Below, piece after piece: positions 1-44,456 of a stretch of 44,456 nt of DNA. Source of the stretch: a virus. Every line of letters begins with the position of its first letter. The first letter of the stretch is position 1. Position numbers and translations under genes: made by a program. The notes beneath the pieces are model-generated. The model was not told where the DNA came from, did not search any database, and saw nothing but the letters and a program-made list of their open reading frames with translations. Where the stretch lies: positions 1 through 44,456 of the IMG/VR virus record IMGVR_UViG_3300045912_000212. The stretch is one strand, 5' to 3'.

Positions 1-170
1 TCCTCAAGACATACCCTCCTATCTGGAGTGTGGTGAGCCAGACCCCGGCCAAGTGGGAGCGGTTTCTCGGAGAGTTCTTCCGGGCCCGAGAGATCTGGGC
101 CGAAGAGGAGAGAGAGGAGTCTGGAGCCGCAGAAGAGATAATTCCTCCTCCCAGCGGGCCAGCAGCATAA
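1..170 (+). CDS. 3' end of the large rightward gene (partial duplicate copy)
   Basis: This encodes the last 55 or so residues of the protein fully encoded at 42310-44373 and ends at the TAA at 168-170. It is present only because the circle overlaps itself at the contig ends and should not be counted as a second gene. It differs from the full copy by one residue (Ala instead of Thr in the acidic C-terminal tail). Confidence 0.9.
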   Translation, partial: LKTYPPIWSVVSQTPAKWERFLGEFFRAREIWAEEEREESGAAEEIIPPPSGPAA

Positions 171-253
171 CCAATGTGCTACACCGTCCGTTACCGGTGC
201 CAGTACAGAGATTACTGGTATGACGACCTTGATACAGGCAGTTGGCCAGAGGC
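1..253. repeat. Terminal redundancy, left copy (contig circularity)
   Basis: This stretch is the same as 44204-44456 except for one substitution (G at 126, A at 44329). The repeat starts and ends exactly at the window edges and cuts through two genes, as expected when a circular molecule is assembled as a linear contig. The implied circle is 44203 bp. The mismatch changes Ala to Thr in the protein that spans the join, so it is either a population variant or a sequencing error. A true direct terminal repeat of a linear virus genome is the alternative. Confidence 0.93.
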
Positions 254-344
254 TGTAGCGCGGGCCCAACAACTCGCCGTGTCGGGCAGAGCCGTCATGA
301 TCGTGGACTCCTTCACGGGCCAGATCCTCTACCAGTACCCCTGA
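174..344 (+). CDS. Small protein of unknown function, 56 aa
   Basis: The ATG at 174 opens 3 nt after the stop of the upstream gene and runs to the TGA at 342-344. The protein is Tyr-rich at its N-terminus (MCYTVRYRCQYRDYWYDDLD), followed by a short helix (WPEAVARAQQLAVSG) and a beta-like tail (VMIVDSFTGQILYQY), a layout resembling small compact phage proteins. It is probably co-transcribed with the large gene crossing the join. The hairpin at 352-388 directly follows its stop, which supports this as the last gene of the unit. A truncated copy of its start is at 44377-44456. I do not recognise a family. Confidence 0.7.
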   Translation: MCYTVRYRCQYRDYWYDDLDTGSWPEAVARAQQLAVSGRAVMIVDSFTGQILYQYP

Positions 345-351
345 CTGAAGA

Positions 352-388
352 AGCCCCTACAGCTCGCTGTCCACGGGCTGTAGGGGCT
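352..388. terminator. Bidirectional terminator hairpin between convergent genes
   Basis: A perfect 11-bp inverted repeat AGCCCCTACAG (352-362) and CTGTAGGGGCT (378-388) encloses a 15-nt loop. It lies 7 nt after the stop of the rightward gene and about 75 nt from the stop of the convergent ParB-like gene. There is no clear T-tract on either side, so efficiency is uncertain, but position and stem strength favour a terminator for one or both units. The remaining 389-462 holds nothing I can identify. Confidence 0.7.
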
Positions 389-462
389 GGCTGCGGGCGT
401 CCGGTTATTCCAGGCGCCACGTCCGCTTGCCTAGGTGCGGCGGGCGGAAAAACGATGGTAGT

Positions 463-1443
463 CTACTCGTCTCCGACTTCGGGACAGGCTTCAATGAACG
501 CGCGGCGGAGCTTCTTATCCGCGCCCCGGCCACCTTTGCCGTCAAGCCAGTTGAGGAGGGCAGCCAGGAGCCTGTACCGGGGACTTTCCTCCGCCGGGTT
601 CGTCCCCTCCTCCATCGAGGACTCGATGGCGCTCATCCAGTCTACCGCCCACATCCGGAACTCCCTGATCGTCCTGGGCTTGATCAGAGGCTTCTGTTTT
701 TTCTCCTCTTCGGCGTCCACGCCCACAGCGGGGACCAGTTCACTATCGGAGTCCGTAGCGGCAGCGGCGGCGGTCTGTCTCATGGCCTCCCGTACGCCGG
801 AGCGGGTAGATCCGGTGCCGTTCAGCCTGGACAGCGCCTCCTCAAGCTGATCGGGCTCCAGCCGGCTGAGTTCGTAACCGGAGTACAGACCGATCTCGCC
901 CTCGTGAATGCGCTTCTGGACCGCCTCGGGCAGGCGCAGCAGGCTCATGACCTGTGACGCCCACGGCTTCGAGCGTCCCATAATCTGAGCGGCCTGAGAC
1001 AACGTATAACCATAGTCCCTTGTCAGACGGTCCAGGGCCCAAGCCTGCTCGACCGGAGATAGTTCGAGGCGGTTGCAGTTCTCTCTGACATTCGCCTCGA
1101 ACAGCTCACGGTCTCCCGCCCCGGCTCCCGTCTGCAAGATCCTGCCCTCCAGGAGACGGAGCGGGGACTCCTCCGGCACCTTGCCCTGGGCCGCCAGCAT
1201 CTTCAGAGCCTTGTACCGGCGGAAGCCGTAAACCAGCCTGACCTTACCCGGTTCAGAACCCGGCACAAACCCAACTGGCTGAAGCTGCTGGCCGGCGTCC
1301 AGCAGTTCTCTGGCTAGACTGGCTATGTCCCCGGAATACTTCCGGCTGTTGGCGCTCTCGTCCGCCTCTACCGCATCGAGAGGCACCCGCAGCAGCACGC
1401 CCGTCTCAATACCGGGGATTTTCTTCATGTCCTTAATGTTCAT
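463..1443 (-). CDS. ParB-like nuclease/partition protein, lone (no ParA)
   Basis: ParB/Spo0J superfamily DNA-binding protein, 326 aa. An N-terminal ParB fold carries GFRR at about 73-76 (the position of the family GERR box) and RENCNRLELSPVEQA at about 120-134 (matching ENxQRxxLxPxEEA). A helix-turn-helix follows at about 146-167 (LSQAAQIMGRSKPWASQVMS) and then a flexible acidic linker. ParB proteins load on parS sites as CTP-dependent clamps, but no ParA ATPase is visible anywhere on the circle. It may stabilise a plasmid-like prophage using a host ParA, or act as a regulator. The start codon overlaps the stop of the upstream acidic gene (TAATG), so the two are translationally coupled. This is the last gene of the leftward early operon. 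Confidence 0.88.
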   Translation of the reverse strand: MNIKDMKKIPGIETGVLLRVPLDAVEADESANSRKYSGDIASLARELLDAGQQLQPVGFVPGSEPGKVRLVYGFRRYKALKMLAAQGKVPEESPLRLLEGRILQTGAGAGDRELFEANVRENCNRLELSPVEQAWALDRLTRDYGYTLSQAAQIMGRSKPWASQVMSLLRLPEAVQKRIHEGEIGLYSGYELSRLEPDQLEEALSRLNGTGSTRSGVREAMRQTAAAAATDSDSELVPAVGVDAEEEKKQKPLIKPRTIREFRMWAVDWMSAIESSMEEGTNPAEESPRYRLLAALLNWLDGKGGRGADKKLRRAFIEACPEVGDE

Positions 1444-1826
1444 TACACGTTCTCCTTATCACTTTCGTCCTCGTCCTGGTCCTCCTCCTCCTCCTCCTCC
1501 TCCTCCTCGCCGTCCGTGTCCTCTTCCCCGTCCACGTCCTCGTCCTCGTCCTCTCCCAATAAGATCAGTTCGATATCCACTTCTTCAGGCGGGACTGGTT
1601 CACCGTCACAGGTCACGCAGACCTGATACTGCCCGGTCTGGTCCGTGTAGCAGGTGGCTTGGTAGCTCCGGCCCTCGTACTCCACACAGGAGACCTCTCC
1701 GGCAGAATCCATGATAGGCAGGTATTCCTCGGCCTCCGTCTCGCCGACCCGAAGGCAGAATACCTCTTGGTCCTCGTCGATTAGTATGCCGACCAGAGAT
1801 GGTTCGGCGTAAGGCACATCTGACAT
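1443..1826 (-). CDS. Acidic-tail protein coupled to the ParB-like gene, 127 aa
   Basis: The first 90 or so residues look like a small beta-rich domain with four Cys (CLRVGE, SCVEY, TCYTD, VCVTC) that could bind a metal. Residues from about 91 to the end are almost entirely Asp and Glu, including a nine-Glu run encoded by a GAG repeat. A Shine-Dalgarno GGAGG lies 8 nt before the ATG. The stop overlaps the start of the ParB-like gene, so the products probably act together. An acidic tail of this kind could mimic DNA or buffer a basic partner, but that is inference. No family recognised. Confidence 0.8.
   Translation of the reverse strand: MSDVPYAEPSLVGILIDEDQEVFCLRVGETEAEEYLPIMDSAGEVSCVEYEGRSYQATCYTDQTGQYQVCVTCDGEPVPPEEVDIELILLGEDEDEDVDGEEDTDGEEEEEEEEEDQDEDESDKENV
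1481..1508. repeat. CCT/GAG trinucleotide microsatellite inside a gene
   Basis: About nine perfect CCT units (GAG on the coding strand) encode the poly-Glu run of the acidic protein at 1443-1826. Because the unit is three bases, slippage would lengthen or shorten the acidic tail without breaking the frame. Confidence 0.9.
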
Positions 1827-1910
1827 ACTATGTCCTCCATGATTGTGTTTGGGCGCTAAACTGACGGCCAGAACCAGACTACTGCATCAGGCCCTTTTGC
1901 ACAACATCAT

Positions 1911-2093
1911 TTATTTAGGGCCGCTTCTCAGGGACGCCTCCCAGTAGAGACGCCGTACCTTATCCTGCATCTCTTCCTCAGTCCGGTTGCCGGGGCAAGG
2001 ATCAGGATGGCTCCGGACTGGATCGGCACGATCCTCCTGTAGCAGATCGTACACATACAGGTCGTCTGCCGGGGGCGGGGAGTCTAGAGCCAT
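1911..2093 (-). CDS. Small hypothetical protein, 60 aa
   Basis: The ATG at 2093 lies one base beyond the upstream stop, with a purine-rich AGGGGAG site before it. The protein has a Pro/Asp-rich first half and a helical charged second half (TEEEMQDKVRRLYWEASLR). No transmembrane segment and no recognised domain. Spacing and a good ribosome site within a tight operon support expression. The 84 bases to its left hold nothing identifiable. Confidence 0.62.
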   Translation of the reverse strand: MALDSPPPADDLYVYDLLQEDRADPVRSHPDPCPGNRTEEEMQDKVRRLYWEASLRSGPK

Positions 2094-2094
2094 G

Positions 2095-2343
2095 TCAGGA
2101 CTCCCCTACGGGACGGGACAGCTTCTCACGCCAGTTCTCACGCGCGTTCCACTCCTGGATAGTGTGGTAGCGCAGATCGAGCAGGCGGCTATGGCCTGGA
2201 GAGCAGACAGTTCCATCCGCCTCCAGAATACTATCCAGGCCGATCAGTAGGTCTCGTACGAGGCGGTCTGGGACATGGCTCAGCCACGCGGGAGGCGGTC
2301 CTCCTACAGACGGGACGTATACCGCGGTGCGAATCTTATACAT
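2095..2343 (-). CDS. Small hypothetical protein, 82 aa
   Basis: I start it at the ATG at 2343 (MYKIRTAVYVPSVGG) because GGAGAGGAG sits just upstream. The longer frame reaching 2460 lacks such a site and overlaps the neighbouring gene. The protein is mixed alpha/beta with a helix around DRLVRDLLIGLDSILEADG and a basic C-terminus. It is nearly joined to the next small gene. Function unknown. Confidence 0.65.
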   Translation of the reverse strand: MYKIRTAVYVPSVGGPPPAWLSHVPDRLVRDLLIGLDSILEADGTVCSPGHSRLLDLRYHTIQEWNARENWREKLSRPVGES

Positions 2344-2372
2344 ACTCACTCTCCTCTCCTTCGTCATCTCTG

Positions 2373-2795
2373 CTAGTGATAGTAGACTACGACGCTGATG
2401 ATTTCCCCGGCCATAACCGGACGGGAAATAAACGTGAACTCCAGAGCCCCGGTTTCCCACCGGTAGTCTACACCATGGCTCTGATACAGGCCATTTCGAT
2501 AGACTTCTATTCGCGCGGCCCGGTACGGCGAGGGCGAAATCACAGGCGTCTCAATGATCCGGCAGGACAGTACTCCTGCCGCACAGATCACGTCCACGGC
2601 GCTAGGCAGAGGCACGGGAGCCACTGATACCCGCGTGATTCCCGTTGAGGGATCTGTCTCAGCCGTCAGGCCAGTGCCGAACTCATACATAATCTGGCGG
2701 CTGGGCAGGCGAGTCTGCTGGCCAGCCAGCCAGGCCACCGACGCAACGAGAAACACAGCCAGAATATAGACTCTGCTAGCCACACCAACCTCCAT
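2373..2795 (-). CDS. Membrane-anchored protein with a YRNG beta-domain, 140 aa
   Basis: An N-terminal hydrophobic segment (VYILAVFLVASVAWLAG) acts as signal anchor. The C-terminus carries a short beta-sandwich motif (IEVYRNGLYQSHGVDYRW, then GEIISVVVYYH). The same arrangement occurs in the protein at 19948-20439, so the two are paralogues. Domains of this VYxNG...DY type are common in phage adhesin-like and structural proteins. An alternative GTG start at 2783 has a better-spaced GGAGG. It lies directly downstream of the upstream RT gene's stop at 2820. It may be a cell-surface or virion component; a link to the RT is unproven. Confidence 0.75.
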   Translation of the reverse strand: MEVGVASRVYILAVFLVASVAWLAGQQTRLPSRQIMYEFGTGLTAETDPSTGITRVSVAPVPLPSAVDVICAAGVLSCRIIETPVISPSPYRAARIEVYRNGLYQSHGVDYRWETGALEFTFISRPVMAGEIISVVVYYH

Positions 2796-2819
2796 AAGAT
2801 TCCGATGGCTTATGCCACT

Positions 2820-4160
2820 TCAGCAGTACAGCACCACGCACGGACGGCCCTCCCATGTAGCAGAGACGGCGCAGGCGTAGTCCAGATAGTACCGTTTCCG
2901 CCCCAGCAGACGGCCTATTACCTTCTCGGCCCTTGCCGTCCCTAACCTGACAGGGACCAGTCCCATGGCCCTCAGATCCTGCCGTAGCATCTCCACGGAC
3001 TCCGGACCGGTTCCATATATACGGTCGTAATACCATCCGCCAGCCCGCCCCCGCCAGACGCGGGCCCGCGCCAGAAGAGCAGGACGGGTGACGCCGTGCA
3101 CCGTGACTGACTCGCATCTGTGCGGGAGTACAGCGATCATCGCGCCCTCTATCGTAGCCAGAGCCGGACTCTGGTGGTAGTAGCTGCCTCCAGGGGAGAA
3201 ACACGATCGCCAGCGGTAGGCGTACCCTGACGGCTCTACTAGATAGATCGGGTCCGCCGTGATGATCGTGCCGCCCGGACCGCAGCGCTGTAGCTGGACC
3301 TGCCCAGGCGTGCATCTACCCAACAGTGCGCGCCGGTAACGCCTGCATCCACGGCTGGCGATATAGGTCTGGATGTCCTGGCGCCAACGGGCAGCCGTCT
3401 CCTCTACGTCCCACGGAGCGGCCTGCCTGGGCGCGCGCATGGCGCACCACTCCACTACTCCCCGCCCGCGATGATCCATCCCGCGCCCCGTGGACTCCCG
3501 ATGTGCAGCGGCCCGGGCAGTCCGGCGCAGCCTCCGTGTCGCGCGCGGCTGGCCGTCCTCCCCTAGGACTACGCCGGTGATCGTGGGGCGGATATGTGGC
3601 GGGGTTAGATGGCGCTTCCGCGCCTTCAGGCGCCACCCCATTCGCTGGACGCAGCCGAGCACGAGCTGCTCGGCTGCCAGTACGTCATCCCGCGCGCGCC
3701 CCGAGATCGTCAGGTCGTCTGCATACCGGCTGTAGCGGACGCCGGCTGCCGTTAAACCCTTCTTTTTCAGCGCCTTAGCGATGGCCTCGTCCAGCTTGGC
3801 CCCCGCGATATTCGCCACGCATGGACTGGTCGGGAGTCCCTGACGCGGCGCACCATCTATGAGGCATGCGTCTATGACGTCCGCCGGGAGACCTGAGATC
3901 TGATCTCGCCGCACTGAGTCGTACCAGTGCTCCAGGTCGAGGCATAACACCCACGGTCGGCCAGCGTGGACCATGGCGTTCGTGACCGGACTACGGCCCG
4001 GGCGGAATCCGTGTGCATGGTCTCCCGCCGCCCTGCACGCCCGTTCCGCCGCCGCTGCGACAGTGGGCAGCAGGGACCGGTACCGCGCCATCTCCTCTCC
4101 ATCGGGGACGTAGATGGTGCGGTAGCCCCCGCTTCTCTTCGGGATCTGTACCGTCTTCAT
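2820..4160 (-). CDS. Retron-type reverse transcriptase with extra C-terminal region, 446 aa
   Basis: RNA-templated DNA polymerase. Visible motifs: fingers start IPKRSGGYRTIYVP (6-19), HAHGFRPGRS (48-57), the retron NAxxH signature NAMVH (61-65), catalytic LDLEHWYDSV (74-83), GLPTSP (108-113, the QGxxxSP box of retron and group II enzymes), catalytic RYADD (145-149) and TITGVVLGEDG (193-203) at the place of the retron VTG box. It lacks the SQ box typical of DGR enzymes and has no maturase or HNH domain. The thumb should end near residue 290. Residues about 290-446 (several Cys, many Arg and aromatic residues, ending CVVLYC) form an extension I do not recognise, possibly a fused effector. A structured RNA with inverted ends lies immediately upstream (4173-4378), as in retrons. 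Confidence 0.88.
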   Translation of the reverse strand: MKTVQIPKRSGGYRTIYVPDGEEMARYRSLLPTVAAAAERACRAAGDHAHGFRPGRSPVTNAMVHAGRPWVLCLDLEHWYDSVRRDQISGLPADVIDACLIDGAPRQGLPTSPCVANIAGAKLDEAIAKALKKKGLTAAGVRYSRYADDLTISGRARDDVLAAEQLVLGCVQRMGWRLKARKRHLTPPHIRPTITGVVLGEDGQPRATRRLRRTARAAAHRESTGRGMDHRGRGVVEWCAMRAPRQAAPWDVEETAARWRQDIQTYIASRGCRRYRRALLGRCTPGQVQLQRCGPGGTIITADPIYLVEPSGYAYRWRSCFSPGGSYYHQSPALATIEGAMIAVLPHRCESVTVHGVTRPALLARARVWRGRAGGWYYDRIYGTGPESVEMLRQDLRAMGLVPVRLGTARAEKVIGRLLGRKRYYLDYACAVSATWEGRPCVVLYC

Positions 4161-4172
4161 ATCGCCGTAGCT

Positions 4173-4378
4173 CCGGCGGCGTGCACAGCCGGCTCTGTCC
4201 AGCAGGGCTGAATCGCGGGAGGATTTGGAGCGAGCGAGCGAGTGACAAAGTCACGATGCGAGCGAGCGTTAAATCCGACTGCGATTGCTACTACTGCCCT
4301 ATCTGCCGGTCCGGCGAAACACCGGGGCTCCGGGGCGGGATTCCCCTGCCGGACAGAGATGGTTGTGCACGCCGCCTG
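4173..4378 (-). ncRNA. Candidate retron msr-msd RNA
   Basis: It ends 12 nt before the RT start. The ends are perfect inverted repeats: 4175-4187 (GGCGGCGTGCACA) pairs with 4364-4376. Further collinear pairings follow inward: 4193-4200 with 4351-4358 (8 bp), 4202-4207 with 4344-4349 (6 bp) and 4210-4214 with 4339-4343 (5 bp), together an imperfect stem of about 40 bp. The enclosed 124 nt contains a small hairpin (4311-4325) and a long one closed by GGATTT/AAATCC (4221-4226, 4271-4276) with tip GTGAC-AAA-GTCAC (4242-4254). Outer repeats flanking internal hairpins upstream of a retron-like RT match the a1/msr/msd/a2 layout. The branching guanosine and exact msd boundaries cannot be fixed by eye. 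Confidence 0.68.
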
Positions 4379-4391
4379 TACACACATGTTT

Positions 4392-4553
4392 CTACACGCC
4401 CTCAGCCTCTGGCCACGGACCGCGCACAACATCACGGGCGTAGCGGTACGCCCACTGCGCCGGCCTCATAATCAATAGAGTATGAGTGGTGATGGTGAGG
4501 GCCGTGCTCTGACACAGGCTCTGATAGGCAGCATCCAGTAGTCTTAATCTCAT
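4392..4553 (-). CDS. Small ORF between promoter and retron RNA, 53 aa
   Basis: The ATG at 4553 follows an AGAGGAG ribosome site by about 8-10 nt and the frame runs to the TAG at 4392, 14 nt before the ncRNA stem begins. The product starts MRLRLLDAAYQSLCQSTALT and has an amphipathic aromatic C-terminal half (RPAQWAYRYARDVVRG). It fills the space between the predicted promoter (4596-4624) and the ncRNA, so it should be first in the RT transcript. Small accessory ORFs occur in some retron operons as effectors or antitoxins. No family recognised, and function is open. Confidence 0.55.
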   Translation of the reverse strand: MRLRLLDAAYQSLCQSTALTITTHTLLIMRPAQWAYRYARDVVRGPWPEAEGV

Positions 4554-4570
4554 GTGTGTGTGGTCTCCTC

Positions 4571-4590
4571 TGTCCGGTATGCGCCGGACA
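4571..4590. other. Hairpin at predicted transcript start of the retron unit
   Basis: TGTCCGG (4571-4577) and CCGGACA (4584-4590) form a perfect 7-bp stem with a 6-nt loop. It begins about where the leftward transcript from the 4596-4624 promoter would start, so it could be a 5' stabilising hairpin or an additional regulator site. No T-tract follows. Confidence 0.5.
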
Positions 4591-4595
4591 CGACC

Positions 4596-4625
4596 ATCAT
4601 GACGCAGTGTTTACTGCGAGTCAAC
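4596..4625 (-). promoter_or_regulatory. Leftward promoter with embedded XRE-type operator (retron unit)
   Basis: Read leftward: -35 TTGACT (4624-4619), a 17-nt spacer and -10 CATGAT (4601-4596). The -35 and spacer overlap an imperfect palindrome GTGTTTACT-N3-AGTCAAC at 4607-4625, which matches 17 of 19 bases with the site at 19001-19019 in front of the early operon. The three-base centre is the only difference. An independent hairpin-like CGCAGT-GTTT-ACTGCG (4603-4618) overlaps it. I infer that the regulator at 19093-19338 represses both promoters. Confidence 0.6.
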
Positions 4626-4691
4626 GATCAGATTCTCATTGTTTGAAACTCTTAGTACTAAATCCCGTGCGAAAACGACCTAGACCGCCTC

Positions 4692-4729
4692 TGGAAATTC
4701 ACCTAGCTAGGCGTTATGATGGCTAGGTG
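4692..4729 (+). promoter_or_regulatory. Rightward promoter, possibly leaderless, with flanking inverted repeat
   Basis: TGGAAA (4692-4697), 17 nt, TATGAT (4715-4720), then 6 nt to the GTG start at 4727. There is no Shine-Dalgarno site, so the message may begin at or next to its start codon. The inverted repeat CACCTAGC (4700-4707) and GCTAGGTG (4722-4729) brackets the -10, and CCTAGCTAGG (4702-4711) is itself a palindrome, giving likely repressor sites. Confidence 0.45.
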
Positions 4730-5098
4730 CCCACGGGTGTACACAGATCGGTAGCAGGGACCGAGAGGCTCTGCCAGTGGTGCCAGAGGCCCTACCCTGT
4801 CCGGCAGCCTCATCAGGTATACTGCTCGCCAGGCTGCCGTCAGTATGCGTGGCGGTATGAGCAGATCCAGAGAGTGCTCATGAGGATCATCCGGGCGGGG
4901 GGCCTCGACCAGTACCGTGAGGAGCAGGTGGACATGGCCCGGTCTGGGGGCAGGCCCAGACGTTCGGCGGAGTGGTGGGCGCGGTGGAGGGAGAGGAGAG
5001 GAGCCGAGGCGGCTCCGGCCTCCGGCTCCTCTGCTCCAGTGGAGCTAGCGGGTAAAGGGGCGGTCCAGCAGTCCCATGCGGTTGAGGACTCCGAGTAG
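4727..5098 (+). CDS. Zinc-finger protein, 123 aa
   Basis: A short N-terminus is followed by a treble-clef-like zinc-binding motif (LCQWCQRPYP ... YCSPGCRQYAWR, a CxxC plus CxxxC set), a basic helical region and a low-complexity Ala/Glu/Ser tail. Such small proteins are usually nucleic-acid binding. A related finger occurs in the protein at 7449-7859. The gene points away from the retron unit and its 3' end overlaps the convergent gene at 5045-5368 by 54 bp. The only usable start is the GTG at 4727, which fits a leaderless promoter. It may regulate the divergent retron unit, but this is inference. Confidence 0.75.
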   Translation: MPTGVHRSVAGTERLCQWCQRPYPVRQPHQVYCSPGCRQYAWRYEQIQRVLMRIIRAGGLDQYREEQVDMARSGGRPRRSAEWWARWRERRGAEAAPASGSSAPVELAGKGAVQQSHAVEDSE

Positions 5099-5368
5099 GG
5101 TCCTCTGGTCCTGCTCGTTTATCCTCGCCCGGTTCACGGGAGTTCTCCGGCGGGAAGGGCGGGCGGACTGCCACGACGATCCCCGGGCGCCGTGAATCAT
5201 GGATGTCACAGCAGCGGAGAGATCCTGGGAGAATTTCTCCATACCGGCCAGGGAGGTAAATACCAGGTCCACTACGGAACCGTCCCGGTCCTCCAGGGAG
5301 AGTACCGTAGTAGCTCTGCCCCGTCTGGCGCAGATCATCACAGGAGAGTGGCAGGTGGTAATCGCCAT
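5045..5368 (-). CDS. Hypothetical protein, 107 aa
   Basis: The ATG at 5368 is 2 nt after the upstream stop, so it is co-translated within the leftward operon. A beta-rich N-terminal half (ATTVLSLEDRDGSVVDLVFTS) is followed by an amphipathic helix (GMEKFSQDLSAAVTSMIHG) and a basic C-terminus ending NEQDQRTLLGVLNRMGLLDR. Function unknown. Its 3' end overlaps the convergent zinc-finger gene tail to tail, so the two transcripts are antisense to each other there. Confidence 0.7.
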   Translation of the reverse strand: MAITTCHSPVMICARRGRATTVLSLEDRDGSVVDLVFTSLAGMEKFSQDLSAAVTSMIHGARGSSWQSARPSRRRTPVNRARINEQDQRTLLGVLNRMGLLDRPFTR

Positions 5369-5370
5369 GA

Positions 5371-5904
5371 TCAGGCTACGGGAGACCGGAATGCGTAGTA
5401 ACTGTTCAGGGACGAGAACACCGGCTGGTTGCGTTCGAGCAGACGGATCGTGACCGAATCTCCCATGTCCGGCTGGCCCTCCGACCGCAGGATTTCATCC
5501 ACGAGCGTCTGGAGAATGTGAAATGGAGCAGCAGATTCTCCGTTCGCGCCGGTCAGCCGTGCCAGCCACATCCCGCAGTTCATGTTGGCGTAGGCGGTGT
5601 TCTGGCCGGGCGAGATATCGAGCGGCAGCCGGACCTCCAGAGTGTACTGGTAGGCGTAATCCGGGTCGATAATCTCAGAAGGTATCTGGCGGACAGGCAC
5701 CAGTCCTGCTCCGTAGGCGGCTCCCGCCGGACTCCTCAGGTTGATAGCGAGTTGGCCCGTTTCCAGGCCTGCTCTGCTGACCCACTCCCGGTACAGTCCG
5801 GCTTGAACCAGAGTGCAGTTCTGAGCCGGGTTTCCGGATGCTCCATTTTGCCTCAGGTATTCAGCCTGAGCCAGAACAGGACTGATGACTGGCGTGATGT
5901 TCAT
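5371..5904 (-). CDS. Hypothetical protein, 177 aa
   Basis: AAGGAG lies 7 nt before the ATG at 5904. The protein is soluble and mixed alpha/beta, with a Gly/Ala/Pro-rich middle (RSPAGAAYGAGLVPVRQIP) and a helix near FHILQTLVDEILRSEG. No motif recognised. It follows the DNA polymerase gene by 42 bp and precedes 5045-5368 by 2 nt. Its composition resembles small virion proteins more than enzymes, but its position is among replication genes, so I leave the role open. Confidence 0.72.
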   Translation of the reverse strand: MNITPVISPVLAQAEYLRQNGASGNPAQNCTLVQAGLYREWVSRAGLETGQLAINLRSPAGAAYGAGLVPVRQIPSEIIDPDYAYQYTLEVRLPLDISPGQNTAYANMNCGMWLARLTGANGESAAPFHILQTLVDEILRSEGQPDMGDSVTIRLLERNQPVFSSLNSYYAFRSPVA

Positions 5905-5946
5905 AAGATCTCCTTGTTGATGCGTTGGTTGCTACGGGACGGATCT

Positions 5947-7368
5947 CTACTTCAGGTCCGCCCATGTCGGCCCGGTGGAGGCTGAGGCTCCCACCGGAAT
6001 GGAGAGTTCCACCGCCTCCATCATAATCCGTTTCACATCAGCCAGGAACTCACCGGCGATGTGGGGAGAAAGCTCGAAAACCAGTTCGTCGTGGATTTGC
6101 AGCAGCGGCCAGATGCGGCAATCCGGATACGCCTCCTCCCACTGTTCCACGAGATCCATGATCTCAGCCGTGGCCAGTTTCAGAATGCCCTGAGCTGTCG
6201 CTTGAATCGGCATATTCCCGGCCTGCCGGAACGCAGCCCGTCTGATGCGGGGTATCGTGGAGAGCGCTTCCGGTACCAGGCGCACCCGTCCGAACCAGTC
6301 CCACACCATGCCGTAGCGCCTCGCACGGGAATGCTGGAGATCCAGCCAGGCCCGTATGCCACGGTAGTAGCGGAACCACTCCTCAATCAGCTTTTCGCAC
6401 TCCTCTACCGTCCACAGCGGCCCTCCGTTCGAGAGGATATTGCCCTGGAGGCCAAGGCCGGACTGGCCGTAGAGGATGGCGAATCCAGCGGTTTTCGCCG
6501 GGAGCCGGTAGTTCTGCTTGAAGTGTTTCCATTCGCTCCTCTCCTGATCCGTCCAGAGTACGGTTTCTCCGGCCTCCTCCTGTTTAGCCATTAAAGCTAA
6601 CCGCTCGTACTTAGCCCGGTCCAGACGGAACACATTGACGGCGGTCTGAGTGTGGATGTCGGCTCCCAACAGGAATGCCGAGATCATGTTCCGGTCCTGG
6701 GATAGATCTCCGGCCAGAACCATCTCAATCTGGCTCAGGTCCGCCGAGGCCAGGACGCATTGGCGTCCGCATTGGTCCTTGCCGGGAATGAACCCCTGAC
6801 GGATTCTCATGCCGTCCTGGGTTCGGGCGGGGATGTTCTGAAGGTTCGGGTTCTCGGAGGACAACCGGCCCGTGTCGGTACTGGTGTGACGGAACGTGGT
6901 ATGGAGCCTCCCAGTGTGAGGGTGAATCATCCGGGGCAGCTTGCGGGCGTAAGTGCCGTCCAGTTTGTCCAGAGCGCGGTACTCCAGGATGAGGCCCACA
7001 ACCGGGTGGGCGTTCTTCAGACTGGAGAGGATATCGGCGTCCGTCACATCCCTGCCCGTGGCTGTCCGCTTACGGCCTGTGGGCGGAGTGAGCCTCAGTT
7101 CATCGAATAGCAGAGGCCCTACCTGGTCCCCGCTGATGGGGTTGATCTCCCGGCCCACGATGGAGTGAATTTCATCCCGGATGGATTGAAGCCGCTGTTG
7201 GAACTCGGCTGACAGGGCCTGGAAGTAAGAGACGTCGAGAAGAGCGCCATGCTGGTGGAACCGGGTCAGCATCCGGAACGTGCCCTGATCGAGCCTCTGG
7301 GCGTTGGGCAGACAGGGATAGTCCAGGACGCGAACCCCGCCGTAACAGGTTTGGGGAGTGACGGGCAT
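5947..7368 (-). CDS. polA: Family A DNA polymerase, polymerase domain only, 473 aa
   Basis: Replicative or repair DNA polymerase of the PolI family. The thumb region is at about 25-140, the palm box TDTGRLSSENPNLQNIP at 164-180, motif A SADLSQIEMV (208-217, catalytic D210), motif B RLPAKTAGFAILYG (288-301, K292 and F296 at the Klenow K758/F762 positions) and motif C QIHDELVFE (424-432, catalytic D427). Phe at 296 predicts discrimination against dideoxynucleotides, by analogy with the family. There is no room for a 5' nuclease or 3'-5' exonuclease domain. A matching 3'-5' exonuclease is encoded separately as a fusion at 11285-12733, so proofreading may be supplied in trans. Confidence 0.95.
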   Translation of the reverse strand: MPVTPQTCYGGVRVLDYPCLPNAQRLDQGTFRMLTRFHQHGALLDVSYFQALSAEFQQRLQSIRDEIHSIVGREINPISGDQVGPLLFDELRLTPPTGRKRTATGRDVTDADILSSLKNAHPVVGLILEYRALDKLDGTYARKLPRMIHPHTGRLHTTFRHTSTDTGRLSSENPNLQNIPARTQDGMRIRQGFIPGKDQCGRQCVLASADLSQIEMVLAGDLSQDRNMISAFLLGADIHTQTAVNVFRLDRAKYERLALMAKQEEAGETVLWTDQERSEWKHFKQNYRLPAKTAGFAILYGQSGLGLQGNILSNGGPLWTVEECEKLIEEWFRYYRGIRAWLDLQHSRARRYGMVWDWFGRVRLVPEALSTIPRIRRAAFRQAGNMPIQATAQGILKLATAEIMDLVEQWEEAYPDCRIWPLLQIHDELVFELSPHIAGEFLADVKRIMMEAVELSIPVGASASTGPTWADLK

Positions 7369-7448
7369 GGTTGCTCAGAACTCCATCTCCGCTACCCTCA
7401 GCTTTACTCTGGATCTCGTCCACCGCTTTCCCTCCAGGCAGCCGGGCG

Positions 7449-7859
7449 TCATAGTTCCGGCCTCCACCGCCTCATCAGATTCAAAGAATGGTTGAGCCCC
7501 TGGAGTCTATGGGCGCACCGGCTTGAGCATGTCCGGCGGGGATAGACCCTGACTGTACAGAACCGGCCCCGTCTGCGGAGCTGGAACGGCGGATAAAACA
7601 TCCGCTGGCACCATGCGCAGATCCGTGGCTGAACTTTGTCCGGGGTCATCACATCCAGGCGTTCCCGCCGGACGATCTTCATGCGTCCCGTTTCCATTCT
7701 GATAATGGCTTCCTCCATCAACCAGTCGCAGAGTCCCATCCATGTCCCTTCATAATCCGGGTGGCCCTGCGGGAGGCCTTGGGAGATCAGGGAATCCAGG
7801 CGGCGGCGGGCGTCTCTCTGCTCTCTCAGGCAGCGCCCAAGTCCAGACGCCGCGTTCAC
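7449..7859 (-). CDS. Zinc-finger protein, 136 aa
   Basis: An N-terminal helical region is followed by a C-terminal zinc motif (RICAWCQRMFYP ... FCTVRV ... TCSSRCAHRL), i.e. CxxC plus CxxxC as in the protein at 4727-5098. The start is a GTG overlapping the stop of the upstream gene (GTGA), with GAGGAG before it. Likely nucleic-acid binding. The 80 bases between it and the polymerase gene hold nothing identifiable. Confidence 0.78.
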   Translation of the reverse strand: MNAASGLGRCLREQRDARRRLDSLISQGLPQGHPDYEGTWMGLCDWLMEEAIIRMETGRMKIVRRERLDVMTPDKVQPRICAWCQRMFYPPFQLRRRGRFCTVRVYPRRTCSSRCAHRLQGLNHSLNLMRRWRPEL

Positions 7860-8260
7860 AGCTTAGGCTCCTCGCGGCTCATACTCAAAATGAGTTGGTG
7901 GGCAATTCTCAACTTCTCCTTCCACTGCTCCCCCAGTACGGGAGACAACAGAGGTCCGAGACGGCTTTCTACAGCGTCATTCTGGCCGGAACCGGCGGGA
8001 CGGTTTCCGTCTGTAGCCTCCCGCGCTGCCTCCAAGACGGCGGAAGCCACGTCCGCAGCCTCAACGGGGGTTAGTCTCACCCGTTCGCCTGTCCCGCCGT
8101 ACCCGCGCCCGAGCCAAATTTCCACGGCAGGAGCCACATTACAGGCCCCGCCGGACGGAACGGCCACAACCGCCAGGCTCAGGGTTCGTACGGTATCCAC
8201 GCCGTCTTGGCGGCAGAGCGGCAGATAGACCGTCTCCCTTCCATACTTCTCGATCTTCAT
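7856..8260 (-). CDS. Hypothetical protein, 134 aa
   Basis: An N-terminal beta-rich part (ETVYLPLCRQDGVDTVRTLS, VEIWLGRGYGG) is followed by helices (AADVASAVLEAAREA; QWKEKLRIAHQLILSMS). It overlaps both neighbours by 4 nt (ATGA/GTGA type), so it is translationally coupled. No recognised domain. Position among replication and small regulatory genes suggests an early-phase role. Confidence 0.72.
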   Translation of the reverse strand: MKIEKYGRETVYLPLCRQDGVDTVRTLSLAVVAVPSGGACNVAPAVEIWLGRGYGGTGERVRLTPVEAADVASAVLEAAREATDGNRPAGSGQNDAVESRLGPLLSPVLGEQWKEKLRIAHQLILSMSREEPKL

Positions 8261-8613
8261 ACGTCCTCCTGTTTCTCAAGCAAATCTGTATCGTCCAGAT
8301 CCACACAGATCTCACAGCGTTGTGCGCCGTCCGGCATCGTGATTATTTCCAGTCCAGTACGGCTGTAGCCACAGCGCTCACAGACGGTGATATCCACGCC
8401 CCCGGTTTCTTCCAAGGCGCTGTAAATCAGAACCACACGCCACTCCCATTCTCCCCGGGCGGGCCGAACCTCTATCCTCTGAGGCTCCCGGACCAGCAGT
8501 CTTGTCTCGCGGGATTCGGACGGGTCCGGAACGGCCCACTCCTCAACGCCAATCGACACCACTGAAGATTCAGGCAGATTCGCCAGCACTCTTACTAGAT
8601 CTCTTACCTTCAC
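8257..8613 (-). CDS. Zinc-ribbon-like hypothetical protein, 118 aa
   Basis: I start at the GTG at 8613 because AAAGGAGG lies 6-8 nt upstream. The longer frame to 8682 lacks a site. Residues from the start (VKVRDLVRVLANLPESSVVS) form an alpha/beta N-terminus. A C-terminal pair of CxxC motifs (VCERCGY ... RCEICVD) predicts one zinc ion. The stop overlaps the next gene by 4 nt. The fold resembles small phage proteins with a ribbon at the end. Function unknown. Confidence 0.75.
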   Translation of the reverse strand: MKVRDLVRVLANLPESSVVSIGVEEWAVPDPSESRETRLLVREPQRIEVRPARGEWEWRVVLIYSALEETGGVDITVCERCGYSRTGLEIITMPDGAQRCEICVDLDDTDLLEKQEDV

Positions 8614-8633
8614 GACAGGCCTCCTTTCGGTTC

Positions 8634-8816
8634 CTAGACCGCTACGGAATTGAGCCAGGCCATAAACAGGATGAGAAGCCATCCGGCGGCAGCCCCATGG
8701 GCCAGAATGAACCAGATCACAGGCCAGCGGCGGGAGGGCGGCAGGTCGTCCCAGTCCATCCAGGATTCACGGCAGAGGCGGATGTAGGAGCTTCTGATCT
8801 TCAGGCGCAGAGTCAT
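8634..8816 (-). CDS. Small membrane protein, 60 aa
   Basis: The ATG at 8816 overlaps the stop of the XF1762-like gene (ATGA). A charged N-terminal half (MTLRLKIRSSYIRL ... DDLPPSRR) is followed by one transmembrane segment (PVIWFILAHGAAAGWLLILF). The larger 139-residue frame reaching 9053 would overlap the well-supported upstream gene and is rejected. Role unknown. Confidence 0.65.
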   Translation of the reverse strand: MTLRLKIRSSYIRLCRESWMDWDDLPPSRRWPVIWFILAHGAAAGWLLILFMAWLNSVAV

Positions 8817-9280
8817 TGTACGTTTTCCTCCATTCGTAACCGGATCTCCCACCGCAGTTTGCGTACAGTAGGGTGTTTGTCCTGGCGGAAGCGGGATGGT
8901 CTGCACCATGACCCCCCTCCGGCCTCGCCCGCCAACGTCCACCCCGAGGCCCGGAGTGATGCGCCGCCCTCCTCCGGCAGAGTGTAGGTGGCCAGCCGCC
9001 GGTAACCCATGGCGGCGGCCACTCGCCGGATCGCCCCATAAAGCATGGAGCACGCGTTCTTAGTCCCGTCCGTGCAGAGTCTGGTTACTTCGAGGGTCAG
9101 TCCGTCATCGAGCATCCGGGTGGCAGGACGGCCCGCAATACCGGCTCCGGCTTGGCGCCCCGCCTTATCAACTAGTCCTACAGCGAACTTTGCGCCAACG
9201 GCGGGCGGGTGGTGGCGGTGATATTCCCGGACGTACTGATTAGCGGCACGGAGTGTTAGCGGCACGATGCTGAGCCTCAT
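8813..9280 (-). CDS. XF1762-like protein (acetyltransferase-fold family), 155 aa
   Basis: The sequence strongly resembles the XF1762 family as I know it from phages and plasmids: HRHHPPAVGAKFAVGLVD (about 21-38), MLDDGLTLEVTRLCTDGTKN, CSMLYGAIRRVAAAMGYRRL, TYTLPEEGGASLRASGW and DKHPTVRKLRW near the end. The central region resembles the GNAT fold with a GY(R)RL helix. The biochemical activity of the family is, to my knowledge, unproven. It overlaps both neighbours by 4 nt inside the early operon. An anti-host or DNA-modification role is only speculation. Confidence 0.85.
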   Translation of the reverse strand: MRLSIVPLTLRAANQYVREYHRHHPPAVGAKFAVGLVDKAGRQAGAGIAGRPATRMLDDGLTLEVTRLCTDGTKNACSMLYGAIRRVAAAMGYRRLATYTLPEEGGASLRASGWTLAGEAGGGSWCRPSRFRQDKHPTVRKLRWEIRLRMEENVQ

Positions 9281-9621
9281 AGATTAGGCCACTCCGCCAT
9301 CCGGCAGAGCCCCTCCAGAACCGGATGCCCCGCACACAGACTCTCGATGGAGCGGCGGGTTTTCAGGCTCAGTCTGGTGCGTGCTTGGCGTCCCTGCACC
9401 AGACGGTTGAGCGTGACGTAATGCAGGTCGAGTTTGACAGCTAAGTCTCTCTGGGTCATGTGCAGCTCTCTGATCATGGCCCGGAGCAGGAACCCCAGAG
9501 ATGGCCGCCTGTACTCATACCACGGCAGGGACGGCTGCTGCTGGGCCGGATCCGGCAGAACGGGCCGGGAGGCCGACAGGGCCAGATTGAGCACGTCGAG
9601 GGGAGACAGGTTCAGTTTCAT
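9277..9621 (-). CDS. HTH DNA-binding protein, 114 aa
   Basis: A Cro/XRE-like helix-turn-helix is visible at LHMTQRDLAVKLDLHYVTLN (roughly residues 53-72), followed by RLVQGRQARTRLSLKTRRSI. The N-terminal 45 residues are Pro/Leu-rich and unstructured in part. GAGG stands 6 nt before the ATG. A second regulator besides the one at 19093-19338; it sits deep in the early operon, so it may act as a Cro-like or late-switch factor. Confidence 0.78.
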   Translation of the reverse strand: MKLNLSPLDVLNLALSASRPVLPDPAQQQPSLPWYEYRRPSLGFLLRAMIRELHMTQRDLAVKLDLHYVTLNRLVQGRQARTRLSLKTRRSIESLCAGHPVLEGLCRMAEWPNL

Positions 9622-9630
9622 TGCGCAACC

Positions 9631-10041
9631 TCAGACCCAGTACCCGATGCTGATGCCGATTCGCCAGTATCCATGGGACTTTAGCCAGTAGTGGAAATTC
9701 TCGTAGAGGGAGACGGTCTGCTCCTCCCAGCCTCCTCCGGATCGCATGAAAACGCTGATAACAGGGGCCCACGGGATGATTCTCACCGGCATAATCCACC
9801 ACGGCGTCCGGCGTGGATCCGGTTTCAGTCTGGATCGTTCTGGAATGCCCGTCCATCCCGGCAGAGTGTACAGAGTCACGTTGATTACGTCCGGGATGCG
9901 GTTGTCCCCGGACTGCCGTTCAAACAGCGTCCACAGCCTGGCAATGCAGACACGCAGCCGTCCAGGGGCTGTGTATTCAGCGCCCATGGACCCCAGTTCT
10001 ACGCTGAACACCGCTGAGTCGAGTTTCCGTCTGATGGTCAC
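9631..10041 (-). CDS. Hypothetical protein, 136 aa
   Basis: The GTG start at 10041 overlaps the upstream TGA. Beta-rich with many Trp, Arg and Ile (WWIMPVRIIPWAPVISVFM, FHYWLKSHGYWRIGIS). No transmembrane helix of convincing length and no recognised motif. Only 9 nt separate it from the HTH gene. Confidence 0.68.
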   Translation of the reverse strand: MTIRRKLDSAVFSVELGSMGAEYTAPGRLRVCIARLWTLFERQSGDNRIPDVINVTLYTLPGWTGIPERSRLKPDPRRTPWWIMPVRIIPWAPVISVFMRSGGGWEEQTVSLYENFHYWLKSHGYWRIGISIGYWV

Positions 10042-10217
10042 TTCTGATTCTCCTCCTCCTCCTTCTTACCCCGCAGTGGAGCGGTCATTCTGCCGTAAGC
10101 GGGGCACCGGTAGTTCTGGCACACCATAGCCCTGTTGGACAGTTCCGCGAGTCTGTTGCGGCAGACGGGACAGAACCTGTCAGGATGGTGGAGCCTTTCC
10201 CTCTGTGTCCTGGTCAT
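10038..10217 (-). CDS. Small zinc-finger protein, 59 aa
   Basis: This gene overlaps both neighbours by 4 nt. The product carries FCPVCRNR and, after 15 or so residues, VCQNYRCPAYG, a CxxC plus CxxxxC set typical of one-zinc ribbons, and ends in a Lys/Glu-rich tail (RGKKEEEENQK). Likely a nucleic-acid-binding accessory factor. The tight coupling and clear zinc ligands make it convincing despite its size. Confidence 0.72.
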   Translation of the reverse strand: MTRTQRERLHHPDRFCPVCRNRLAELSNRAMVCQNYRCPAYGRMTAPLRGKKEEEENQK

Positions 10218-10756
10218 TCCTCGTTCTCCTCTTCCTGCTCCTCGGCGGCGAGCTGGCTGATCAGGCCCTCCAGCTCATCCAGGGCCTCGGCTTTCTCCGC
10301 CGCCTTCCTGTCAACCAGAGCGGAGAGCGGAGACCTGATGGACCCCTTTCTCCGCGCCGCTGGCGGAGCCGGAACCTCCCCTGGAGGAGCCGCTGGAGTC
10401 CCAGGCAGGGGATTCCGTCCCGCCAGAACTCCCATGACGTTCGACCTGAGTTCCTGTTCGGTGAACTCCCTTATCCAGGCCATCATCAGAACGTCCCGCA
10501 CGATCCCAGCCGTTCCAGGCAGCAGATAAACCAAGACGGAGAGCGTCCTGCCGTCCTCCTCCTGAACCCGGACTTCATCAAGGGTGACCCTGAACTTCTG
10601 GACCCCTGACACCCACTCCACCCGTCCCACCAGATATCTGGACGTTCTGTCCGGCGGAGGCGTCAGATAGACAGCGGTATCGGGCACTACCACTCTCCAG
10701 ACGCACGGACTGATCTGTATGACCTCCGCTCTCCTGGCTCCACTACCCTCACTCAT
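10214..10756 (-). CDS. Hypothetical protein with Pro-rich linker and acidic coiled tail, 180 aa
   Basis: GGAAGGAG precedes the ATG at 10756. Beta-rich N-terminal domain (about 1-100, VWRVVVPDTAVYLTPPPDRT), Pro/Ala linker (about 115-135, TPAAPPGEVPAPPAARRKG) and a C-terminal acidic coiled coil (EKAEALDELEGLISQLAAEE). It is the first gene after the AT-rich gap 10757-11284, so its promoter should lie there. An OB-type fold plus acidic tail would suggest an ssDNA-binding accessory factor, but I cannot confirm that. Confidence 0.75.
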   Translation of the reverse strand: MSEGSGARRAEVIQISPCVWRVVVPDTAVYLTPPPDRTSRYLVGRVEWVSGVQKFRVTLDEVRVQEEDGRTLSVLVYLLPGTAGIVRDVLMMAWIREFTEQELRSNVMGVLAGRNPLPGTPAAPPGEVPAPPAARRKGSIRSPLSALVDRKAAEKAEALDELEGLISQLAAEEQEEENEE

Positions 10757-11284
10757 GACGGCTCTCCTTCCTAATAGAAAGACTCTCTTACGCGCGTAGA
10801 TAACAGGCTAACGCTAACAGGCTAATTAGCGTGTTAGCATTTCACGTTTCTATGGTGAACTTTTGATCGTTTGACAGGGAGTGGCCTGAAGTCCCGTAAA
10901 CCACTGAAAAGAAACCACACGCCTGTACAAACCTAGGATATTTCCTACATTTCCGGTACAAAACGCAGTAGACATTATTTTGTGTCTAGGAGACACTACG
11001 CTCAGAAGTTGACATAACCGGAGTTGACAATAACCCGTATATGATCCTGTAGTGTATCGTTCGGAGGCTGTTTCCGGTAGTAGTGTATCGTTCGGCGAAC
11101 GCCGAATTAGGCCGCTTTGCAGGCCGTCGGAGTCCGCCAGACGGAAATCTAAAAGTGTAATCGCTCCTAGCACGGTTTCGTTTTCTATTAATAATGGCCC
11201 ACTGTTAGCAGTATGTGTAATTGATAGTCCGATGTTAGCGTCTAAACTGCTCACCGTCCACATAGAGTCTCCTGGTAACAGAGG
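10757..11284. other. AT-rich repeat region, candidate replication origin or control region
   Basis: This 528-base gap is the only long AT-rich stretch in the replication operon. It holds a 26-bp near-perfect palindrome (10813-10838, GCTAACAGGCTAA and its mirror with one mismatch), with a further partial copy of its arm at 10802-10812. It also has a perfect palindrome GTGTCT-AGG-AGACAC (10982-10996), twin AGTTGACA boxes (11007-11014, 11022-11029) and two 15-bp direct repeats TAGTGTATCGTTCGG (11050-11064, 11081-11095) 31 bp apart. Clustered iteron-like repeats, palindromes and AT-richness fit an origin or parS-like site. A poorly supported ORF (10850-11263) overlaps it. Confidence 0.45.
10850..11263 (-). 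CDS. Doubtful ORF across the AT-rich region, 137 aa
   Basis: An AGGAG site lies 6 nt before the ATG at 11263, only 21 bp after the upstream gene, which argues for translation. The first 50 residues look protein-like (GPLLIENETVLGAITLLDF). Against it, codon choice is AT-rich and unlike the neighbours, the frame crosses the direct repeats, and the second half is low in helical or strand-forming patterns. It could be a recent import, or a short coding stretch read into control DNA. Confidence 0.35.
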   Translation of the reverse strand: MWTVSSLDANIGLSITHTANSGPLLIENETVLGAITLLDFRLADSDGLQSGLIRRSPNDTLLPETASERYTTGSYTGYCQLRLCQLLSVVSPRHKIMSTAFCTGNVGNILGLYRRVVSFQWFTGLQATPCQTIKSSP

Positions 11285-12733
11285 TTAGAGGCCGAGGCCC
11301 TTGCCGAATCTCCGGGACATCCTGGACAGGATAGGGTAGATGCGGAGAGTCATGTCCGCGTCCGCCCCTGCGTAAGGAACCACATCCTCCCATGGGACGA
11401 GAGCAATACTCATTTCCGGCATGGCAGTGGACAGTACTCCAGGCCAGCTCCCCTGCTGATTGAGCCGTTCGACACGCTCGGCGATGATCTGACGGTCTGA
11501 GTCGTGCCAGTCCATCCACCGTTTCCACGGATCTAAGGGGCTGTCCGGATCCATGGGAGCATGGAGAGCCCGCAGCAGACCTGCCACCTTCCTGGCTGTC
11601 ATTTCCCATCCGGTTTTCGGGGGCTTGGGAGGCCTTCTGGGCCGTTTTCCAGGCATGGGGGCCTCTGTGGTAGGGGAGGGTGGCTTCAGCGCCTCCTGGA
11701 CCCCGCTGAGCCACCAGATTAGACGCTCAACCCAGTAGGGCCGGACGACATCCTCGAAGTCCGTCATGTGGACTCCCAGGAGCCGGAGGGCAAGCTGTTT
11801 CAGGCCCTGTGGAATTGAGCCGATGGTGTAAGCCATGGACATGGTGTCTACCACCCGGACGTGCTTCGGCAGGCGGGCCCCGAACAGATTCTCCAGTACC
11901 GGAATGTCGAACGGGGCGTTGTGAAGGAGAATCTTCCGGCACGAGTTCAGATGGTAGTAGAGACGTCTCAGGGCCTCTGTGCAGTCATGACGAACCACGA
12001 AGCCATACCCGGCCTGTGTGCACCACGACAGACAGTAGGGCAGGAGAGACTGGAGGCTGTAGACCTCGGTATCCAAGGCCGCCAAGGGAACCACTGGATC
12101 CGCCGGAAACTCCCGCCATGCCATGTCTACCTCTTCCGGACTGCTCAGTGAGGAGTAGACTCCCAGACTGCCTTTGGGGGGCGGACCTTCCCGTAAGTAG
12201 CGGCCCATACTCTGGAAGTCGGCCAGCAGCAGGCTCATGATGCGTCCTGAACGCAGAGCGGCGGCGGGATGGTACATCGGGATGAGCGTGCCCTCCCACA
12301 CGTCTGAGTACCGGGCATGGACCGGGATGCCGTGAGCCTGTTCGAGATTAGGCTGGCCGGGGAACATAGCAGAGTAGGCTACAGCCCCGAGAGTTACAAT
12401 GATCTCTGGATCCGCCAGAGCGACCTCGCCTGGCATGTGACTTTGCACACAACACTGCACTAGGGCCTGGGAAGGACTGCTTCCGTTCTCATCAGGAATG
12501 CACCGGACGGCGTTAGTGACATAGACATCCTGCCGCCTCAGGCCCGCCGCCGGCAGGTAAACCTCATTCAGTTCCTGGCCGGCATCGCCGTGGAAGGGCC
12601 TGCCCCTGCCTTCGCTGTCTCTGGTGCGGTCCTCGGTCTTGCCTGGGGCCTCGCCGATCAGCATGACCCGGCACGGAGCTGGTCCTTCCCCTTCGATGGG
12701 GAGCTTGCGGGACGGGCACAACCGGCATCTCAT
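11285..12733 (-). CDS. Family 4 uracil-DNA glycosylase fused to DnaQ/PolI-type 3'-5' exonuclease, 482 aa
   Basis: Residues 1-180: UDG family 4-like, with iron-sulfur type cysteines (C3, C6, later C78 and C94/C95), LIGEAPGKTED (25-35) and the YHPAAALR box (154-161). Residues about 215-482: exonuclease with Exo I LDTE (220-223), Exo II HNAPFD (271-276) and Exo III YAGADADMT (about 454-462). A Pro/Lys-rich insert of about 40 residues interrupts the second domain. Together with the exonuclease-less polymerase at 5947-7368 it looks like a PolI split in two, with uracil recognition added to the proofreading part. Expected role: proofreading and uracil surveillance during viral replication. The 3' neighbour is the origin-like gap. 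Confidence 0.88.
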   Translation of the reverse strand: MRCRLCPSRKLPIEGEGPAPCRVMLIGEAPGKTEDRTRDSEGRGRPFHGDAGQELNEVYLPAAGLRRQDVYVTNAVRCIPDENGSSPSQALVQCCVQSHMPGEVALADPEIIVTLGAVAYSAMFPGQPNLEQAHGIPVHARYSDVWEGTLIPMYHPAAALRSGRIMSLLLADFQSMGRYLREGPPPKGSLGVYSSLSSPEEVDMAWREFPADPVVPLAALDTEVYSLQSLLPYCLSWCTQAGYGFVVRHDCTEALRRLYYHLNSCRKILLHNAPFDIPVLENLFGARLPKHVRVVDTMSMAYTIGSIPQGLKQLALRLLGVHMTDFEDVVRPYWVERLIWWLSGVQEALKPPSPTTEAPMPGKRPRRPPKPPKTGWEMTARKVAGLLRALHAPMDPDSPLDPWKRWMDWHDSDRQIIAERVERLNQQGSWPGVLSTAMPEMSIALVPWEDVVPYAGADADMTLRIYPILSRMSRRFGKGLGL

Positions 12734-13212
12734 GACACCTTGCCCTTGGCCTTTTCCAGAATCGCCGCAGCCTCGGCCCTCTGGGCCGACAGCCTTATTT
12801 CCCGCTCAGTCAGAATCGACAGCAGAACATCAGTGAGATTCCTCGATCCGGTACGGTTGTCCCGGCGGTAGGAGTCTACCTTCCTTTTCAGTCCTGGCAT
12901 GACCCTCTCCAGAGACTCGATCATGTAGAGGGTGACTGGCTCCGCCATCTCCGGAAACACGATCCGGTCCCGATAACGCACACAGTGGTCCCAGAACGGC
13001 AGCGGGGCACGGCTGGCCTTTTCGATCCGCTTCATGGACTCCTCGCGCTCCTGGGAGTAGTGGGCCACAGAGTACAGCAGAGCGTCAGCGGAGGATAGCT
13101 CACGGCCCCGTTTTGCCCGCTGGTATATCTGGCTGATGCCTGGAAACTGATTTTCCAGAGCTAGAACGATGGTGCTGTAGTAGCGTTCGGAGTGATTATT
13201 TTCCTGGTTCAT
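12730..13212 (-). CDS. Hypothetical helical protein, 160 aa
   Basis: I start at the ATG at 13212 (MNQENNHSERYYS) because AGGAGG precedes it by 6 nt. The frame continues to 13227. Mostly helical and charged, with a C-terminal coiled-coil stretch (TEREIRLSAQRAEAAAILEK). It overlaps the nuclease gene by 17 nt and the UDG-exonuclease gene by 4 nt, so all three are coupled. Possibly a replication or recombination accessory protein. No family recognised. Confidence 0.75.
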   Translation of the reverse strand: MNQENNHSERYYSTIVLALENQFPGISQIYQRAKRGRELSSADALLYSVAHYSQEREESMKRIEKASRAPLPFWDHCVRYRDRIVFPEMAEPVTLYMIESLERVMPGLKRKVDSYRRDNRTGSRNLTDVLLSILTEREIRLSAQRAEAAAILEKAKGKVS

Positions 13213-13966
13213 GTCCGTCCTCCTCATCTTGTTGGCCGGCTAGGGACCGCACGATCCTCATAGCCGTTTTCTTTCCGATACCTGGAATTTGTGCAAGCTC
13301 ACCCGGCGAGGCGCAGCACAAATCCATAACGCTGCGGTAGCGTTCCGCGATGGCTCCGCTTCTCTCCCACCCCACGCCGGGCAGCTCTTTAGCTACGCGG
13401 CGTAGTAGTGAGGGCTTCTGGTACAGAACCCGGTCTGGCGGCGGACTGTAGATAGTCTTGTGCGAGCGGTGCTGGTCCCATGGCCGGCCAAACCAGAGAT
13501 AGATGGACTTCACGGCGCTTATCACATCAGCCACCGTTCTGCACCGCCGGACATGGAATCCGCACCTTAGTTCAAGGGTCTGTAGATACCCCTCCAGCTC
13601 CCTCCACAGGAATCCGGACGCGCCCAACTGTATCTGCATCCAGCCGCCCCGCACGGGAATCTCCAGCAGCCCGGAATCGCCTTCTCTCCACTGCCCGAGC
13701 ACAAGCAGGTAGCGGAACTGGTAGGTCCGTACCATGCCTGGGACCTGGTGGCCCGCCAGACGCCCGTCTCTACACGACTTCAGCAGATCATTTAGGCGCT
13801 TATACTCAATGCCGATGCTGCATTCGCCATCCGGCCCGTAACCGTTGAATCGAATATCGCCGTAGTCCAGCCGGGCCAGTTCAGCGTTCAGTCCGCCGAT
13901 CCGGAGAGAGTACACTAGCGATGAGCTTCCGGCTCTGCCGTCTACCTGAATCACTCTCTCCGTCAC
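13196..13966 (-). CDS. ERCC4/XPF-family nuclease with helix-hairpin-helix, 256 aa
   Basis: Structure-specific endonuclease fold: LDYGDIRF then IGIEYKRLNDLLKSCRDGRL, corresponding to the GDxxx...(V/I)ERKxxxDLxxSxxDGR signature, with Tyr in place of the Arg of ERK. A C-terminal HhH follows (LAQIPGIGKKTAMRIVRSL). Such enzymes cut flaps, forks and recombination intermediates. I chose the GTG at 13966 because TTGGAG precedes it. The longer frame to 14041 overlaps the upstream gene by 61 nt. Likely works with the Sak4-like ATPase and DinG-like helicase upstream. Confidence 0.86.
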   Translation of the reverse strand: MTERVIQVDGRAGSSSLVYSLRIGGLNAELARLDYGDIRFNGYGPDGECSIGIEYKRLNDLLKSCRDGRLAGHQVPGMVRTYQFRYLLVLGQWREGDSGLLEIPVRGGWMQIQLGASGFLWRELEGYLQTLELRCGFHVRRCRTVADVISAVKSIYLWFGRPWDQHRSHKTIYSPPPDRVLYQKPSLLRRVAKELPGVGWERSGAIAERYRSVMDLCCASPGELAQIPGIGKKTAMRIVRSLAGQQDEEDGHEPGK

Positions 13967-13980
13967 GGCTGGCTCCAAGA

Positions 13981-14247
13981 CTACTGGCCCCTGCTGTGCA
14001 TTCTGTAAAGTTTTTCCAACAGGATGTTCAGGGCCTGACATACAACATCCGCTTCACACTGGCCGGGCTGGTACAGGCATAACAGTGGAGTGTTGATGGC
14101 TCGGGCCTCCCCGTGCTCAAGGTAGATCATCCAGCAGCCGGCCCCAGGAATGGCATAGACGCGGCCAGATAACAGAGAGTTCAGTCCACCGTAGGGCGGA
14201 TATGCGTTCTGGTTCAGAGCGCTGACGATGATAGCTCCGTGTGTCAT
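13981..14247 (-). CDS. Hypothetical protein, 88 aa
   Basis: Overlaps the upstream ATPase stop by 4 nt (ATGA). Mixed alpha/beta with a conserved-looking middle (YAIPGAGCWMIYLEHGEARA) and a C-terminal helix (VVCQALNILLEKLYRM). The 14-nt gap to the ERCC4 start supports this stop-start arrangement. Function unknown. Confidence 0.68.
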   Translation of the reverse strand: MTHGAIIVSALNQNAYPPYGGLNSLLSGRVYAIPGAGCWMIYLEHGEARAINTPLLCLYQPGQCEADVVCQALNILLEKLYRMHSRGQ

Positions 14248-15011
14248 ACCCAGTCCCCCTCTTTGCTTTCTGGGAAGCAGAGCTGTCCGAGCGTGGAGAA
14301 GGTGTTCAGGGGCCCGATCAGCTCTACTCCAATCACGTCCATGGTCTGATACCGGCTGTCGATGATCCGGGTTCCGAACAACCTGTTCTCGGCATCCAGG
14401 TAGTGCTCCACGATGACATCAGCGATGAACCCGAAATCCGTGAAGCCGGCCCTTTCGTATTTGCCGCTCCAGGAGTCCTTGCCTTCCTTGTTGGTCTTGT
14501 ACTCTTTCTTCACTTTATGAATCCAGACTGAGTTCAGGCCGGGCCTTCTCTGCACAGTCTTTAGCAGTTCGCGGAACTCAGCGTTTACCGGGCCGTAGTG
14601 GTGCGGCATGACCTGAGTGAGCTTGCCGAACCGGGCCAGCCTCAGCAGCTCCCATACCTCAGTGGCCGTGTCCACTACTAAGCCCCGGATGGACTTGTCG
14701 CTAACCGCCGTCCGGATCGCCGCTTCCACCTGATCCCACAGTTTCGCGTTGATAGCCGCGTCCGGAGCCCTCTTCAACGGCTCATATTCAAAATAGTGGA
14801 TCTTCTTTCCCTGCCGCTTCCAGTAACTAGCCACTTCCAGGGTTCCCGTGTCGCTGCTCACAACGGCTATGGGTTCCGGCATGGTGAATGCCCAGTGTGT
14901 CTTGCCCCGCTTCTCGTGACCCGAACTGCAAACCATCAGCGAAGGCTGAGACCTGCCGGTAATTTCCGTAAACCCTGCATGGGCCAGGCTGCCTTTAGGT
15001 TCGACTGCCAT
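14244..15011 (-). CDS. RecA-fold ATPase (AAA_24 / Sak4-like), 255 aa
   Basis: P-loop ATPase with Walker A GHEKRGKT (31-38, a relaxed GxxxxGKT) after a short beta strand (SLMVCSS), and a Walker B-like RGLVVDTATE near 107. Overall it matches the phage AAA_24/Sak4 group, which promotes single-strand annealing or recombination together with an SSB. Start at the ATG at 15011, 2 nt after the upstream stop; the 269-residue version would overlap. Genes for a candidate SSB and a helicase lie just upstream, making a coherent recombination-replication block. Confidence 0.82.
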   Translation of the reverse strand: MAVEPKGSLAHAGFTEITGRSQPSLMVCSSGHEKRGKTHWAFTMPEPIAVVSSDTGTLEVASYWKRQGKKIHYFEYEPLKRAPDAAINAKLWDQVEAAIRTAVSDKSIRGLVVDTATEVWELLRLARFGKLTQVMPHHYGPVNAEFRELLKTVQRRPGLNSVWIHKVKKEYKTNKEGKDSWSGKYERAGFTDFGFIADVIVEHYLDAENRLFGTRIIDSRYQTMDVIGVELIGPLNTFSTLGQLCFPESKEGDWV

Positions 15012-15013
15012 AA

Positions 15014-15370
15014 CTAGAGTCCCTCCCCTCTCCGGCCCGTGACGATCCGCCACAGAAGGGACAGCCAGTTCATCTGTGAGTACATCCTCTCCAGGCTAAG
15101 GTAGTAGATCACCACATCGGCCAGAGTCCGGCCTGCGTGGCGTCCCTGACTGATCTCGGTTCTGTAGTGCTCTCTCAGGTACAGGGTAATTCTGCTGATG
15201 CACTCCGCCTCGTCCCTGACGGCTTGGAGTTCGGCCCGTCTCTGGGCTAGAGTCCTGGTGAGCATCTCCAGTTCCTCTTTGAGTTGCTCCGCCGGGCCCA
15301 GAGGCTCATGGGTGGCTGGTATGGACTGGTATTCCAAATCTTTGCCGGAAGGCATTCTGATAACTTCCAT
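15014..15370 (-). CDS. Coiled-coil hypothetical protein, 118 aa
   Basis: Start at the ATG at 15370 (MEVIRMPSGKDLEYQ), preceded by GAGGAG. The upstream 89-residue extension is Arg-rich shadow sequence. The middle is a coiled coil (EQLKEELEMLTRTLAQRRAE), and the C-terminus has a short hydrophobic stretch (NWLSLLWRIVTG) that may be amphipathic. It follows the hairpin at 15408-15437 and precedes the ATPase by 2 nt. Confidence 0.72.
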   Translation of the reverse strand: MEVIRMPSGKDLEYQSIPATHEPLGPAEQLKEELEMLTRTLAQRRAELQAVRDEAECISRITLYLREHYRTEISQGRHAGRTLADVVIYYLSLERMYSQMNWLSLLWRIVTGRRGEGL

Positions 15371-15407
15371 CGTCCTGTCTCCTCTTCGATCTCTACAATT
15401 CAGATAG

Positions 15408-15437
15408 GGCCCGTGGCGTATTCGTATGCCACGGGCC
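15408..15437. terminator. Strong hairpin downstream of the candidate SSB gene
   Basis: GGCCCGTGGCGTA (15408-15420) and TATGCCACGGGCC (15425-15437) form a 13-bp stem with one G-T wobble and a 4-nt loop. On the coding strand it comes 8 nt after the SSB-like stop and has no T-tract, so it may be a partial terminator or an RNA-stability element that raises the SSB-like product over downstream genes. Confidence 0.62.
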
Positions 15438-15444
15438 GGGTCTG

Positions 15445-16263
15445 CTACAGGCTCACGTCCTCGCCGGTCACGTTGAAACCGTTTTCCTTCAGGAAAGCGG
15501 GATCGCAGATGTGATCCAAAAACTGGTTGCTCTCCTTGCCGGGCTTCAGGCCGAAGTTTTTCACCTGGCGCATCCCGCGCAGCCGGAGCTGCCTGATCGG
15601 ACTCTTGCCGTTGGCCTGAAGATCCTCGCTGATCCACGAGACTGCGGAGGCTAGCAGTTCCACGCTGTAGTCATCCTTCGAGTCGTACGCCGTGGCCTTC
15701 TCCGTTCTGTTGTCAGCTTTGCCCGCCGCCGCCGGGGCCGTCTTGCCTTTCCGGTCCCACGGCAGGCTGATGATCTTGCTACAAACCAAGATGGTTTTCT
15801 CACGCTCACGCCCGTCCGGGCGCGTACTGGCGCTGGAAACCAGTCCGTCACGCTTCGGGGCGGGCACCCGCTTGATGTGAATTTTCGCTCCAATCAGAAC
15901 TGAAACATCTCCGTCGGTGAGAGGGTCGAGGTTCGCTCCGTGGTCCACCATGCTTTGGAGGAACAGGCCGAGATTGCTATTCTTCGACAGGTTCGACCTG
16001 GTTCCGTTTTGGATCAGCGTGCGCCCGTCCGTATCGGGGTCCGGGGCGAAGTCCGCCACGCTGCCAGCGCTGAACAGATGATCGTGTTCGGTGAAGCTGT
16101 CGTCTCCGAGCACGCGGAACTTGACCTGCAAAGCCAGCGCCGTGGCGCTGGGCAGGGAGCCGTCGTAGTCAGTAGCAATAAATCGAGCATCCAGCACTTC
16201 CACGTCCTGGTCGTCGATTAGTCCTGACTGAACGAAATCACGCGGGTTCAAACTTACGTTCAT
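15445..16263 (-). CDS. Putative single-stranded DNA-binding protein, 272 aa
   Basis: The beta-rich N-terminus (DVEVLDARFIATDYDGSLP, ALALQVKFRVLGDD, HLFSAGSVADFAPDPDTDG, SNLGLFLQSMVDHG) follows a pattern I associate with phage SSB-like proteins found next to Sak4 ATPases and DinG helicases. A Lys/Ala-rich linker (about 165-185) separates a second small domain. The neighbourhood between helicase and ATPase supports the role. I cannot assign a named family from sequence alone, and a capping or recombination-mediator function remains possible. Confidence 0.6.
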   Translation of the reverse strand: MNVSLNPRDFVQSGLIDDQDVEVLDARFIATDYDGSLPSATALALQVKFRVLGDDSFTEHDHLFSAGSVADFAPDPDTDGRTLIQNGTRSNLSKNSNLGLFLQSMVDHGANLDPLTDGDVSVLIGAKIHIKRVPAPKRDGLVSSASTRPDGREREKTILVCSKIISLPWDRKGKTAPAAAGKADNRTEKATAYDSKDDYSVELLASAVSWISEDLQANGKSPIRQLRLRGMRQVKNFGLKPGKESNQFLDHICDPAFLKENGFNVTGEDVSL

Positions 16264-16334
16264 GTCTGATCTCCTGATTCTGAGGTTGATCCGGCTGATA
16301 AAAACTGGCCTGGGCCAGTCATAACAGATGAAAA

Positions 16335-17960
16335 CTAAAAGGGCACGCCCATCTCCGTGAGCAGCGGCGGCGGCGGACTGGGTACGTTTTCCCGTTTACG
16401 ATAAAGCTGCCTGAACCACGGCGGAAATAATCCCGGCCTCCAACGGATGATGCGGTCCACCGTGTCATCGAGGATGAAGGTCTCGCAGCGGTCATTTTCG
16501 GCCCTCATGCCACGCCCGCACATCTGGACCAGTTCCTGGGCCATGAGGTAGTGTGAATAGTTGCCGTCCTCTTCCACCCGCACCCTGACCAGTCCGGATG
16601 AATGGTCTGGATAGGGAGCCTTCAGGATGATCTGATACTCACACTGCTGGTATGGAAAATCGTAACCTGTGCCCATGCTCGGGGTGACCAGAATCGCCGG
16701 AGCCTCCGATAGCCTGAAACTAGCGGCGGCGTCTACGGCCTCTCCCCGCACGGGTGTGTGACTGATCATGTAGTCCCGGTACGCGCTCCTGGCAATGACC
16801 TCGTGCGCCCTCTGGTAGCTCGTGGTGTGAATAATCCCCTTGCGGTCGAGGCGCGAGCCGATTATCTGGTCGATCTTCTCCAGTTGTAGATTCATCGCCT
16901 TCTCCCGGTTCTTGTAGTTACTGCGGACAGTCGGGATGTGGTAAATAGGACTGCGGGAAGCGGGAAAGCTGTAGGGATGGTCACGGAAGGTAAGCTCGGA
17001 CGGCGGTACGCCGAGCAGGTCCATGGTTTTAGGCAGGAGGGTGGCCGAGACGAGGACAATCTTAGGCACCTTGTTCCATAGAACCTCCTCCGCGTAGAGT
17101 TTAGCCCAGAGGGGAGACAGACGGTATGCTGTTTTCCGCCTGTCTACCTCATCAGGGACCGTCTCAGCCAGCCAGTGACCCTTGATGGAGCTTAAGCGTT
17201 TCAGTTTACCCAGCAGATTGCGCAGAGCCTTCACGCGGCGGACGACATCAACACTGGCCGTGCCGGAGCGTAGATCCTCCTGGTAGCACTCAATCTGCTG
17301 TTCACACCGCTGTACATGGCTTAAAGCCCACCTGGTCCACTGGTTGATGATGTAGTAGGTCCTGGGGGGTCCCGTTCTGAGCAGGTCCAGATCCCGAGGC
17401 GTAATGACACAGCTCACCGTACTGGTGACGATCTCCGGAGCGTCGTGAGCCTCGTCACAGATGAGCAGATCCACCGCTCCTAGCCCCTCGCCAAAGAAGT
17501 TGATTGCCGACCAGTAGGAGTAGTTGGTTACAACGATCTGGCTCTTTAGGCCTTCCAGATATTGCACCATGTAGGGGCAAGTAGGAGGCTTGTCTGAGTT
17601 CCGGCTGCCCTCCCGGCAGCCGTACAGAGGCCCGTCCTCACACGTCAGGCCCGCACGGCTGCCGCAGTCGAATGTGTTCCGGCCTTTAACGCTGACGAGT
17701 CCACACAGGCCGAAGTCTGAAACGAGCTGGTCCTGAAGCCCCTTGGTTGCAGTCAGGATCACGGTGCGCCCGCCGGTGATGAGGGCCTCCGCCATGTAGA
17801 TAGCGCTTTTCCCGCTGCCGGTCGGCAGGGACTGGGCAACAAACCGGGTGCCAGCATCTAGACTCGCTTCGATGGCTCTGACTTGATGATCACGCCAGCG
17901 GGCGAATTTAGGCGGCAGTCCGATGTCTGATGGGGTGATTCCGGCGAGGATACCGGGCAT
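16335..17960 (-). CDS. DinG/XPD-type superfamily 2 helicase with Fe-S cysteines, 541 aa
   Basis: Motif I LPTGSGKS (45-52); a cysteine set at about C99, C107, C115 and C128 in the XPD/DinG 4Fe-4S position; motif II CDEAHD (168-173); motif III VLVSATLLP; motif V MGTGYDFPY; motif VI QMCGRGMRAE near the C-terminus. These enzymes unwind DNA 5' to 3', remove R-loops and fork blocks. Length is shorter than bacterial DinG (about 700), as in other phage versions. It probably serves as the main replication helicase here, since no DnaB-like helicase or primase is visible. The 71 bases to the next gene hold no clear signal. Confidence 0.93.
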   Translation of the reverse strand: MPGILAGITPSDIGLPPKFARWRDHQVRAIEASLDAGTRFVAQSLPTGSGKSAIYMAEALITGGRTVILTATKGLQDQLVSDFGLCGLVSVKGRNTFDCGSRAGLTCEDGPLYGCREGSRNSDKPPTCPYMVQYLEGLKSQIVVTNYSYWSAINFFGEGLGAVDLLICDEAHDAPEIVTSTVSCVITPRDLDLLRTGPPRTYYIINQWTRWALSHVQRCEQQIECYQEDLRSGTASVDVVRRVKALRNLLGKLKRLSSIKGHWLAETVPDEVDRRKTAYRLSPLWAKLYAEEVLWNKVPKIVLVSATLLPKTMDLLGVPPSELTFRDHPYSFPASRSPIYHIPTVRSNYKNREKAMNLQLEKIDQIIGSRLDRKGIIHTTSYQRAHEVIARSAYRDYMISHTPVRGEAVDAAASFRLSEAPAILVTPSMGTGYDFPYQQCEYQIILKAPYPDHSSGLVRVRVEEDGNYSHYLMAQELVQMCGRGMRAENDRCETFILDDTVDRIIRWRPGLFPPWFRQLYRKRENVPSPPPPLLTEMGVPF

Positions 17961-18004
17961 TATTAGTTCCTCCTGCTGCCACGGGCGCGGCCTCTCAGGG
18001 CCGC

Positions 18005-18652
18005 TTAGTTTTCATAATCTAACTGGTCAGGATCAATCTGCGGAGGCAGGCCGGAGCTGCTGTAAGTGGCAGGCCGGTACGAGGCGGGACCGTCCGCTGT
18101 CTCACGCAGCACACGGGCGAATCCTGCCAGTTTGTCCCTGAACTCGGTGAGAAACCGCTTTCGCCATGCGCTCTCTTTAGGAATCGCGTCGATCTGGCTT
18201 TTTACCTGAGCCACGATTCTGATGACGGCCCGCGTGTTGCCGTCGGCTGCGTGCATAGAGCACGTCTTGACCGCCGTCTCAATTGCATTCCGGATGGCCA
18301 GTACAGTCTGCTCGTCTCTCATCTGCTCGGCGATGGCCTCACATGCCATGATCAGATGGCGCGGAACGTCCTGGGCCCGCCGGTGACAAAAGAATGCGTG
18401 GCGGTACACGGCATGGCGGAAGAAGTCCCCGGTTGTTTTGTAGGGGAACCTTTTCGACGCCACGAGAATCTCCACGGCCCGGTGGAGCGTGGGCGGAACG
18501 CGGAATGACTCCCTGACTGAGTGGCCCTTGGCGTCCACTGCGGGACAGACCCACTCCTCGTCGCTGAAATCAAGCTCCGAAGCGTCCCACTTCGGTTCAT
18601 CGTAGAGGTCAGTGAATGTGACCTCCCTGCTGGCTGGCTTGTTCTTAGCCAC
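18005..18652 (-). CDS. Hypothetical protein with possible RHH-like segment, 215 aa
   Basis: The GTG at 18652 follows AGAGGA. The longer frame to 18775 overlaps the upstream gene completely and is rejected. An acidic N-terminus (DEPKWDASELDFSDEEW) precedes VRESFRVPPTLHRAVEILVA, a strand-helix pattern like ribbon-helix-helix DNA binders, then long helices. The C-terminus (QIDPDQLDYEN) is acidic. Second gene of the early operon, so perhaps a regulator or recombination accessory protein. Confidence 0.72.
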   Translation of the reverse strand: MAKNKPASREVTFTDLYDEPKWDASELDFSDEEWVCPAVDAKGHSVRESFRVPPTLHRAVEILVASKRFPYKTTGDFFRHAVYRHAFFCHRRAQDVPRHLIMACEAIAEQMRDEQTVLAIRNAIETAVKTCSMHAADGNTRAVIRIVAQVKSQIDAIPKESAWRKRFLTEFRDKLAGFARVLRETADGPASYRPATYSSSGLPPQIDPDQLDYEN

Positions 18653-18654
18653 GG

Positions 18655-18981
18655 CTAGTTCCTCTTGAGGCTCGGATGGGGGATGACGATGCCGCTGCAC
18701 AGCCGCGCGTGAACCTGGGACATTTCCTCGCGGTGCTGGATCTGCTGCTCGATTAACATTTTCCACTCCGCACAAAAGGCCGCTAGTATGCCCTTTAACG
18801 CATCACAGACAGCGGGACCGAAGTGCAGAGCGATCTCTCCCGATTCTCCCGACGCCTCGTTGTAGCGGCACTCGTCGATGATCCGGCAGGCGTGGCTGAG
18901 CTTTTCCTGGTTAATGGAGATCAGGCGGTCCAAAGCGCTGATCGCCTCAGCTACGGAGCGCTGGTCTAAGGTAGGTTGCAT
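18655..18981 (-). CDS. First gene of the early operon, helical protein, 108 aa
   Basis: The ATG at 18981 (MQPTLDQRSV) lies 7 nt after the predicted -10 (18994-18989), so the message may be leaderless. An in-frame ATG at 18993 overlaps the -10 itself and is unlikely. The product is helical (EAISALDRLISINQEKLSHA, EWKMLIEQQIQHREEMSQVH) with no known domain. It stops 3 nt before the next start. Being first after the repressor-controlled promoter, it is a good candidate for an early takeover protein. Confidence 0.72.
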   Translation of the reverse strand: MQPTLDQRSVAEAISALDRLISINQEKLSHACRIIDECRYNEASGESGEIALHFGPAVCDALKGILAAFCAEWKMLIEQQIQHREEMSQVHARLCSGIVIPHPSLKRN

Positions 18982-18988
18982 GGCACTC

Positions 18989-19024
18989 AGCATACCTTAG
19001 GTGTTTACTAGGAGTCAACACTTA
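18989..19024. promoter_or_regulatory. Early (leftward) promoter with XRE operator
   Basis: Read leftward: -35 TTGACT (19018-19013), 18-nt spacer, -10 TATGCT (18994-18989). The interval 19001-19021 is an imperfect palindrome GTGTTTACT-AGG-AGTCAACAC with one mismatch between arms, covering the -35 and part of the spacer, so a bound repressor would block RNA polymerase. The same half-sites recur at 4607-4625. A weaker rightward promoter (TAGACA near 19023, TATGGT near 19047) diverges from it towards the regulator gene. Confidence 0.68.
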
Positions 19025-19092
19025 GACAACCAGACGGGGACCTCCGTATGGTACTGGTACTCAGGCCGCTGTTGACCTGGGGCAAACAACAC

Positions 19093-19338
19093 ATGGAGAA
19101 TGTGGATATGAGGCCTGAACCTGATATTCGGACGTGGGTTGAAGCCACCGGCGGCATGAGCCTCAGTGAAGTAGCGCGGCGGTCCGGCGTGAGCAAGAGC
19201 CATCTCTCCCTTGTATTTCGCGGCCTCCGGCGTCCGTCCATCGGTGTGTGCCGGCGCCTGTCGCAGAGCATGGGCGTGCCGCTAGCCGAGGTTATCCGGC
19301 TACTGCCAGACTCTGAGTCTGAACCGTCTGTGGTTTGA
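19093..19338 (+). CDS. XRE-family regulator, putative repressor, about 81 aa
   Basis: A single helix-turn-helix domain: MSLSEVARRSGVSKSHLSLV with the recognition helix at SKSHLSLVFRG, then RPSIGVCRRLSQSMGVPLAEVI, i.e. the five-helix lambda-repressor-like fold and little else. It is the only rightward gene in this part of the circle and diverges from the early operon across the 19001-19021 operator, the classic layout of a lysogeny repressor. The start may be 19093, or 19108 where GAGAAT lies 6 nt upstream and would give a leaderless message. Its 3' end overlaps the integrase gene by 47 bp. Confidence 0.82.
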   Translation: MENVDMRPEPDIRTWVEATGGMSLSEVARRSGVSKSHLSLVFRGLRRPSIGVCRRLSQSMGVPLAEVIRLLPDSESEPSVV

Positions 19339-19951
19339 CCCGCCGCCGGTCTCGGCTCCACTCCACTTCTACTTTATTCTTCTGTTTCTCGTCCTGGTAA
19401 GCCAGCTCGGCTGCCTTCTCGCGGACTGGAGTGGTGATCTGTGCATAGACCTCGGTGCTCTGGATGGTGGAGTGTCCTAGCCAGTCCTTTACGGCATAAA
19501 TATCCACGCCTTTCTCAAGCAGGTGAACCGCGATGGAATGCCGGAGCGTGTGTGCGTGCGACAGACCCTCCGGCCACCCGGCCCGGCTGGCGTAGCAACT
19601 AAACAGTTTGTGCACCTGTTGCCGGCTGACGGGCAGACCCCGCCGGGACGGGAAGAGGGGCCCGGCATCGAGACCCCTGACCTTCAACCACGCGCGGAGA
19701 GCCTGAAGCTCGGCTCTGCACAGACGGTATTCCGCCGCCACACTGCCCTTGACCCGGGGGACATAGAGCCTGCCGCTTTCCTGCCGGTAGTGTTCGAGCT
19801 GGAGCAGTCCATACTCAGAGGCGCGGAGCCCGCGCCAGTATCCCAGCGTGAACATGGCATGGTCCCGCACGGAGACCGAGCAGACCCGGAGCAGATCGTC
19901 CACCTGCTCACGGGTCGCGTAGCGGACTGGTCTGGTTTCCTTCCGGCTCAC
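19292..19951 (-). CDS. Tyrosine recombinase (integrase), catalytic domain, 219 aa
   Basis: All six conserved positions are visible: R43 (GYWRGLRASE), K68 (VPRVKGS), H134 and R137 (HTLRH), H160 (DWLGHS) and Y169 (TEVYAQI). The product begins only about 40 residues before the first catalytic Arg, so it lacks the usual N-terminal SAM-like core-binding domain. It could be a minimal enzyme or work with a host partner such as Xer. Start is the GTG at 19951, overlapping the upstream TGA; longer starts overlap that gene. It suggests integration or dimer resolution; I could not identify an attachment site. Confidence 0.92.
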   Translation of the reverse strand: MSRKETRPVRYATREQVDDLLRVCSVSVRDHAMFTLGYWRGLRASEYGLLQLEHYRQESGRLYVPRVKGSVAAEYRLCRAELQALRAWLKVRGLDAGPLFPSRRGLPVSRQQVHKLFSCYASRAGWPEGLSHAHTLRHSIAVHLLEKGVDIYAVKDWLGHSTIQSTEVYAQITTPVREKAAELAYQDEKQKNKVEVEWSRDRRRVKPQTVQTQSLAVAG

Positions 19952-20439
19952 TGGTAGTATACCCTCGCCGTGATGACCTCCCACGGTTCCGCTGGCCCCT
20001 CGCCGGCCAACGTGACTGTGGCGGGAGACGATGATGTGTTCAGAACGTAGTCCAGGCCCTGGGTCATTTTCAAGCCGTTCCGGTACAGGTCGATGTCACG
20101 GATACTCCCCGGCGGCAGGGGACAGTTTGTCCCCGCACAGGACAGGATAACCGGCTCGGGCGGCTGAGCAGGCGTGTCAGGGATGGGCCGGACCAGACGG
20201 ATTGTGGTGCGTCCGGTCTGATTGTCGCGGGTGACGGTGAAGTATGCAGGATCGAAATCCACCCTCAACTGGCTGAGCCCCGGCCTGGTCGGCTCCGGAC
20301 TCTGAGGCTGGCCCGTGGCGATGACTACGGCCAAGACGGCCAGACCCACGGACAGAGCCAGGCCGTAGAGACCGAACTGCTGGTTCAGAGCGCCAATCCA
20401 GATCAGCACTCTGCGGATGGTGGAAGTGATTAGGGGCAT
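19948..20439 (-). CDS. Membrane-anchored protein with a YRNG beta-domain, 163 aa
   Basis: The N-terminal transmembrane segment (LYGLALSVGLAVLAVVIA) is followed by a Pro-rich linker, a strand-rich region with a Cys pair (LSCAGTNCPLPPGS) and a C-terminal DIDLYRNGLKMTQGLDYVLN ... VITARVYYQ domain. It is a paralogue of the 2373-2795 protein, which has the same anchor, Cys spacing idea and YRNG/DY motif. AGGAG precedes the ATG. Its stop overlaps the integrase start. Possible surface or virion component, or a lysogenic-conversion protein given its place beside the integrase. Confidence 0.78.
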   Translation of the reverse strand: MPLITSTIRRVLIWIGALNQQFGLYGLALSVGLAVLAVVIATGQPQSPEPTRPGLSQLRVDFDPAYFTVTRDNQTGRTTIRLVRPIPDTPAQPPEPVILSCAGTNCPLPPGSIRDIDLYRNGLKMTQGLDYVLNTSSSPATVTLAGEGPAEPWEVITARVYYQ

Positions 20440-20571
20440 GGGAATCTCCTGCTGTCTGAGTAGACAGTTTAGGTATACTGTACCAGCCGCCTGCTATGAA
20501 TGTAAAGGACTTATCTACAGCCCAGTCCGGCCAAGCCCGTCAAGTAGACATTACAGCGTGGTTTTAGGCGT

Positions 20572-20606
20572 AAAAAAGCCCTCCGGGCCTCGCCTCCCGG
20601 AGGGCT
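20572..20606 (-). terminator. Rho-independent terminator at the end of the late operon
   Basis: AGCCCTCCGGG (20577-20587) and CCCGGAGGGCT (20596-20606) form a perfect 11-bp stem with an 8-nt loop, followed on the leftward strand by a T run (A-tract 20572-20577). This is the textbook form. It lies 116 bp after the stop of the lysozyme-like gene and ends the long leftward operon that starts at 42117. The rest of 20440-20722 has a small hairpin CTGTCT-GAGT-AGACAG near 20453-20468 in front of the 20439 gene and no further gene I can support. Confidence 0.92.
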
Positions 20607-20722
20607 CTGCAAGGAGGAGCCAGAACATGAGACTTCTGCTCGTGGCCAGCCGACTACTCCCTACAAGTATGGCCGAAGCGTCTGGTCCAGGTCAATGGGG
20701 TTGCGCATGAACTGAGCCGGGA

Positions 20723-21316
20723 TCAGGCTGGCGAGCGGCGGGGAGGGATGACGACGGCTAGAACCAGAACGGCGGTCCCCGCTGTCAACGCGAGAGTCTG
20801 TTGGGGGGTGAGACTGGTCCCGAGAGCCGAGTTCAGAGTTTGCGCGAGTTCATTGGTCCATGTTCCGCTCCACGCCATATAAACTGGCTGCGTCTGGCTA
20901 GGAGAACTGGAGGGGGACGGGGAGGGCGCGGGAACTGATCCTCCTGGGGCGATGGCTGAGGCTAGGGTGGCTTTGGGGTCGATCCCGGTCCACGCCGAGA
21001 CGTTCCTGAGGTAGACATCGCTCCGGTTCTCGGATGAAGGAGCGTACTTGTAGATGAACTGCTCAAGGGTCAGTCCCCGTGACGCATCCAACCGGATCTG
21101 CGCCAGCAGGCCCTCGTAGCTCGCCTCTCTCGTAGGCCATCCGGCCCAGTTGCGGCCAGCCAGGTAGACTGGTACAGCATTCCGCTGGCCAGCCCACACT
21201 AGATGACCTACATTCCACCGTCCGAACTGCCTCACCATCCGCTGGTTGACGCTATTAGGATCGTCCGACCCTTCCATCCTGATAATGGCGTTAGCCAGAG
21301 TGTGAATATCAGCCAT
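20723..21316 (-). CDS. Lysozyme-like transglycosylase with C-terminal membrane anchor, 197 aa
   Basis: The N-terminal domain (about 1-110) resembles phage peptidoglycan transglycosylases: ALANAIIRMEGSDDPNSVNQ-like opening with E15 as the likely catalytic acid, GRWNVGHLVWAGQ, and a helix GLTLEQFIYKYAPSSEN. A Ser/Pro linker (about 125-145) leads to a C-terminal hydrophobic segment (TLALTAGTAVLVLAVVIP). Expected role: cutting the wall at infection or lysis, tethered to a membrane. Last gene of the late operon, grouped with two small membrane proteins that may be holin or spanin equivalents. Confidence 0.75.
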   Translation of the reverse strand: MADIHTLANAIIRMEGSDDPNSVNQRMVRQFGRWNVGHLVWAGQRNAVPVYLAGRNWAGWPTREASYEGLLAQIRLDASRGLTLEQFIYKYAPSSENRSDVYLRNVSAWTGIDPKATLASAIAPGGSVPAPSPSPSSSPSQTQPVYMAWSGTWTNELAQTLNSALGTSLTPQQTLALTAGTAVLVLAVVIPPRRSPA

Positions 21317-21920
21317 GCTCTAACCTCCTCAGCCGGGATTCCGCCGCCTCCGCTTCCCGCGTCCACTCTGAAGCCGGGCGGCGGTAGTCGGCGGCATACC
21401 GCCGAACCCACATGGCGCCCTCAGGGTCACTGTCCTGCAAACGGGCCGCCCTCTGTTCGCTTTCGGCGGCGCAGACGGCCATTGTCTCCGCGCGGCCTCG
21501 GGCTTCTTTCGCCGTGAACCGTAGGTGCTCCATCACTTTAGCGCGGACCTGCTCATCGTGCAGGACCGGCCACTGGCCGCCGTAGAGCTCGGTTAGGTAA
21601 CGCTTCGCACCGGCCAGCGTGCCCTCGCCTGGAGCCACGCTGTAGTCAGCCGTGGCGTGCTCACCGGGCCCGTATTCGGTCCAGTAGCGTCCGCCTCGAA
21701 CCTGACCCATTTCGTCCCGCTTCTGTGGATGGCCGGAAAGGCGAATGGTTACCACGTCACCGTCGGGGACGTCCACATACAGATAGTAACTGTGATCGCC
21801 ACTCCCGCCATCTTGGAACGGGACGCCCCGCTCCCGGAGCCACTTAGATAAGCTCCGCCAGTTTGTGAAGTGGCGGGATGATGGATTGGCTCTCCGGAAT
21901 CTGATCGTGACGAGACTCAT
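21309..21920 (-). CDS. Hypothetical protein, 203 aa
   Basis: The N-terminus has a short RRANPSS motif, then a beta-rich part (HSYYLYVDVPDGDVVTIRLS) and a C-terminal helical Arg/Glu/Ala-rich half. The N-terminal portion looks like a small DNA-substrate or inhibitor-type fold, but no family is recognised. It overlaps the lysozyme-like gene by 8 nt, so it is co-translated. Confidence 0.72.
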   Translation of the reverse strand: MSLVTIRFRRANPSSRHFTNWRSLSKWLRERGVPFQDGGSGDHSYYLYVDVPDGDVVTIRLSGHPQKRDEMGQVRGGRYWTEYGPGEHATADYSVAPGEGTLAGAKRYLTELYGGQWPVLHDEQVRAKVMEHLRFTAKEARGRAETMAVCAAESEQRAARLQDSDPEGAMWVRRYAADYRRPASEWTREAEAAESRLRRLEHG

Positions 21921-21929
21921 AACCGGCCT

Positions 21930-22226
21930 CTACCGCGCAGCGGTATCCTCGTGCCCCTCTCCTCCAGATCTCACCTTCCGCGCCTGGTAGACCAGATACC
22001 GGCCAGCCAGAGCGGTAGCCGCCCCTTTGCCCGCCGCCGCCGCCAGTCCGTCCAGTGTGAACACTTGGCCCTGGGATACTCCATGCGCCACTCCCGCCGC
22101 CGCTCCCGCCACCGCTACCGGCACGGCCTCGACCACGACATCCACCAGGATGCCTCCCACGGCTCCCCCCAGAGCCCATGCCGGACTAAAGGTCTTGGCG
22201 ATTCCCCGGCTTAACTGTTTCCACAT
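21930..22226 (-). CDS. Small membrane protein, 98 aa
   Basis: Gly/Ala/Val-rich hydrophobic stretch (AWALGGAVGGILVDVVVEAV then VAVAGAAAGVAHG) giving one or two membrane segments, and a charged C-terminal tail (QARKVRSGGEGHEDTAAR). Small size, hydrophobicity and position in the lysis cluster make a holin-like or virion-membrane role possible. Confidence 0.7.
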   Translation of the reverse strand: MWKQLSRGIAKTFSPAWALGGAVGGILVDVVVEAVPVAVAGAAAGVAHGVSQGQVFTLDGLAAAAGKGAATALAGRYLVYQARKVRSGGEGHEDTAAR

Positions 22227-22228
22227 AA

Positions 22229-22567
22229 CTACCTCCCATTCTTAGTTCCGTTTTCTTTTTCACGTTGATAGCGAAGCTCATCCTTCATGTACTCTAGGGT
22301 GGTTTCGATTCGCGCCATCTTGTCCAGCAGTACCTGATGCAGTGACGTGCTCCTGTCCGCCGTGACCTTGAGAGCGTCTACGTCGGCCTTCATGATTGAG
22401 ACTGCAACGGCAAACCCGATGAGAACCACTGCTAGATTGATGATGACGGTCAATCCCACCCTGAAGTTAATCACAGGACCGTGGTCTCCATTTACTTTAA
22501 CCTCCACATCGCCGTCCTTCCTTCCTCCGTGTGGGGCGGAACGCCCAAACCTGAGACTACCTTCCAT
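22229..22567 (-). CDS. Small membrane coiled-coil protein, holin/spanin candidate, 112 aa
   Basis: Starts at the ATG at 22567, with AGGAGG upstream. The extra residues to 22585 lie before that site. An N-terminal soluble part is followed by one transmembrane segment (VGLTVIINLAVVLIGFAVAV) and a coiled coil (DALKVTADRSTSLHQVLLDK onwards) ending in charged residues. This topology is seen in phage holins and spanin-like proteins. Its start lies within the upstream gene's last codons, so expression is coupled. Confidence 0.72.
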   Translation of the reverse strand: MEGSLRFGRSAPHGGRKDGDVEVKVNGDHGPVINFRVGLTVIINLAVVLIGFAVAVSIMKADVDALKVTADRSTSLHQVLLDKMARIETTLEYMKDELRYQREKENGTKNGR

Positions 22568-23741
22568 TATCGGCCTCCTCCTCAACTCTTCTGGTTACCG
22601 GGAACAGCCATCCTTGAACGCCGCACAGAATACGGCTCGTCCCTACCTGAATCGTGCCGCTGAGATTAGGGACGCTGACCTGGAAGATGATTCTCTGGTT
22701 CGCCTTGGCTGCTACATAGTCCTGCACCGGGAACGGGCTGGCCAGAGATCCTACCGAGTACAGCAGGCCTCCCATGTTCCGGACCCAGTTCAGTCCGGCC
22801 CGGAGGCCCCACACGATGTCTCCGGAGCCCTGCACGAAACCCGTGCCTGTATAGATGCAGTAGTAGGCGTAGATTCTCGCTTCGTATCCGGTTGGTACGG
22901 TCCAATCCACGACAGCCACATCCACGCCCGGGCCTGGAGTGATTACCGAGCCCCGCTCGAAAAACTCACGTTCCAGGCCACGGGAACCGCGCCGGTAGGT
23001 ATCCATGCTCCGGATCTGATTCCATCCGGCCTGAGACGCTACGCCCAGGCCGCCGAGGCCGCTGAGGCCACGGCTGAGCCCGAGCGTTGAGCGGCCAGCC
23101 CCGTTAAGGTAAGAGAGCCAGCGCTTCCCGTCCTCATCGAGCGCGGCGTCGTACTGATTAGCCGGTCTGCCCGGAGGCATGGGGACGCGGTTGTACTCTG
23201 GAGGCAGGGCGGAGCGCGGGACGATCTGGTAGGGAGGCGCGGGCGGAGACTCTGACGGCGGGTTTGGCACGAACGAGGAATCCACTGGCATGAGAGCCAC
23301 GGGCGTTTCCGCCGGGCTTGTGATCTGTCCGGTTCCTGTTCCGATTCCCGAGCCCACGCCGATGCCTGACCCTCCGATGCCCTCTCCTCCGCCCGGACCG
23401 GACACCGCTGGCGGCGAAGAAGGCGAGGAGACGGGAGGCGCGGCGGATGGAGGGCTGTTTTTGTCCTTCTGCTTGCCCTTCTGCTTATCCCTCTGCTTGT
23501 CCTTGCCGGGCTCGGAAATCACCGGCCCTCCTCCGCTGGCGGGAGGGGGCGGCGGCGGAATCACTGACACAGTAGGCTGATAGACGTTCTGGGAGGACCA
23601 CACGCCGTCACAGTAGATGCTTAGAACACCGGGCGTGTGGAGCGCCACAATGGAACGCTCGGACTGTGTGATCCTCGCAGCCGTCAATCCTGACGGCCCC
23701 GTTGCCGCTCCCAGCTCGGACTGTGTGATCCGGGAAGGCAT
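22557..23741 (-). CDS. Spike-like protein with shared C-terminal domain, 394 aa
   Basis: The N-terminus has two RITQSE repeats in a beta-rich region. Then come a Pro-rich stretch, a Lys/Gln/Asp-rich segment (GKDKQRDKQKGKQKDK), a long Pro/Ser/Gly linker and, from about residue 268 to the end, a beta-rich domain (VPTGYEARIYAYYCIYTGTG, FVQGSGDIVWGL, NWVRNMGGLLYS, QGWLFPV). The same C-terminal domain occurs in the proteins at 25206-26960 and 26976-27584. The linker suggests an exposed fibre tethering a head domain. First of the spike set to the left. Confidence 0.78.
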   Translation of the reverse strand: MPSRITQSELGAATGPSGLTAARITQSERSIVALHTPGVLSIYCDGVWSSQNVYQPTVSVIPPPPPPASGGGPVISEPGKDKQRDKQKGKQKDKNSPPSAAPPVSSPSSPPAVSGPGGGEGIGGSGIGVGSGIGTGTGQITSPAETPVALMPVDSSFVPNPPSESPPAPPYQIVPRSALPPEYNRVPMPPGRPANQYDAALDEDGKRWLSYLNGAGRSTLGLSRGLSGLGGLGVASQAGWNQIRSMDTYRRGSRGLEREFFERGSVITPGPGVDVAVVDWTVPTGYEARIYAYYCIYTGTGFVQGSGDIVWGLRAGLNWVRNMGGLLYSVGSLASPFPVQDYVAAKANQRIIFQVSVPNLSGTIQVGTSRILCGVQGWLFPVTRRVEEEADNGR

Positions 23742-24763
23742 CAGGCGCTCCTGGTCACCCCGCTCTGAAGGCTGTTAGCCTCGCTGACCGTCCACTGGCT
23801 GCCCGACGCCGGGCTCACTGGCATGGACCGCCGGTAGGTTAGGTAACTGCTGGTGAGAGAGAAGGTAGACGTTCCGGGGTAGTCATTGCCTGCAACTCTC
23901 ACAGGCAGGCTGATATCGTTTACTCCAGCATCGTCCTTCCTGGCGATGACCCGGTGCTCTACAGCGTAGATAGTTCCTCCAGAAGGGACCACTGGCAGAG
24001 GATAGGCATAGAGGTCTGTGAGGGGAGACGAGGCGGCGGAGTTATAGTCCGTGTCTAGCGTGCTAGGGTTCTCGTCTACGTTCTGCCAGTTGGATCCGGC
24101 GGAGGGAGTCCATTCCGTCAGGTTCCCGTCGGCGTTTGGCAGGCTGAAGTAGACTCTGGTCTCGCCTGTCCGGCTGTTCATGAAAGATCCCTGATCATCG
24201 TAGATCACCAGATTGTCGATCTGCCCGTTCACGCCTGTACCGGCGGGACACAGCCAGCGGTTAGCGTAAGCGTTGGCTGTGGCCTGAGTGTTGACCCCGG
24301 TAAGGTTGATCTCGGGCGTGAGGCTGTTGTTCAGCCAGACCTGTACCTCGCCCAGGCTGGAGTGGATCAGCACACGCATCTGAACGTAGTACCACACACC
24401 CGCCAGAAGTAGGGTAGGCCCGGTAGCCAGCAGAGTAGTCCCCGCTCCGCGATGAATCTGGATGTTGTAACTGCCGATGATTCCGAACTGGACCTGTGTA
24501 CTGGAACCGTCCTGGAACGAAAGCCATCCCTTCAAGCCCGTGCCCGTTCCGATGTTGATGTGAAAGTTGGCGAATAGTACTTGGCGGTTAACTCCCAGGT
24601 TCCTGCCGTAACTGAGATTGCCTTGATTGGCTGACCTGCCGTAGCCGAACACTCCAGCTCCCAGTGAAGAGTTGGCCATCGTCCCGCTTGTCACATCGAA
24701 CCTGCCTGGGCAGTTGGTGAAACCGGTGTAGGTGTCAAACCCGTCCGAATCGAGATAAGCCAT
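23741..24763 (-). CDS. Lectin-like (concanavalin/LamG-fold) virion protein, 340 aa
   Basis: The N-terminal 200 residues follow a jelly-roll lectin pattern (SDGFDTYTGFTNCPGRFDVT, FANFHINIGTGTGLKGWLSF, GVWYYVQMRVLIHSSLGEVQ, NGQIDNLVIYDDQ), typical of phage LamG-like adhesins. A second beta domain closes the protein. Its start and the stop of the next gene are 4 nt apart. Probable receptor or glycan binding. It sits between two spike-like genes, which supports a host-attachment role. Confidence 0.75.
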   Translation of the reverse strand: MAYLDSDGFDTYTGFTNCPGRFDVTSGTMANSSLGAGVFGYGRSANQGNLSYGRNLGVNRQVLFANFHINIGTGTGLKGWLSFQDGSSTQVQFGIIGSYNIQIHRGAGTTLLATGPTLLLAGVWYYVQMRVLIHSSLGEVQVWLNNSLTPEINLTGVNTQATANAYANRWLCPAGTGVNGQIDNLVIYDDQGSFMNSRTGETRVYFSLPNADGNLTEWTPSAGSNWQNVDENPSTLDTDYNSAASSPLTDLYAYPLPVVPSGGTIYAVEHRVIARKDDAGVNDISLPVRVAGNDYPGTSTFSLTSSYLTYRRSMPVSPASGSQWTVSEANSLQSGVTRSA

Positions 24764-24767
24764 GGCG

Positions 24768-25196
24768 TTACACTCCGATGGAAAAAAGTCCTGCTACATT
24801 CTGGGTTACGTTGATTGAACTGGAGCCGTCTGGCGTGACAGGCAGTCCGATACCAGCCGAGATGAAAGCTAACAGATTCGACGTGGCCGGAGTCCCTGTG
24901 TCCCGGAAAATGACGATGGCCTGGCAAGGCGCTCCAGCCGCAACCACGCCGAAACTGAAATCAGAGCATCCGAGTGTGCCGAGGGACCATGATTTGCCGG
25001 CCAGGAGTCCGGAGAATGCTACTTGGGCCGCTACCGGAATATCTGAGAGAAACTGATCCGTGTTCTGCTGCGCGTCGTAGAGCCCAGGCCCCACGCCAGT
25101 CCGCACAAGTACAGCTCTCAGATTGTCTGTGAGTACGTCCGGAAACGGGTAGTTCTGGAGGGCCAATCCGTAGAGTGCATTGCCAATAATCGCCAT
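24768..25196 (-). CDS. Conserved virion/attachment protein, 142 aa
   Basis: It resembles a family I know from phage structural clusters: a short helical start (YPFPDVLTDNLRAVLV), FLSDIPVAAQVAFSGLLAGK, then CQAIVIFRDTGTPATSNLLA and GIGLPVTPDGSSSINVTQN. Such proteins usually lie beside fibre genes and probably form small trimer-like knobs. No enzymatic motif. It has intact ends and sits 9 nt from the 25206-26960 gene. Confidence 0.75.
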   Translation of the reverse strand: MAIIGNALYGLALQNYPFPDVLTDNLRAVLVRTGVGPGLYDAQQNTDQFLSDIPVAAQVAFSGLLAGKSWSLGTLGCSDFSFGVVAAGAPCQAIVIFRDTGTPATSNLLAFISAGIGLPVTPDGSSSINVTQNVAGLFSIGV

Positions 25197-25205
25197 AGCT
25201 CACTC

Positions 25206-26960
25206 CTAGACAGGGAACCACCACCCCTGAAGCTCCATCACCATCCGGGCCACGCCTACTTGAATCATTCCTGAGGCGTTGACCGTCTGCACGAACATTC
25301 TGATCCTCTGTCCGCTGGTGATCCATTCCTGATCGGCCAGCGGGAAAGGCTGGCCTACCCCGCCCAGCATGTATAGCATTTCCCCCATGTCTCTTACCCA
25401 AGCGTTGCCGATCTGAACCCGCCAGATGAGATCGCCGGACCCCTGTACGAATCCGGTTCCCAGGTATTGATTAGTGACCCCGTAAAGGATGCCGTTGTAG
25501 CCTACAGGACATTCAAAGTCGAGAACCAGTTGGCCGGGCGGAGGGTTGATGGCAGGGGTGATGATCGAGACCCTTTCATACCATTCCCGCCCCTCAACCG
25601 GCATCATGTAGCCGCCGGGCATCTCCACCAGTTTGCATCTAACGTCCGGGCGCGACACGAGACTGTCCAGGCGGGCCTCTACATGACGGCGGAACGTGTC
25701 TAGACAGCAGTCGTAGTAGTTAGGAGGCTTCAGCAGAGGAGGCTTACGGCCTGTGTCGAGTGGAGCGTCAACTGTGGAAGAAGGAGAGGAAAATGTAATG
25801 CTGGAAACGATGGTCCCGGCTCCGCCGGACGAGACTGCCAAGGCGTAACTGCCTACCTTCAGACCGCTGGCAACTACATAGACGTTGGCGGTCAGCAGAT
25901 CAGGCGTGGAGTATGACAGCAGGTCATAGTAGCCCACATACAGACCGGCGAGGGACGGGGCGGCTATTCTGGCTACATCAGTACTGCCTTCGGTGTCCGG
26001 GAACAGGGCGACTGTGAGAGGGGATCCATAGACAGCGGGCAAAGGAGCTGTTGACCACACCGGCGAGTTGGCCGAGACTGCGGTGATAAGAACTGAACCA
26101 AACCCGTCACTGCCGTATAGAACTACGTTGCCGGACACCAGACAATTACTGACAAAATCCTGAATCTGGAGTCCGGTCATGGCCTCCACCGCCACACCAG
26201 AGCCGCCTGAACCGTCCTCCATCAGGTAGTGGTAGGCGTTATAGTTACCGTCGAAAAATTGCATGAAGCCGTGGACCCTGCCGCTGCTTCCTTGGCAGAT
26301 GGAGGAGCAATACCACTTGTCCGCCCAGTTCACTAGAGAGGGCATTCCTGGCCAGAGCTGCGGTACCGTCCAGGCGCCGGAGATGCCGCCCTGGAGCTTG
26401 ACCGTGTGGGGCCGGGCGGTTAGTCCTGCGGGGGCTGGAGCGTAGTCCCACATCAACACCACCAGATCGCCGGTAGTGAGGCTGAAGGCCGCCTGAGGTC
26501 CATTAGCAGAGGACTGGTAGGCGCTCTCGTTGGCGGGGTAGGGAACCGCTGGCCCTACGGGAGATGTGGCGGACCATGAATTGGAGGCCAGATCGAAAGC
26601 GGATACCCTGAGATTCCCTGCGGTATCTACATAAACCAGCCACAGTTCCGGCAGGGTAGAATGACGGAGGCACCAGAACGTTCGTGCGTCCGGGTAAGAG
26701 ATGCTGCCGCCCACTGAATCAAGGCTGAGCAGTTGGGGAGATCCCGCTAAATCAACGATGGACCATGTATTTCCGTTGTCCGCCGACCGGAACATGGACA
26801 CCACGCTAGGCTGTCCATCCTGGTTGTTTCCAGCGTCTCCGTTCCACTGGCTGAAGCCTGGAACATAAAGCGCTCCTCCGTAAGCGAACGGGCCAAGCGT
26901 GGCTGTAGCCGTGGATGGGCTGAGGCATCCTGGAATCGGATTGATCAGCGGGGTGCTCAT
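25206..26960 (-). CDS. Spike protein with Asp-box beta-propeller and shared C-terminal domain, 584 aa
   Basis: Residues 1-400 are built of short repeats; SADNGNTW (59-66) is a clear Asp-box (SxDxGxTW) of sialidase/BNR propellers, and later blades are recognisable by W/F-rich strand ends. No sialidase arginine triad can be seen, so binding rather than cleavage is expected. Residues 465-584 form the same domain as in 22557-23741 and 26976-27584 (CPVGYNGILYGVTNQYLGTG, FVQGSGDLIWRV, VRDMGEMLYML, LQGWWFPV). I infer a receptor-binding spike docked through that domain. About 400 residues of head vary between the three proteins. Confidence 0.8.
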   Translation of the reverse strand: MSTPLINPIPGCLSPSTATATLGPFAYGGALYVPGFSQWNGDAGNNQDGQPSVVSMFRSADNGNTWSIVDLAGSPQLLSLDSVGGSISYPDARTFWCLRHSTLPELWLVYVDTAGNLRVSAFDLASNSWSATSPVGPAVPYPANESAYQSSANGPQAAFSLTTGDLVVLMWDYAPAPAGLTARPHTVKLQGGISGAWTVPQLWPGMPSLVNWADKWYCSSICQGSSGRVHGFMQFFDGNYNAYHYLMEDGSGGSGVAVEAMTGLQIQDFVSNCLVSGNVVLYGSDGFGSVLITAVSANSPVWSTAPLPAVYGSPLTVALFPDTEGSTDVARIAAPSLAGLYVGYYDLLSYSTPDLLTANVYVVASGLKVGSYALAVSSGGAGTIVSSITFSSPSSTVDAPLDTGRKPPLLKPPNYYDCCLDTFRRHVEARLDSLVSRPDVRCKLVEMPGGYMMPVEGREWYERVSIITPAINPPPGQLVLDFECPVGYNGILYGVTNQYLGTGFVQGSGDLIWRVQIGNAWVRDMGEMLYMLGGVGQPFPLADQEWITSGQRIRMFVQTVNASGMIQVGVARMVMELQGWWFPV

Positions 26961-26975
26961 CTTCGCGCCCCTGGA

Positions 26976-27584
26976 TCAGACCGCTGGATAGAACCAGCCG
27001 AAGAAAGCACAAATGACCCGCCCTCCGGCCAGTCCGCTGCCTGCGGCATGGTTCACGAAATAGCGGACCCGTTGCTCAGCCGTCAGCCTCAGGCCGCCCC
27101 GGAACAGGGGGCAGGGCGAGGCTAGAGAGCCGAGAGTAGTTTCGATGTTGCCGAAGTTGCGGGCCCATCTGAGACCCACCTGGATCCTCCAGGTGAGATC
27201 GCCGCTGCCCTCTACGAATCCTGCGCCGGTGTAGAAGTTAGTGACTGAGGTAATCACCCCGTCGTAGCCAGTAGGGACGAAGAACTCGGTAACCAGGACA
27301 TCCAATCCGTTGTTGGGCGGCAAAGGGATCGAGTTGATCTCCTGGTACTGCCTGCCCTGGGGCGGCATGATGAGATAGGGCGGTTTATCGTACGAGGGGG
27401 TCTGCGGACAGCATATCTTCTGAAGGCCGCCCTGCGCCTGGATCATGCTCCACAGAGCGCCTTCTTTCCTTAGCAGCAGATCACACTCGTTCGGGGGCCG
27501 CATGACCGGTGCGAATGGGGTGGTTGCCGGGTATACCGCATCCGGGTTCAGGTTCACCCATGGACTGGTGTTCACAGTGTTCAT
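26976..27584 (-). CDS. Third spike-domain protein, 202 aa
   Basis: Starts at the ATG at 27584 (MNTVNTSPWVN), overlapping the upstream stop by 4 nt; the track frame reaching 27656 is rejected. A short N-terminal part (about 1-85, Pro-rich, MRPPNECDLLLRKEG) leads to the shared domain (FVPTGYDGVITSVTNFYTGA, FVEGSGDLTWRIQVG, ARNFGNIETTLGS, CAFFGWFYPAV). Being the shortest member, it may be the minimal form, e.g. a docking or base protein. Confidence 0.78.
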   Translation of the reverse strand: MNTVNTSPWVNLNPDAVYPATTPFAPVMRPPNECDLLLRKEGALWSMIQAQGGLQKICCPQTPSYDKPPYLIMPPQGRQYQEINSIPLPPNNGLDVLVTEFFVPTGYDGVITSVTNFYTGAGFVEGSGDLTWRIQVGLRWARNFGNIETTLGSLASPCPLFRGGLRLTAEQRVRYFVNHAAGSGLAGGRVICAFFGWFYPAV

Positions 27585-28135
27585 GCGCCCTCCCGTCCCA
27601 CATGGCCCACTTCCACCATCTCGCACGGCTCCGCGAAGTAGAGAGTTAGTTGGCAATACTGCGCCGACCCTGACAGATTTGACAGTTCCAGGTTAATGTC
27701 GCCGGGAGCCGTGAACAGCCTGGGCTGCGGCAGGACGAAAGGCATGGGGATGCCTCCCTCCAGACCAGCGGTAGAGTATTCACTAATTCCTCGTGGCCAG
27801 TAGAACTCCTGGCAGACGGGAATGCCGGTGCAGGCTTCAGTGACCTGAATCACGATGCTGGTGGGAGCCTGTTCGGCGTAAGCGGCGGAGTACTGGCGGA
27901 ACTGCATCCCCCACAGGTAGGATCCGCCCGCCACCTTGATCTGGTACTCCAGCGTGCCGTAAGCAGGCAGAGGCTGGTTGAAGTCGTCCGGTACGGCGTA
28001 GGCCCGAGGGCGGTAGGTATTGGCGCGGCGTAGCGTGTCCATCTGAGCCAGGGCCCCAGCCATGTACTGACCAGGCCAGTACCGGATGGAGGGGTTGTAG
28101 AGGAAGCCGTCCACGGGGTGATTCAGAGCGGCCAT
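27581..28135 (-). CDS. Beta-rich virion protein, 184 aa
   Basis: Starts at the ATG at 28135 after AGGAGG. It has an opening NPSIRYWPGQYMAGALAQMD, then strands (LEYQIKVAGGSYLWGMQFRQ, TSIVIQVTEACTGIPVCQEF) and a closing LFTAPGDINLELSNLSGSAQ-type run, a pattern like small jelly-roll proteins. It is similar in outline to the proteins at 28572-29429 and 29448-29876. Overlaps the spike gene by 4 nt. Possible minor capsid or spike-base protein. Confidence 0.72.
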   Translation of the reverse strand: MAALNHPVDGFLYNPSIRYWPGQYMAGALAQMDTLRRANTYRPRAYAVPDDFNQPLPAYGTLEYQIKVAGGSYLWGMQFRQYSAAYAEQAPTSIVIQVTEACTGIPVCQEFYWPRGISEYSTAGLEGGIPMPFVLPQPRLFTAPGDINLELSNLSGSAQYCQLTLYFAEPCEMVEVGHVGREGA

Positions 28136-28136
28136 G

Positions 28137-28481
28137 TCACTTTCCTCCCTTCGACTTCCACAACCAGTAGCCCATGCCGAGCCAGAAAGCGGCGCTGACA
28201 TAAATGACTATGTTGGACGCTTCCCATCCTGGATTCACGCCCATAAACTGAAGCCCGAGAGTGACAGTTCTGCCCGGCAGAGTCATGATCTTGAAGGCTG
28301 CCGTGGACGGACTGAACTCGCAAGCGCATGAGCCGTCTTGCTGCTTAACAGACTTCTGATGCCAACTGCATAACCGCCCGGAGGAGTCAGTAGACTGTCC
28401 GCACTCTTGCCCAGCCGCCGCTGTACTGGACTGGGACATTGGCATGATGCCAACAGGCTCTTCTCCAGAAAGTCCGATCAT
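28137..28481 (-). CDS. Small tail-anchored membrane protein, 114 aa
   Basis: Start at the ATG at 28481 (MIGLSGEEPVGIMPMSQSS), with AGGGGG upstream. It has four Cys in the middle (QECGQ, RLCSWH, SCACEF) and a C-terminal transmembrane segment (NIVIYVSAAFWLGMGYWLW) with a short Lys tail. Probably a virion membrane protein. The stop touches the next gene. Confidence 0.7.
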   Translation of the reverse strand: MIGLSGEEPVGIMPMSQSSTAAAGQECGQSTDSSGRLCSWHQKSVKQQDGSCACEFSPSTAAFKIMTLPGRTVTLGLQFMGVNPGWEASNIVIYVSAAFWLGMGYWLWKSKGGK

Positions 28482-28485
28482 CGAG

Positions 28486-28578
28486 TCACCCCCTCTTTCC
28501 CGTACAGCATCCGGCTTGGGCCGGAGCCAAGTACTCGCCTCCACCGCCGGCCCCGCTTAGACCACGGCCCATCAGCAT
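28486..28578 (-). CDS. Tiny ORF filling the gap, 30 aa
   Basis: The ATG at 28578 sits inside the last codons of the upstream gene, with a good AGAGGAG site, and the frame ends at 28486, just before the next gene's ribosome site. Gly-rich product (MLMGRGLSGAGGGGEYLAP). Packing and ribosome site favour translation; it could also serve only to couple the neighbours. Confidence 0.42.
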   Translation of the reverse strand: MLMGRGLSGAGGGGEYLAPAQAGCCTGKRG

Positions 28579-29429
28579 GGGATTCTCCTCTCACCGATCA
28601 GGTTGATAGTTAGGGTGGCGGGCACTTCCGTGTCCAGCAGCAGACTGGCTAGATCCAGACGGATAACGCTACCCGCCGGATAGACCATGGATGGAGCCGG
28701 GAACACATTGTTGTACCCGCCATTGTGAGCACAGAGGTAAGAGTCCAGAACCGGGGCCAGACTCAACTGCTCTTGGCGCGGCCCGTAAAGTAGGATCTTG
28801 CAGAGCCCGTCCGAGACTTGGGGGGCGGCCATGAGGGCCGTCTGGATGAACAGGCCGATAGCCTGGAGGTTGAAATCGAAGTCATCCACCTGCACCGTGA
28901 ACTGCCGTGGACTCTCCGGCTGGACATAGGCGGGAGCGATCCTGCCGGTCCAGTCCAGTAGAATGTCCTGAGTGATGATGTAGTTCTGGCTCCGGTAACG
29001 GTATTGTGTTTCTACCGGATTGCCTCCCCAGAACCTCTTCACGCCCTGGAACACGAGCTGGGAGAGATAGTTAGGCACAGATCCCGGCACAGCATAGGCC
29101 CGGTTGGCCCGGAGAACAGAGTAGAGGTCGAGACTCAGCTCCGTCCCGTAATGAAACATGACCTCAGGGATGATCAGTTCCTCTTGCAGCGGCTGGTAGG
29201 GAGAATCCGTCCGCTCTTGCCTCTTCGAGTCCCGCCACTGCCACCGTCCTCCGTTCGGCGGCGTGTCCACCACATTCCGCACTCCCGCCACCCGCCGGAA
29301 AATGAAGTCGGCGTTATCAGTCATCGGCAGAGCCACGTCTAGGTAGTTCTGGCCGTCTGTCAAGCTGTCGGCGTCGTAGGTGTAGATGTAGGGCAGATCG
29401 TAGTATCCGCCTTCTCGGGTGGGACTCAT
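28572..29429 (-). CDS. Tandem beta-domain virion protein, 285 aa
   Basis: Two consecutive domains share a layout: residues about 25-140 (MTDNADFIFRRV ... LSQLVFQGVKRF) and about 170-285 (VDDFDFNLQAIGLF ... VYPAGSVIRLDLASLLLDTE ... LIGERR). The first resembles the single-domain neighbour at 29448-29876 (DADFIWRA ... GVKRY). A single/double domain relation of this type recalls double versus single jelly-roll capsid proteins. Candidate major or penton capsid component. Start is the ATG at 29429. Confidence 0.76.
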   Translation of the reverse strand: MSPTREGGYYDLPYIYTYDADSLTDGQNYLDVALPMTDNADFIFRRVAGVRNVVDTPPNGGRWQWRDSKRQERTDSPYQPLQEELIIPEVMFHYGTELSLDLYSVLRANRAYAVPGSVPNYLSQLVFQGVKRFWGGNPVETQYRYRSQNYIITQDILLDWTGRIAPAYVQPESPRQFTVQVDDFDFNLQAIGLFIQTALMAAPQVSDGLCKILLYGPRQEQLSLAPVLDSYLCAHNGGYNNVFPAPSMVYPAGSVIRLDLASLLLDTEVPATLTINLIGERRIPC

Positions 29430-29447
29430 GTCTCAATCCTCCTGGTT

Positions 29448-29876
29448 CTACAGCCGGTAGCGTTTGACCCCAGTAAACAACAGGGTCACATCGTTAGGCG
29501 CTCCGCTGGTGTCCTGGATGTCAATGCCGATCCTGCCGCCCGCCGGAAGAGCCAGTTCAGGGAACACAGGGAAGGGAACAGCCACCCCGCCATAAAGCAG
29601 GTTCAGGTGGACCAGCATGGCATTGGACAGATAGTAGCCCTGAGAGTCGGAGAACCGGTAGACGAAAGGCCCGGTGAACTGCGTGAGCTTGATAGCCCGC
29701 CAGATGAAATCCGCGTCAGTAGCCAGGGAGACAGTCTGATCCCGGAGCATCTGGTTAGCCAGCAGACTGACGTTGTACTGGTACTGGAAGAATACGTCCA
29801 CATACCCGTTAGGGTAGCGCCCCTCCAATCCGCTCAGGCCCGGAGGAGCGTAAGGGTTGATCCTGGTGGTAGACAT
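29448..29876 (-). CDS. Single beta-domain virion protein, 142 aa
   Basis: The body LATDADFIWRAIKLTQF, then SNAMLVHLNLLYGG, LALPAGGRIGIDIQDTSGAP and LLFTGVKRYRL form one beta-sandwich, closely like each half of the 28572-29429 protein. The start (MSTTRINPYAPPGLSG) is Pro/Gly-rich and probably extended. These three copies of the domain (one plus two) are adjacent, pointing to duplication. Candidate minor capsid or penton protein. Confidence 0.75.
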   Translation of the reverse strand: MSTTRINPYAPPGLSGLEGRYPNGYVDVFFQYQYNVSLLANQMLRDQTVSLATDADFIWRAIKLTQFTGPFVYRFSDSQGYYLSNAMLVHLNLLYGGVAVPFPVFPELALPAGGRIGIDIQDTSGAPNDVTLLFTGVKRYRL

Positions 29877-29897
29877 AGCCGTGAATCCTCGATCTGT

Positions 29898-30020
29898 TTA
29901 ATAGCTAAACCGTCCTCCTCTCCTCCGGCAGGGGAGGCTCCGGGAGGAGTCGGAGCCGTCCGCCTGATCCGGAGCGGGCAGAGAGGGAGGACCGCTCCCT
30001 GCCCGAGCTGTGTACGCCAC
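29898..30020 (-). CDS. Doubtful small ORF after the capsid gene, 40 aa
   Basis: A GTG-started frame in the 162-base gap after the major capsid candidate encodes a Ser/Pro/Arg-rich product (VAYTARAGSGPPSLPAPDQA). There is no ribosome site, so expression is uncertain. Otherwise the gap contains no feature that I can support. Confidence 0.25.
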   Translation of the reverse strand: MAYTARAGSGPPSLPAPDQADGSDSSRSLPCRRRGGRFSY

Positions 30021-30038
30021 AACAGCAGCAGCCAGCGA

Positions 30039-30641
30039 TTACTGGACGCCACGGGCGTAGAAGCCGTCGAGCAGGAGAACCAGAGTGGCTCCAGTCCCGC
30101 CCGCCGAACCCGCCGTGAGATTGACGCCGGTGCCCTGAAGCTGGGCATAGAACGTCATCTGGTTTTCGATCACCAGCGGGATAGCGAGCTTGTGCATGGC
30201 CTCGCGGGTGGGGAGGCCGTTGCCCAGAACCGTGGTGTTGTTGGCCGTGGTGAAGGCGTTGATGCCGCCCCCCGCATTGAAGTGCCAAAGCGGGGCACGC
30301 TGGTAGACCTTCTGCCCGATGTAGAACTCCAGGCAGAAGCCGTTCAACAGCGTGTAGAGGTCCGCCAACAGAATATTCTCGCTCCACCGGAGGCGGAAGC
30401 CGAAGATGCTGAAGGCTTCGGGAGCGGGTAGCCGCTGCTGCTGAGTCATGTTGGTTTGCGCCAAGGTCTTGCCCGAGGCCGCGCCGACGTTGGTAAAGAA
30501 GGCGGTGGTGAGAGGGTTCACCGCGCCGCCCGCCGCAATCGTTACGGTGTCGTACAGCGGAGTGTGCTGCACGTCCATGCGATCCGGGATATAGGAAGCG
30601 CTCTGGAAGGCTTCCGCGATCATCGCTTGAGCTTGCGTCAT
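30039..30641 (-). CDS. Putative major capsid protein, 200 aa
   Basis: Size, composition (many Thr, Asn, Gly, Phe, few Cys and few Lys) and strand pattern (VTIAAGGAVNPLTTAFFTNV, FGFRLRWSENILLADLYTLL, FCLEFYIGQKVYQRAPLWHF, LAIPLVIENQMTFYAQLQGT) fit a jelly-roll capsid protein. It is set apart by hairpin-bearing gaps on both sides (93 bp upstream, 162 bp downstream), as is common for strongly expressed capsid genes, with AGGAG before the ATG. It resembles, from memory, capsid-like proteins of environmental phages. No HK97-type features are seen. Major capsid is the best guess, but I rate it as inference. Confidence 0.65.
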   Translation of the reverse strand: MTQAQAMIAEAFQSASYIPDRMDVQHTPLYDTVTIAAGGAVNPLTTAFFTNVGAASGKTLAQTNMTQQQRLPAPEAFSIFGFRLRWSENILLADLYTLLNGFCLEFYIGQKVYQRAPLWHFNAGGGINAFTTANNTTVLGNGLPTREAMHKLAIPLVIENQMTFYAQLQGTGVNLTAGSAGGTGATLVLLLDGFYARGVQ

Positions 30642-30697
30642 TCTGATTCTCCTGTTTTCAGGGTCTAAGTCCGGTCGAAGGTCTACCGGGGCGTCGA

Positions 30698-30721
30698 GGG
30701 GGAAGGGTCCGGCCTTCCCCC
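30698..30721. terminator. Hairpin upstream of the capsid gene
   Basis: GGGGGAAGG (30698-30706) and CCTTCCCCC (30713-30721) form a perfect 9-bp stem with a 6-nt loop in the gap between the Arg-rich gene and the capsid candidate. No T-tract. It may be an attenuator, a processing site or a stabiliser of the downstream capsid message. Confidence 0.62.
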
Positions 30722-30734
30722 GCGCCCGCGATGG

Positions 30735-31547
30735 TTAGAAAGCGGTCCCGAAAGCCCGCTGGAGCCCGCTCATGTTCACCCGCGCGTTGGCGGGCGGGGG
30801 AGCCGGGAGGCCCTTCACAGGATTCTGCGGGACCACAAACCCGCCAGGGACAAACTCGCCCATGCCGCGCCCGGAGAGGGCGATGGGGATGTCTGCCAGC
30901 CGCAGATTGGGAACCAGCGTGTTGATGAGAGTGGAGCCCACCTGCATCATGCCGCCAAACAGAACGGCATCTCCAAACGGGCCCTTAGCGGCCTTGCCAG
31001 CCACCCACCCAATCACCAGAGCGCCGACTGCATTGTTGATCACCGGGCCAAACGTGCCCGCGAAACCGGACAGTCCGGCGGGGATCATGCGGGCCACGAA
31101 TTTGGTGCCAGCGACGCCCAGCAGACCGCCCAGGACCATCTGAGCGCCAGCCCCGCTGAACGGCTTGGACCCGAACATCACCGGATTCCGGCGGCGGAAA
31201 CGGACCGCCTGGCGGCGGTAGGACGGATTCCGGTGGCGGCTCTTGTAAGGCGCGGCGGCGGACACACGGCTGATGATCCGGCGGCGACGGCGCGCCCCGG
31301 AGGTATTCTTACGACGGCGGCGTTTCGTAGCTGCCATGGTTGGGGTTCTCCTTTGAGGGTTGAGTGCGCCCAGTGTCACCACCAGGGCGGGGTTGCGGAC
31401 GCCGGAGGCGTTCTTGCGGGCAGAGGAACGTCTCCGTTTCAGCGCAGCCCTCTGACGGGCTGTGCCAAAGTACCTGATCTGTTCCGGGGTGAGGCGGCGT
31501 CTGCGCCGGGGGTTAGCCACCCGCCTCACCCGCTGAATCGTGGCCAT
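30735..31547 (-). CDS. Arg-rich membrane protein with nested internal start, 270 aa
   Basis: Residues 1-130 hold three Arg-rich patches (NPRRRRRLTP, AALKRRRSSARKN, TKRRRRKN) and RNP motifs, as in DNA-binding virion proteins. The rest is Gly/Ala-rich with several hydrophobic segments (MVLGGLLGVAGTKFVARMIP, VGALVIGWVAGKAAKG), ending GFVVPQNPVKGLPAPPP. An internal ATG at 31337 (MAATKRRRRKN, residue 71) carries its own AAAGGAG, so a 200-residue second product is likely. Possible link between genome and inner membrane. The motif FVVPQNP recurs in 35749-36243. Confidence 0.75.
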   Translation of the reverse strand: MATIQRVRRVANPRRRRRLTPEQIRYFGTARQRAALKRRRSSARKNASGVRNPALVVTLGALNPQRRTPTMAATKRRRRKNTSGARRRRRIISRVSAAAPYKSRHRNPSYRRQAVRFRRRNPVMFGSKPFSGAGAQMVLGGLLGVAGTKFVARMIPAGLSGFAGTFGPVINNAVGALVIGWVAGKAAKGPFGDAVLFGGMMQVGSTLINTLVPNLRLADIPIALSGRGMGEFVPGGFVVPQNPVKGLPAPPPANARVNMSGLQRAFGTAF

Positions 31548-31569
31548 ATCAAAACCTCCTGATCCTTGG

Positions 31570-31857
31570 CTATTTCACGATGCTGTGGGGACGGCGAGCT
31601 GTTACAAGCAACTGGGCCGCCGCGTTACCGGAGCCGGCGGTGGTTGCCTTGGTGCATGTGATATTGGTGCCGTCAACCACCGTATTCACCCACAAAGAGA
31701 CGCGGGCAGCGGCGTGAATTGGCGTAATCGTCACGTCCTCAGGAGCTGCGTTGAATCCATGAGTGATGGTCGCCGTGGTGTCCGCGTCCGCGTCCGCAAT
31801 GACCGTCCACGACTTGATGTTGGGGCCGGTCAGAACGGGAGTAACCGTTACTGCCAT
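31570..31857 (-). CDS. Small beta-rich virion protein, 95 aa
   Basis: Pattern VIADADADTTATITHGFNAA, then PEDVTITPIHAAARVSLWVN, ITCTKATTAGSGNAAAQLLV and RRPHSIVK, a small Thr/Ala-rich beta-barrel-like protein I associate with phage structural clusters. The Ile-Thr-His-Gly-Phe motif is typical. GGAG precedes the start. May be a cement, penton or decoration protein. Confidence 0.78.
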   Translation of the reverse strand: MAVTVTPVLTGPNIKSWTVIADADADTTATITHGFNAAPEDVTITPIHAAARVSLWVNTVVDGTNITCTKATTAGSGNAAAQLLVTARRPHSIVK

Positions 31858-31882
31858 GTGTTTTCTCCTTTCGTCGGTCTGT

Positions 31883-31927
31883 TCTCAGGCCCGTAGGGAG
31901 CCTGACATTCCACGCCCGGGCCTGAGA
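31883..31927. terminator. Hairpin between the large modular gene and the small beta protein
   Basis: TCTCAGGCCCG (31883-31893) and CGGGCCTGAGA (31917-31927) form a perfect 11-bp stem with a 23-nt loop and no T-tract. It may separate levels of the low-abundance modular proteins from the abundant virion proteins downstream. Confidence 0.58.
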
Positions 31928-31968
31928 GCCTGGCGGCGGGAAACTGGTTGAAGCAGGAGGGGGCCATA

Positions 31969-33771
31969 TCAGTTCACGATCCCCTCCGGCTCGATCTTGT
32001 AAGCGCCTCCCGCAATCGTGAGCAACTGGCTGCGGGTGTCGTAGGTGAGGATAGGCTGATAGCCGGTCTCCTCTCCTAACTCGTGGTAGTAGTCGGTAGG
32101 CTTGAAGTTGTGAAATCCCTTCTCAGTGTTGTAGGTGATCTCGGTAATCACGCCAACCGCTACATGATCTTTCTCAATCTCCTCGTCCTTAAATTTCAGC
32201 TCCCTCAGGTCGAGAGACTGATCGCCGCCCACAATATAAAGCTGTGTGCCTTCCTCATTCGAGCACAATTGAGTGTCCGGGCCGAACTTCAGTTCAGCGG
32301 AGTAACCGGAGAAGCAGTCCACCTTGATCTCCTGGAGCGTGCCCAGGCCAGCCAGATTCTCATGGTAGTGGACCGTCTCCCCAATCTCCAGAACTTCCTC
32401 ACTAGGCTTGCCGTGGAAGGACTCGTACATTTCAGCGGCGGAGGATTCAGGGTTTCTCATTCCCCTTCTTCCCGTTTCATTTGCCGCGAAATCTCTCAAA
32501 CGATTCAGGGTAATTTCCATGCTCCCTTCCCGGCTGATCGCTTTCACCACGGGCTGAAAACCGGATCTCATGATCTTCTCGGCCTCGGCTAACGCTTCCG
32601 CCGCACTGGAAACAGACCCAACAAAAGAACGTCCGGAACCCCAATCCCGGTACAGACTGTACTTCGATGGAATGTAATCTTCAGCCCTCCAGTCCGGGTT
32701 CCGTTGTTTGGCAATTGGACCTTCCGGCACTTTTCCGAAGATCCTCACATAGGCGTCTTTTTTCCACATCCGGCTAATGTCCCGTAAGCGGACAGTATCA
32801 CCAGCTTTGGTACGGACAGTGGACGGGCCATGATGAACTACCGTGGAATGCATAATTCCGCCACCCACCGCCGGGTCTTCATACTCAATCACATCACCGG
32901 TCAGACTGGATTCATCGTTTCCGAACCGGCCCCCACCAAAACCAGAATTTCGCCTTCGTCCAAACAAGCCATTAAATACCGCTCTCTCCTCGTCCTCCGT
33001 GTAACCCCGCAAGTGATAGCTTCTGTTTTCCGTGGCTCCGGTGCTATAGTCCTGGTCGTAGTTATAAGCTGTGTACCAGACGCCAGGATGGAAAGAACTG
33101 GAAGACGGCTCACTAACTCCTCTGTCCCGCAATTCTTCAATAGTGGCTTTTACCACATCGCCGTCATAAAATTCCGCCTCCTCATCCATGTTCTTTCCTT
33201 CTTCATCGACCCAACCGTACTCTTCCGCTTCCCCATTTTCAGCGGATTCCGGGGTAACGGTTTCGTAGGTGGTGACAATACGGTGGCCGCTGGACTCAGG
33301 ATTTGGCATTGAACCAGGATAGGGCAAATCCATCTGATCTTTGTCATAGCCCAGAATAAAAGCATGAATGAAGTTTCTCCTGGCCCGGTCCCAATCCGAT
33401 GTGGAATATCCATAACCCGTGTTCTGATTCCGGTAATGTTCCCAGGCTCCACGGTAAGAGTCTCTGGGATCTCCCCTTCGCCGGGCTTTGATGCCCTCGT
33501 GCAGGCCAGTATTCCAGTCATCCGCCGTGGGATTTTTCTCTCTGACCAGTTCCGCCAAAGCATCACTGACAACCTGCTTCACCGGCGGACGGTATGACAA
33601 CACCCACACACTCCCTTCACCGGAACGCGGGCCTCCAATGTGGTTAAACTGGGCAATCCCGGACAAACGTCTTTTCACGGCATTGATGTCAGCAAACACA
33701 GAGCCCACTGGAGACGATTTAGCACCGTAATGAGAAAGAGCCTCAATGTAAATTTTCGCGTCAGACGGCAT
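31969..33771 (-). CDS. Large modular protein with RNP motifs, 600 aa
   Basis: Start at MPSDAKIYIEAL (33771). The gene is visibly less GC-rich than its neighbours. Several mixed alpha/beta modules are separated by short NP motifs (EKNPTADDW, MPNPESSGH, KQRNPDWRAED, MRNPESSAAEM). One C-terminal module (VHYHENLAGLGTLQEI) resembles VFYHENQRLGDTFRML in the next gene. Arg-rich patches (FGRRRNSGFGG) occur. No catalytic motif recognised. Position among virion genes suggests an internal or injected protein; the lower GC hints at a different origin. Confidence 0.72.
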   Translation of the reverse strand: MPSDAKIYIEALSHYGAKSSPVGSVFADINAVKRRLSGIAQFNHIGGPRSGEGSVWVLSYRPPVKQVVSDALAELVREKNPTADDWNTGLHEGIKARRRGDPRDSYRGAWEHYRNQNTGYGYSTSDWDRARRNFIHAFILGYDKDQMDLPYPGSMPNPESSGHRIVTTYETVTPESAENGEAEEYGWVDEEGKNMDEEAEFYDGDVVKATIEELRDRGVSEPSSSSFHPGVWYTAYNYDQDYSTGATENRSYHLRGYTEDEERAVFNGLFGRRRNSGFGGGRFGNDESSLTGDVIEYEDPAVGGGIMHSTVVHHGPSTVRTKAGDTVRLRDISRMWKKDAYVRIFGKVPEGPIAKQRNPDWRAEDYIPSKYSLYRDWGSGRSFVGSVSSAAEALAEAEKIMRSGFQPVVKAISREGSMEITLNRLRDFAANETGRRGMRNPESSAAEMYESFHGKPSEEVLEIGETVHYHENLAGLGTLQEIKVDCFSGYSAELKFGPDTQLCSNEEGTQLYIVGGDQSLDLRELKFKDEEIEKDHVAVGVITEITYNTEKGFHNFKPTDYYHELGEETGYQPILTYDTRSQLLTIAGGAYKIEPEGIVN

Positions 33772-33776
33772 GATTA

Positions 33777-35738
33777 TTAAGCCTCCCATTGTCCATACTT
33801 GGCCAAATACTTAAACAGTTTGGCTGGCTGTCTACCGTGCCCCAGACCGGAGGTAAAATAATCCCCATTATCCAGCCTGACAGTAACCTTCACTCCATTG
33901 CCCGTGATGATGGCTTCAGGAACAATTCTCCCCGGCCCCGTGTACTCCACTTCACCCACACCAGTAGCCTTTTCCATCCCGGCACGGATCTTTTCAATGA
34001 AGTCCCGGACAGAACGTCTTTTTCTTTCCATCGCCACCTGTTCTTTAGCCCTCTCTTCTTCCATCCGCTCAGCGTAAGAACGGGCAGCAACACGAGCCGG
34101 TTCATTCGACAAGTAATCATGCAATTCCCTCAGCCCAACACCAACACCCACCACCTCCTCACCCCGCCTCACTTCCCAACCATCCCAGGAACTCACTACC
34201 ACGCGGCCATCAGGCAGTTTGTAAAAACTGGTGAGATTGTCGGGAGCGCCATGAAATACAGCCTTGCGCTTGTTGATGAGATAGTGGCCGATAGTGATAT
34301 CGTTACCAGGATTGCTTCGAGTTTCCGGGTTTGATTCCCGTTCCCCATAATCCGCAATGTAGCTGTCAATCCGCTTTTTTACGTCATCCATCGTCTTGCC
34401 GGAAAACCAGTAGCCGGCCTGGTAGCTGGGTCTGGTAATGTCCTCAGCCTGATCCAGATCCTCCATTGTGGAGTAGTACACATTCCCATGCATCATGTAG
34501 AGTCCACCGGCGGCAGGGCCGGGCCGCACAATCCAGTAACCGGGAACTTTATCCTGCTCCTCTGCTGCATCCGGGTTTCCCACCAACTCCCTCCACGCCG
34601 CCTTGACGGCGGGAATCAGGCCTTTGGACTGTTTAGCCGCTAATTGTCCGGCCTCCCTCTGAGAGCGGAGCTTCATCCGGTCATCAACCAGGATCTTGGA
34701 AACCCACTGCTCCGGCGCTGAGTACAATCTGCCTTGGTGTTGCACCACGTCATGCTCGACCCCGGTGGACTCTGACAGCTTTTTAGCTGCCACTAGTGCG
34801 TCTCCGAAAGTTTCTCCCTTCCCCAGACGGATCTCTCCAAGGTATAGGTCCCCTCCAGAGTAGGAGTCGCTCATCTTTTTTAGCCGGTTGAACTGATCCT
34901 TCGACAGTGTGTTGTAGGTAGGATTGGGACTCTGGACGGTCCCGCCGTGATCCACAACCAGCAGCGACCCACCTCTGCTCATCGGGTTCCACATGATCAG
35001 GTAGCGGTACCCGCTAAGATAATCATTCCTGCCAGCCTTCAGCATCCTGAAGGTGTCTCCCAGTCTCTGATTCTCGTGGTAGAATACAGCCTCCTCCAGC
35101 TTCGGAGTGACCTTTACCACCCTGGTAGGCAGCTTGGAATCCGTGTATTCAGCTAAATGGTACTTCTTCCCCCTCGCCCACAACCATTCTCCCAACTGAT
35201 CTACTTCCTGGAGATATTCGGAAGAGGGATTAGCGAGTCCTGAACTGCCTTCCATCTTCTTACGGAAGCGGGCGGCGTTCTCTTCCCAGATCTTCTCTTC
35301 CCGGCTTCCCGGCTCCACCACACTAAACTCATAGATTTCATACGTTCCGGTCCGCAGACCCCATGGGGTGATCCGCTCGATCTCCGTCAGGCCTGGCCGA
35401 TTCCAGTGAGTTCCTCTGGGGTCGTTGGGGATGTACCTTACCACCGTACCCGGAATGTTATAACTAAGACTGTCGTGGATAAGAACCTTGGTCCCCGGAG
35501 GCAGATCAAACTGTCTGGCTTTCCGCCTCGGGTTGCGGCGCAGATAGGAACCGGAACCGGCAGACTGAATGATCCGGTAGCCGTCCCGGACCAGACGCTC
35601 GAACTCTCCGCTCACCGCTTTCACTACTCTCCTGGTAGACGACTGGATACGGCGGATCTCAGCCTTCATCTCCGGAGTAATTTCCGTCAGGGTCCGGTCT
35701 CTAGAATCCGCTAGATATTCCGTGTCGTACCAGCTCAT
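33777..35738 (-). CDS. Large modular protein with RNP motifs, 653 aa
   Basis: Start at the ATG at 35738 (MSWYDTEYLADSRDRT), preceded by AAGGGGAG. The region to 35879 is rejected. An N-terminal helical domain (EITPEMKAEIRRIQSSTRRV) is followed by repeated alpha/beta modules joined by NP motifs (YLRRNPRRKARQF, LANPSSEYL, SPNPTYNTL, VGNPDAAEEQ, SNPETRSNPGND). It is partly paralogous to the downstream neighbour (HEN...LG block). The first third is GC-typical and the rest lower. No enzyme motif recognised. Confidence 0.72.
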   Translation of the reverse strand: MSWYDTEYLADSRDRTLTEITPEMKAEIRRIQSSTRRVVKAVSGEFERLVRDGYRIIQSAGSGSYLRRNPRRKARQFDLPPGTKVLIHDSLSYNIPGTVVRYIPNDPRGTHWNRPGLTEIERITPWGLRTGTYEIYEFSVVEPGSREEKIWEENAARFRKKMEGSSGLANPSSEYLQEVDQLGEWLWARGKKYHLAEYTDSKLPTRVVKVTPKLEEAVFYHENQRLGDTFRMLKAGRNDYLSGYRYLIMWNPMSRGGSLLVVDHGGTVQSPNPTYNTLSKDQFNRLKKMSDSYSGGDLYLGEIRLGKGETFGDALVAAKKLSESTGVEHDVVQHQGRLYSAPEQWVSKILVDDRMKLRSQREAGQLAAKQSKGLIPAVKAAWRELVGNPDAAEEQDKVPGYWIVRPGPAAGGLYMMHGNVYYSTMEDLDQAEDITRPSYQAGYWFSGKTMDDVKKRIDSYIADYGERESNPETRSNPGNDITIGHYLINKRKAVFHGAPDNLTSFYKLPDGRVVVSSWDGWEVRRGEEVVGVGVGLRELHDYLSNEPARVAARSYAERMEEERAKEQVAMERKRRSVRDFIEKIRAGMEKATGVGEVEYTGPGRIVPEAIITGNGVKVTVRLDNGDYFTSGLGHGRQPAKLFKYLAKYGQWEA

Positions 35739-35748
35739 GACGCTCCCC

Positions 35749-36243
35749 TTAGTACGCTCCCCGCGCCGCCTGGTAGGCCCGCTTGATCCTGGCACCCACC
35801 CGGGGATATTTCCGTCTGGCGGCGGCGATGGCCTCCCGGTACTGCTCTTTGGCCCGCCGGACTGCGCTCTGATACTCACTCTTGCCTGGGCGGGCTAAGA
35901 GCATCAGAACCACCAGAACCCCGCCGCCAATCATGATCCACTGGGTAGTAGAGAGGCTCTTGAACGTGTCCCCAATATTGCCGGTGAAAGCGGAAAGGTT
36001 GAACTCGCCCAAGCCCATCAGGCCTACTTTGCCGCCGCCTTTGTCACCGGGCGCTCTTCCTACAGTCTGGAGAGCGTTCACCAGAGGGTTGTAGGGGGTC
36101 AGCAGTCTGGCGGGTAGGAACTCGCCCACGGACTGCACCCGTTTCATCTCGTGGGGCTGAGTGATCGGGTTCTGCGGCACCACAAACCAGCCGGGGAGCA
36201 GGTCTCCGAATCCGGGAGCGGGGTGGTGTGTAATCCATGCCAT
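35749..36243 (-). CDS. Membrane protein with FVVPQNP motif and basic tail, 164 aa
   Basis: N-terminal Pro-rich part with WFVVPQNPITQ (19-29) and a second LLTPYNPLVN, a glycine-rich MGLGEFNLS, one transmembrane segment at about 101-118 (QWIMIGGGVLVVLMLLA) and a basic coiled C-terminus (AVRRAKEQYREAIAAARRKY). It is related in motif to the 30735-31547 protein (GMGEFVPGGFVVPQNP), so both may bind the same partner. Likely virion membrane protein. Confidence 0.74.
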   Translation of the reverse strand: MAWITHHPAPGFGDLLPGWFVVPQNPITQPHEMKRVQSVGEFLPARLLTPYNPLVNALQTVGRAPGDKGGGKVGLMGLGEFNLSAFTGNIGDTFKSLSTTQWIMIGGGVLVVLMLLARPGKSEYQSAVRRAKEQYREAIAAARRKYPRVGARIKRAYQAARGAY

Positions 36244-36265
36244 AGTGTCGTCTCCTGTCTGACCG

Positions 36266-36697
36266 CTAAACTCGTTTCGCCATCACAATGATTCCAATCA
36301 CGACCGCCGCGCCCACAGCCAGCCACAACGCCGGCGTCTTTGTAAAGTCCAGTACGTTCTGCGCCGCCTGGTTAGCTGTAGTGGTAACCCACGCCTGACC
36401 CGGATTCGAGGCCATGTAGGCCCGGTAGTCTGCTTTCCATGACTCCAGATCAGGAGCTGACATCTCCGGAGTCCAGGCTCCAGGCACCGTCATCTGCTCC
36501 TGGGTTCTAGGGGCTTGCGGAACCGGCAGAGCCGGAGGGCCCTGACAGTTGAATCCGAACCAGGAGCACCAGATGTCCTCTTCATTCTTCGGAGCACACT
36601 GAACAGTAGCGCCTCCTGTCCCGGAAGTGTAGACCTTAGGGTAGTAGCCCGGAGGGCAGGTAGTCTGGGATTGAGACCCCAGGCCAGAGATGACCAT
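36266..36697 (-). CDS. Tail-anchored membrane protein, 143 aa
   Basis: The N-terminus is Cys-containing and Gly/Ser-rich (TCPPGYYPKVYTSGTGGATV) with a CSWFGFNCQG pair. The C-terminal transmembrane segment (ALWLAVGAAVVIGIIVMA) ends KRV. Stop and next start overlap (TAATG). One of the run of small membrane proteins that I read as components of an internal virion membrane. Confidence 0.72.
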   Translation of the reverse strand: MVISGLGSQSQTTCPPGYYPKVYTSGTGGATVQCAPKNEEDIWCSWFGFNCQGPPALPVPQAPRTQEQMTVPGAWTPEMSAPDLESWKADYRAYMASNPGQAWVTTTANQAAQNVLDFTKTPALWLAVGAAVVIGIIVMAKRV

Positions 36698-37017
36698 TAA
36701 AGGCCTCCTTTATACCGGCGTCCGGCCCTGGCGGTGCGGTAAGATGGCTTTCTCACTGGCAGCAGTCCAATCTGACGGAGGGTGTTCTGGATCTTCCGAG
36801 TGTGCAGCATCTCGTGAATACCCTGGTCGATGACCGGCTGAAACTGCCGGTACATGAGTTTGAGAACCGGGTCCGGATTGCGTTCAACAATCAGTTTAAG
36901 GCTGCGGGCTACCAACACATCCACTCGGCCTTGGGGATTAAGGGCTGGGTCGTGGAGATCCACCAGAGGCCGTGACTTCGGCCATCGAGGAGGACGGATG
37001 TGAGGCTGGTCTTTCAT
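36697..37017 (-). CDS. Basic hypothetical protein, 106 aa
   Basis: Starts by ATGA overlap with the upstream gene. Pro/Arg/His-rich N-terminus (IRPPRWPKSRPLVDLHD), NPQGRVDVLV and a helix RSLKLIVERNPDPVLKLMYR, basic tail (RTARAGRRYKGGL). It lacks a membrane segment, unlike its neighbours. Possibly a DNA-associated or scaffolding protein. Confidence 0.7.
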   Translation of the reverse strand: MKDQPHIRPPRWPKSRPLVDLHDPALNPQGRVDVLVARSLKLIVERNPDPVLKLMYRQFQPVIDQGIHEMLHTRKIQNTLRQIGLLPVRKPSYRTARAGRRYKGGL

Positions 37018-37328
37018 CTGGTCATCACCGCAAACAGCAGCACCGCGCCCAAGGCGAACACCAGGATCTGCGTCTGAGTCAGATTGCCGGGATACCCAGT
37101 CTCCATAGACCCGGTGATCTGCTCACAGTACTGCGGCTCAATCTCGAACATCATCTGTCCGGCTTCGCACACGTTGTAGCACTTGCCGTCCCGGCCTTTC
37201 TGGACCGTCCAATAAGCTGGCAGGTTGCAGACGTCGATTTTGCTGTAGTCGATCTGGCTGGCGTTGCCCAAGGCAGTCCAAGATCCCAGGCTGAGTTCCG
37301 GAGGCAGACTATTGCAACCACAGGCCAT
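37014..37328 (-). CDS. Tail-anchored Cys-rich membrane protein, 104 aa
   Basis: Cys at ACGCN, DVCNLPA, KCYNVCEAG and YCEQ are spaced as in disulfide-stabilised exterior domains, and a C-terminal membrane segment (TQILVFALGAVLLFAVMTR) anchors it. It ends exactly at the membrane with no long tail. Likely virion or envelope protein. Confidence 0.72.
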   Translation of the reverse strand: MACGCNSLPPELSLGSWTALGNASQIDYSKIDVCNLPAYWTVQKGRDGKCYNVCEAGQMMFEIEPQYCEQITGSMETGYPGNLTQTQILVFALGAVLLFAVMTR

Positions 37329-37337
37329 AAGATTCCC

Positions 37338-37496
37338 CTACCCTTTCTTCTCCCGGCGGCCTACGATGTAAGCCACGACCAGAGCAGCGATAAACAGCCA
37401 GGACCGTCCACAGACGCCGCTTAAAGCGGAGCCGCCAAGAGACGGATCACAGACGATCTGCTCCCTCCAGGCCAGATCAGACAGGCACATTCTCAT
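37338..37496 (-). CDS. Small tail-anchored membrane protein, 52 aa
   Basis: Start at the ATG at 37496 (MRMCLSDLAWRE), overlapping the upstream TAA, with GGGGG upstream. Two Cys (IVCDPSLGG, SGVCGRS) precede the membrane segment SWLFIAALVVAYIVG and the basic tail RREKKG. Belongs to the same class as its neighbours. Confidence 0.65.
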   Translation of the reverse strand: MRMCLSDLAWREQIVCDPSLGGSALSGVCGRSWLFIAALVVAYIVGRREKKG

Positions 37497-38047
37497 TACT
37501 GAATCACCCCCTGACTGGACCACCCTCCCATCGAATAGCCCGAACTCCAACCGGACATCCCCGCCAATCCTCGCCTGGCCAGTTGAGCTTGGTACTCAGC
37601 CGCCGTGACCTGAGTCTCAGGGTCTACGATCCCGTCCCATGCTGGCTGGTGTTTCTCCGCTGAATAAGTCCCAGTGGCCGCAATGGCGGCCTGCATCCGA
37701 TACCAGTTCCACTGATGGAAGTTGAGCTTGTAAGCTCCAGTTTTCCCGGCCTGAGCCGGATCGTAGGCGGCGGCCATCAGATCAGAGTCGGAGGGCACGG
37801 CAGGAGCGCTCTGACCGCTGCTGGCCGTAGATGAGGATGGCTGCTGTCCCTGCTGTCCTGTCTGAGTCCCTGAGGCCTGAGAGCCGCTTTGCACAGTCTG
37901 GTCCGGCTGCGTGCCTGGAGGCAGAACCGGCTGGTTACTAAGGGAGCCGAACAGGCCAGCCAAACCTCCACGGCTCTCAAGGTAGCGCCAGACAATATAG
38001 GCTGCCAGGGCGATCAGAGCGTACCTTACGATCTTCTGCTTATCCAT
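37496..38047 (-). CDS. N-anchored membrane protein with Gln/Ser linker, 183 aa
   Basis: Start at the ATG at 38047 (MDKQKIVRYALIALAAYIVW). An N-terminal membrane segment is followed by a Gln/Ser/Thr-rich linker (GSQASGTQTGQQGQQPSSST) and a folded C-terminal part (YKLNFHQWNWYRMQAAIAAT, then WDGIVDPETQVTAAEYQAQL). The NFHQWNWYRM pattern is familiar from virion proteins of tailless phages, though I cannot name the family. Confidence 0.72.
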   Translation of the reverse strand: MDKQKIVRYALIALAAYIVWRYLESRGGLAGLFGSLSNQPVLPPGTQPDQTVQSGSQASGTQTGQQGQQPSSSTASSGQSAPAVPSDSDLMAAAYDPAQAGKTGAYKLNFHQWNWYRMQAAIAATGTYSAEKHQPAWDGIVDPETQVTAAEYQAQLARRGLAGMSGWSSGYSMGGWSSQGVIQ

Positions 38048-38055
38048 GAGACCTC

Positions 38056-38499
38056 CTAACTCCTCCGGGAGAGCCAGTAGACTCCGAGGACCAGAGCTAC
38101 GGCCATGACACGGTTGTGATCCACCCACGCCCCCAAACGGCACAACGGATCAGTGTAGACATACTGAGCGCCTGTCGAGGGGCAGAGAGGCCCTGGTTCC
38201 GGACCGTCTGGGGGTGTGATGGAAGGCAAAACAGATTGGAGCGCGGACGGCGGGAGCGGAACGTCCTCGACAATCTGAGGCAGAGACGGCATCATCAGGC
38301 CGGTAGCCGGGTTCGGCTCAAGGAACATCTCGCTGCCACGGGAACACTGAGGGTAGGGCCTACACCGCTCATCATCACAGGTGAGCGGAGGCCAGAACCC
38401 ACGGCTCCGGCAATCCTCCATGTCCTGGACGGATACTTCTCCTGTGTAGCCGAAACACTGGATCTGGCGGCAGACATCATTGGTAAGATGGAGCGGCAT
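38056..38499 (-). CDS. Tail-anchored Cys-rich membrane protein, 147 aa
   Basis: Six or more Cys (VCRQIQCFG, DCRSRG, TCDDERCRPYPQCSRG) in the N-terminal half suggest a disulfide or metal-bound fold. A Pro-rich middle leads to a C-terminal membrane segment (VMAVALVLGVYWLSRRS). Reading 8 nt before the next gene. Likely virion-surface protein. Confidence 0.72.
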   Translation of the reverse strand: MPLHLTNDVCRQIQCFGYTGEVSVQDMEDCRSRGFWPPLTCDDERCRPYPQCSRGSEMFLEPNPATGLMMPSLPQIVEDVPLPPSALQSVLPSITPPDGPEPGPLCPSTGAQYVYTDPLCRLGAWVDHNRVMAVALVLGVYWLSRRS

Positions 38500-38501
38500 G
38501 G

Positions 38502-39281
38502 CTATTTCCCTCCTCCTCCTCTGGTGAGAACCAGGACTGCCAGACCAGCTACGGCCACAAGAGCCAGAACGCCAGGGTTCTGGAACATGGACGAGAAGGC
38601 GGCTTGTTCTTTCTGATCCTGGTCCTTCAGTCCGCCTCCGATGGAGTCGCCTACAGTCTGCTGTCTCGGAGTCTGAATCTCTCCGGGCTGCTGGAACGGC
38701 ACAGACTGGTTGGGCTTGTTCGTGACAGCCGAGGCAACCTCCTGGACTGTGTTGGGCATGCTGGAGGGGCTAAAGTTCCAATCCCCCGCTGGAGGAGCCG
38801 GAGCGGGAGGAGGAGCATAGGTGTAGACAGGAGCGGTATAGCCGGATGGAGTCTGATAGCCGGTTGAAGAGGCGAACTGGACAGGCGCCGTAACACCCGC
38901 CGCCTGGGCCGCAGCCACTTCCGCTCTTAGGATGTCCGTGTAACGGCCCGAAGCGATTAGATCAGCCGAGAAGTCATAGCCGGTGCCGGGGGCGGCGCAG
39001 ACCCTGTTATAGTAGCCGCCCGGTCCGTCAGGAAACCAGACAGCCTCCTCCCGGCAGGTCAGGCTGATTCCGGCGGCAGCCGCGACCGATTCAGCTTTAG
39101 CCAGGAGGTCCGGTCTCGACTCCTGGCTCGCGTAGATCTGTCCCAGAGAGGGAGGGCACAATCCCCGAAGAGAGGTAGAGCAGCGTGCATTCAGCCGGGG
39201 GATAAGTCCCAGAGCAGCCATGGACCCCGTGTCCAGTACCGCTCCAGCCTCGTGGAATGATGGCCTGACAGGCAATTTCAT
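38502..39281 (-). CDS. Tail-anchored virion protein, 259 aa
   Basis: Start at the ATG at 39281 (MKLPVRPSFHEAGAVL), since the frame to 39512 overlaps the next gene. It has an N-terminal folded domain with Cys (RLNARCSTSLRGLCPPS, LTCREEAVWF), a Gly/Pro/Tyr-rich linker, then AVTNKPNQSVPFQQPGEIQT and a C-terminal membrane segment (ALVAVAGLAVLVLTRGGGGK). Similar in architecture to the neighbouring proteins, but larger. Confidence 0.74.
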   Translation of the reverse strand: MKLPVRPSFHEAGAVLDTGSMAALGLIPRLNARCSTSLRGLCPPSLGQIYASQESRPDLLAKAESVAAAAGISLTCREEAVWFPDGPGGYYNRVCAAPGTGYDFSADLIASGRYTDILRAEVAAAQAAGVTAPVQFASSTGYQTPSGYTAPVYTYAPPPAPAPPAGDWNFSPSSMPNTVQEVASAVTNKPNQSVPFQQPGEIQTPRQQTVGDSIGGGLKDQDQKEQAAFSSMFQNPGVLALVAVAGLAVLVLTRGGGGK

Positions 39282-39490
39282 TTCGCCGCCTCCGGAAGGG
39301 TAGTTTGTGCTGCCGGGACAGTTCGAGGAGACGGACGCCCCCACCACCCCTTCTTCCACCCCCACCATGCTGCGGCGGCGATGATCAGGATAGACAGAGG
39401 GTCCAGTCCAAGCACAGACGGCTTGGCGGGCTCCGGAGGAGGAGGCTCCGTGAACCGGTAGTGTGAGCCGTAGTAGGGCACCTGAGGCAT
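39278..39490 (-). CDS. Small Trp-rich membrane protein, 70 aa
   Basis: Overlaps both neighbours (ATGA type). A Pro-rich N-terminus is followed by a membrane segment LSILIIAAAAWWGWKKGWWG and a polar C-terminus. The Trp-rich interface is typical of membrane-anchored virion proteins. Confidence 0.7.
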   Translation of the reverse strand: MPQVPYYGSHYRFTEPPPPEPAKPSVLGLDPLSILIIAAAAWWGWKKGWWGRPSPRTVPAAQTTLPEAAK

Positions 39491-40350
39491 CAGCGTCTCC
39501 CTCCACTCCCACCCATGAACAGAGCCGCTGCGGCCAGACCGGCGGCTAAGAGCAGCCCAGTGTTGCCCGTGAGCATGAGATCGAGGCTGGATGGCTGGAG
39601 AACTTCCCCGGTCTCAGGATCGACCCATGAGCCGGTGGCGGTCTGTACCGGATCGGCCTTCACATTGGGGTCATTAGCGATTGGGTCACGATAGCCTACA
39701 AACCAGTTCCAGCACTGTCCGTTCTCTTTCCAGACACAAGCGTTTCGGTCCCGGTCAGAGATGCACCGCTGGCCAGCGGATCCAAGGTCCGGATTCGAGC
39801 AGGCCTGAATGACGGCTTGCCATGCAGCGTCAAAATTGGCCAGAGCCTGAGCTTGGGAGGAACGGTAGCGGGAACCTGAGAGATAGCCATTCAGGTTTTC
39901 GGCCAGCTTCGGCTCGATCTCATTCACAATTGCCGTGGCCGCCTCTTTCTGTTTGCCTCTCCTGAACATGTTGGCGAGAAACAAGGTGACGCCTACTACC
40001 GCCGCTCCAATAACCGGCACAGCGATGGCGGCCCATGATGAAGCTGCGGCGGTTCCAGCCGCTCCTCCAGCGGTAGAAGCCGCCGAGGCTCCGGCGGACG
40101 CCTGAATGGCAGTGATAGCCGTGCCGCCGATAATGGACGGGGCGGACATCACAAGCTGCTCAGTCCCGCCAGTAGCGGCGGCCTGTCCGGCCTGAGAGGC
40201 TCCCGACACGATAGCCTGACCGGTAGTCACCGTTCCCATGCCGTAGTGGCGAATGCGGGTTGGGTGAGGCTGGACCGCCACCATCCTGGAGCCCGCCGAG
40301 CGGACTGCTCCCCACGGGACGGCAGGCATAACTGGGGAGAGTACCGTCAT
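39490..40350 (-). CDS. Two-pass membrane virion protein, 286 aa
   Basis: The Ala/Gly/Thr-rich N-terminal half contains the membrane segment ASSWAAIAVPVIGAAVVGVT, a soluble middle has FDAAWQAVIQACSNPDLGSA, QRCISDRDRNACVW and WFVGYRDPIANDPNV, and the C-terminal segment GLLLAAGLAAAALFMGG ends with GRR. The middle domain resembles, from memory, proteins of environmental phages with Cys-linked folds. Its stop overlaps the upstream neighbour by one base. Candidate minor capsid-membrane linker. Confidence 0.74.
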   Translation of the reverse strand: MTVLSPVMPAVPWGAVRSAGSRMVAVQPHPTRIRHYGMGTVTTGQAIVSGASQAGQAAATGGTEQLVMSAPSIIGGTAITAIQASAGASAASTAGGAAGTAAASSWAAIAVPVIGAAVVGVTLFLANMFRRGKQKEAATAIVNEIEPKLAENLNGYLSGSRYRSSQAQALANFDAAWQAVIQACSNPDLGSAGQRCISDRDRNACVWKENGQCWNWFVGYRDPIANDPNVKADPVQTATGSWVDPETGEVLQPSSLDLMLTGNTGLLLAAGLAAAALFMGGSGGRR

Positions 40351-40357
40351 GACTGGG

Positions 40358-40978
40358 TTAACGCCTGTGGCCCGTCAGCATCACCTTGATGTCCCCGCTC
40401 CTGGTCCGCATCACTTTAGCGGTGGTCCACTTGGCGGGAATAGGATTCCGGCGGCGGCGAGGGTTTTCCTCGCTCAGAGATCCATAATGCTCCCGGATGA
40501 TGCTGCTATAGTCCTTCCATAGACTCACATCCTCCCCGGCGGCGCGGCCAATACCCTGCTTGCTTTTAAGGACGTATTCCGCATAGACCCGGCCAGCATC
40601 AATCAGATTAGTCCCCTCCCACACTCTACCGATGTTGCCTACGATAACCTCGTAGGTGTGCTTGGGTTTGTTCTTGGGGTTCCGGCTGAAAGCCACTCCA
40701 CGCCGTCCTCCGCGCGTCTTAGATGCGGCCAGAGCATAAGCCCGAAGCCCGGAAGCCGGACGGCTTTTCACGGACACCTTAGCGGTTTTCTTTACCGCCT
40801 TCCTGGCCGCCCTCTTACTGCCATGCTTCCGGGGCTTGTCCTCGTACTTCCACTTTGACGCCCACTTCTTCGGCTCACCGGCTCGTGCCGTATCGTAGTC
40901 TGAACTAGCCCGGAAAGGGATGAATTTCCCGTCCGGCGTCGTCATGCCATGTTCGACATTTTTCACAAGTAGAGGCAT
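40358..40978 (-). CDS. Basic protein with RNP motifs, 206 aa
   Basis: Lys/Arg-rich throughout (GSKRAARKAVKKTAKVSVKS), with SRNPKNKPKH and ENPRRRRNPIPAKW motifs. A compact alpha/beta part sits between them (YEVIVGNIGRVWEGTNLIDA, then REHYGSLSE). No membrane segment. Probably binds nucleic acid, e.g. a condensing protein inside the virion. The RNP motifs match those in the two large modular proteins. Confidence 0.74.
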   Translation of the reverse strand: MPLLVKNVEHGMTTPDGKFIPFRASSDYDTARAGEPKKWASKWKYEDKPRKHGSKRAARKAVKKTAKVSVKSRPASGLRAYALAASKTRGGRRGVAFSRNPKNKPKHTYEVIVGNIGRVWEGTNLIDAGRVYAEYVLKSKQGIGRAAGEDVSLWKDYSSIIREHYGSLSEENPRRRRNPIPAKWTTAKVMRTRSGDIKVMLTGHRR

Positions 40979-40987
40979 CTCAATCTC

Positions 40988-41413
40988 CTATCTCCTGCTC
41001 ATCAGTACAACCAACACCACCGCCCCGGCCACCAGCAGTAGAGTGTTAGCCACGTTCTCGCCAGCCCGGATGACCTGCTGCTGAGGGGTCTGCGGAGCTA
41101 CAGGAGCGCCGCCGGTAGGCTGGTAGACCGTGGTTCCGTAAGGGGTGGTCTGCATGATCTTGGCTTGATTCTGGTTCAGCAGGATCTGCTGGCCGGTGGC
41201 GCTCCATCCGCCAATGACGGACTGCCAGAGGTTCGACCAGCCGGTAGGCTCATTGCTCAGACCGAGGGAGGAGAGGGTGTTAATCCCCTCAAGGCCTAAC
41301 ACGACTGGATCTCCATCATTGCCCAGAATCAAACCTGCACGCTTCAAACGGTCCATGACTTCGGGAGAGGGAGGCCCTCCTCCGGTTACGCTTGGACGAG
41401 CCGCGACCTGCAT
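40988..41413 (-). CDS. Tail-anchored membrane protein, 141 aa
   Basis: Start at the ATG at 41413 (MQVAARPSVTGGGPP), with AGGAG upstream, inside the end of the transglutaminase-like gene (28-bp overlap). A beta-rich body (LILGNDGDPVVLGLEGINTL) and Gln/Thr-rich region lead to a C-terminal membrane segment (TLLLVAGAVVLVVLMSRR). Again the small-exterior-plus-anchor design. Confidence 0.73.
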   Translation of the reverse strand: MQVAARPSVTGGGPPSPEVMDRLKRAGLILGNDGDPVVLGLEGINTLSSLGLSNEPTGWSNLWQSVIGGWSATGQQILLNQNQAKIMQTTPYGTTVYQPTGGAPVAPQTPQQQVIRAGENVANTLLLVAGAVVLVVLMSRR

Positions 41414-42117
41414 AGCCACCACGCTCCTAACAGTAGAATCAGTACGCCCCACGCGGACACACCACCGTCCAAAGGCCACTCATGGTATCTCATGCCACGA
41501 CCCGCCTCCGGAGCCTCCCATCCAGGCCACCCGCCGTGACTAGCGTCCAGTGGAATGCGGGTTCCGTCCGCCTCGCGGATGACCACATAAACATGGCTGT
41601 AGTCCCGACTAGAAGGGTCCGCCGCCAAAGTAGCGAACCAGACCCGGTAGCCCAGAGCGGCCAGCAGGGAGGCGAGGTACATGGAGTAATCGTCACAGTC
41701 TCCAGCCTTTGACCCTTCCGGCAAGGCCGCCATGTCCTGAGGACGGATGAGGGTCTCAACTACGACGTCCTGCTCTCCGAGCCCCTCAACCCCCGCCACA
41801 GGGCGGGCGGTCTGCTCATCCCGGACGAACCGGAGCTGCTTCTTAACCCACCAGTAGGCCGCCTCGTAAGGTGGGACGCCACCGGCGGCGGCCTGGGCTC
41901 TGATAGCAGCAGCCTGTGACTGGATGATGGGGGATTGAGCATCCTCGGCGGCATAACGCCGCATGAGAGAGATAACGTCTGCTGTCTGCCCGTCCCCTCC
42001 CGCTTGGACAGGGGTCAGTTCATACCTCAGGCCAGGGCCAAGCAGGGGATGGTCGATCCTTCCGGTTCCCGGGCGGCGGTATCCAAGTTCTGAGTGTGGG
42101 CGGGAGACTCCCGTCAT
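41386..42117 (-). CDS. Transglutaminase-like protein with C-terminal membrane anchor, 243 aa
   Basis: First gene of the late operon. The transglutaminase/Cys-protease triad is visible: C141 (AGDCDDYSMYLASLL), H175 (DYSHVYVVI) and D191 (IPLDASHG). The N-terminal part is helical (ADVISLMRRYAAEDAQS) and a membrane segment closes the protein (AWGVLILLLGAWWLC). It could process or cross-link virion proteins, or act on host peptidoglycan or proteins at entry. The start codon at 42117 has no clear ribosome site, so the true start may lie somewhat downstream. Confidence 0.83.
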   Translation of the reverse strand: MTGVSRPHSELGYRRPGTGRIDHPLLGPGLRYELTPVQAGGDGQTADVISLMRRYAAEDAQSPIIQSQAAAIRAQAAAGGVPPYEAAYWWVKKQLRFVRDEQTARPVAGVEGLGEQDVVVETLIRPQDMAALPEGSKAGDCDDYSMYLASLLAALGYRVWFATLAADPSSRDYSHVYVVIREADGTRIPLDASHGGWPGWEAPEAGRGMRYHEWPLDGGVSAWGVLILLLGAWWLCRSRLVQA

Positions 42118-42309
42118 CAGAAGCAGTTTGGCACGGTATACGCCAGGTTTTCAATATAGGAGATGTATATATATGTACTTATGTTGACCCTCTTGACAAA
42201 CTAAAACGCAGTAGCGGAATCACCGCAATCCGTGTAGTATAGGGCAGGAACACAGCCGCTTTGGCCGCTAAACAGAGTGTCCGGAACGGCGGAAAGAGAG
42301 GACAGACGA
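42118..42309. promoter_or_regulatory. Divergent promoter region between late operon and large rightward gene
   Basis: An AT-rich island (TATATATATG around 42164-42176) followed by TTGACC and TTGACA boxes (42184-42189, 42193-42198), the hairpin GCGG-AATCA-CCGC (42213-42225) and GTAGTATAGG (42234-42243). Each strand therefore has promoter-like elements, but I cannot fix a -35/-10 pair with standard spacing for either direction. The XRE operator half-sites found at 4607 and 19001 do not occur here, so late control probably uses another factor. Confidence 0.5.
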
Positions 42310-44373
42310 GTGGCGAGACGGAAGAAAACACCACTAGACGTTAATTCTAGCCAGGAATTACAGAGCCAGGAAGAATTGAGTCCTGTTCTTCCGGTTGAGG
42401 AAGAGCCGGATCTGGACAACGGCCAGGAACAGACCGCAAGCCCCACGGAATGGACGGTTGGCGGCGGGGATGATGAAGAGTACAGCAGTTCCCCCTACCT
42501 CGAAACAGAGGGAATGGAGTCGATTGAGACCTTGGAGGATGAGGAGGCAGGAGAAGAAGATTCCAGAGACGGGTACACGCCGCCCCCGGCGTCTCCGATC
42601 AGACGGTATCTGGAAGAGCCGGACAGCGGGGAAGAGGAGGAGGTAGACGGCGGCGTTATTCCAGCCTCCCCGCCCCGGCCCGTCCGCCGTCCGTCCCAAG
42701 CCAAGACTGGCAACCAGATCAGACATCTGCCGCCGTCCAAGATTCACCACTACAGCGACCAGCATAAGACATGGGCGGGAAAGCCCCAGAGGTTCTTTGA
42801 TTATTGGCGTAAGTTAGAGGAACTGCCTTGGGCCAAAGGACGAATGCTGTGCTATGTGTACCGGATCTACCCTGTGATGAAAGACGACGGGCGCCAAGTA
42901 GACAAGGTAGCCGACTGGTTCCCCTATGAGGATCTGGCCCGCCGGTACGGCGCTGGAGACTACCATCTGAAGCTGAACGACGCGGGCATGAATTACAAAC
43001 CGCTGGCGATCTGCACCGTGAAAAACGCAGGAGAACGGAACTGGAATGAGTATCCCCCTGTGCTGGACCCGGACCTGCTTGAAATGGATGACCCTCTGAA
43101 TAAGCCATACATCTCGTGGGCCAGGAGCCGGGGAATTGCTTTTCCAGGAGACGCGCTGTGGGAAGCGAACCAGAGAGCGAAACGAGAACAGGAGGATAAG
43201 ATGGCAGAGACTAAGATCGTAAGCGAAGCATGGGACTTCATGAAACAGCAGGTGGAGTCCTCTAAGAAGGGAGACCGTGACAGGGACGAGGTTCCTGCCG
43301 ACGCGCTAACCAAGAGTATCGAACTGATCTCGAAGGCCGGAGAGGTACAGAGCAAGATCTTAGAGAAGGGCATCGACAGGGTAATGGACCTCCAGAAGCG
43401 GGAGGGAGCTGGTTCTTTAGGCAGCCTGAAAGAGACCATTGAGCTTGTCAGAAGTTTATCACCCAGGTCCGACACAAGCATCGAAGGTATCGTAAACACC
43501 ATCATGAACATGGAAAGCAAACACGCAGATAAGCTGTTCCAGATCCAGATGCAGATGCGCGAGGCTCAAGAGAAAGAGATCACCTACCTCAAAGAGCAGA
43601 TGACCCGGCTTCTGGAAAGAGCGGCCAGTCCGCAACCAGCGTCAGCCGTATCTACAGAGAAGCCCAAGAGCCTGAGAGACCAGTTAGCCGAACTGAAGGA
43701 GAGCCGGGATCTAATCAGGGAGGCTTTGGGAATTGAGGGCGCTGAGAAGGAAGGCGGATGGGTGGAGCACCTGCCGCTGATCGTTCAGGCGGGCAGTGTT
43801 TTGATTGGGTCTATGGCGTCTATTATTCATAATCTAGCGGTTATCCAGGGCAAGGGCGGGACAGCGATGCAGCCGCCTCCGGTAAGCGCCGCCTTAAGCC
43901 CTGAACAGAACGAGGCTCTAGGGCAGATGGGAATGGGACAGCCGCCAGTCCAAGCACAGCCGTCCCCGCAGCAGCGGGTAAATCAACCACCACAGGAGAA
44001 CGAAAACGCGATGACTAGAGCGCATCAATTCTTCGGACTGATTACCACTCCCCTGTTACGGAGCTTCAACGCTGGTGAGAGCGGGGCGGACTTTGCGGCT
44101 CGTCTGATCGAACTGACCGACAGCGGATATTTCGGAGCCGATGCACAGGGAGCGCAAGTTTACGATCAGATCCTGGAAATGGGCCAACCACTGATCTATT
44201 CTCTCCTCAAGACATACCCTCCTATCTGGAGTGTGGTGAGCCAGACCCCGGCCAAGTGGGAGCGGTTTCTCGGAGAGTTCTTCCGGGCCCGAGAGATCTG
44301 GGCCGAAGAGGAGAGAGAGGAGTCTGGAACCGCAGAAGAGATAATTCCTCCTCCCAGCGGGCCAGCAGCATAA
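42310..44373 (+). CDS. Large rightward coiled-coil protein crossing the join, about 687 aa
   Basis: The only large gene on this strand. I start at the GTG at 42310 (VARRKKTPLDVN) because GAGAGGA lies 8 nt upstream; an in-frame GTG at 42277 has no site. The N-terminal 150 residues are acidic and disordered. A folded domain follows (about 165-275: MLCYVYRIYPVMKDDGRQVD, PYEDLARRYGAGDYHLKLND), whose YR(I/L)YP...GxGxYxLxLND pattern I recall from environmental phage proteins. A long coiled coil (about 290-470), a hydrophobic segment (LIVQAGSVLIGSMASIIHNL) and a Gln/Pro-rich tail complete it. Possibly a replication initiator, scaffold or membrane-linked virion protein; function open. Confidence 0.78.
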   Translation: MARRKKTPLDVNSSQELQSQEELSPVLPVEEEPDLDNGQEQTASPTEWTVGGGDDEEYSSSPYLETEGMESIETLEDEEAGEEDSRDGYTPPPASPIRRYLEEPDSGEEEEVDGGVIPASPPRPVRRPSQAKTGNQIRHLPPSKIHHYSDQHKTWAGKPQRFFDYWRKLEELPWAKGRMLCYVYRIYPVMKDDGRQVDKVADWFPYEDLARRYGAGDYHLKLNDAGMNYKPLAICTVKNAGERNWNEYPPVLDPDLLEMDDPLNKPYISWARSRGIAFPGDALWEANQRAKREQEDKMAETKIVSEAWDFMKQQVESSKKGDRDRDEVPADALTKSIELISKAGEVQSKILEKGIDRVMDLQKREGAGSLGSLKETIELVRSLSPRSDTSIEGIVNTIMNMESKHADKLFQIQMQMREAQEKEITYLKEQMTRLLERAASPQPASAVSTEKPKSLRDQLAELKESRDLIREALGIEGAEKEGGWVEHLPLIVQAGSVLIGSMASIIHNLAVIQGKGGTAMQPPPVSAALSPEQNEALGQMGMGQPPVQAQPSPQQRVNQPPQENENAMTRAHQFFGLITTPLLRSFNAGESGADFAARLIELTDSGYFGADAQGAQVYDQILEMGQPLIYSLLKTYPPIWSVVSQTPAKWERFLGEFFRAREIWAEEEREESGTAEEIIPPPSGPAA

Positions 44374-44456
44374 CCAATGTGCTACACCGTCCGTTACCGG
44401 TGCCAGTACAGAGATTACTGGTATGACGACCTTGATACAGGCAGTTGGCCAGAGGC
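44204..44456. repeat. Terminal redundancy, right copy
   Basis: Second copy of the 253-bp overlap described at 1-253. It contains the 3' end of the large rightward gene and the first 80 bases of the 56-residue gene. Only one copy exists on the circular molecule. Confidence 0.93.
44377..44456 (+). CDS. 5' part of the 56-residue gene (cut by the window end)
   Basis: The first 26 codons of the gene completed at 174-344, cut by the end of the window. Same reading frame and same 3-nt spacing from the stop of the large gene as at 171-174. Confidence 0.7.
   Translation, partial: MCYTVRYRCQYRDYWYDDLDTGSWPE

Follow-up and report, generated by a model that had tools for sequence, protein, structure and literature searches.

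Retrons (an msr-msd RNA plus a reverse transcriptase, RT) are known chiefly as systems of host defence that an effector holds ready; in such defence systems, a toxic effector is kept in check by RT-msDNA. Some lie on phages or phage-like elements: the retronphage phiR73 carries retron Eco3/Ec73 (PMC6868368), and the annotation of the Pf-type phage PfAC01b lists a retron RT with an St85-family effector. On the regulatory side, the cluster A mycobacteriophage L5/TipsytheTRex is described as having one HTH repressor that acts at distant sites of a single phage genome (PMC9283540), and the half-site published for SinR is GTTCTYT (PMC3163267). The window analysed here is the whole 44,456-nt stretch of a virus record, and all positions are given in its coordinates. 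In this virus, a retron-like unit and the replication operon each follow a leftward promoter-like sequence, and the two likely share an operator (Table 1).

Table 1. Features of the operator, repressor and RT regions
Feature	Position	Strand	Description
Leftward ORFs after the RT	463..2795	-	2373-2795, 2095-2460, 1911-2093, 1443-1826, ParB 463-1443
Retron-like reverse transcriptase	2820..4160	-	446 aa; RT domain ~1-250; NAMVH, QGLPTSP, YADD, ITG
Retron-like ncRNA	4175..4376	-	202 nt; arms 4364-4376 / 4175-4187; long closing stem, two inner hairpins
53-aa ORF	4392..4553	-	GGAG stretch upstream; first ORF of the RT unit, between promoter and ncRNA
Leftward promoter of RT unit	4596..4624	-	TTGACT-17-CATGAT; 9/12 consensus; O1 over -35/spacer
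Operator O1 (predicted)	4607..4625	.	GTGTTTACT-N3-AGTCAAC, imperfect dyad
Leftward replication (early) gene run	5045..18993	-	helicase, Sak4-like, ERCC4/HHH nuclease-like, PolA in two ORFs, Mom-like, HTH
Leftward early promoter	18989..19018	-	TTGACT-18-TATGCT; 9/12 consensus
Operator O2 (predicted)	19001..19021 (19-nt motif 19001-19019)	.	GTGTTTACTAGGAGTCAACAC; 16/21 letters symmetric
Rightward XRE promoter	19023..19052	+	TAGACA-18-TATGGT; 9/12 consensus; between O2 and O3
Operator-like O3	19071..19087	.	GTTGACC-TGG-GGCAAAC; 3 mismatches; within XRE leader
XRE/HTH_3 regulator	19093..19338	+	81 aa (76 aa if start 19108); proposed ligand of O1-O3
Tyrosine integrase	19292..19984	-	3' end overlaps XRE gene 3' end

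O3, the XRE promoter, the 53-aa ORF and the leftward ORFs after the RT do not appear in the sequence-only reading of this DNA.

A motif count confirmed the two sites that this reading had described. The sequence GTGTTTACT-N3-AGTCAAC occurs exactly twice in the virus, both times on the plus strand, and the copies at O1 and O2 are identical at 17 of 19 positions, with the central N3 as the sole difference. With up to three mismatches allowed, three matches were obtained (O1, O2 and O2 again on the opposite strand), against a mean of 0.13 in 100 dinucleotide shuffles, none of which reached three; the probability that the O1/O2 pair arose by chance is negligible. The 17-bp core likewise occurs twice in the whole record (backwards-read control, 0), no further site was found in the genome at one or two mismatches, and the only two occurrences of TTGACT in the genome are on the minus strand at O1 and O2. 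Read on the leftward strand, the half-sites of O1 are GTTGACT and GTTTACT, and all six half-sites of O1-O3 match GTTKRCY. Symmetry is higher at O2 than at O1 and O3 (12/21 letters each), and the asymmetry of O1 and O2 runs in the same direction, with GTTGACT always toward the -35.

Each site overlies a leftward promoter, spanning its -35 and spacer, with the same placement to within 1 nt. The leftward TTGACT with a -10 at 17-18 nt, previously read at each site, was recovered at both. These promoters are sigma-70-like with modest consensus matches, of which about 1.5 are expected per region scanned. The predicted start of the early promoter coincides with the ATG at 18981, so a leaderless mRNA is possible. 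A shared operator over two leftward promoters is therefore likely, and from the common site we infer co-regulation of the two units.

The regulator gene beside O2 has the lysogeny-repressor layout that had been claimed for it: the ORF 19048-19338 matches XRE/HTH_3 (PF01381, 1.2e-10), and the gene is divergent from the replication operon with operator-like sites between them. It is the only one of the two HTH_3 matches in the record that lies above the family cut-off; the other belongs to a second HTH protein (9277-9621) and falls below it. Two of the three sites, O2 and O3, share the intergenic gap with the XRE promoter and flank it, which resembles the arrangement of an autoregulated phage repressor. 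Since O3 is one of three 3-mismatch sites in the genome, where 2.3 are expected, its weight is that of its position alone; the chance of an O3-like site within the 126-bp gap is 0.006 by genome composition or 0.02 by local composition. Its location in the XRE leader favours the XRE protein as the binder. Among the five PDB matches of this protein, SinR is the nearest solved relative and the 'Immunity repressor protein' 8bny is also present; in our own comparison, GTTKACT agrees with the SinR half-site at 5 of 7 positions. A structure model folded without an alignment gave a pLDDT of 56. As the protein is short and no peptidase domain was reported in its 81 aa, SOS-type induction is not implied. 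The adjacent integrase fits a temperate virus. Reading the sites as arm-type integrase sites, given that O2 is near int, was dropped because O1 lies more than 14 kb away, over a promoter.

Taken together, we consider it fairly probable that the small XRE-type repressor shuts both the replication operon and the RT operon via O1 and O2. These would be 17-bp operators of two half-sites (GTTKACT, 3-bp gap), and a repressor dimer bound to them would cover the -35 and spacer of both leftward promoters. In the repressed state, the replication operon, leftward from 18981, and a second operon comprising the small ORF, the retron-like ncRNA, the RT and probably the genes on to ParB would both be off, while the weaker O3 would limit the repressor's own synthesis. 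Once repression is lifted, both operons would start together, and an msDNA-like product, if any, would thus belong to the lytic phase. The earlier proposal of a single repressor for both units gains from the operator shared by two promoters, and its choice of the XRE protein as ligand appears more likely in view of O3 and the SinR-like half-site.

The motif also occurs in other phages. Its exact 16-base form was found in 12 viral stretches, and in L003, L004 and L006, which resemble each other in promoter and neighbouring ORFs, and at both L008 sites, it takes the form TTGACT-17/18-TATAAT or TACAAT. The L008 record holds five copies (0 to 2 mismatches), all oriented alike and most having a good -10 box, and GTTGACTNNNAGAAAAC occurs at four places in the G002 record with one mismatch. 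No XRE-like ORF was found within the loci of these phages that were examined. Because promoters of unrelated phages share the block without an adjacent XRE-like ORF, a live rival is that it is a promoter module, a -35 TTGACT with the conserved spacer N3-AGTAAAC that the host's RNA polymerase or some helper factor recognises, so that both promoters would fire at the same early time without a common repressor. This would explain the shared asymmetry of O1 and O2 equally well. However, promoter recognition leaves the symmetry of O2 unexplained, although that of O1 is lower; O3 is motif-like and keeps some dyad letters while lying outside any good promoter; and the window has the motif at its XRE gene. 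We regard this explanation as rather unlikely. A search with the extended dyad GTGTTKACTNNNAGTMAACAC returned eight genome loci and five viral loci, one of them new (backwards control in viral_contigs, 0), and phmmer with the window XRE protein or SinR found no XRE-like ORF in the nine new loci (best E 0.21). By a rough estimate the eight genome hits do not exceed chance, so this association search is uninformative.

A different viral protein might also read the sites: the second HTH protein, or the ParB/KorB-like protein, for which they would serve in partition or silencing. Proteins of the ParB type recognise dyads, and palindromic operators allow the KorB protein of plasmid RK2 to control operons at a distance. 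The ParB of the window has an HTH domain (PF17762, 2.9e-12), and its gene may belong to the O1 operon. Against this, O2 and O3 bracket the XRE promoter at a distance of ~18 kb from parB (window coordinates), no site lies at parB or at the second HTH gene, and the latter's match is the one below the cut-off. Such a reader is improbable.

The unit that O1 would control has several features of a retron. Exactly complementary 13-nt arms of the a1/a2 type flank an msr-msd-like RNA beside the RT, and the computed fold of 240 nt has an energy of -112.5 kcal/mol (z -4.70), which none of 200 shuffles equalled; the sole Rfam match fell below threshold and had no relation to the RT unit. The NAXXH of region X is present as NAMVH (residues 61-65) and the VTG of region Y as ITG (194-196), a V-to-I substitution that is reported for Vc81 (PMC6868368). 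The C-terminal ~200 aa of the RT are without a match, with no Pfam match for the extension at 2820-3440, and a model of this part made without an alignment is of no use (pLDDT 34). Judged by orientation and spacing, the ORFs after the RT through ParB are probably on the same transcript, and with these leftward ORFs following it the RT seems to head a phage operon, at least among its known genes.

The RT had been taken for a defence element wired to the virus's own switch, and in this form the claim finds no support. The unit could be a resident defence cassette that has captured a phage operator, under the shared regulator, and that protects or kills the cell on induction. The RT does match PADLOC retron models (best RT_XIII, 1e-32), and phage-borne retrons exist, PfAC01b having its annotated RT and effector near a repressor. 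However, no effector gene was recognised among those neighbours of the RT that were screened with PADLOC, Pfam and NCBIfam, the ParB-like gene and other non-defence ORFs lie downstream, and the nearest RTs found in the viral collections searched group as viral and N-terminally short. We consider a resident cassette a poor candidate.

Six related RTs were found, each in a virus record, and in most of them the usual N-terminus is clearly lacking; one scan of genome contigs returned none. In an RT tree of 61 rows, which left out the later finds L101, L103, L105 and L106, the window RT groups with L035 and L036 (support 100/98); the ncRNA fold score is z -4.93 for L035 but z -1.63 for L036. These short viral relatives point to a virus-resident retron-like family, of which the window RT would be a member, rather than an inserted defence cassette. 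The operator was not found in the six records at 0 or 1 mismatch, and at 2 mismatches four places stood against four control places; the operator is thus no more frequent there than by chance, and its wiring to the RT is not conserved across the family. At the loci examined, these records have nothing but the RT in common with the window and so say little about the repressor. Only one of the six, G014, has an XRE protein above the cut-off, and none of the listed exact 12-mers shared by its XRE and RT loci looked operator-like to us. When XRE, RT and PolA were each scanned against viral_contigs, no close relative of the virus emerged, and bases 1-25000 had no megablast match among phages and plasmids; conservation in close relatives thus offers no footprint of the operator.

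More tentatively, an N-terminally short viral RT lineage may have joined the lytic programme, with the ncRNA and RT heading a repressor-controlled operon and msDNA made lytically to serve the virus, not to guard the lysogen; we hold this to be possible but doubtful. If it is true, lytic msDNA could, for instance, counter host defences or take part in virus replication. Were a retron-like unit that lacks a recognised effector switched on together with replication genes, one would have to ask what msDNA does for the virus. With its one repressor, two promoters and one small virus, the operator pair brings this question within reach of a test. The viral RTs, that of the window and six others, also stand out as a small family worth examining.

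To our knowledge, no shared lytic operator is known for phiR73 or PfAC01b. Both resemble the window in bearing a retron on a mobile phage-like element, and PfAC01b differs in its annotated effector. With retrons in general (motifs as in PMC6868368) the locus shares the NAxxH, the YADD, a VTG-type triplet and a complementary-arm RNA directly upstream of the RT; unlike them, its RT has an N-terminus ~30 to 45 residues shorter than in three phage retron RTs compared and an unmatched C-terminal 200 aa, with no known effector and a place within a virus operon. As in cluster A, a single candidate HTH repressor would serve distant sites of one genome; there, more than 20 asymmetric 13-mers across the genome are bound by a two-domain monomer, whereas the window has two exact dyads and one weak site, and its candidate has one HTH domain. 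Unlike a lambda-type switch, the window has one strong operator per promoter, not a tandem triplet, and a candidate repressor of ~80 aa in which no peptidase domain was recognised. Read from sequence, it is like lambda-type switches and SinR-type XRE regulators in its 17-bp two-half-site operators over the -35 and spacer, its divergent repressor gene, its weaker site in the repressor leader and its SinR-like candidate protein and half-site.

The motif GTGTTTACT-N3-AGTCAAC occurs at 4607-4625, before the retron-like RT unit (site O1), and at 19001-19019, before the early replication operon (O2), with 17 of 19 letters identical; the sequence-only reading had both positions right. With up to three mismatches, a window scan returns three matches, one of them site 2 on the other strand, against a mean of 0.13 in shuffled sequence, where none of 100 shuffles reached three. 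The 17-bp core is present twice in the record and its backwards control not at all. TTGACT is absent from the rest of the genome: its two occurrences, both on the minus strand, are at O1 and O2. As had been claimed, it serves in each place as -35 for a promoter-like site that points leftward and has a -10 at 17-18 nt (see table). About 1.5 promoter-like sites scoring 9/12 are expected by chance per region scanned, so the two promoters rest more on position than on score. By our count, the start predicted for the early promoter coincides with the ATG at 18981, and the first early gene may therefore be leaderless.

Promoter-like sites and features of the RT unit
Feature	Position	Strand or direction	Detail
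Promoter-like site, RT unit	4624-4596	minus, leftward	TTGACT-17-CATGAT; TTGACT of O1 is the -35; 9/12
Promoter-like site, early gene	19018-18989	minus, leftward	TTGACT-18-TATGCT; TTGACT of O2 is the -35; 9/12
Promoter-like site between O2 and O3	19023-19052	plus, rightward	TAGACA-18-TATGGT
53-aa ORF	4392-4553	leftward from O1	
Structured RNA	4364-4376 and 4175-4187	leftward from O1	exact 13-nt arms
RT	2820-4160	leftward from O1	RVT_1 match

A genome scan with the symmetrised core GTTKACT-N3-AGTMAAC gave two exact sites, none with one or two mismatches and three with three mismatches, where 2.3 of the last class are expected by chance. One of these three, O3 (19071-19087), lies in the 126-bp gap (taken as 18981 to 19108) that separates the early gene from the XRE gene; a site of this class would turn up there by chance with probability 0.006 under the genome's composition and 0.02 under the gap's own. 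The other two, at 19946 and 29462, fall inside ORFs and are at chance level in number, although the place of the former (19946-19962), at the integrase ORF start, is suggestive. All six half-sites of O1-O3 fit GTTKRCY. Because of O3, the two-site observation is stronger than originally stated.

The gene at 19093-19338, previously called an XRE regulator, indeed encodes an HTH_3 domain (1.2e-10), and no other HTH_3 match in the record exceeds the family cut-off; another, at 9385-9486, falls below it. An "Immunity repressor protein" chain (8bny) is among the protein's structure matches. It is a short protein, for which the domain search reported no peptidase. O2 and O3 flank its promoter-like site, in keeping with the proposed lysogeny-repressor layout. 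Since the early promoter is covered by O2, and O3 just follows the expected XRE start point, the arrangement is, in predicted layout, an autoregulated switch. The sites and promoter positions behind the claim of one operator for both units hold, and control of the early operon and the RT unit by a single repressor is the best reading, which we consider somewhat probable.

The main rival, that the shared block is a promoter module rather than an operator, appears unlikely. An exact 16-base motif scan of viral contigs found 12 stretches with 13 matches. Judged by eye, the sites in L003, L004 and L006 and the two in L008 are promoters of the form TTGACT-17/18-TATAAT or TACAAT, which speaks for a module, the first three loci being alike in promoter and neighbouring ORFs; L007, L009, L011 and L014, near-identical to one another, have no clear -10, and L005, L010, L012 and L013 are not promoter-like. 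A search of 9 of the 12 records for copies also favours a module: the L008 record has, within its first 5.6 kb, five in forward orientation that differ from the motif at 0 to 2 positions, and G002, the L004 record, has four with AGAAAAC (one mismatch). The repeated promoter block, GTTGACT-N3-AGTAAAC (L008, 376-5541) or with AGAAAAC (G002), has a conserved spacer after the -35. Neither phage has a protein match with the window among the loci compared. ORFs of the 12 loci match the XRE protein at E 2.7 at best, so such a promoter block occurs without an adjacent XRE-like ORF. O3 and the symmetry of O2 (16 of 21 letters) are hard to account for by a promoter block, which is therefore kept as the main rival to single-repressor control.

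The RNA upstream of the RT has a fold z of -4.70, with none of 200 shuffles as good. Retron RTs rank first among solved structures; in PADLOC, RT_XIII is best with several other retron models close behind, which makes it a tentative type. The RT carries NAMVH, QGLPTSP, YADD and ITG, and the available text of PMC6868368 gives NAXXH and VTG a retron meaning. In alignment, its N-terminus is shorter than in three phage retron RTs; its last 200 residues (2820-3440, minus strand) gave no Pfam match and no usable structure model. Co-directional ORFs follow, the first 24 nt beyond the RT and the last a ParB-like gene, and for this reason the RT is interpreted as the foremost recognised gene in a phage operon, with a putative common transcript, rather than an isolated cassette. 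Its description as a defence element is not supported. A plus-strand ORF (4727-5098), divergent from the RT unit and antisense to the early operon's end, has by eye a zinc-ribbon-like CxxC...CxxxC motif and no Pfam match.

An alignment scan with the RT found 60 viral loci, and in the 61-row tree the window clusters with L035 and L036 (support 100/98). Using the window, L035 and L036 as the basis of a second scan returned 21 loci, with L035 and L036 recurring as L100 and L102; with L101, L103, L105 and L106 they make six related RTs. Matches in the latter four cover the RT of the window from residue 1 on. An in-frame stop lies at most ~20 codons upstream of the match start in five of the six; in L102 the frame is open further, leaving the RT start unsure. 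The window's C-terminal extension is absent from all six. Comparison with shuffles gives good support to the upstream RNA of L035 (z -4.93) and none to that of L036 (z -1.63, equalled by 7 of 100 shuffles); the other four were folded without shuffle comparison. Perfect arms of at least 9 nt occur in L100, L103 and L106. The structured RNA of L035 (4640-4967) has in its hairpin region a CTCGCTCGCA stretch common, by eye, to the window's RNA. Three of the six records carry an integrase and one an HTH_3 above the cut-off. The operator was not above control in these six records: with up to two mismatches it gave four places in three of the six records, all at two mismatches, versus four control places. 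The RT family thus occurs in viruses, but does not carry the operator with it.

The first ~253 bases of the 44,456-base record recur at its end (1-253 and 44204-44456, at least one mismatch), a direct repeat that makes the record probably complete, with a circular (or circularly permuted) genome of ~44.2 kb. Neither the phage and plasmid collections (query bases 1-25000) nor the viral contigs (three scans, one protein each) yielded a near relative. Family A DNA polymerase seems to lie in two minus-strand ORFs, 11285-12733 and 5947-7368, matching the middle and C-terminal parts of phrog_17 and separated by ~4 kb of other genes. A Mom-like DNA modification protein (8813-9280, minus strand; phrog_1384, 1.1e-32) adjoins the weaker second HTH protein (9277-9621). 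A 698-aa rightward ORF (42277-44373, plus strand), opposite to most other genes, has no PHROG match and no Pfam match above a cut-off.

In the available text of the literature on retrons in prophages and phages, no retron under a phage lytic operator was found, which is weak evidence of absence. A retron on a phage is not new in kind, since phiR73 (available text of PMC6868368) and, by annotation, PfAC01b carry one. Among solved structures, the XRE protein's best match is SinR (E 4e-4), whose half-site is given as GTTCTYT in the available text of PMC3163267. GTTKACT agrees with it at five of seven positions, a likeness that is suggestive, though spotted only afterwards.

What the first reader, a model, noticed from the sequence alone, without database searches (positions are those of the whole stretch)
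20723..42117. Virion module without tail genes or a packaging ATPase
Across the circle I see structural candidates, spikes and membrane proteins but no terminase, portal, tail tube, tape measure or HerA/FtsK-type ATPase. The only P-loop proteins are the helicase and a Sak4-like ATPase in the early operon. Known tailless viruses such as FLiP also lack a recognisable packaging ATPase. Inference: a tailless, membrane-containing virus lineage with an unusually large dsDNA circle, not clearly one of the described families.
Basis: partly seen in the sequence, partly recalled or inferred. Interest (0 to 1): 0.76.

Follow-up and report, generated by a model that had tools for sequence, protein, structure and literature searches.

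The report
Large tailless bacterial virus without packaging motor
This is a complete circular genome of a bacterial virus, one of about 30 found here, that seems to build a tailless, membrane-lined shell from single jelly-roll proteins and to load 41-62 kb of DNA without encoding any DNA-packaging motor, a combination otherwise described only from a small virus of hot-spring archaea.

Summary
The 44.5-kb record closes into a circle. It has no terminase, portal, HK97 capsid or HerA/FtsK gene, and its only P-loop proteins are a helicase and a Sak4-like protein in the early operon. Full sequences of 22 relatives (12 also circular, 41-62 kb), plus partial loci, share the virion operon in the same order. 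Of 146 core virion proteins, only a transglutaminase domain matches Pfam informatively, and nothing meaningful matches PHROGs.

The most conserved protein (30039-30641) models as a single jelly roll. Its best solved match is the major capsid protein of Sulfolobus polyhedral virus 1 (SPV1), then small capsid proteins of SH1, HHIV-2 and HCIV-1. The gene at 28572-29429 models as two tandem jelly rolls; 29448-29876 is a one-domain relative. Membrane proteins are strongly enriched in the virion operon.

A distant 12.5-kb circle from a Pseudomonadota MAG keeps the core genes and has no credible P-loop ATPase. Another relative is integrated in an Acidobacteria chromosome. HerA-like ATPases occur in 6 of 26 records, patchily.

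Best reading: a previously unrecognised bacterial lineage of tailless single-jelly-roll viruses, portoglobovirus-like, with motor-independent encapsidation of unusually large genomes. The motor-free step and the virion itself are inferred.

The parts
30039..30641 (-). Major capsid protein candidate, 200 aa, single jelly roll
   Evidence: Present in all 29 sequences compared; AlphaFold pLDDT 83.4; best PDB match SPV1 6oj0_A, Z 9.4, rmsd 3.9, 148 aligned, then SH1, HHIV-2, HCIV-1
29448..29876 (-). 142-aa jelly-roll protein next to the capsid gene (penton or second shell protein, inferred)
   Evidence: Same sequence family as 28572-29429; conserved position
28572..29429 (-). 285-aa protein with two tandem jelly rolls (vertex, turret or minor capsid protein, inferred)
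   Evidence: pLDDT 88.4; matches single domains of viral jelly rolls, Z below 8
30735..31547 (-). 270-aa protein: Arg-rich N-terminus (net +47) then hydrophobic segments; candidate DNA-to-membrane linker
   Evidence: 29 of 29 sequences, also in the 12.5-kb relative; charge; shares GEFVPG-VPQNP motif with 35749-36243
35749..36243 (-). 164-aa single-TM protein with two copies of the [FL]xPG..VPQNP-type motif
31969..33789 (-). 606-aa protein; C-terminal ~150 aa is the conserved core domain
   Evidence: 26 of 29 sequences; an 84-aa version in the 12.5-kb circle
33777..35879 (-). 700-aa virion-operon protein, NP-motif rich
   Evidence: 8 sequences including the window
27581..28201 (-). 206-aa core virion-operon protein
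   Evidence: 21 sequences, conserved place
26976..27656 (-). Spike-type protein with the shared C-terminal domain
   Evidence: Domain repeated in 22557-23741 and 25206-26960; family in 24 sequences
25206..26960 (-). 584-aa spike-type protein, same C-terminal domain
22557..23741 (-). 394-aa spike-type protein, same C-terminal domain
23741..24763 (-). Accessory spike or receptor-binding candidate (phrog_2448, unknown function)
24768..25196 (-). Accessory spike candidate (phrog_644, unknown function)
36266..41479 (-). Series of small proteins, several with one C-terminal TM (36266, 37014, 37338, 38502, 39490, 40988), and a basic protein 40358-40978 (net +29)
41386..42117 (-). Transglutaminase-like/cysteine peptidase fold protein with C-terminal TM; first gene of the virion operon
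   Evidence: Family in 22 sequences; Transglut_core in relatives
42277..44373 (+). Divergently transcribed 698-aa core protein with a low-complexity N-terminus, no Walker A
   Evidence: 22 sequences, always opposite strand beside the transglutaminase gene; alignment
20723..21316 (-). Lysozyme-like peptidoglycan hydrolase with C-terminal TM (lysis or entry, inferred)
19292..19984 (-). Tyrosine integrase
5947..18775 (-). Early operon: family A DNA polymerase, UDG-exonuclease, ERCC4 nuclease, Sak4-like ATPase, helicase

Best explanation
The window is a complete circular genome of a temperate, tailless bacterial virus. [quoted passage not shown] Many single-TM proteins and a conserved Arg-rich membrane protein (30735-31547) link capsid, membrane and DNA. 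No virus-encoded motor pumps DNA in: DNA is most likely condensed by basic virion proteins on a capsid-bound membrane, and the shell assembles around it, comparable to SPV1 and FLiP, which also lack a packaging ATPase. Shown by sequence: circularity, conserved operon, absence of motor and tail genes, membrane-protein enrichment. Shown by model only: jelly-roll folds. Inferred: virion shape, internal membrane, assembly order, motor independence.
For: Conserved syntenic operon in 22 other records. 146 core proteins match no tail, portal, HK97 or terminase family in Pfam or PHROGs apart from weak tape-measure hits. Terminase, portal and HK97 absent in 26 records. Jelly-roll models, with SPV1, SH1, HHIV-2 and HCIV-1 capsid proteins the top four in the Z ranking. 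TM proteins 108 of 293 in virion operons against 98 of 699 elsewhere, p 6e-15. No HerA and no convincing Walker-A protein in complete circles G012 and G014, nor in the 12.5-kb relative. A relative sits in an Acidobacteria chromosome. SPV1 and FLiP lack packaging ATPases (PMC8812541; PMC7654751).
Against: The SPV1 match is moderate (Foldseek E 2.6e-3, TM about 0.5, Z 9.4) and rests on a model from a 27-sequence alignment. No virion has been seen. HerA-like ATPases occur in 6 of 26 records and in the provirus. A non-Walker or host-supplied motor cannot be excluded.
Confidence: 0.72

Rival explanations
1. A tailed phage whose capsid, portal and terminase are too divergent to recognise; the jelly-roll proteins are head decoration or fibres.
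For: Many tail fibres and decorations are jelly rolls; phrog_2448 and phrog_644 and a HerA homologue also occur among phage proteins.
Against: No terminase, portal or HK97 match in 26 records with controls positive. 146 core proteins with no head or tail hit except two weak tape-measure ones. The 12.5-kb relative keeps the same core and is too small for a tail module beside it.
Confidence: 0.06
2. Same tailless virus, but packaging is powered by an ATPase: HerA-type in some members, replaced in others by host FtsK/HerA or by the Sak4-like or helicase protein.
For: HerA/DUF87 proteins in G004, G006, G019, G021, G820, G821 and a related protein in the provirus; phrog_2666, annotated 'terminase large subunit', matches those scanned. 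Helvetiaviruses use FtsK-HerA ATPases.
Against: Distribution needs at least 3-4 gains or losses on the capsid tree; the proteins differ in type; a HerA of this family sits in a phage record that has its own terminase and portal; G012, G014 and the 12.5-kb circle show no credible P-loop protein.
Confidence: 0.2
3. A satellite or virus-like plasmid that is packaged by a helper virus or in membrane vesicles rather than in its own shell.
For: ParB and integrase genes; many membrane proteins; no motor.
Against: A complete 20-kb operon with three jelly-roll proteins, spikes and a lysozyme, strictly conserved over 12.5-62 kb genomes; 41-62 kb is large for a satellite.
Confidence: 0.07

Closest known systems
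Portogloboviridae (Sulfolobus polyhedral virus 1)
   Same: Single jelly-roll capsid protein is the best structural match; circular genome; no packaging ATPase; basic DNA-binding proteins; glycosyltransferase genes in some relatives here
   Different: Bacterial carriers instead of Saccharolobus, 12.5-62 kb instead of 20 kb, own DNA polymerase, integrase and lysozyme in the window, no sequence similarity detected
Helvetiavirae, realm Singelaviria (Sphaerolipoviridae, Simuloviridae, Matsushitaviridae)
   Same: Tailless, single jelly-roll capsid proteins, membrane; SH1, HHIV-2, HCIV-1 and P23-77 capsid proteins among the matches
   Different: They carry FtsK-HerA packaging ATPases; Simuloviridae have 16-19 kb and Sphaerolipoviridae about 30 kb genomes
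Finnlakeviridae (FLiP)
   Same: Tailless bacterial membrane virus, circular genome, no packaging ATPase
Double jelly-roll tailless phages (Corticoviridae, Tectiviridae, Autolykiviridae)
   Same: Tailless, internal membrane, jelly rolls
   Different: Double jelly-roll main capsid protein, prokaryotic members under 20 kb, packaging ATPase in most

Membership tests
Caudoviricetes (tailed phages) | Terminase, portal, HK97-fold capsid | tested here: not met
   0 of 26 records for each family, controls positive; PHROGs and Pfam scans
Portogloboviridae | Single jelly-roll major capsid protein | tested here: met
   Model of 30039-30641; SPV1 is the top match, Z 9.4; model only, and that it is the major shell protein is inferred
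Portogloboviridae | No packaging ATPase | tested here: met
   for the window; 6 of 26 records carry a HerA
Portogloboviridae | Circular genome of about 20 kb | tested here: not met
   Circular, but 44.2 kb (relatives 12.5-62 kb)
Portogloboviridae | Host Saccharolobus (archaea) | tested here: inconclusive
   Relatives lie in Acidobacteria and Pseudomonadota MAGs, one integrated; the window's own host was not determined
Portogloboviridae | Sequence homology to SPV1 proteins | tested here: inconclusive
   tblastn of the capsid candidate in phage records found only one weak fecal contig; presence of SPV1 in that collection was not checked
Helvetiavirae | Two single jelly-roll major capsid proteins | tested here: inconclusive
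   Three adjacent jelly-roll genes; which are major is unknown
Helvetiavirae | FtsK-HerA superfamily packaging ATPase | tested here: not met
   None in the window
[quoted passage not shown]
   The most conserved candidate is a single jelly roll; 28572-29429 has two domains, but the second-look alignments cover one domain at a time
Finnlakeviridae | ssDNA genome of about 9 kb | tested here: not met
   Size 44.2 kb; strandedness in the virion not testable here
Vertical jelly-roll viruses in general | Jelly-roll axis vertical to the capsid surface, internal membrane | not testable with these tools
   Needs cryo-EM

The most novel reading that the evidence does not exclude
These genomes found a new high-rank bacterial group (order or class level) beside portogloboviruses at the base of the single jelly-roll realm, and encapsidate up to about 62 kb of DNA without any motor, by membrane- and nucleoprotein-driven assembly.
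Probability: 0.5. Interest if true: 0.92.

Novelty: new variant of a known kind. Interest (0 to 1): 0.85.

Why it matters
Single jelly-roll viruses have recently been given their own realm (PMC12714852), and SPV1, known only from hot-spring archaea, is taken as a relic of the stage before the packaging ATPase was acquired (PMC8812541). A diverse bacterial lineage with the same traits would show that this stage is widespread, would give many genomes to test the proposed order of events, and would challenge the assumption that DNA genomes of this size need a virus-encoded motor. It also exceeds the genome sizes reported for tailless prokaryotic viruses of these groups (under 20 kb for double jelly-roll ones, about 30 kb for Sphaerolipoviridae).

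Tried and rejected
Tailed-phage reading: no terminase, portal or HK97 in 26 records. The single-sequence search with 28572-29429 found no relatives; the 200-aa protein did. Sequence searches of PDB with both capsid candidates gave nothing useful. PHROG hits to 'tape measure' and 'minor head protein' in relatives are an M23 peptidase domain, and one of the two 'terminase small subunit' hits is an HNH protein. HerA as shared packaging ATPase: patchy, different types, and also in a phage record with its own terminase. Template repeat for a diversity-generating use of the reverse transcriptase: none found; no Rfam match. Weak Pfam DUF5899 'minor capsid protein P2' hit (E 0.12) taken as noise. Search for more proviruses: 1 of 396 Acidobacteriota and 2 of 398 Pseudomonadota genomes (counting the seeds), so rare in assembled genomes. 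A first check for a repeat in L112 failed because its end diverges; redone with the right offset. Literature searches found no description of the group in the held open-access library; subscription journals and most preprints were not searchable.
Full report
What is there. The record is 44,456 bases with a 253-bp terminal repeat (one mismatch), so a circle of about 44.2 kb. Nearly all genes lie on the minus strand. An early operon encodes a family A polymerase, UDG-exonuclease, ERCC4 nuclease, Sak4-like ATPase and helicase, with integrase, ParB and a reverse transcriptase elsewhere. The stretch 42117 to 20723 holds the virion candidates; window proteins there have no useful Pfam match and only two strong PHROGs matches, both of unknown function.

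Relatives. The 200-aa protein 30039-30641 led to viral contigs and bacterial MAG contigs. Full sequences of 22 viral records were read; 12 close on themselves, 97-127 bp exact in 11 and 52 bp with one mismatch in the other, at 41-62 kb. In them the order is the same: 698-aa protein on the opposite strand, transglutaminase, 286-aa protein, 215-aa protein, 164-aa family, 606-aa protein, 270-aa basic protein, capsid candidate, 142-aa and 285-aa jelly-roll proteins, 206-aa protein, spikes. The polymerase-helicase-Sak4 module is present in only about half of them, so the virion module, not the replication module, defines the group.

Absence of tail and motor genes. Terminase, portal and HK97 searches gave 0 of 26 records with positive controls. 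146 members of the core families gave Transglut_core in six members and two incidental hits in Pfam, and three weak hits in PHROGs. DUF87/HerA is missing from the window and occurs in 6 of 26 records; a related ATPase is in the Acidobacteria provirus by PHROGs match. On the capsid tree the HerA label needs at least 3-4 changes, and the proteins are of different types. A homologue sits in MW202482, a phage record with its own terminase and portal, so HerA in these genomes need not be the packaging enzyme. Complete circles G012 (41 kb) and G014 (52 kb) show no convincing P-loop protein.

Small relative. A contig of a Pseudomonadota MAG (L112) is a 12,532-bp circle assembled about 1.5 times: two mismatches over 5,871 bases at that offset, after which the contig end diverges. 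It keeps the transglutaminase, a weak match to the 698-aa protein, the conserved domain of the 606-aa protein, the basic protein, the capsid candidate, a one-domain jelly-roll protein and the lysozyme, plus an inovirus-type Rep and an integrase. No credible Walker-A protein is encoded; the one pattern match is in the lysozyme. The ATPase-less morphogenesis module therefore spans 12.5 to 62 kb.

Host. L011 lies inside a 336-kb contig of an Acidobacteria MAG, flanked by cellular genes that by sequence look like truB on one side and folE on the other (those two names are my reading of the sequences). That is an integrated provirus. Other carriers are short contigs and could be misbinned. The window's own host was not determined.

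Capsid. AlphaFold of 30039-30641 with 27 sequences: pLDDT 83.4, eight strands. Foldseek rank 1 in PDB is SPV1 (E 2.6e-3), then SH1. In the VIA-align second look SPV1 has Z 9.4, rmsd 3.9, 148 residues aligned, followed by SH1, HHIV-2 and HCIV-1 at 7.5-7.8; P23-77 VP17 is at 6.8. Unrelated jelly rolls reach 6.9, so the SPV1 match stands clear but is moderate. In BFVD, SPV1 VP4 is rank 3. 28572-29429 gives pLDDT 88.4 and two tandem jelly rolls; its matches are generic viral and cellular jelly rolls below Z 8.

Membrane and DNA. By a simple hydropathy rule, 108 of 293 virion-operon ORFs have a TM segment against 98 of 699 elsewhere (odds ratio 3.6, p 6e-15; the ORF sets contain some spurious frames). 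The conserved protein upstream of the capsid gene is basic in nearly every genome where it was scored, and other basic proteins occur in the operon. A short motif, of the form [FL]xPG..VPQNP, is shared by its C-terminus and by the 164-aa TM protein (two copies) across genomes and is even visible as a DNA repeat. Two membrane-associated proteins sharing a peptide suggests a common partner, for instance the underside of the shell. This is inference.

Mechanism and rivals. SPV1 and FLiP lack packaging ATPases (PMC8812541, PMC7654751), and SPV1 holds its circular DNA as a nucleoprotein core inside a membrane (PMC8459092). The simplest reading is that this virus does likewise at two to three times the genome size. 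A packaging ATPase of host origin, or HerA in some members, is the main rival (0.2).

Comparison. It is not a tailed phage. It meets the fold and no-ATPase criteria of portogloboviruses but not the size, its relatives' hosts are bacterial, and no sequence homology was detected. It lacks the ATPase that helvetiaviruses have. I file it as a new lineage of tailless single jelly-roll viruses, nearest in design to Portogloboviridae, not as a member. That no one has described it rests on the held open-access library and on databases (PHROGs v4, INPHARED) that do not contain its virion proteins.

Noticed in passing
L112:1-18527: An apparent 12.5-kb circular relative in a Pseudomonadota MAG with an inovirus-type Rep and integrase, a minimal member of the group.
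   Followed up: partly
L095-L100 (G025:C77, about 124.9-156 kb): Integrated provirus of about 30 kb in an Acidobacteria chromosome with a HerA-like ATPase and ParB.
   Followed up: partly
30820-30879 and 36167-36226: Shared motif [FL]xPG..VPQNP in two different membrane-associated proteins, conserved over relatives; NP dipeptides in the 30735-42117 proteins are about 3.5 times expectation (28 against 8).
   Followed up: partly
L070:17933-18814, L047:3623-4387, L062:2637-2903, L093:19206-19535: A second, divergent copy of the capsid protein family in several relatives, outside its place in the operon.
   Followed up: no
2820-4160: Reverse transcriptase found in the window only among these relatives; no template repeat and no Rfam match.
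   Followed up: partly
2373-2795 and 19948-20439: Two paralogous small membrane proteins, window-specific, ending in VYYH and VYYQ.
   Followed up: no
8813-9280: Mom-like DNA modification protein match among the early proteins (phrog_1384, E 1e-32), probably this gene; window-specific among relatives.
   Followed up: no
L062:13714-15696: Glycosyltransferase genes inside the virion operon of G012; similar sequences in G004, G014 and G022.
   Followed up: no
1-253 and 44204-44456: The terminal repeat shows that the record is circular, so the true length is about 44,203 bp.
   Followed up: yes
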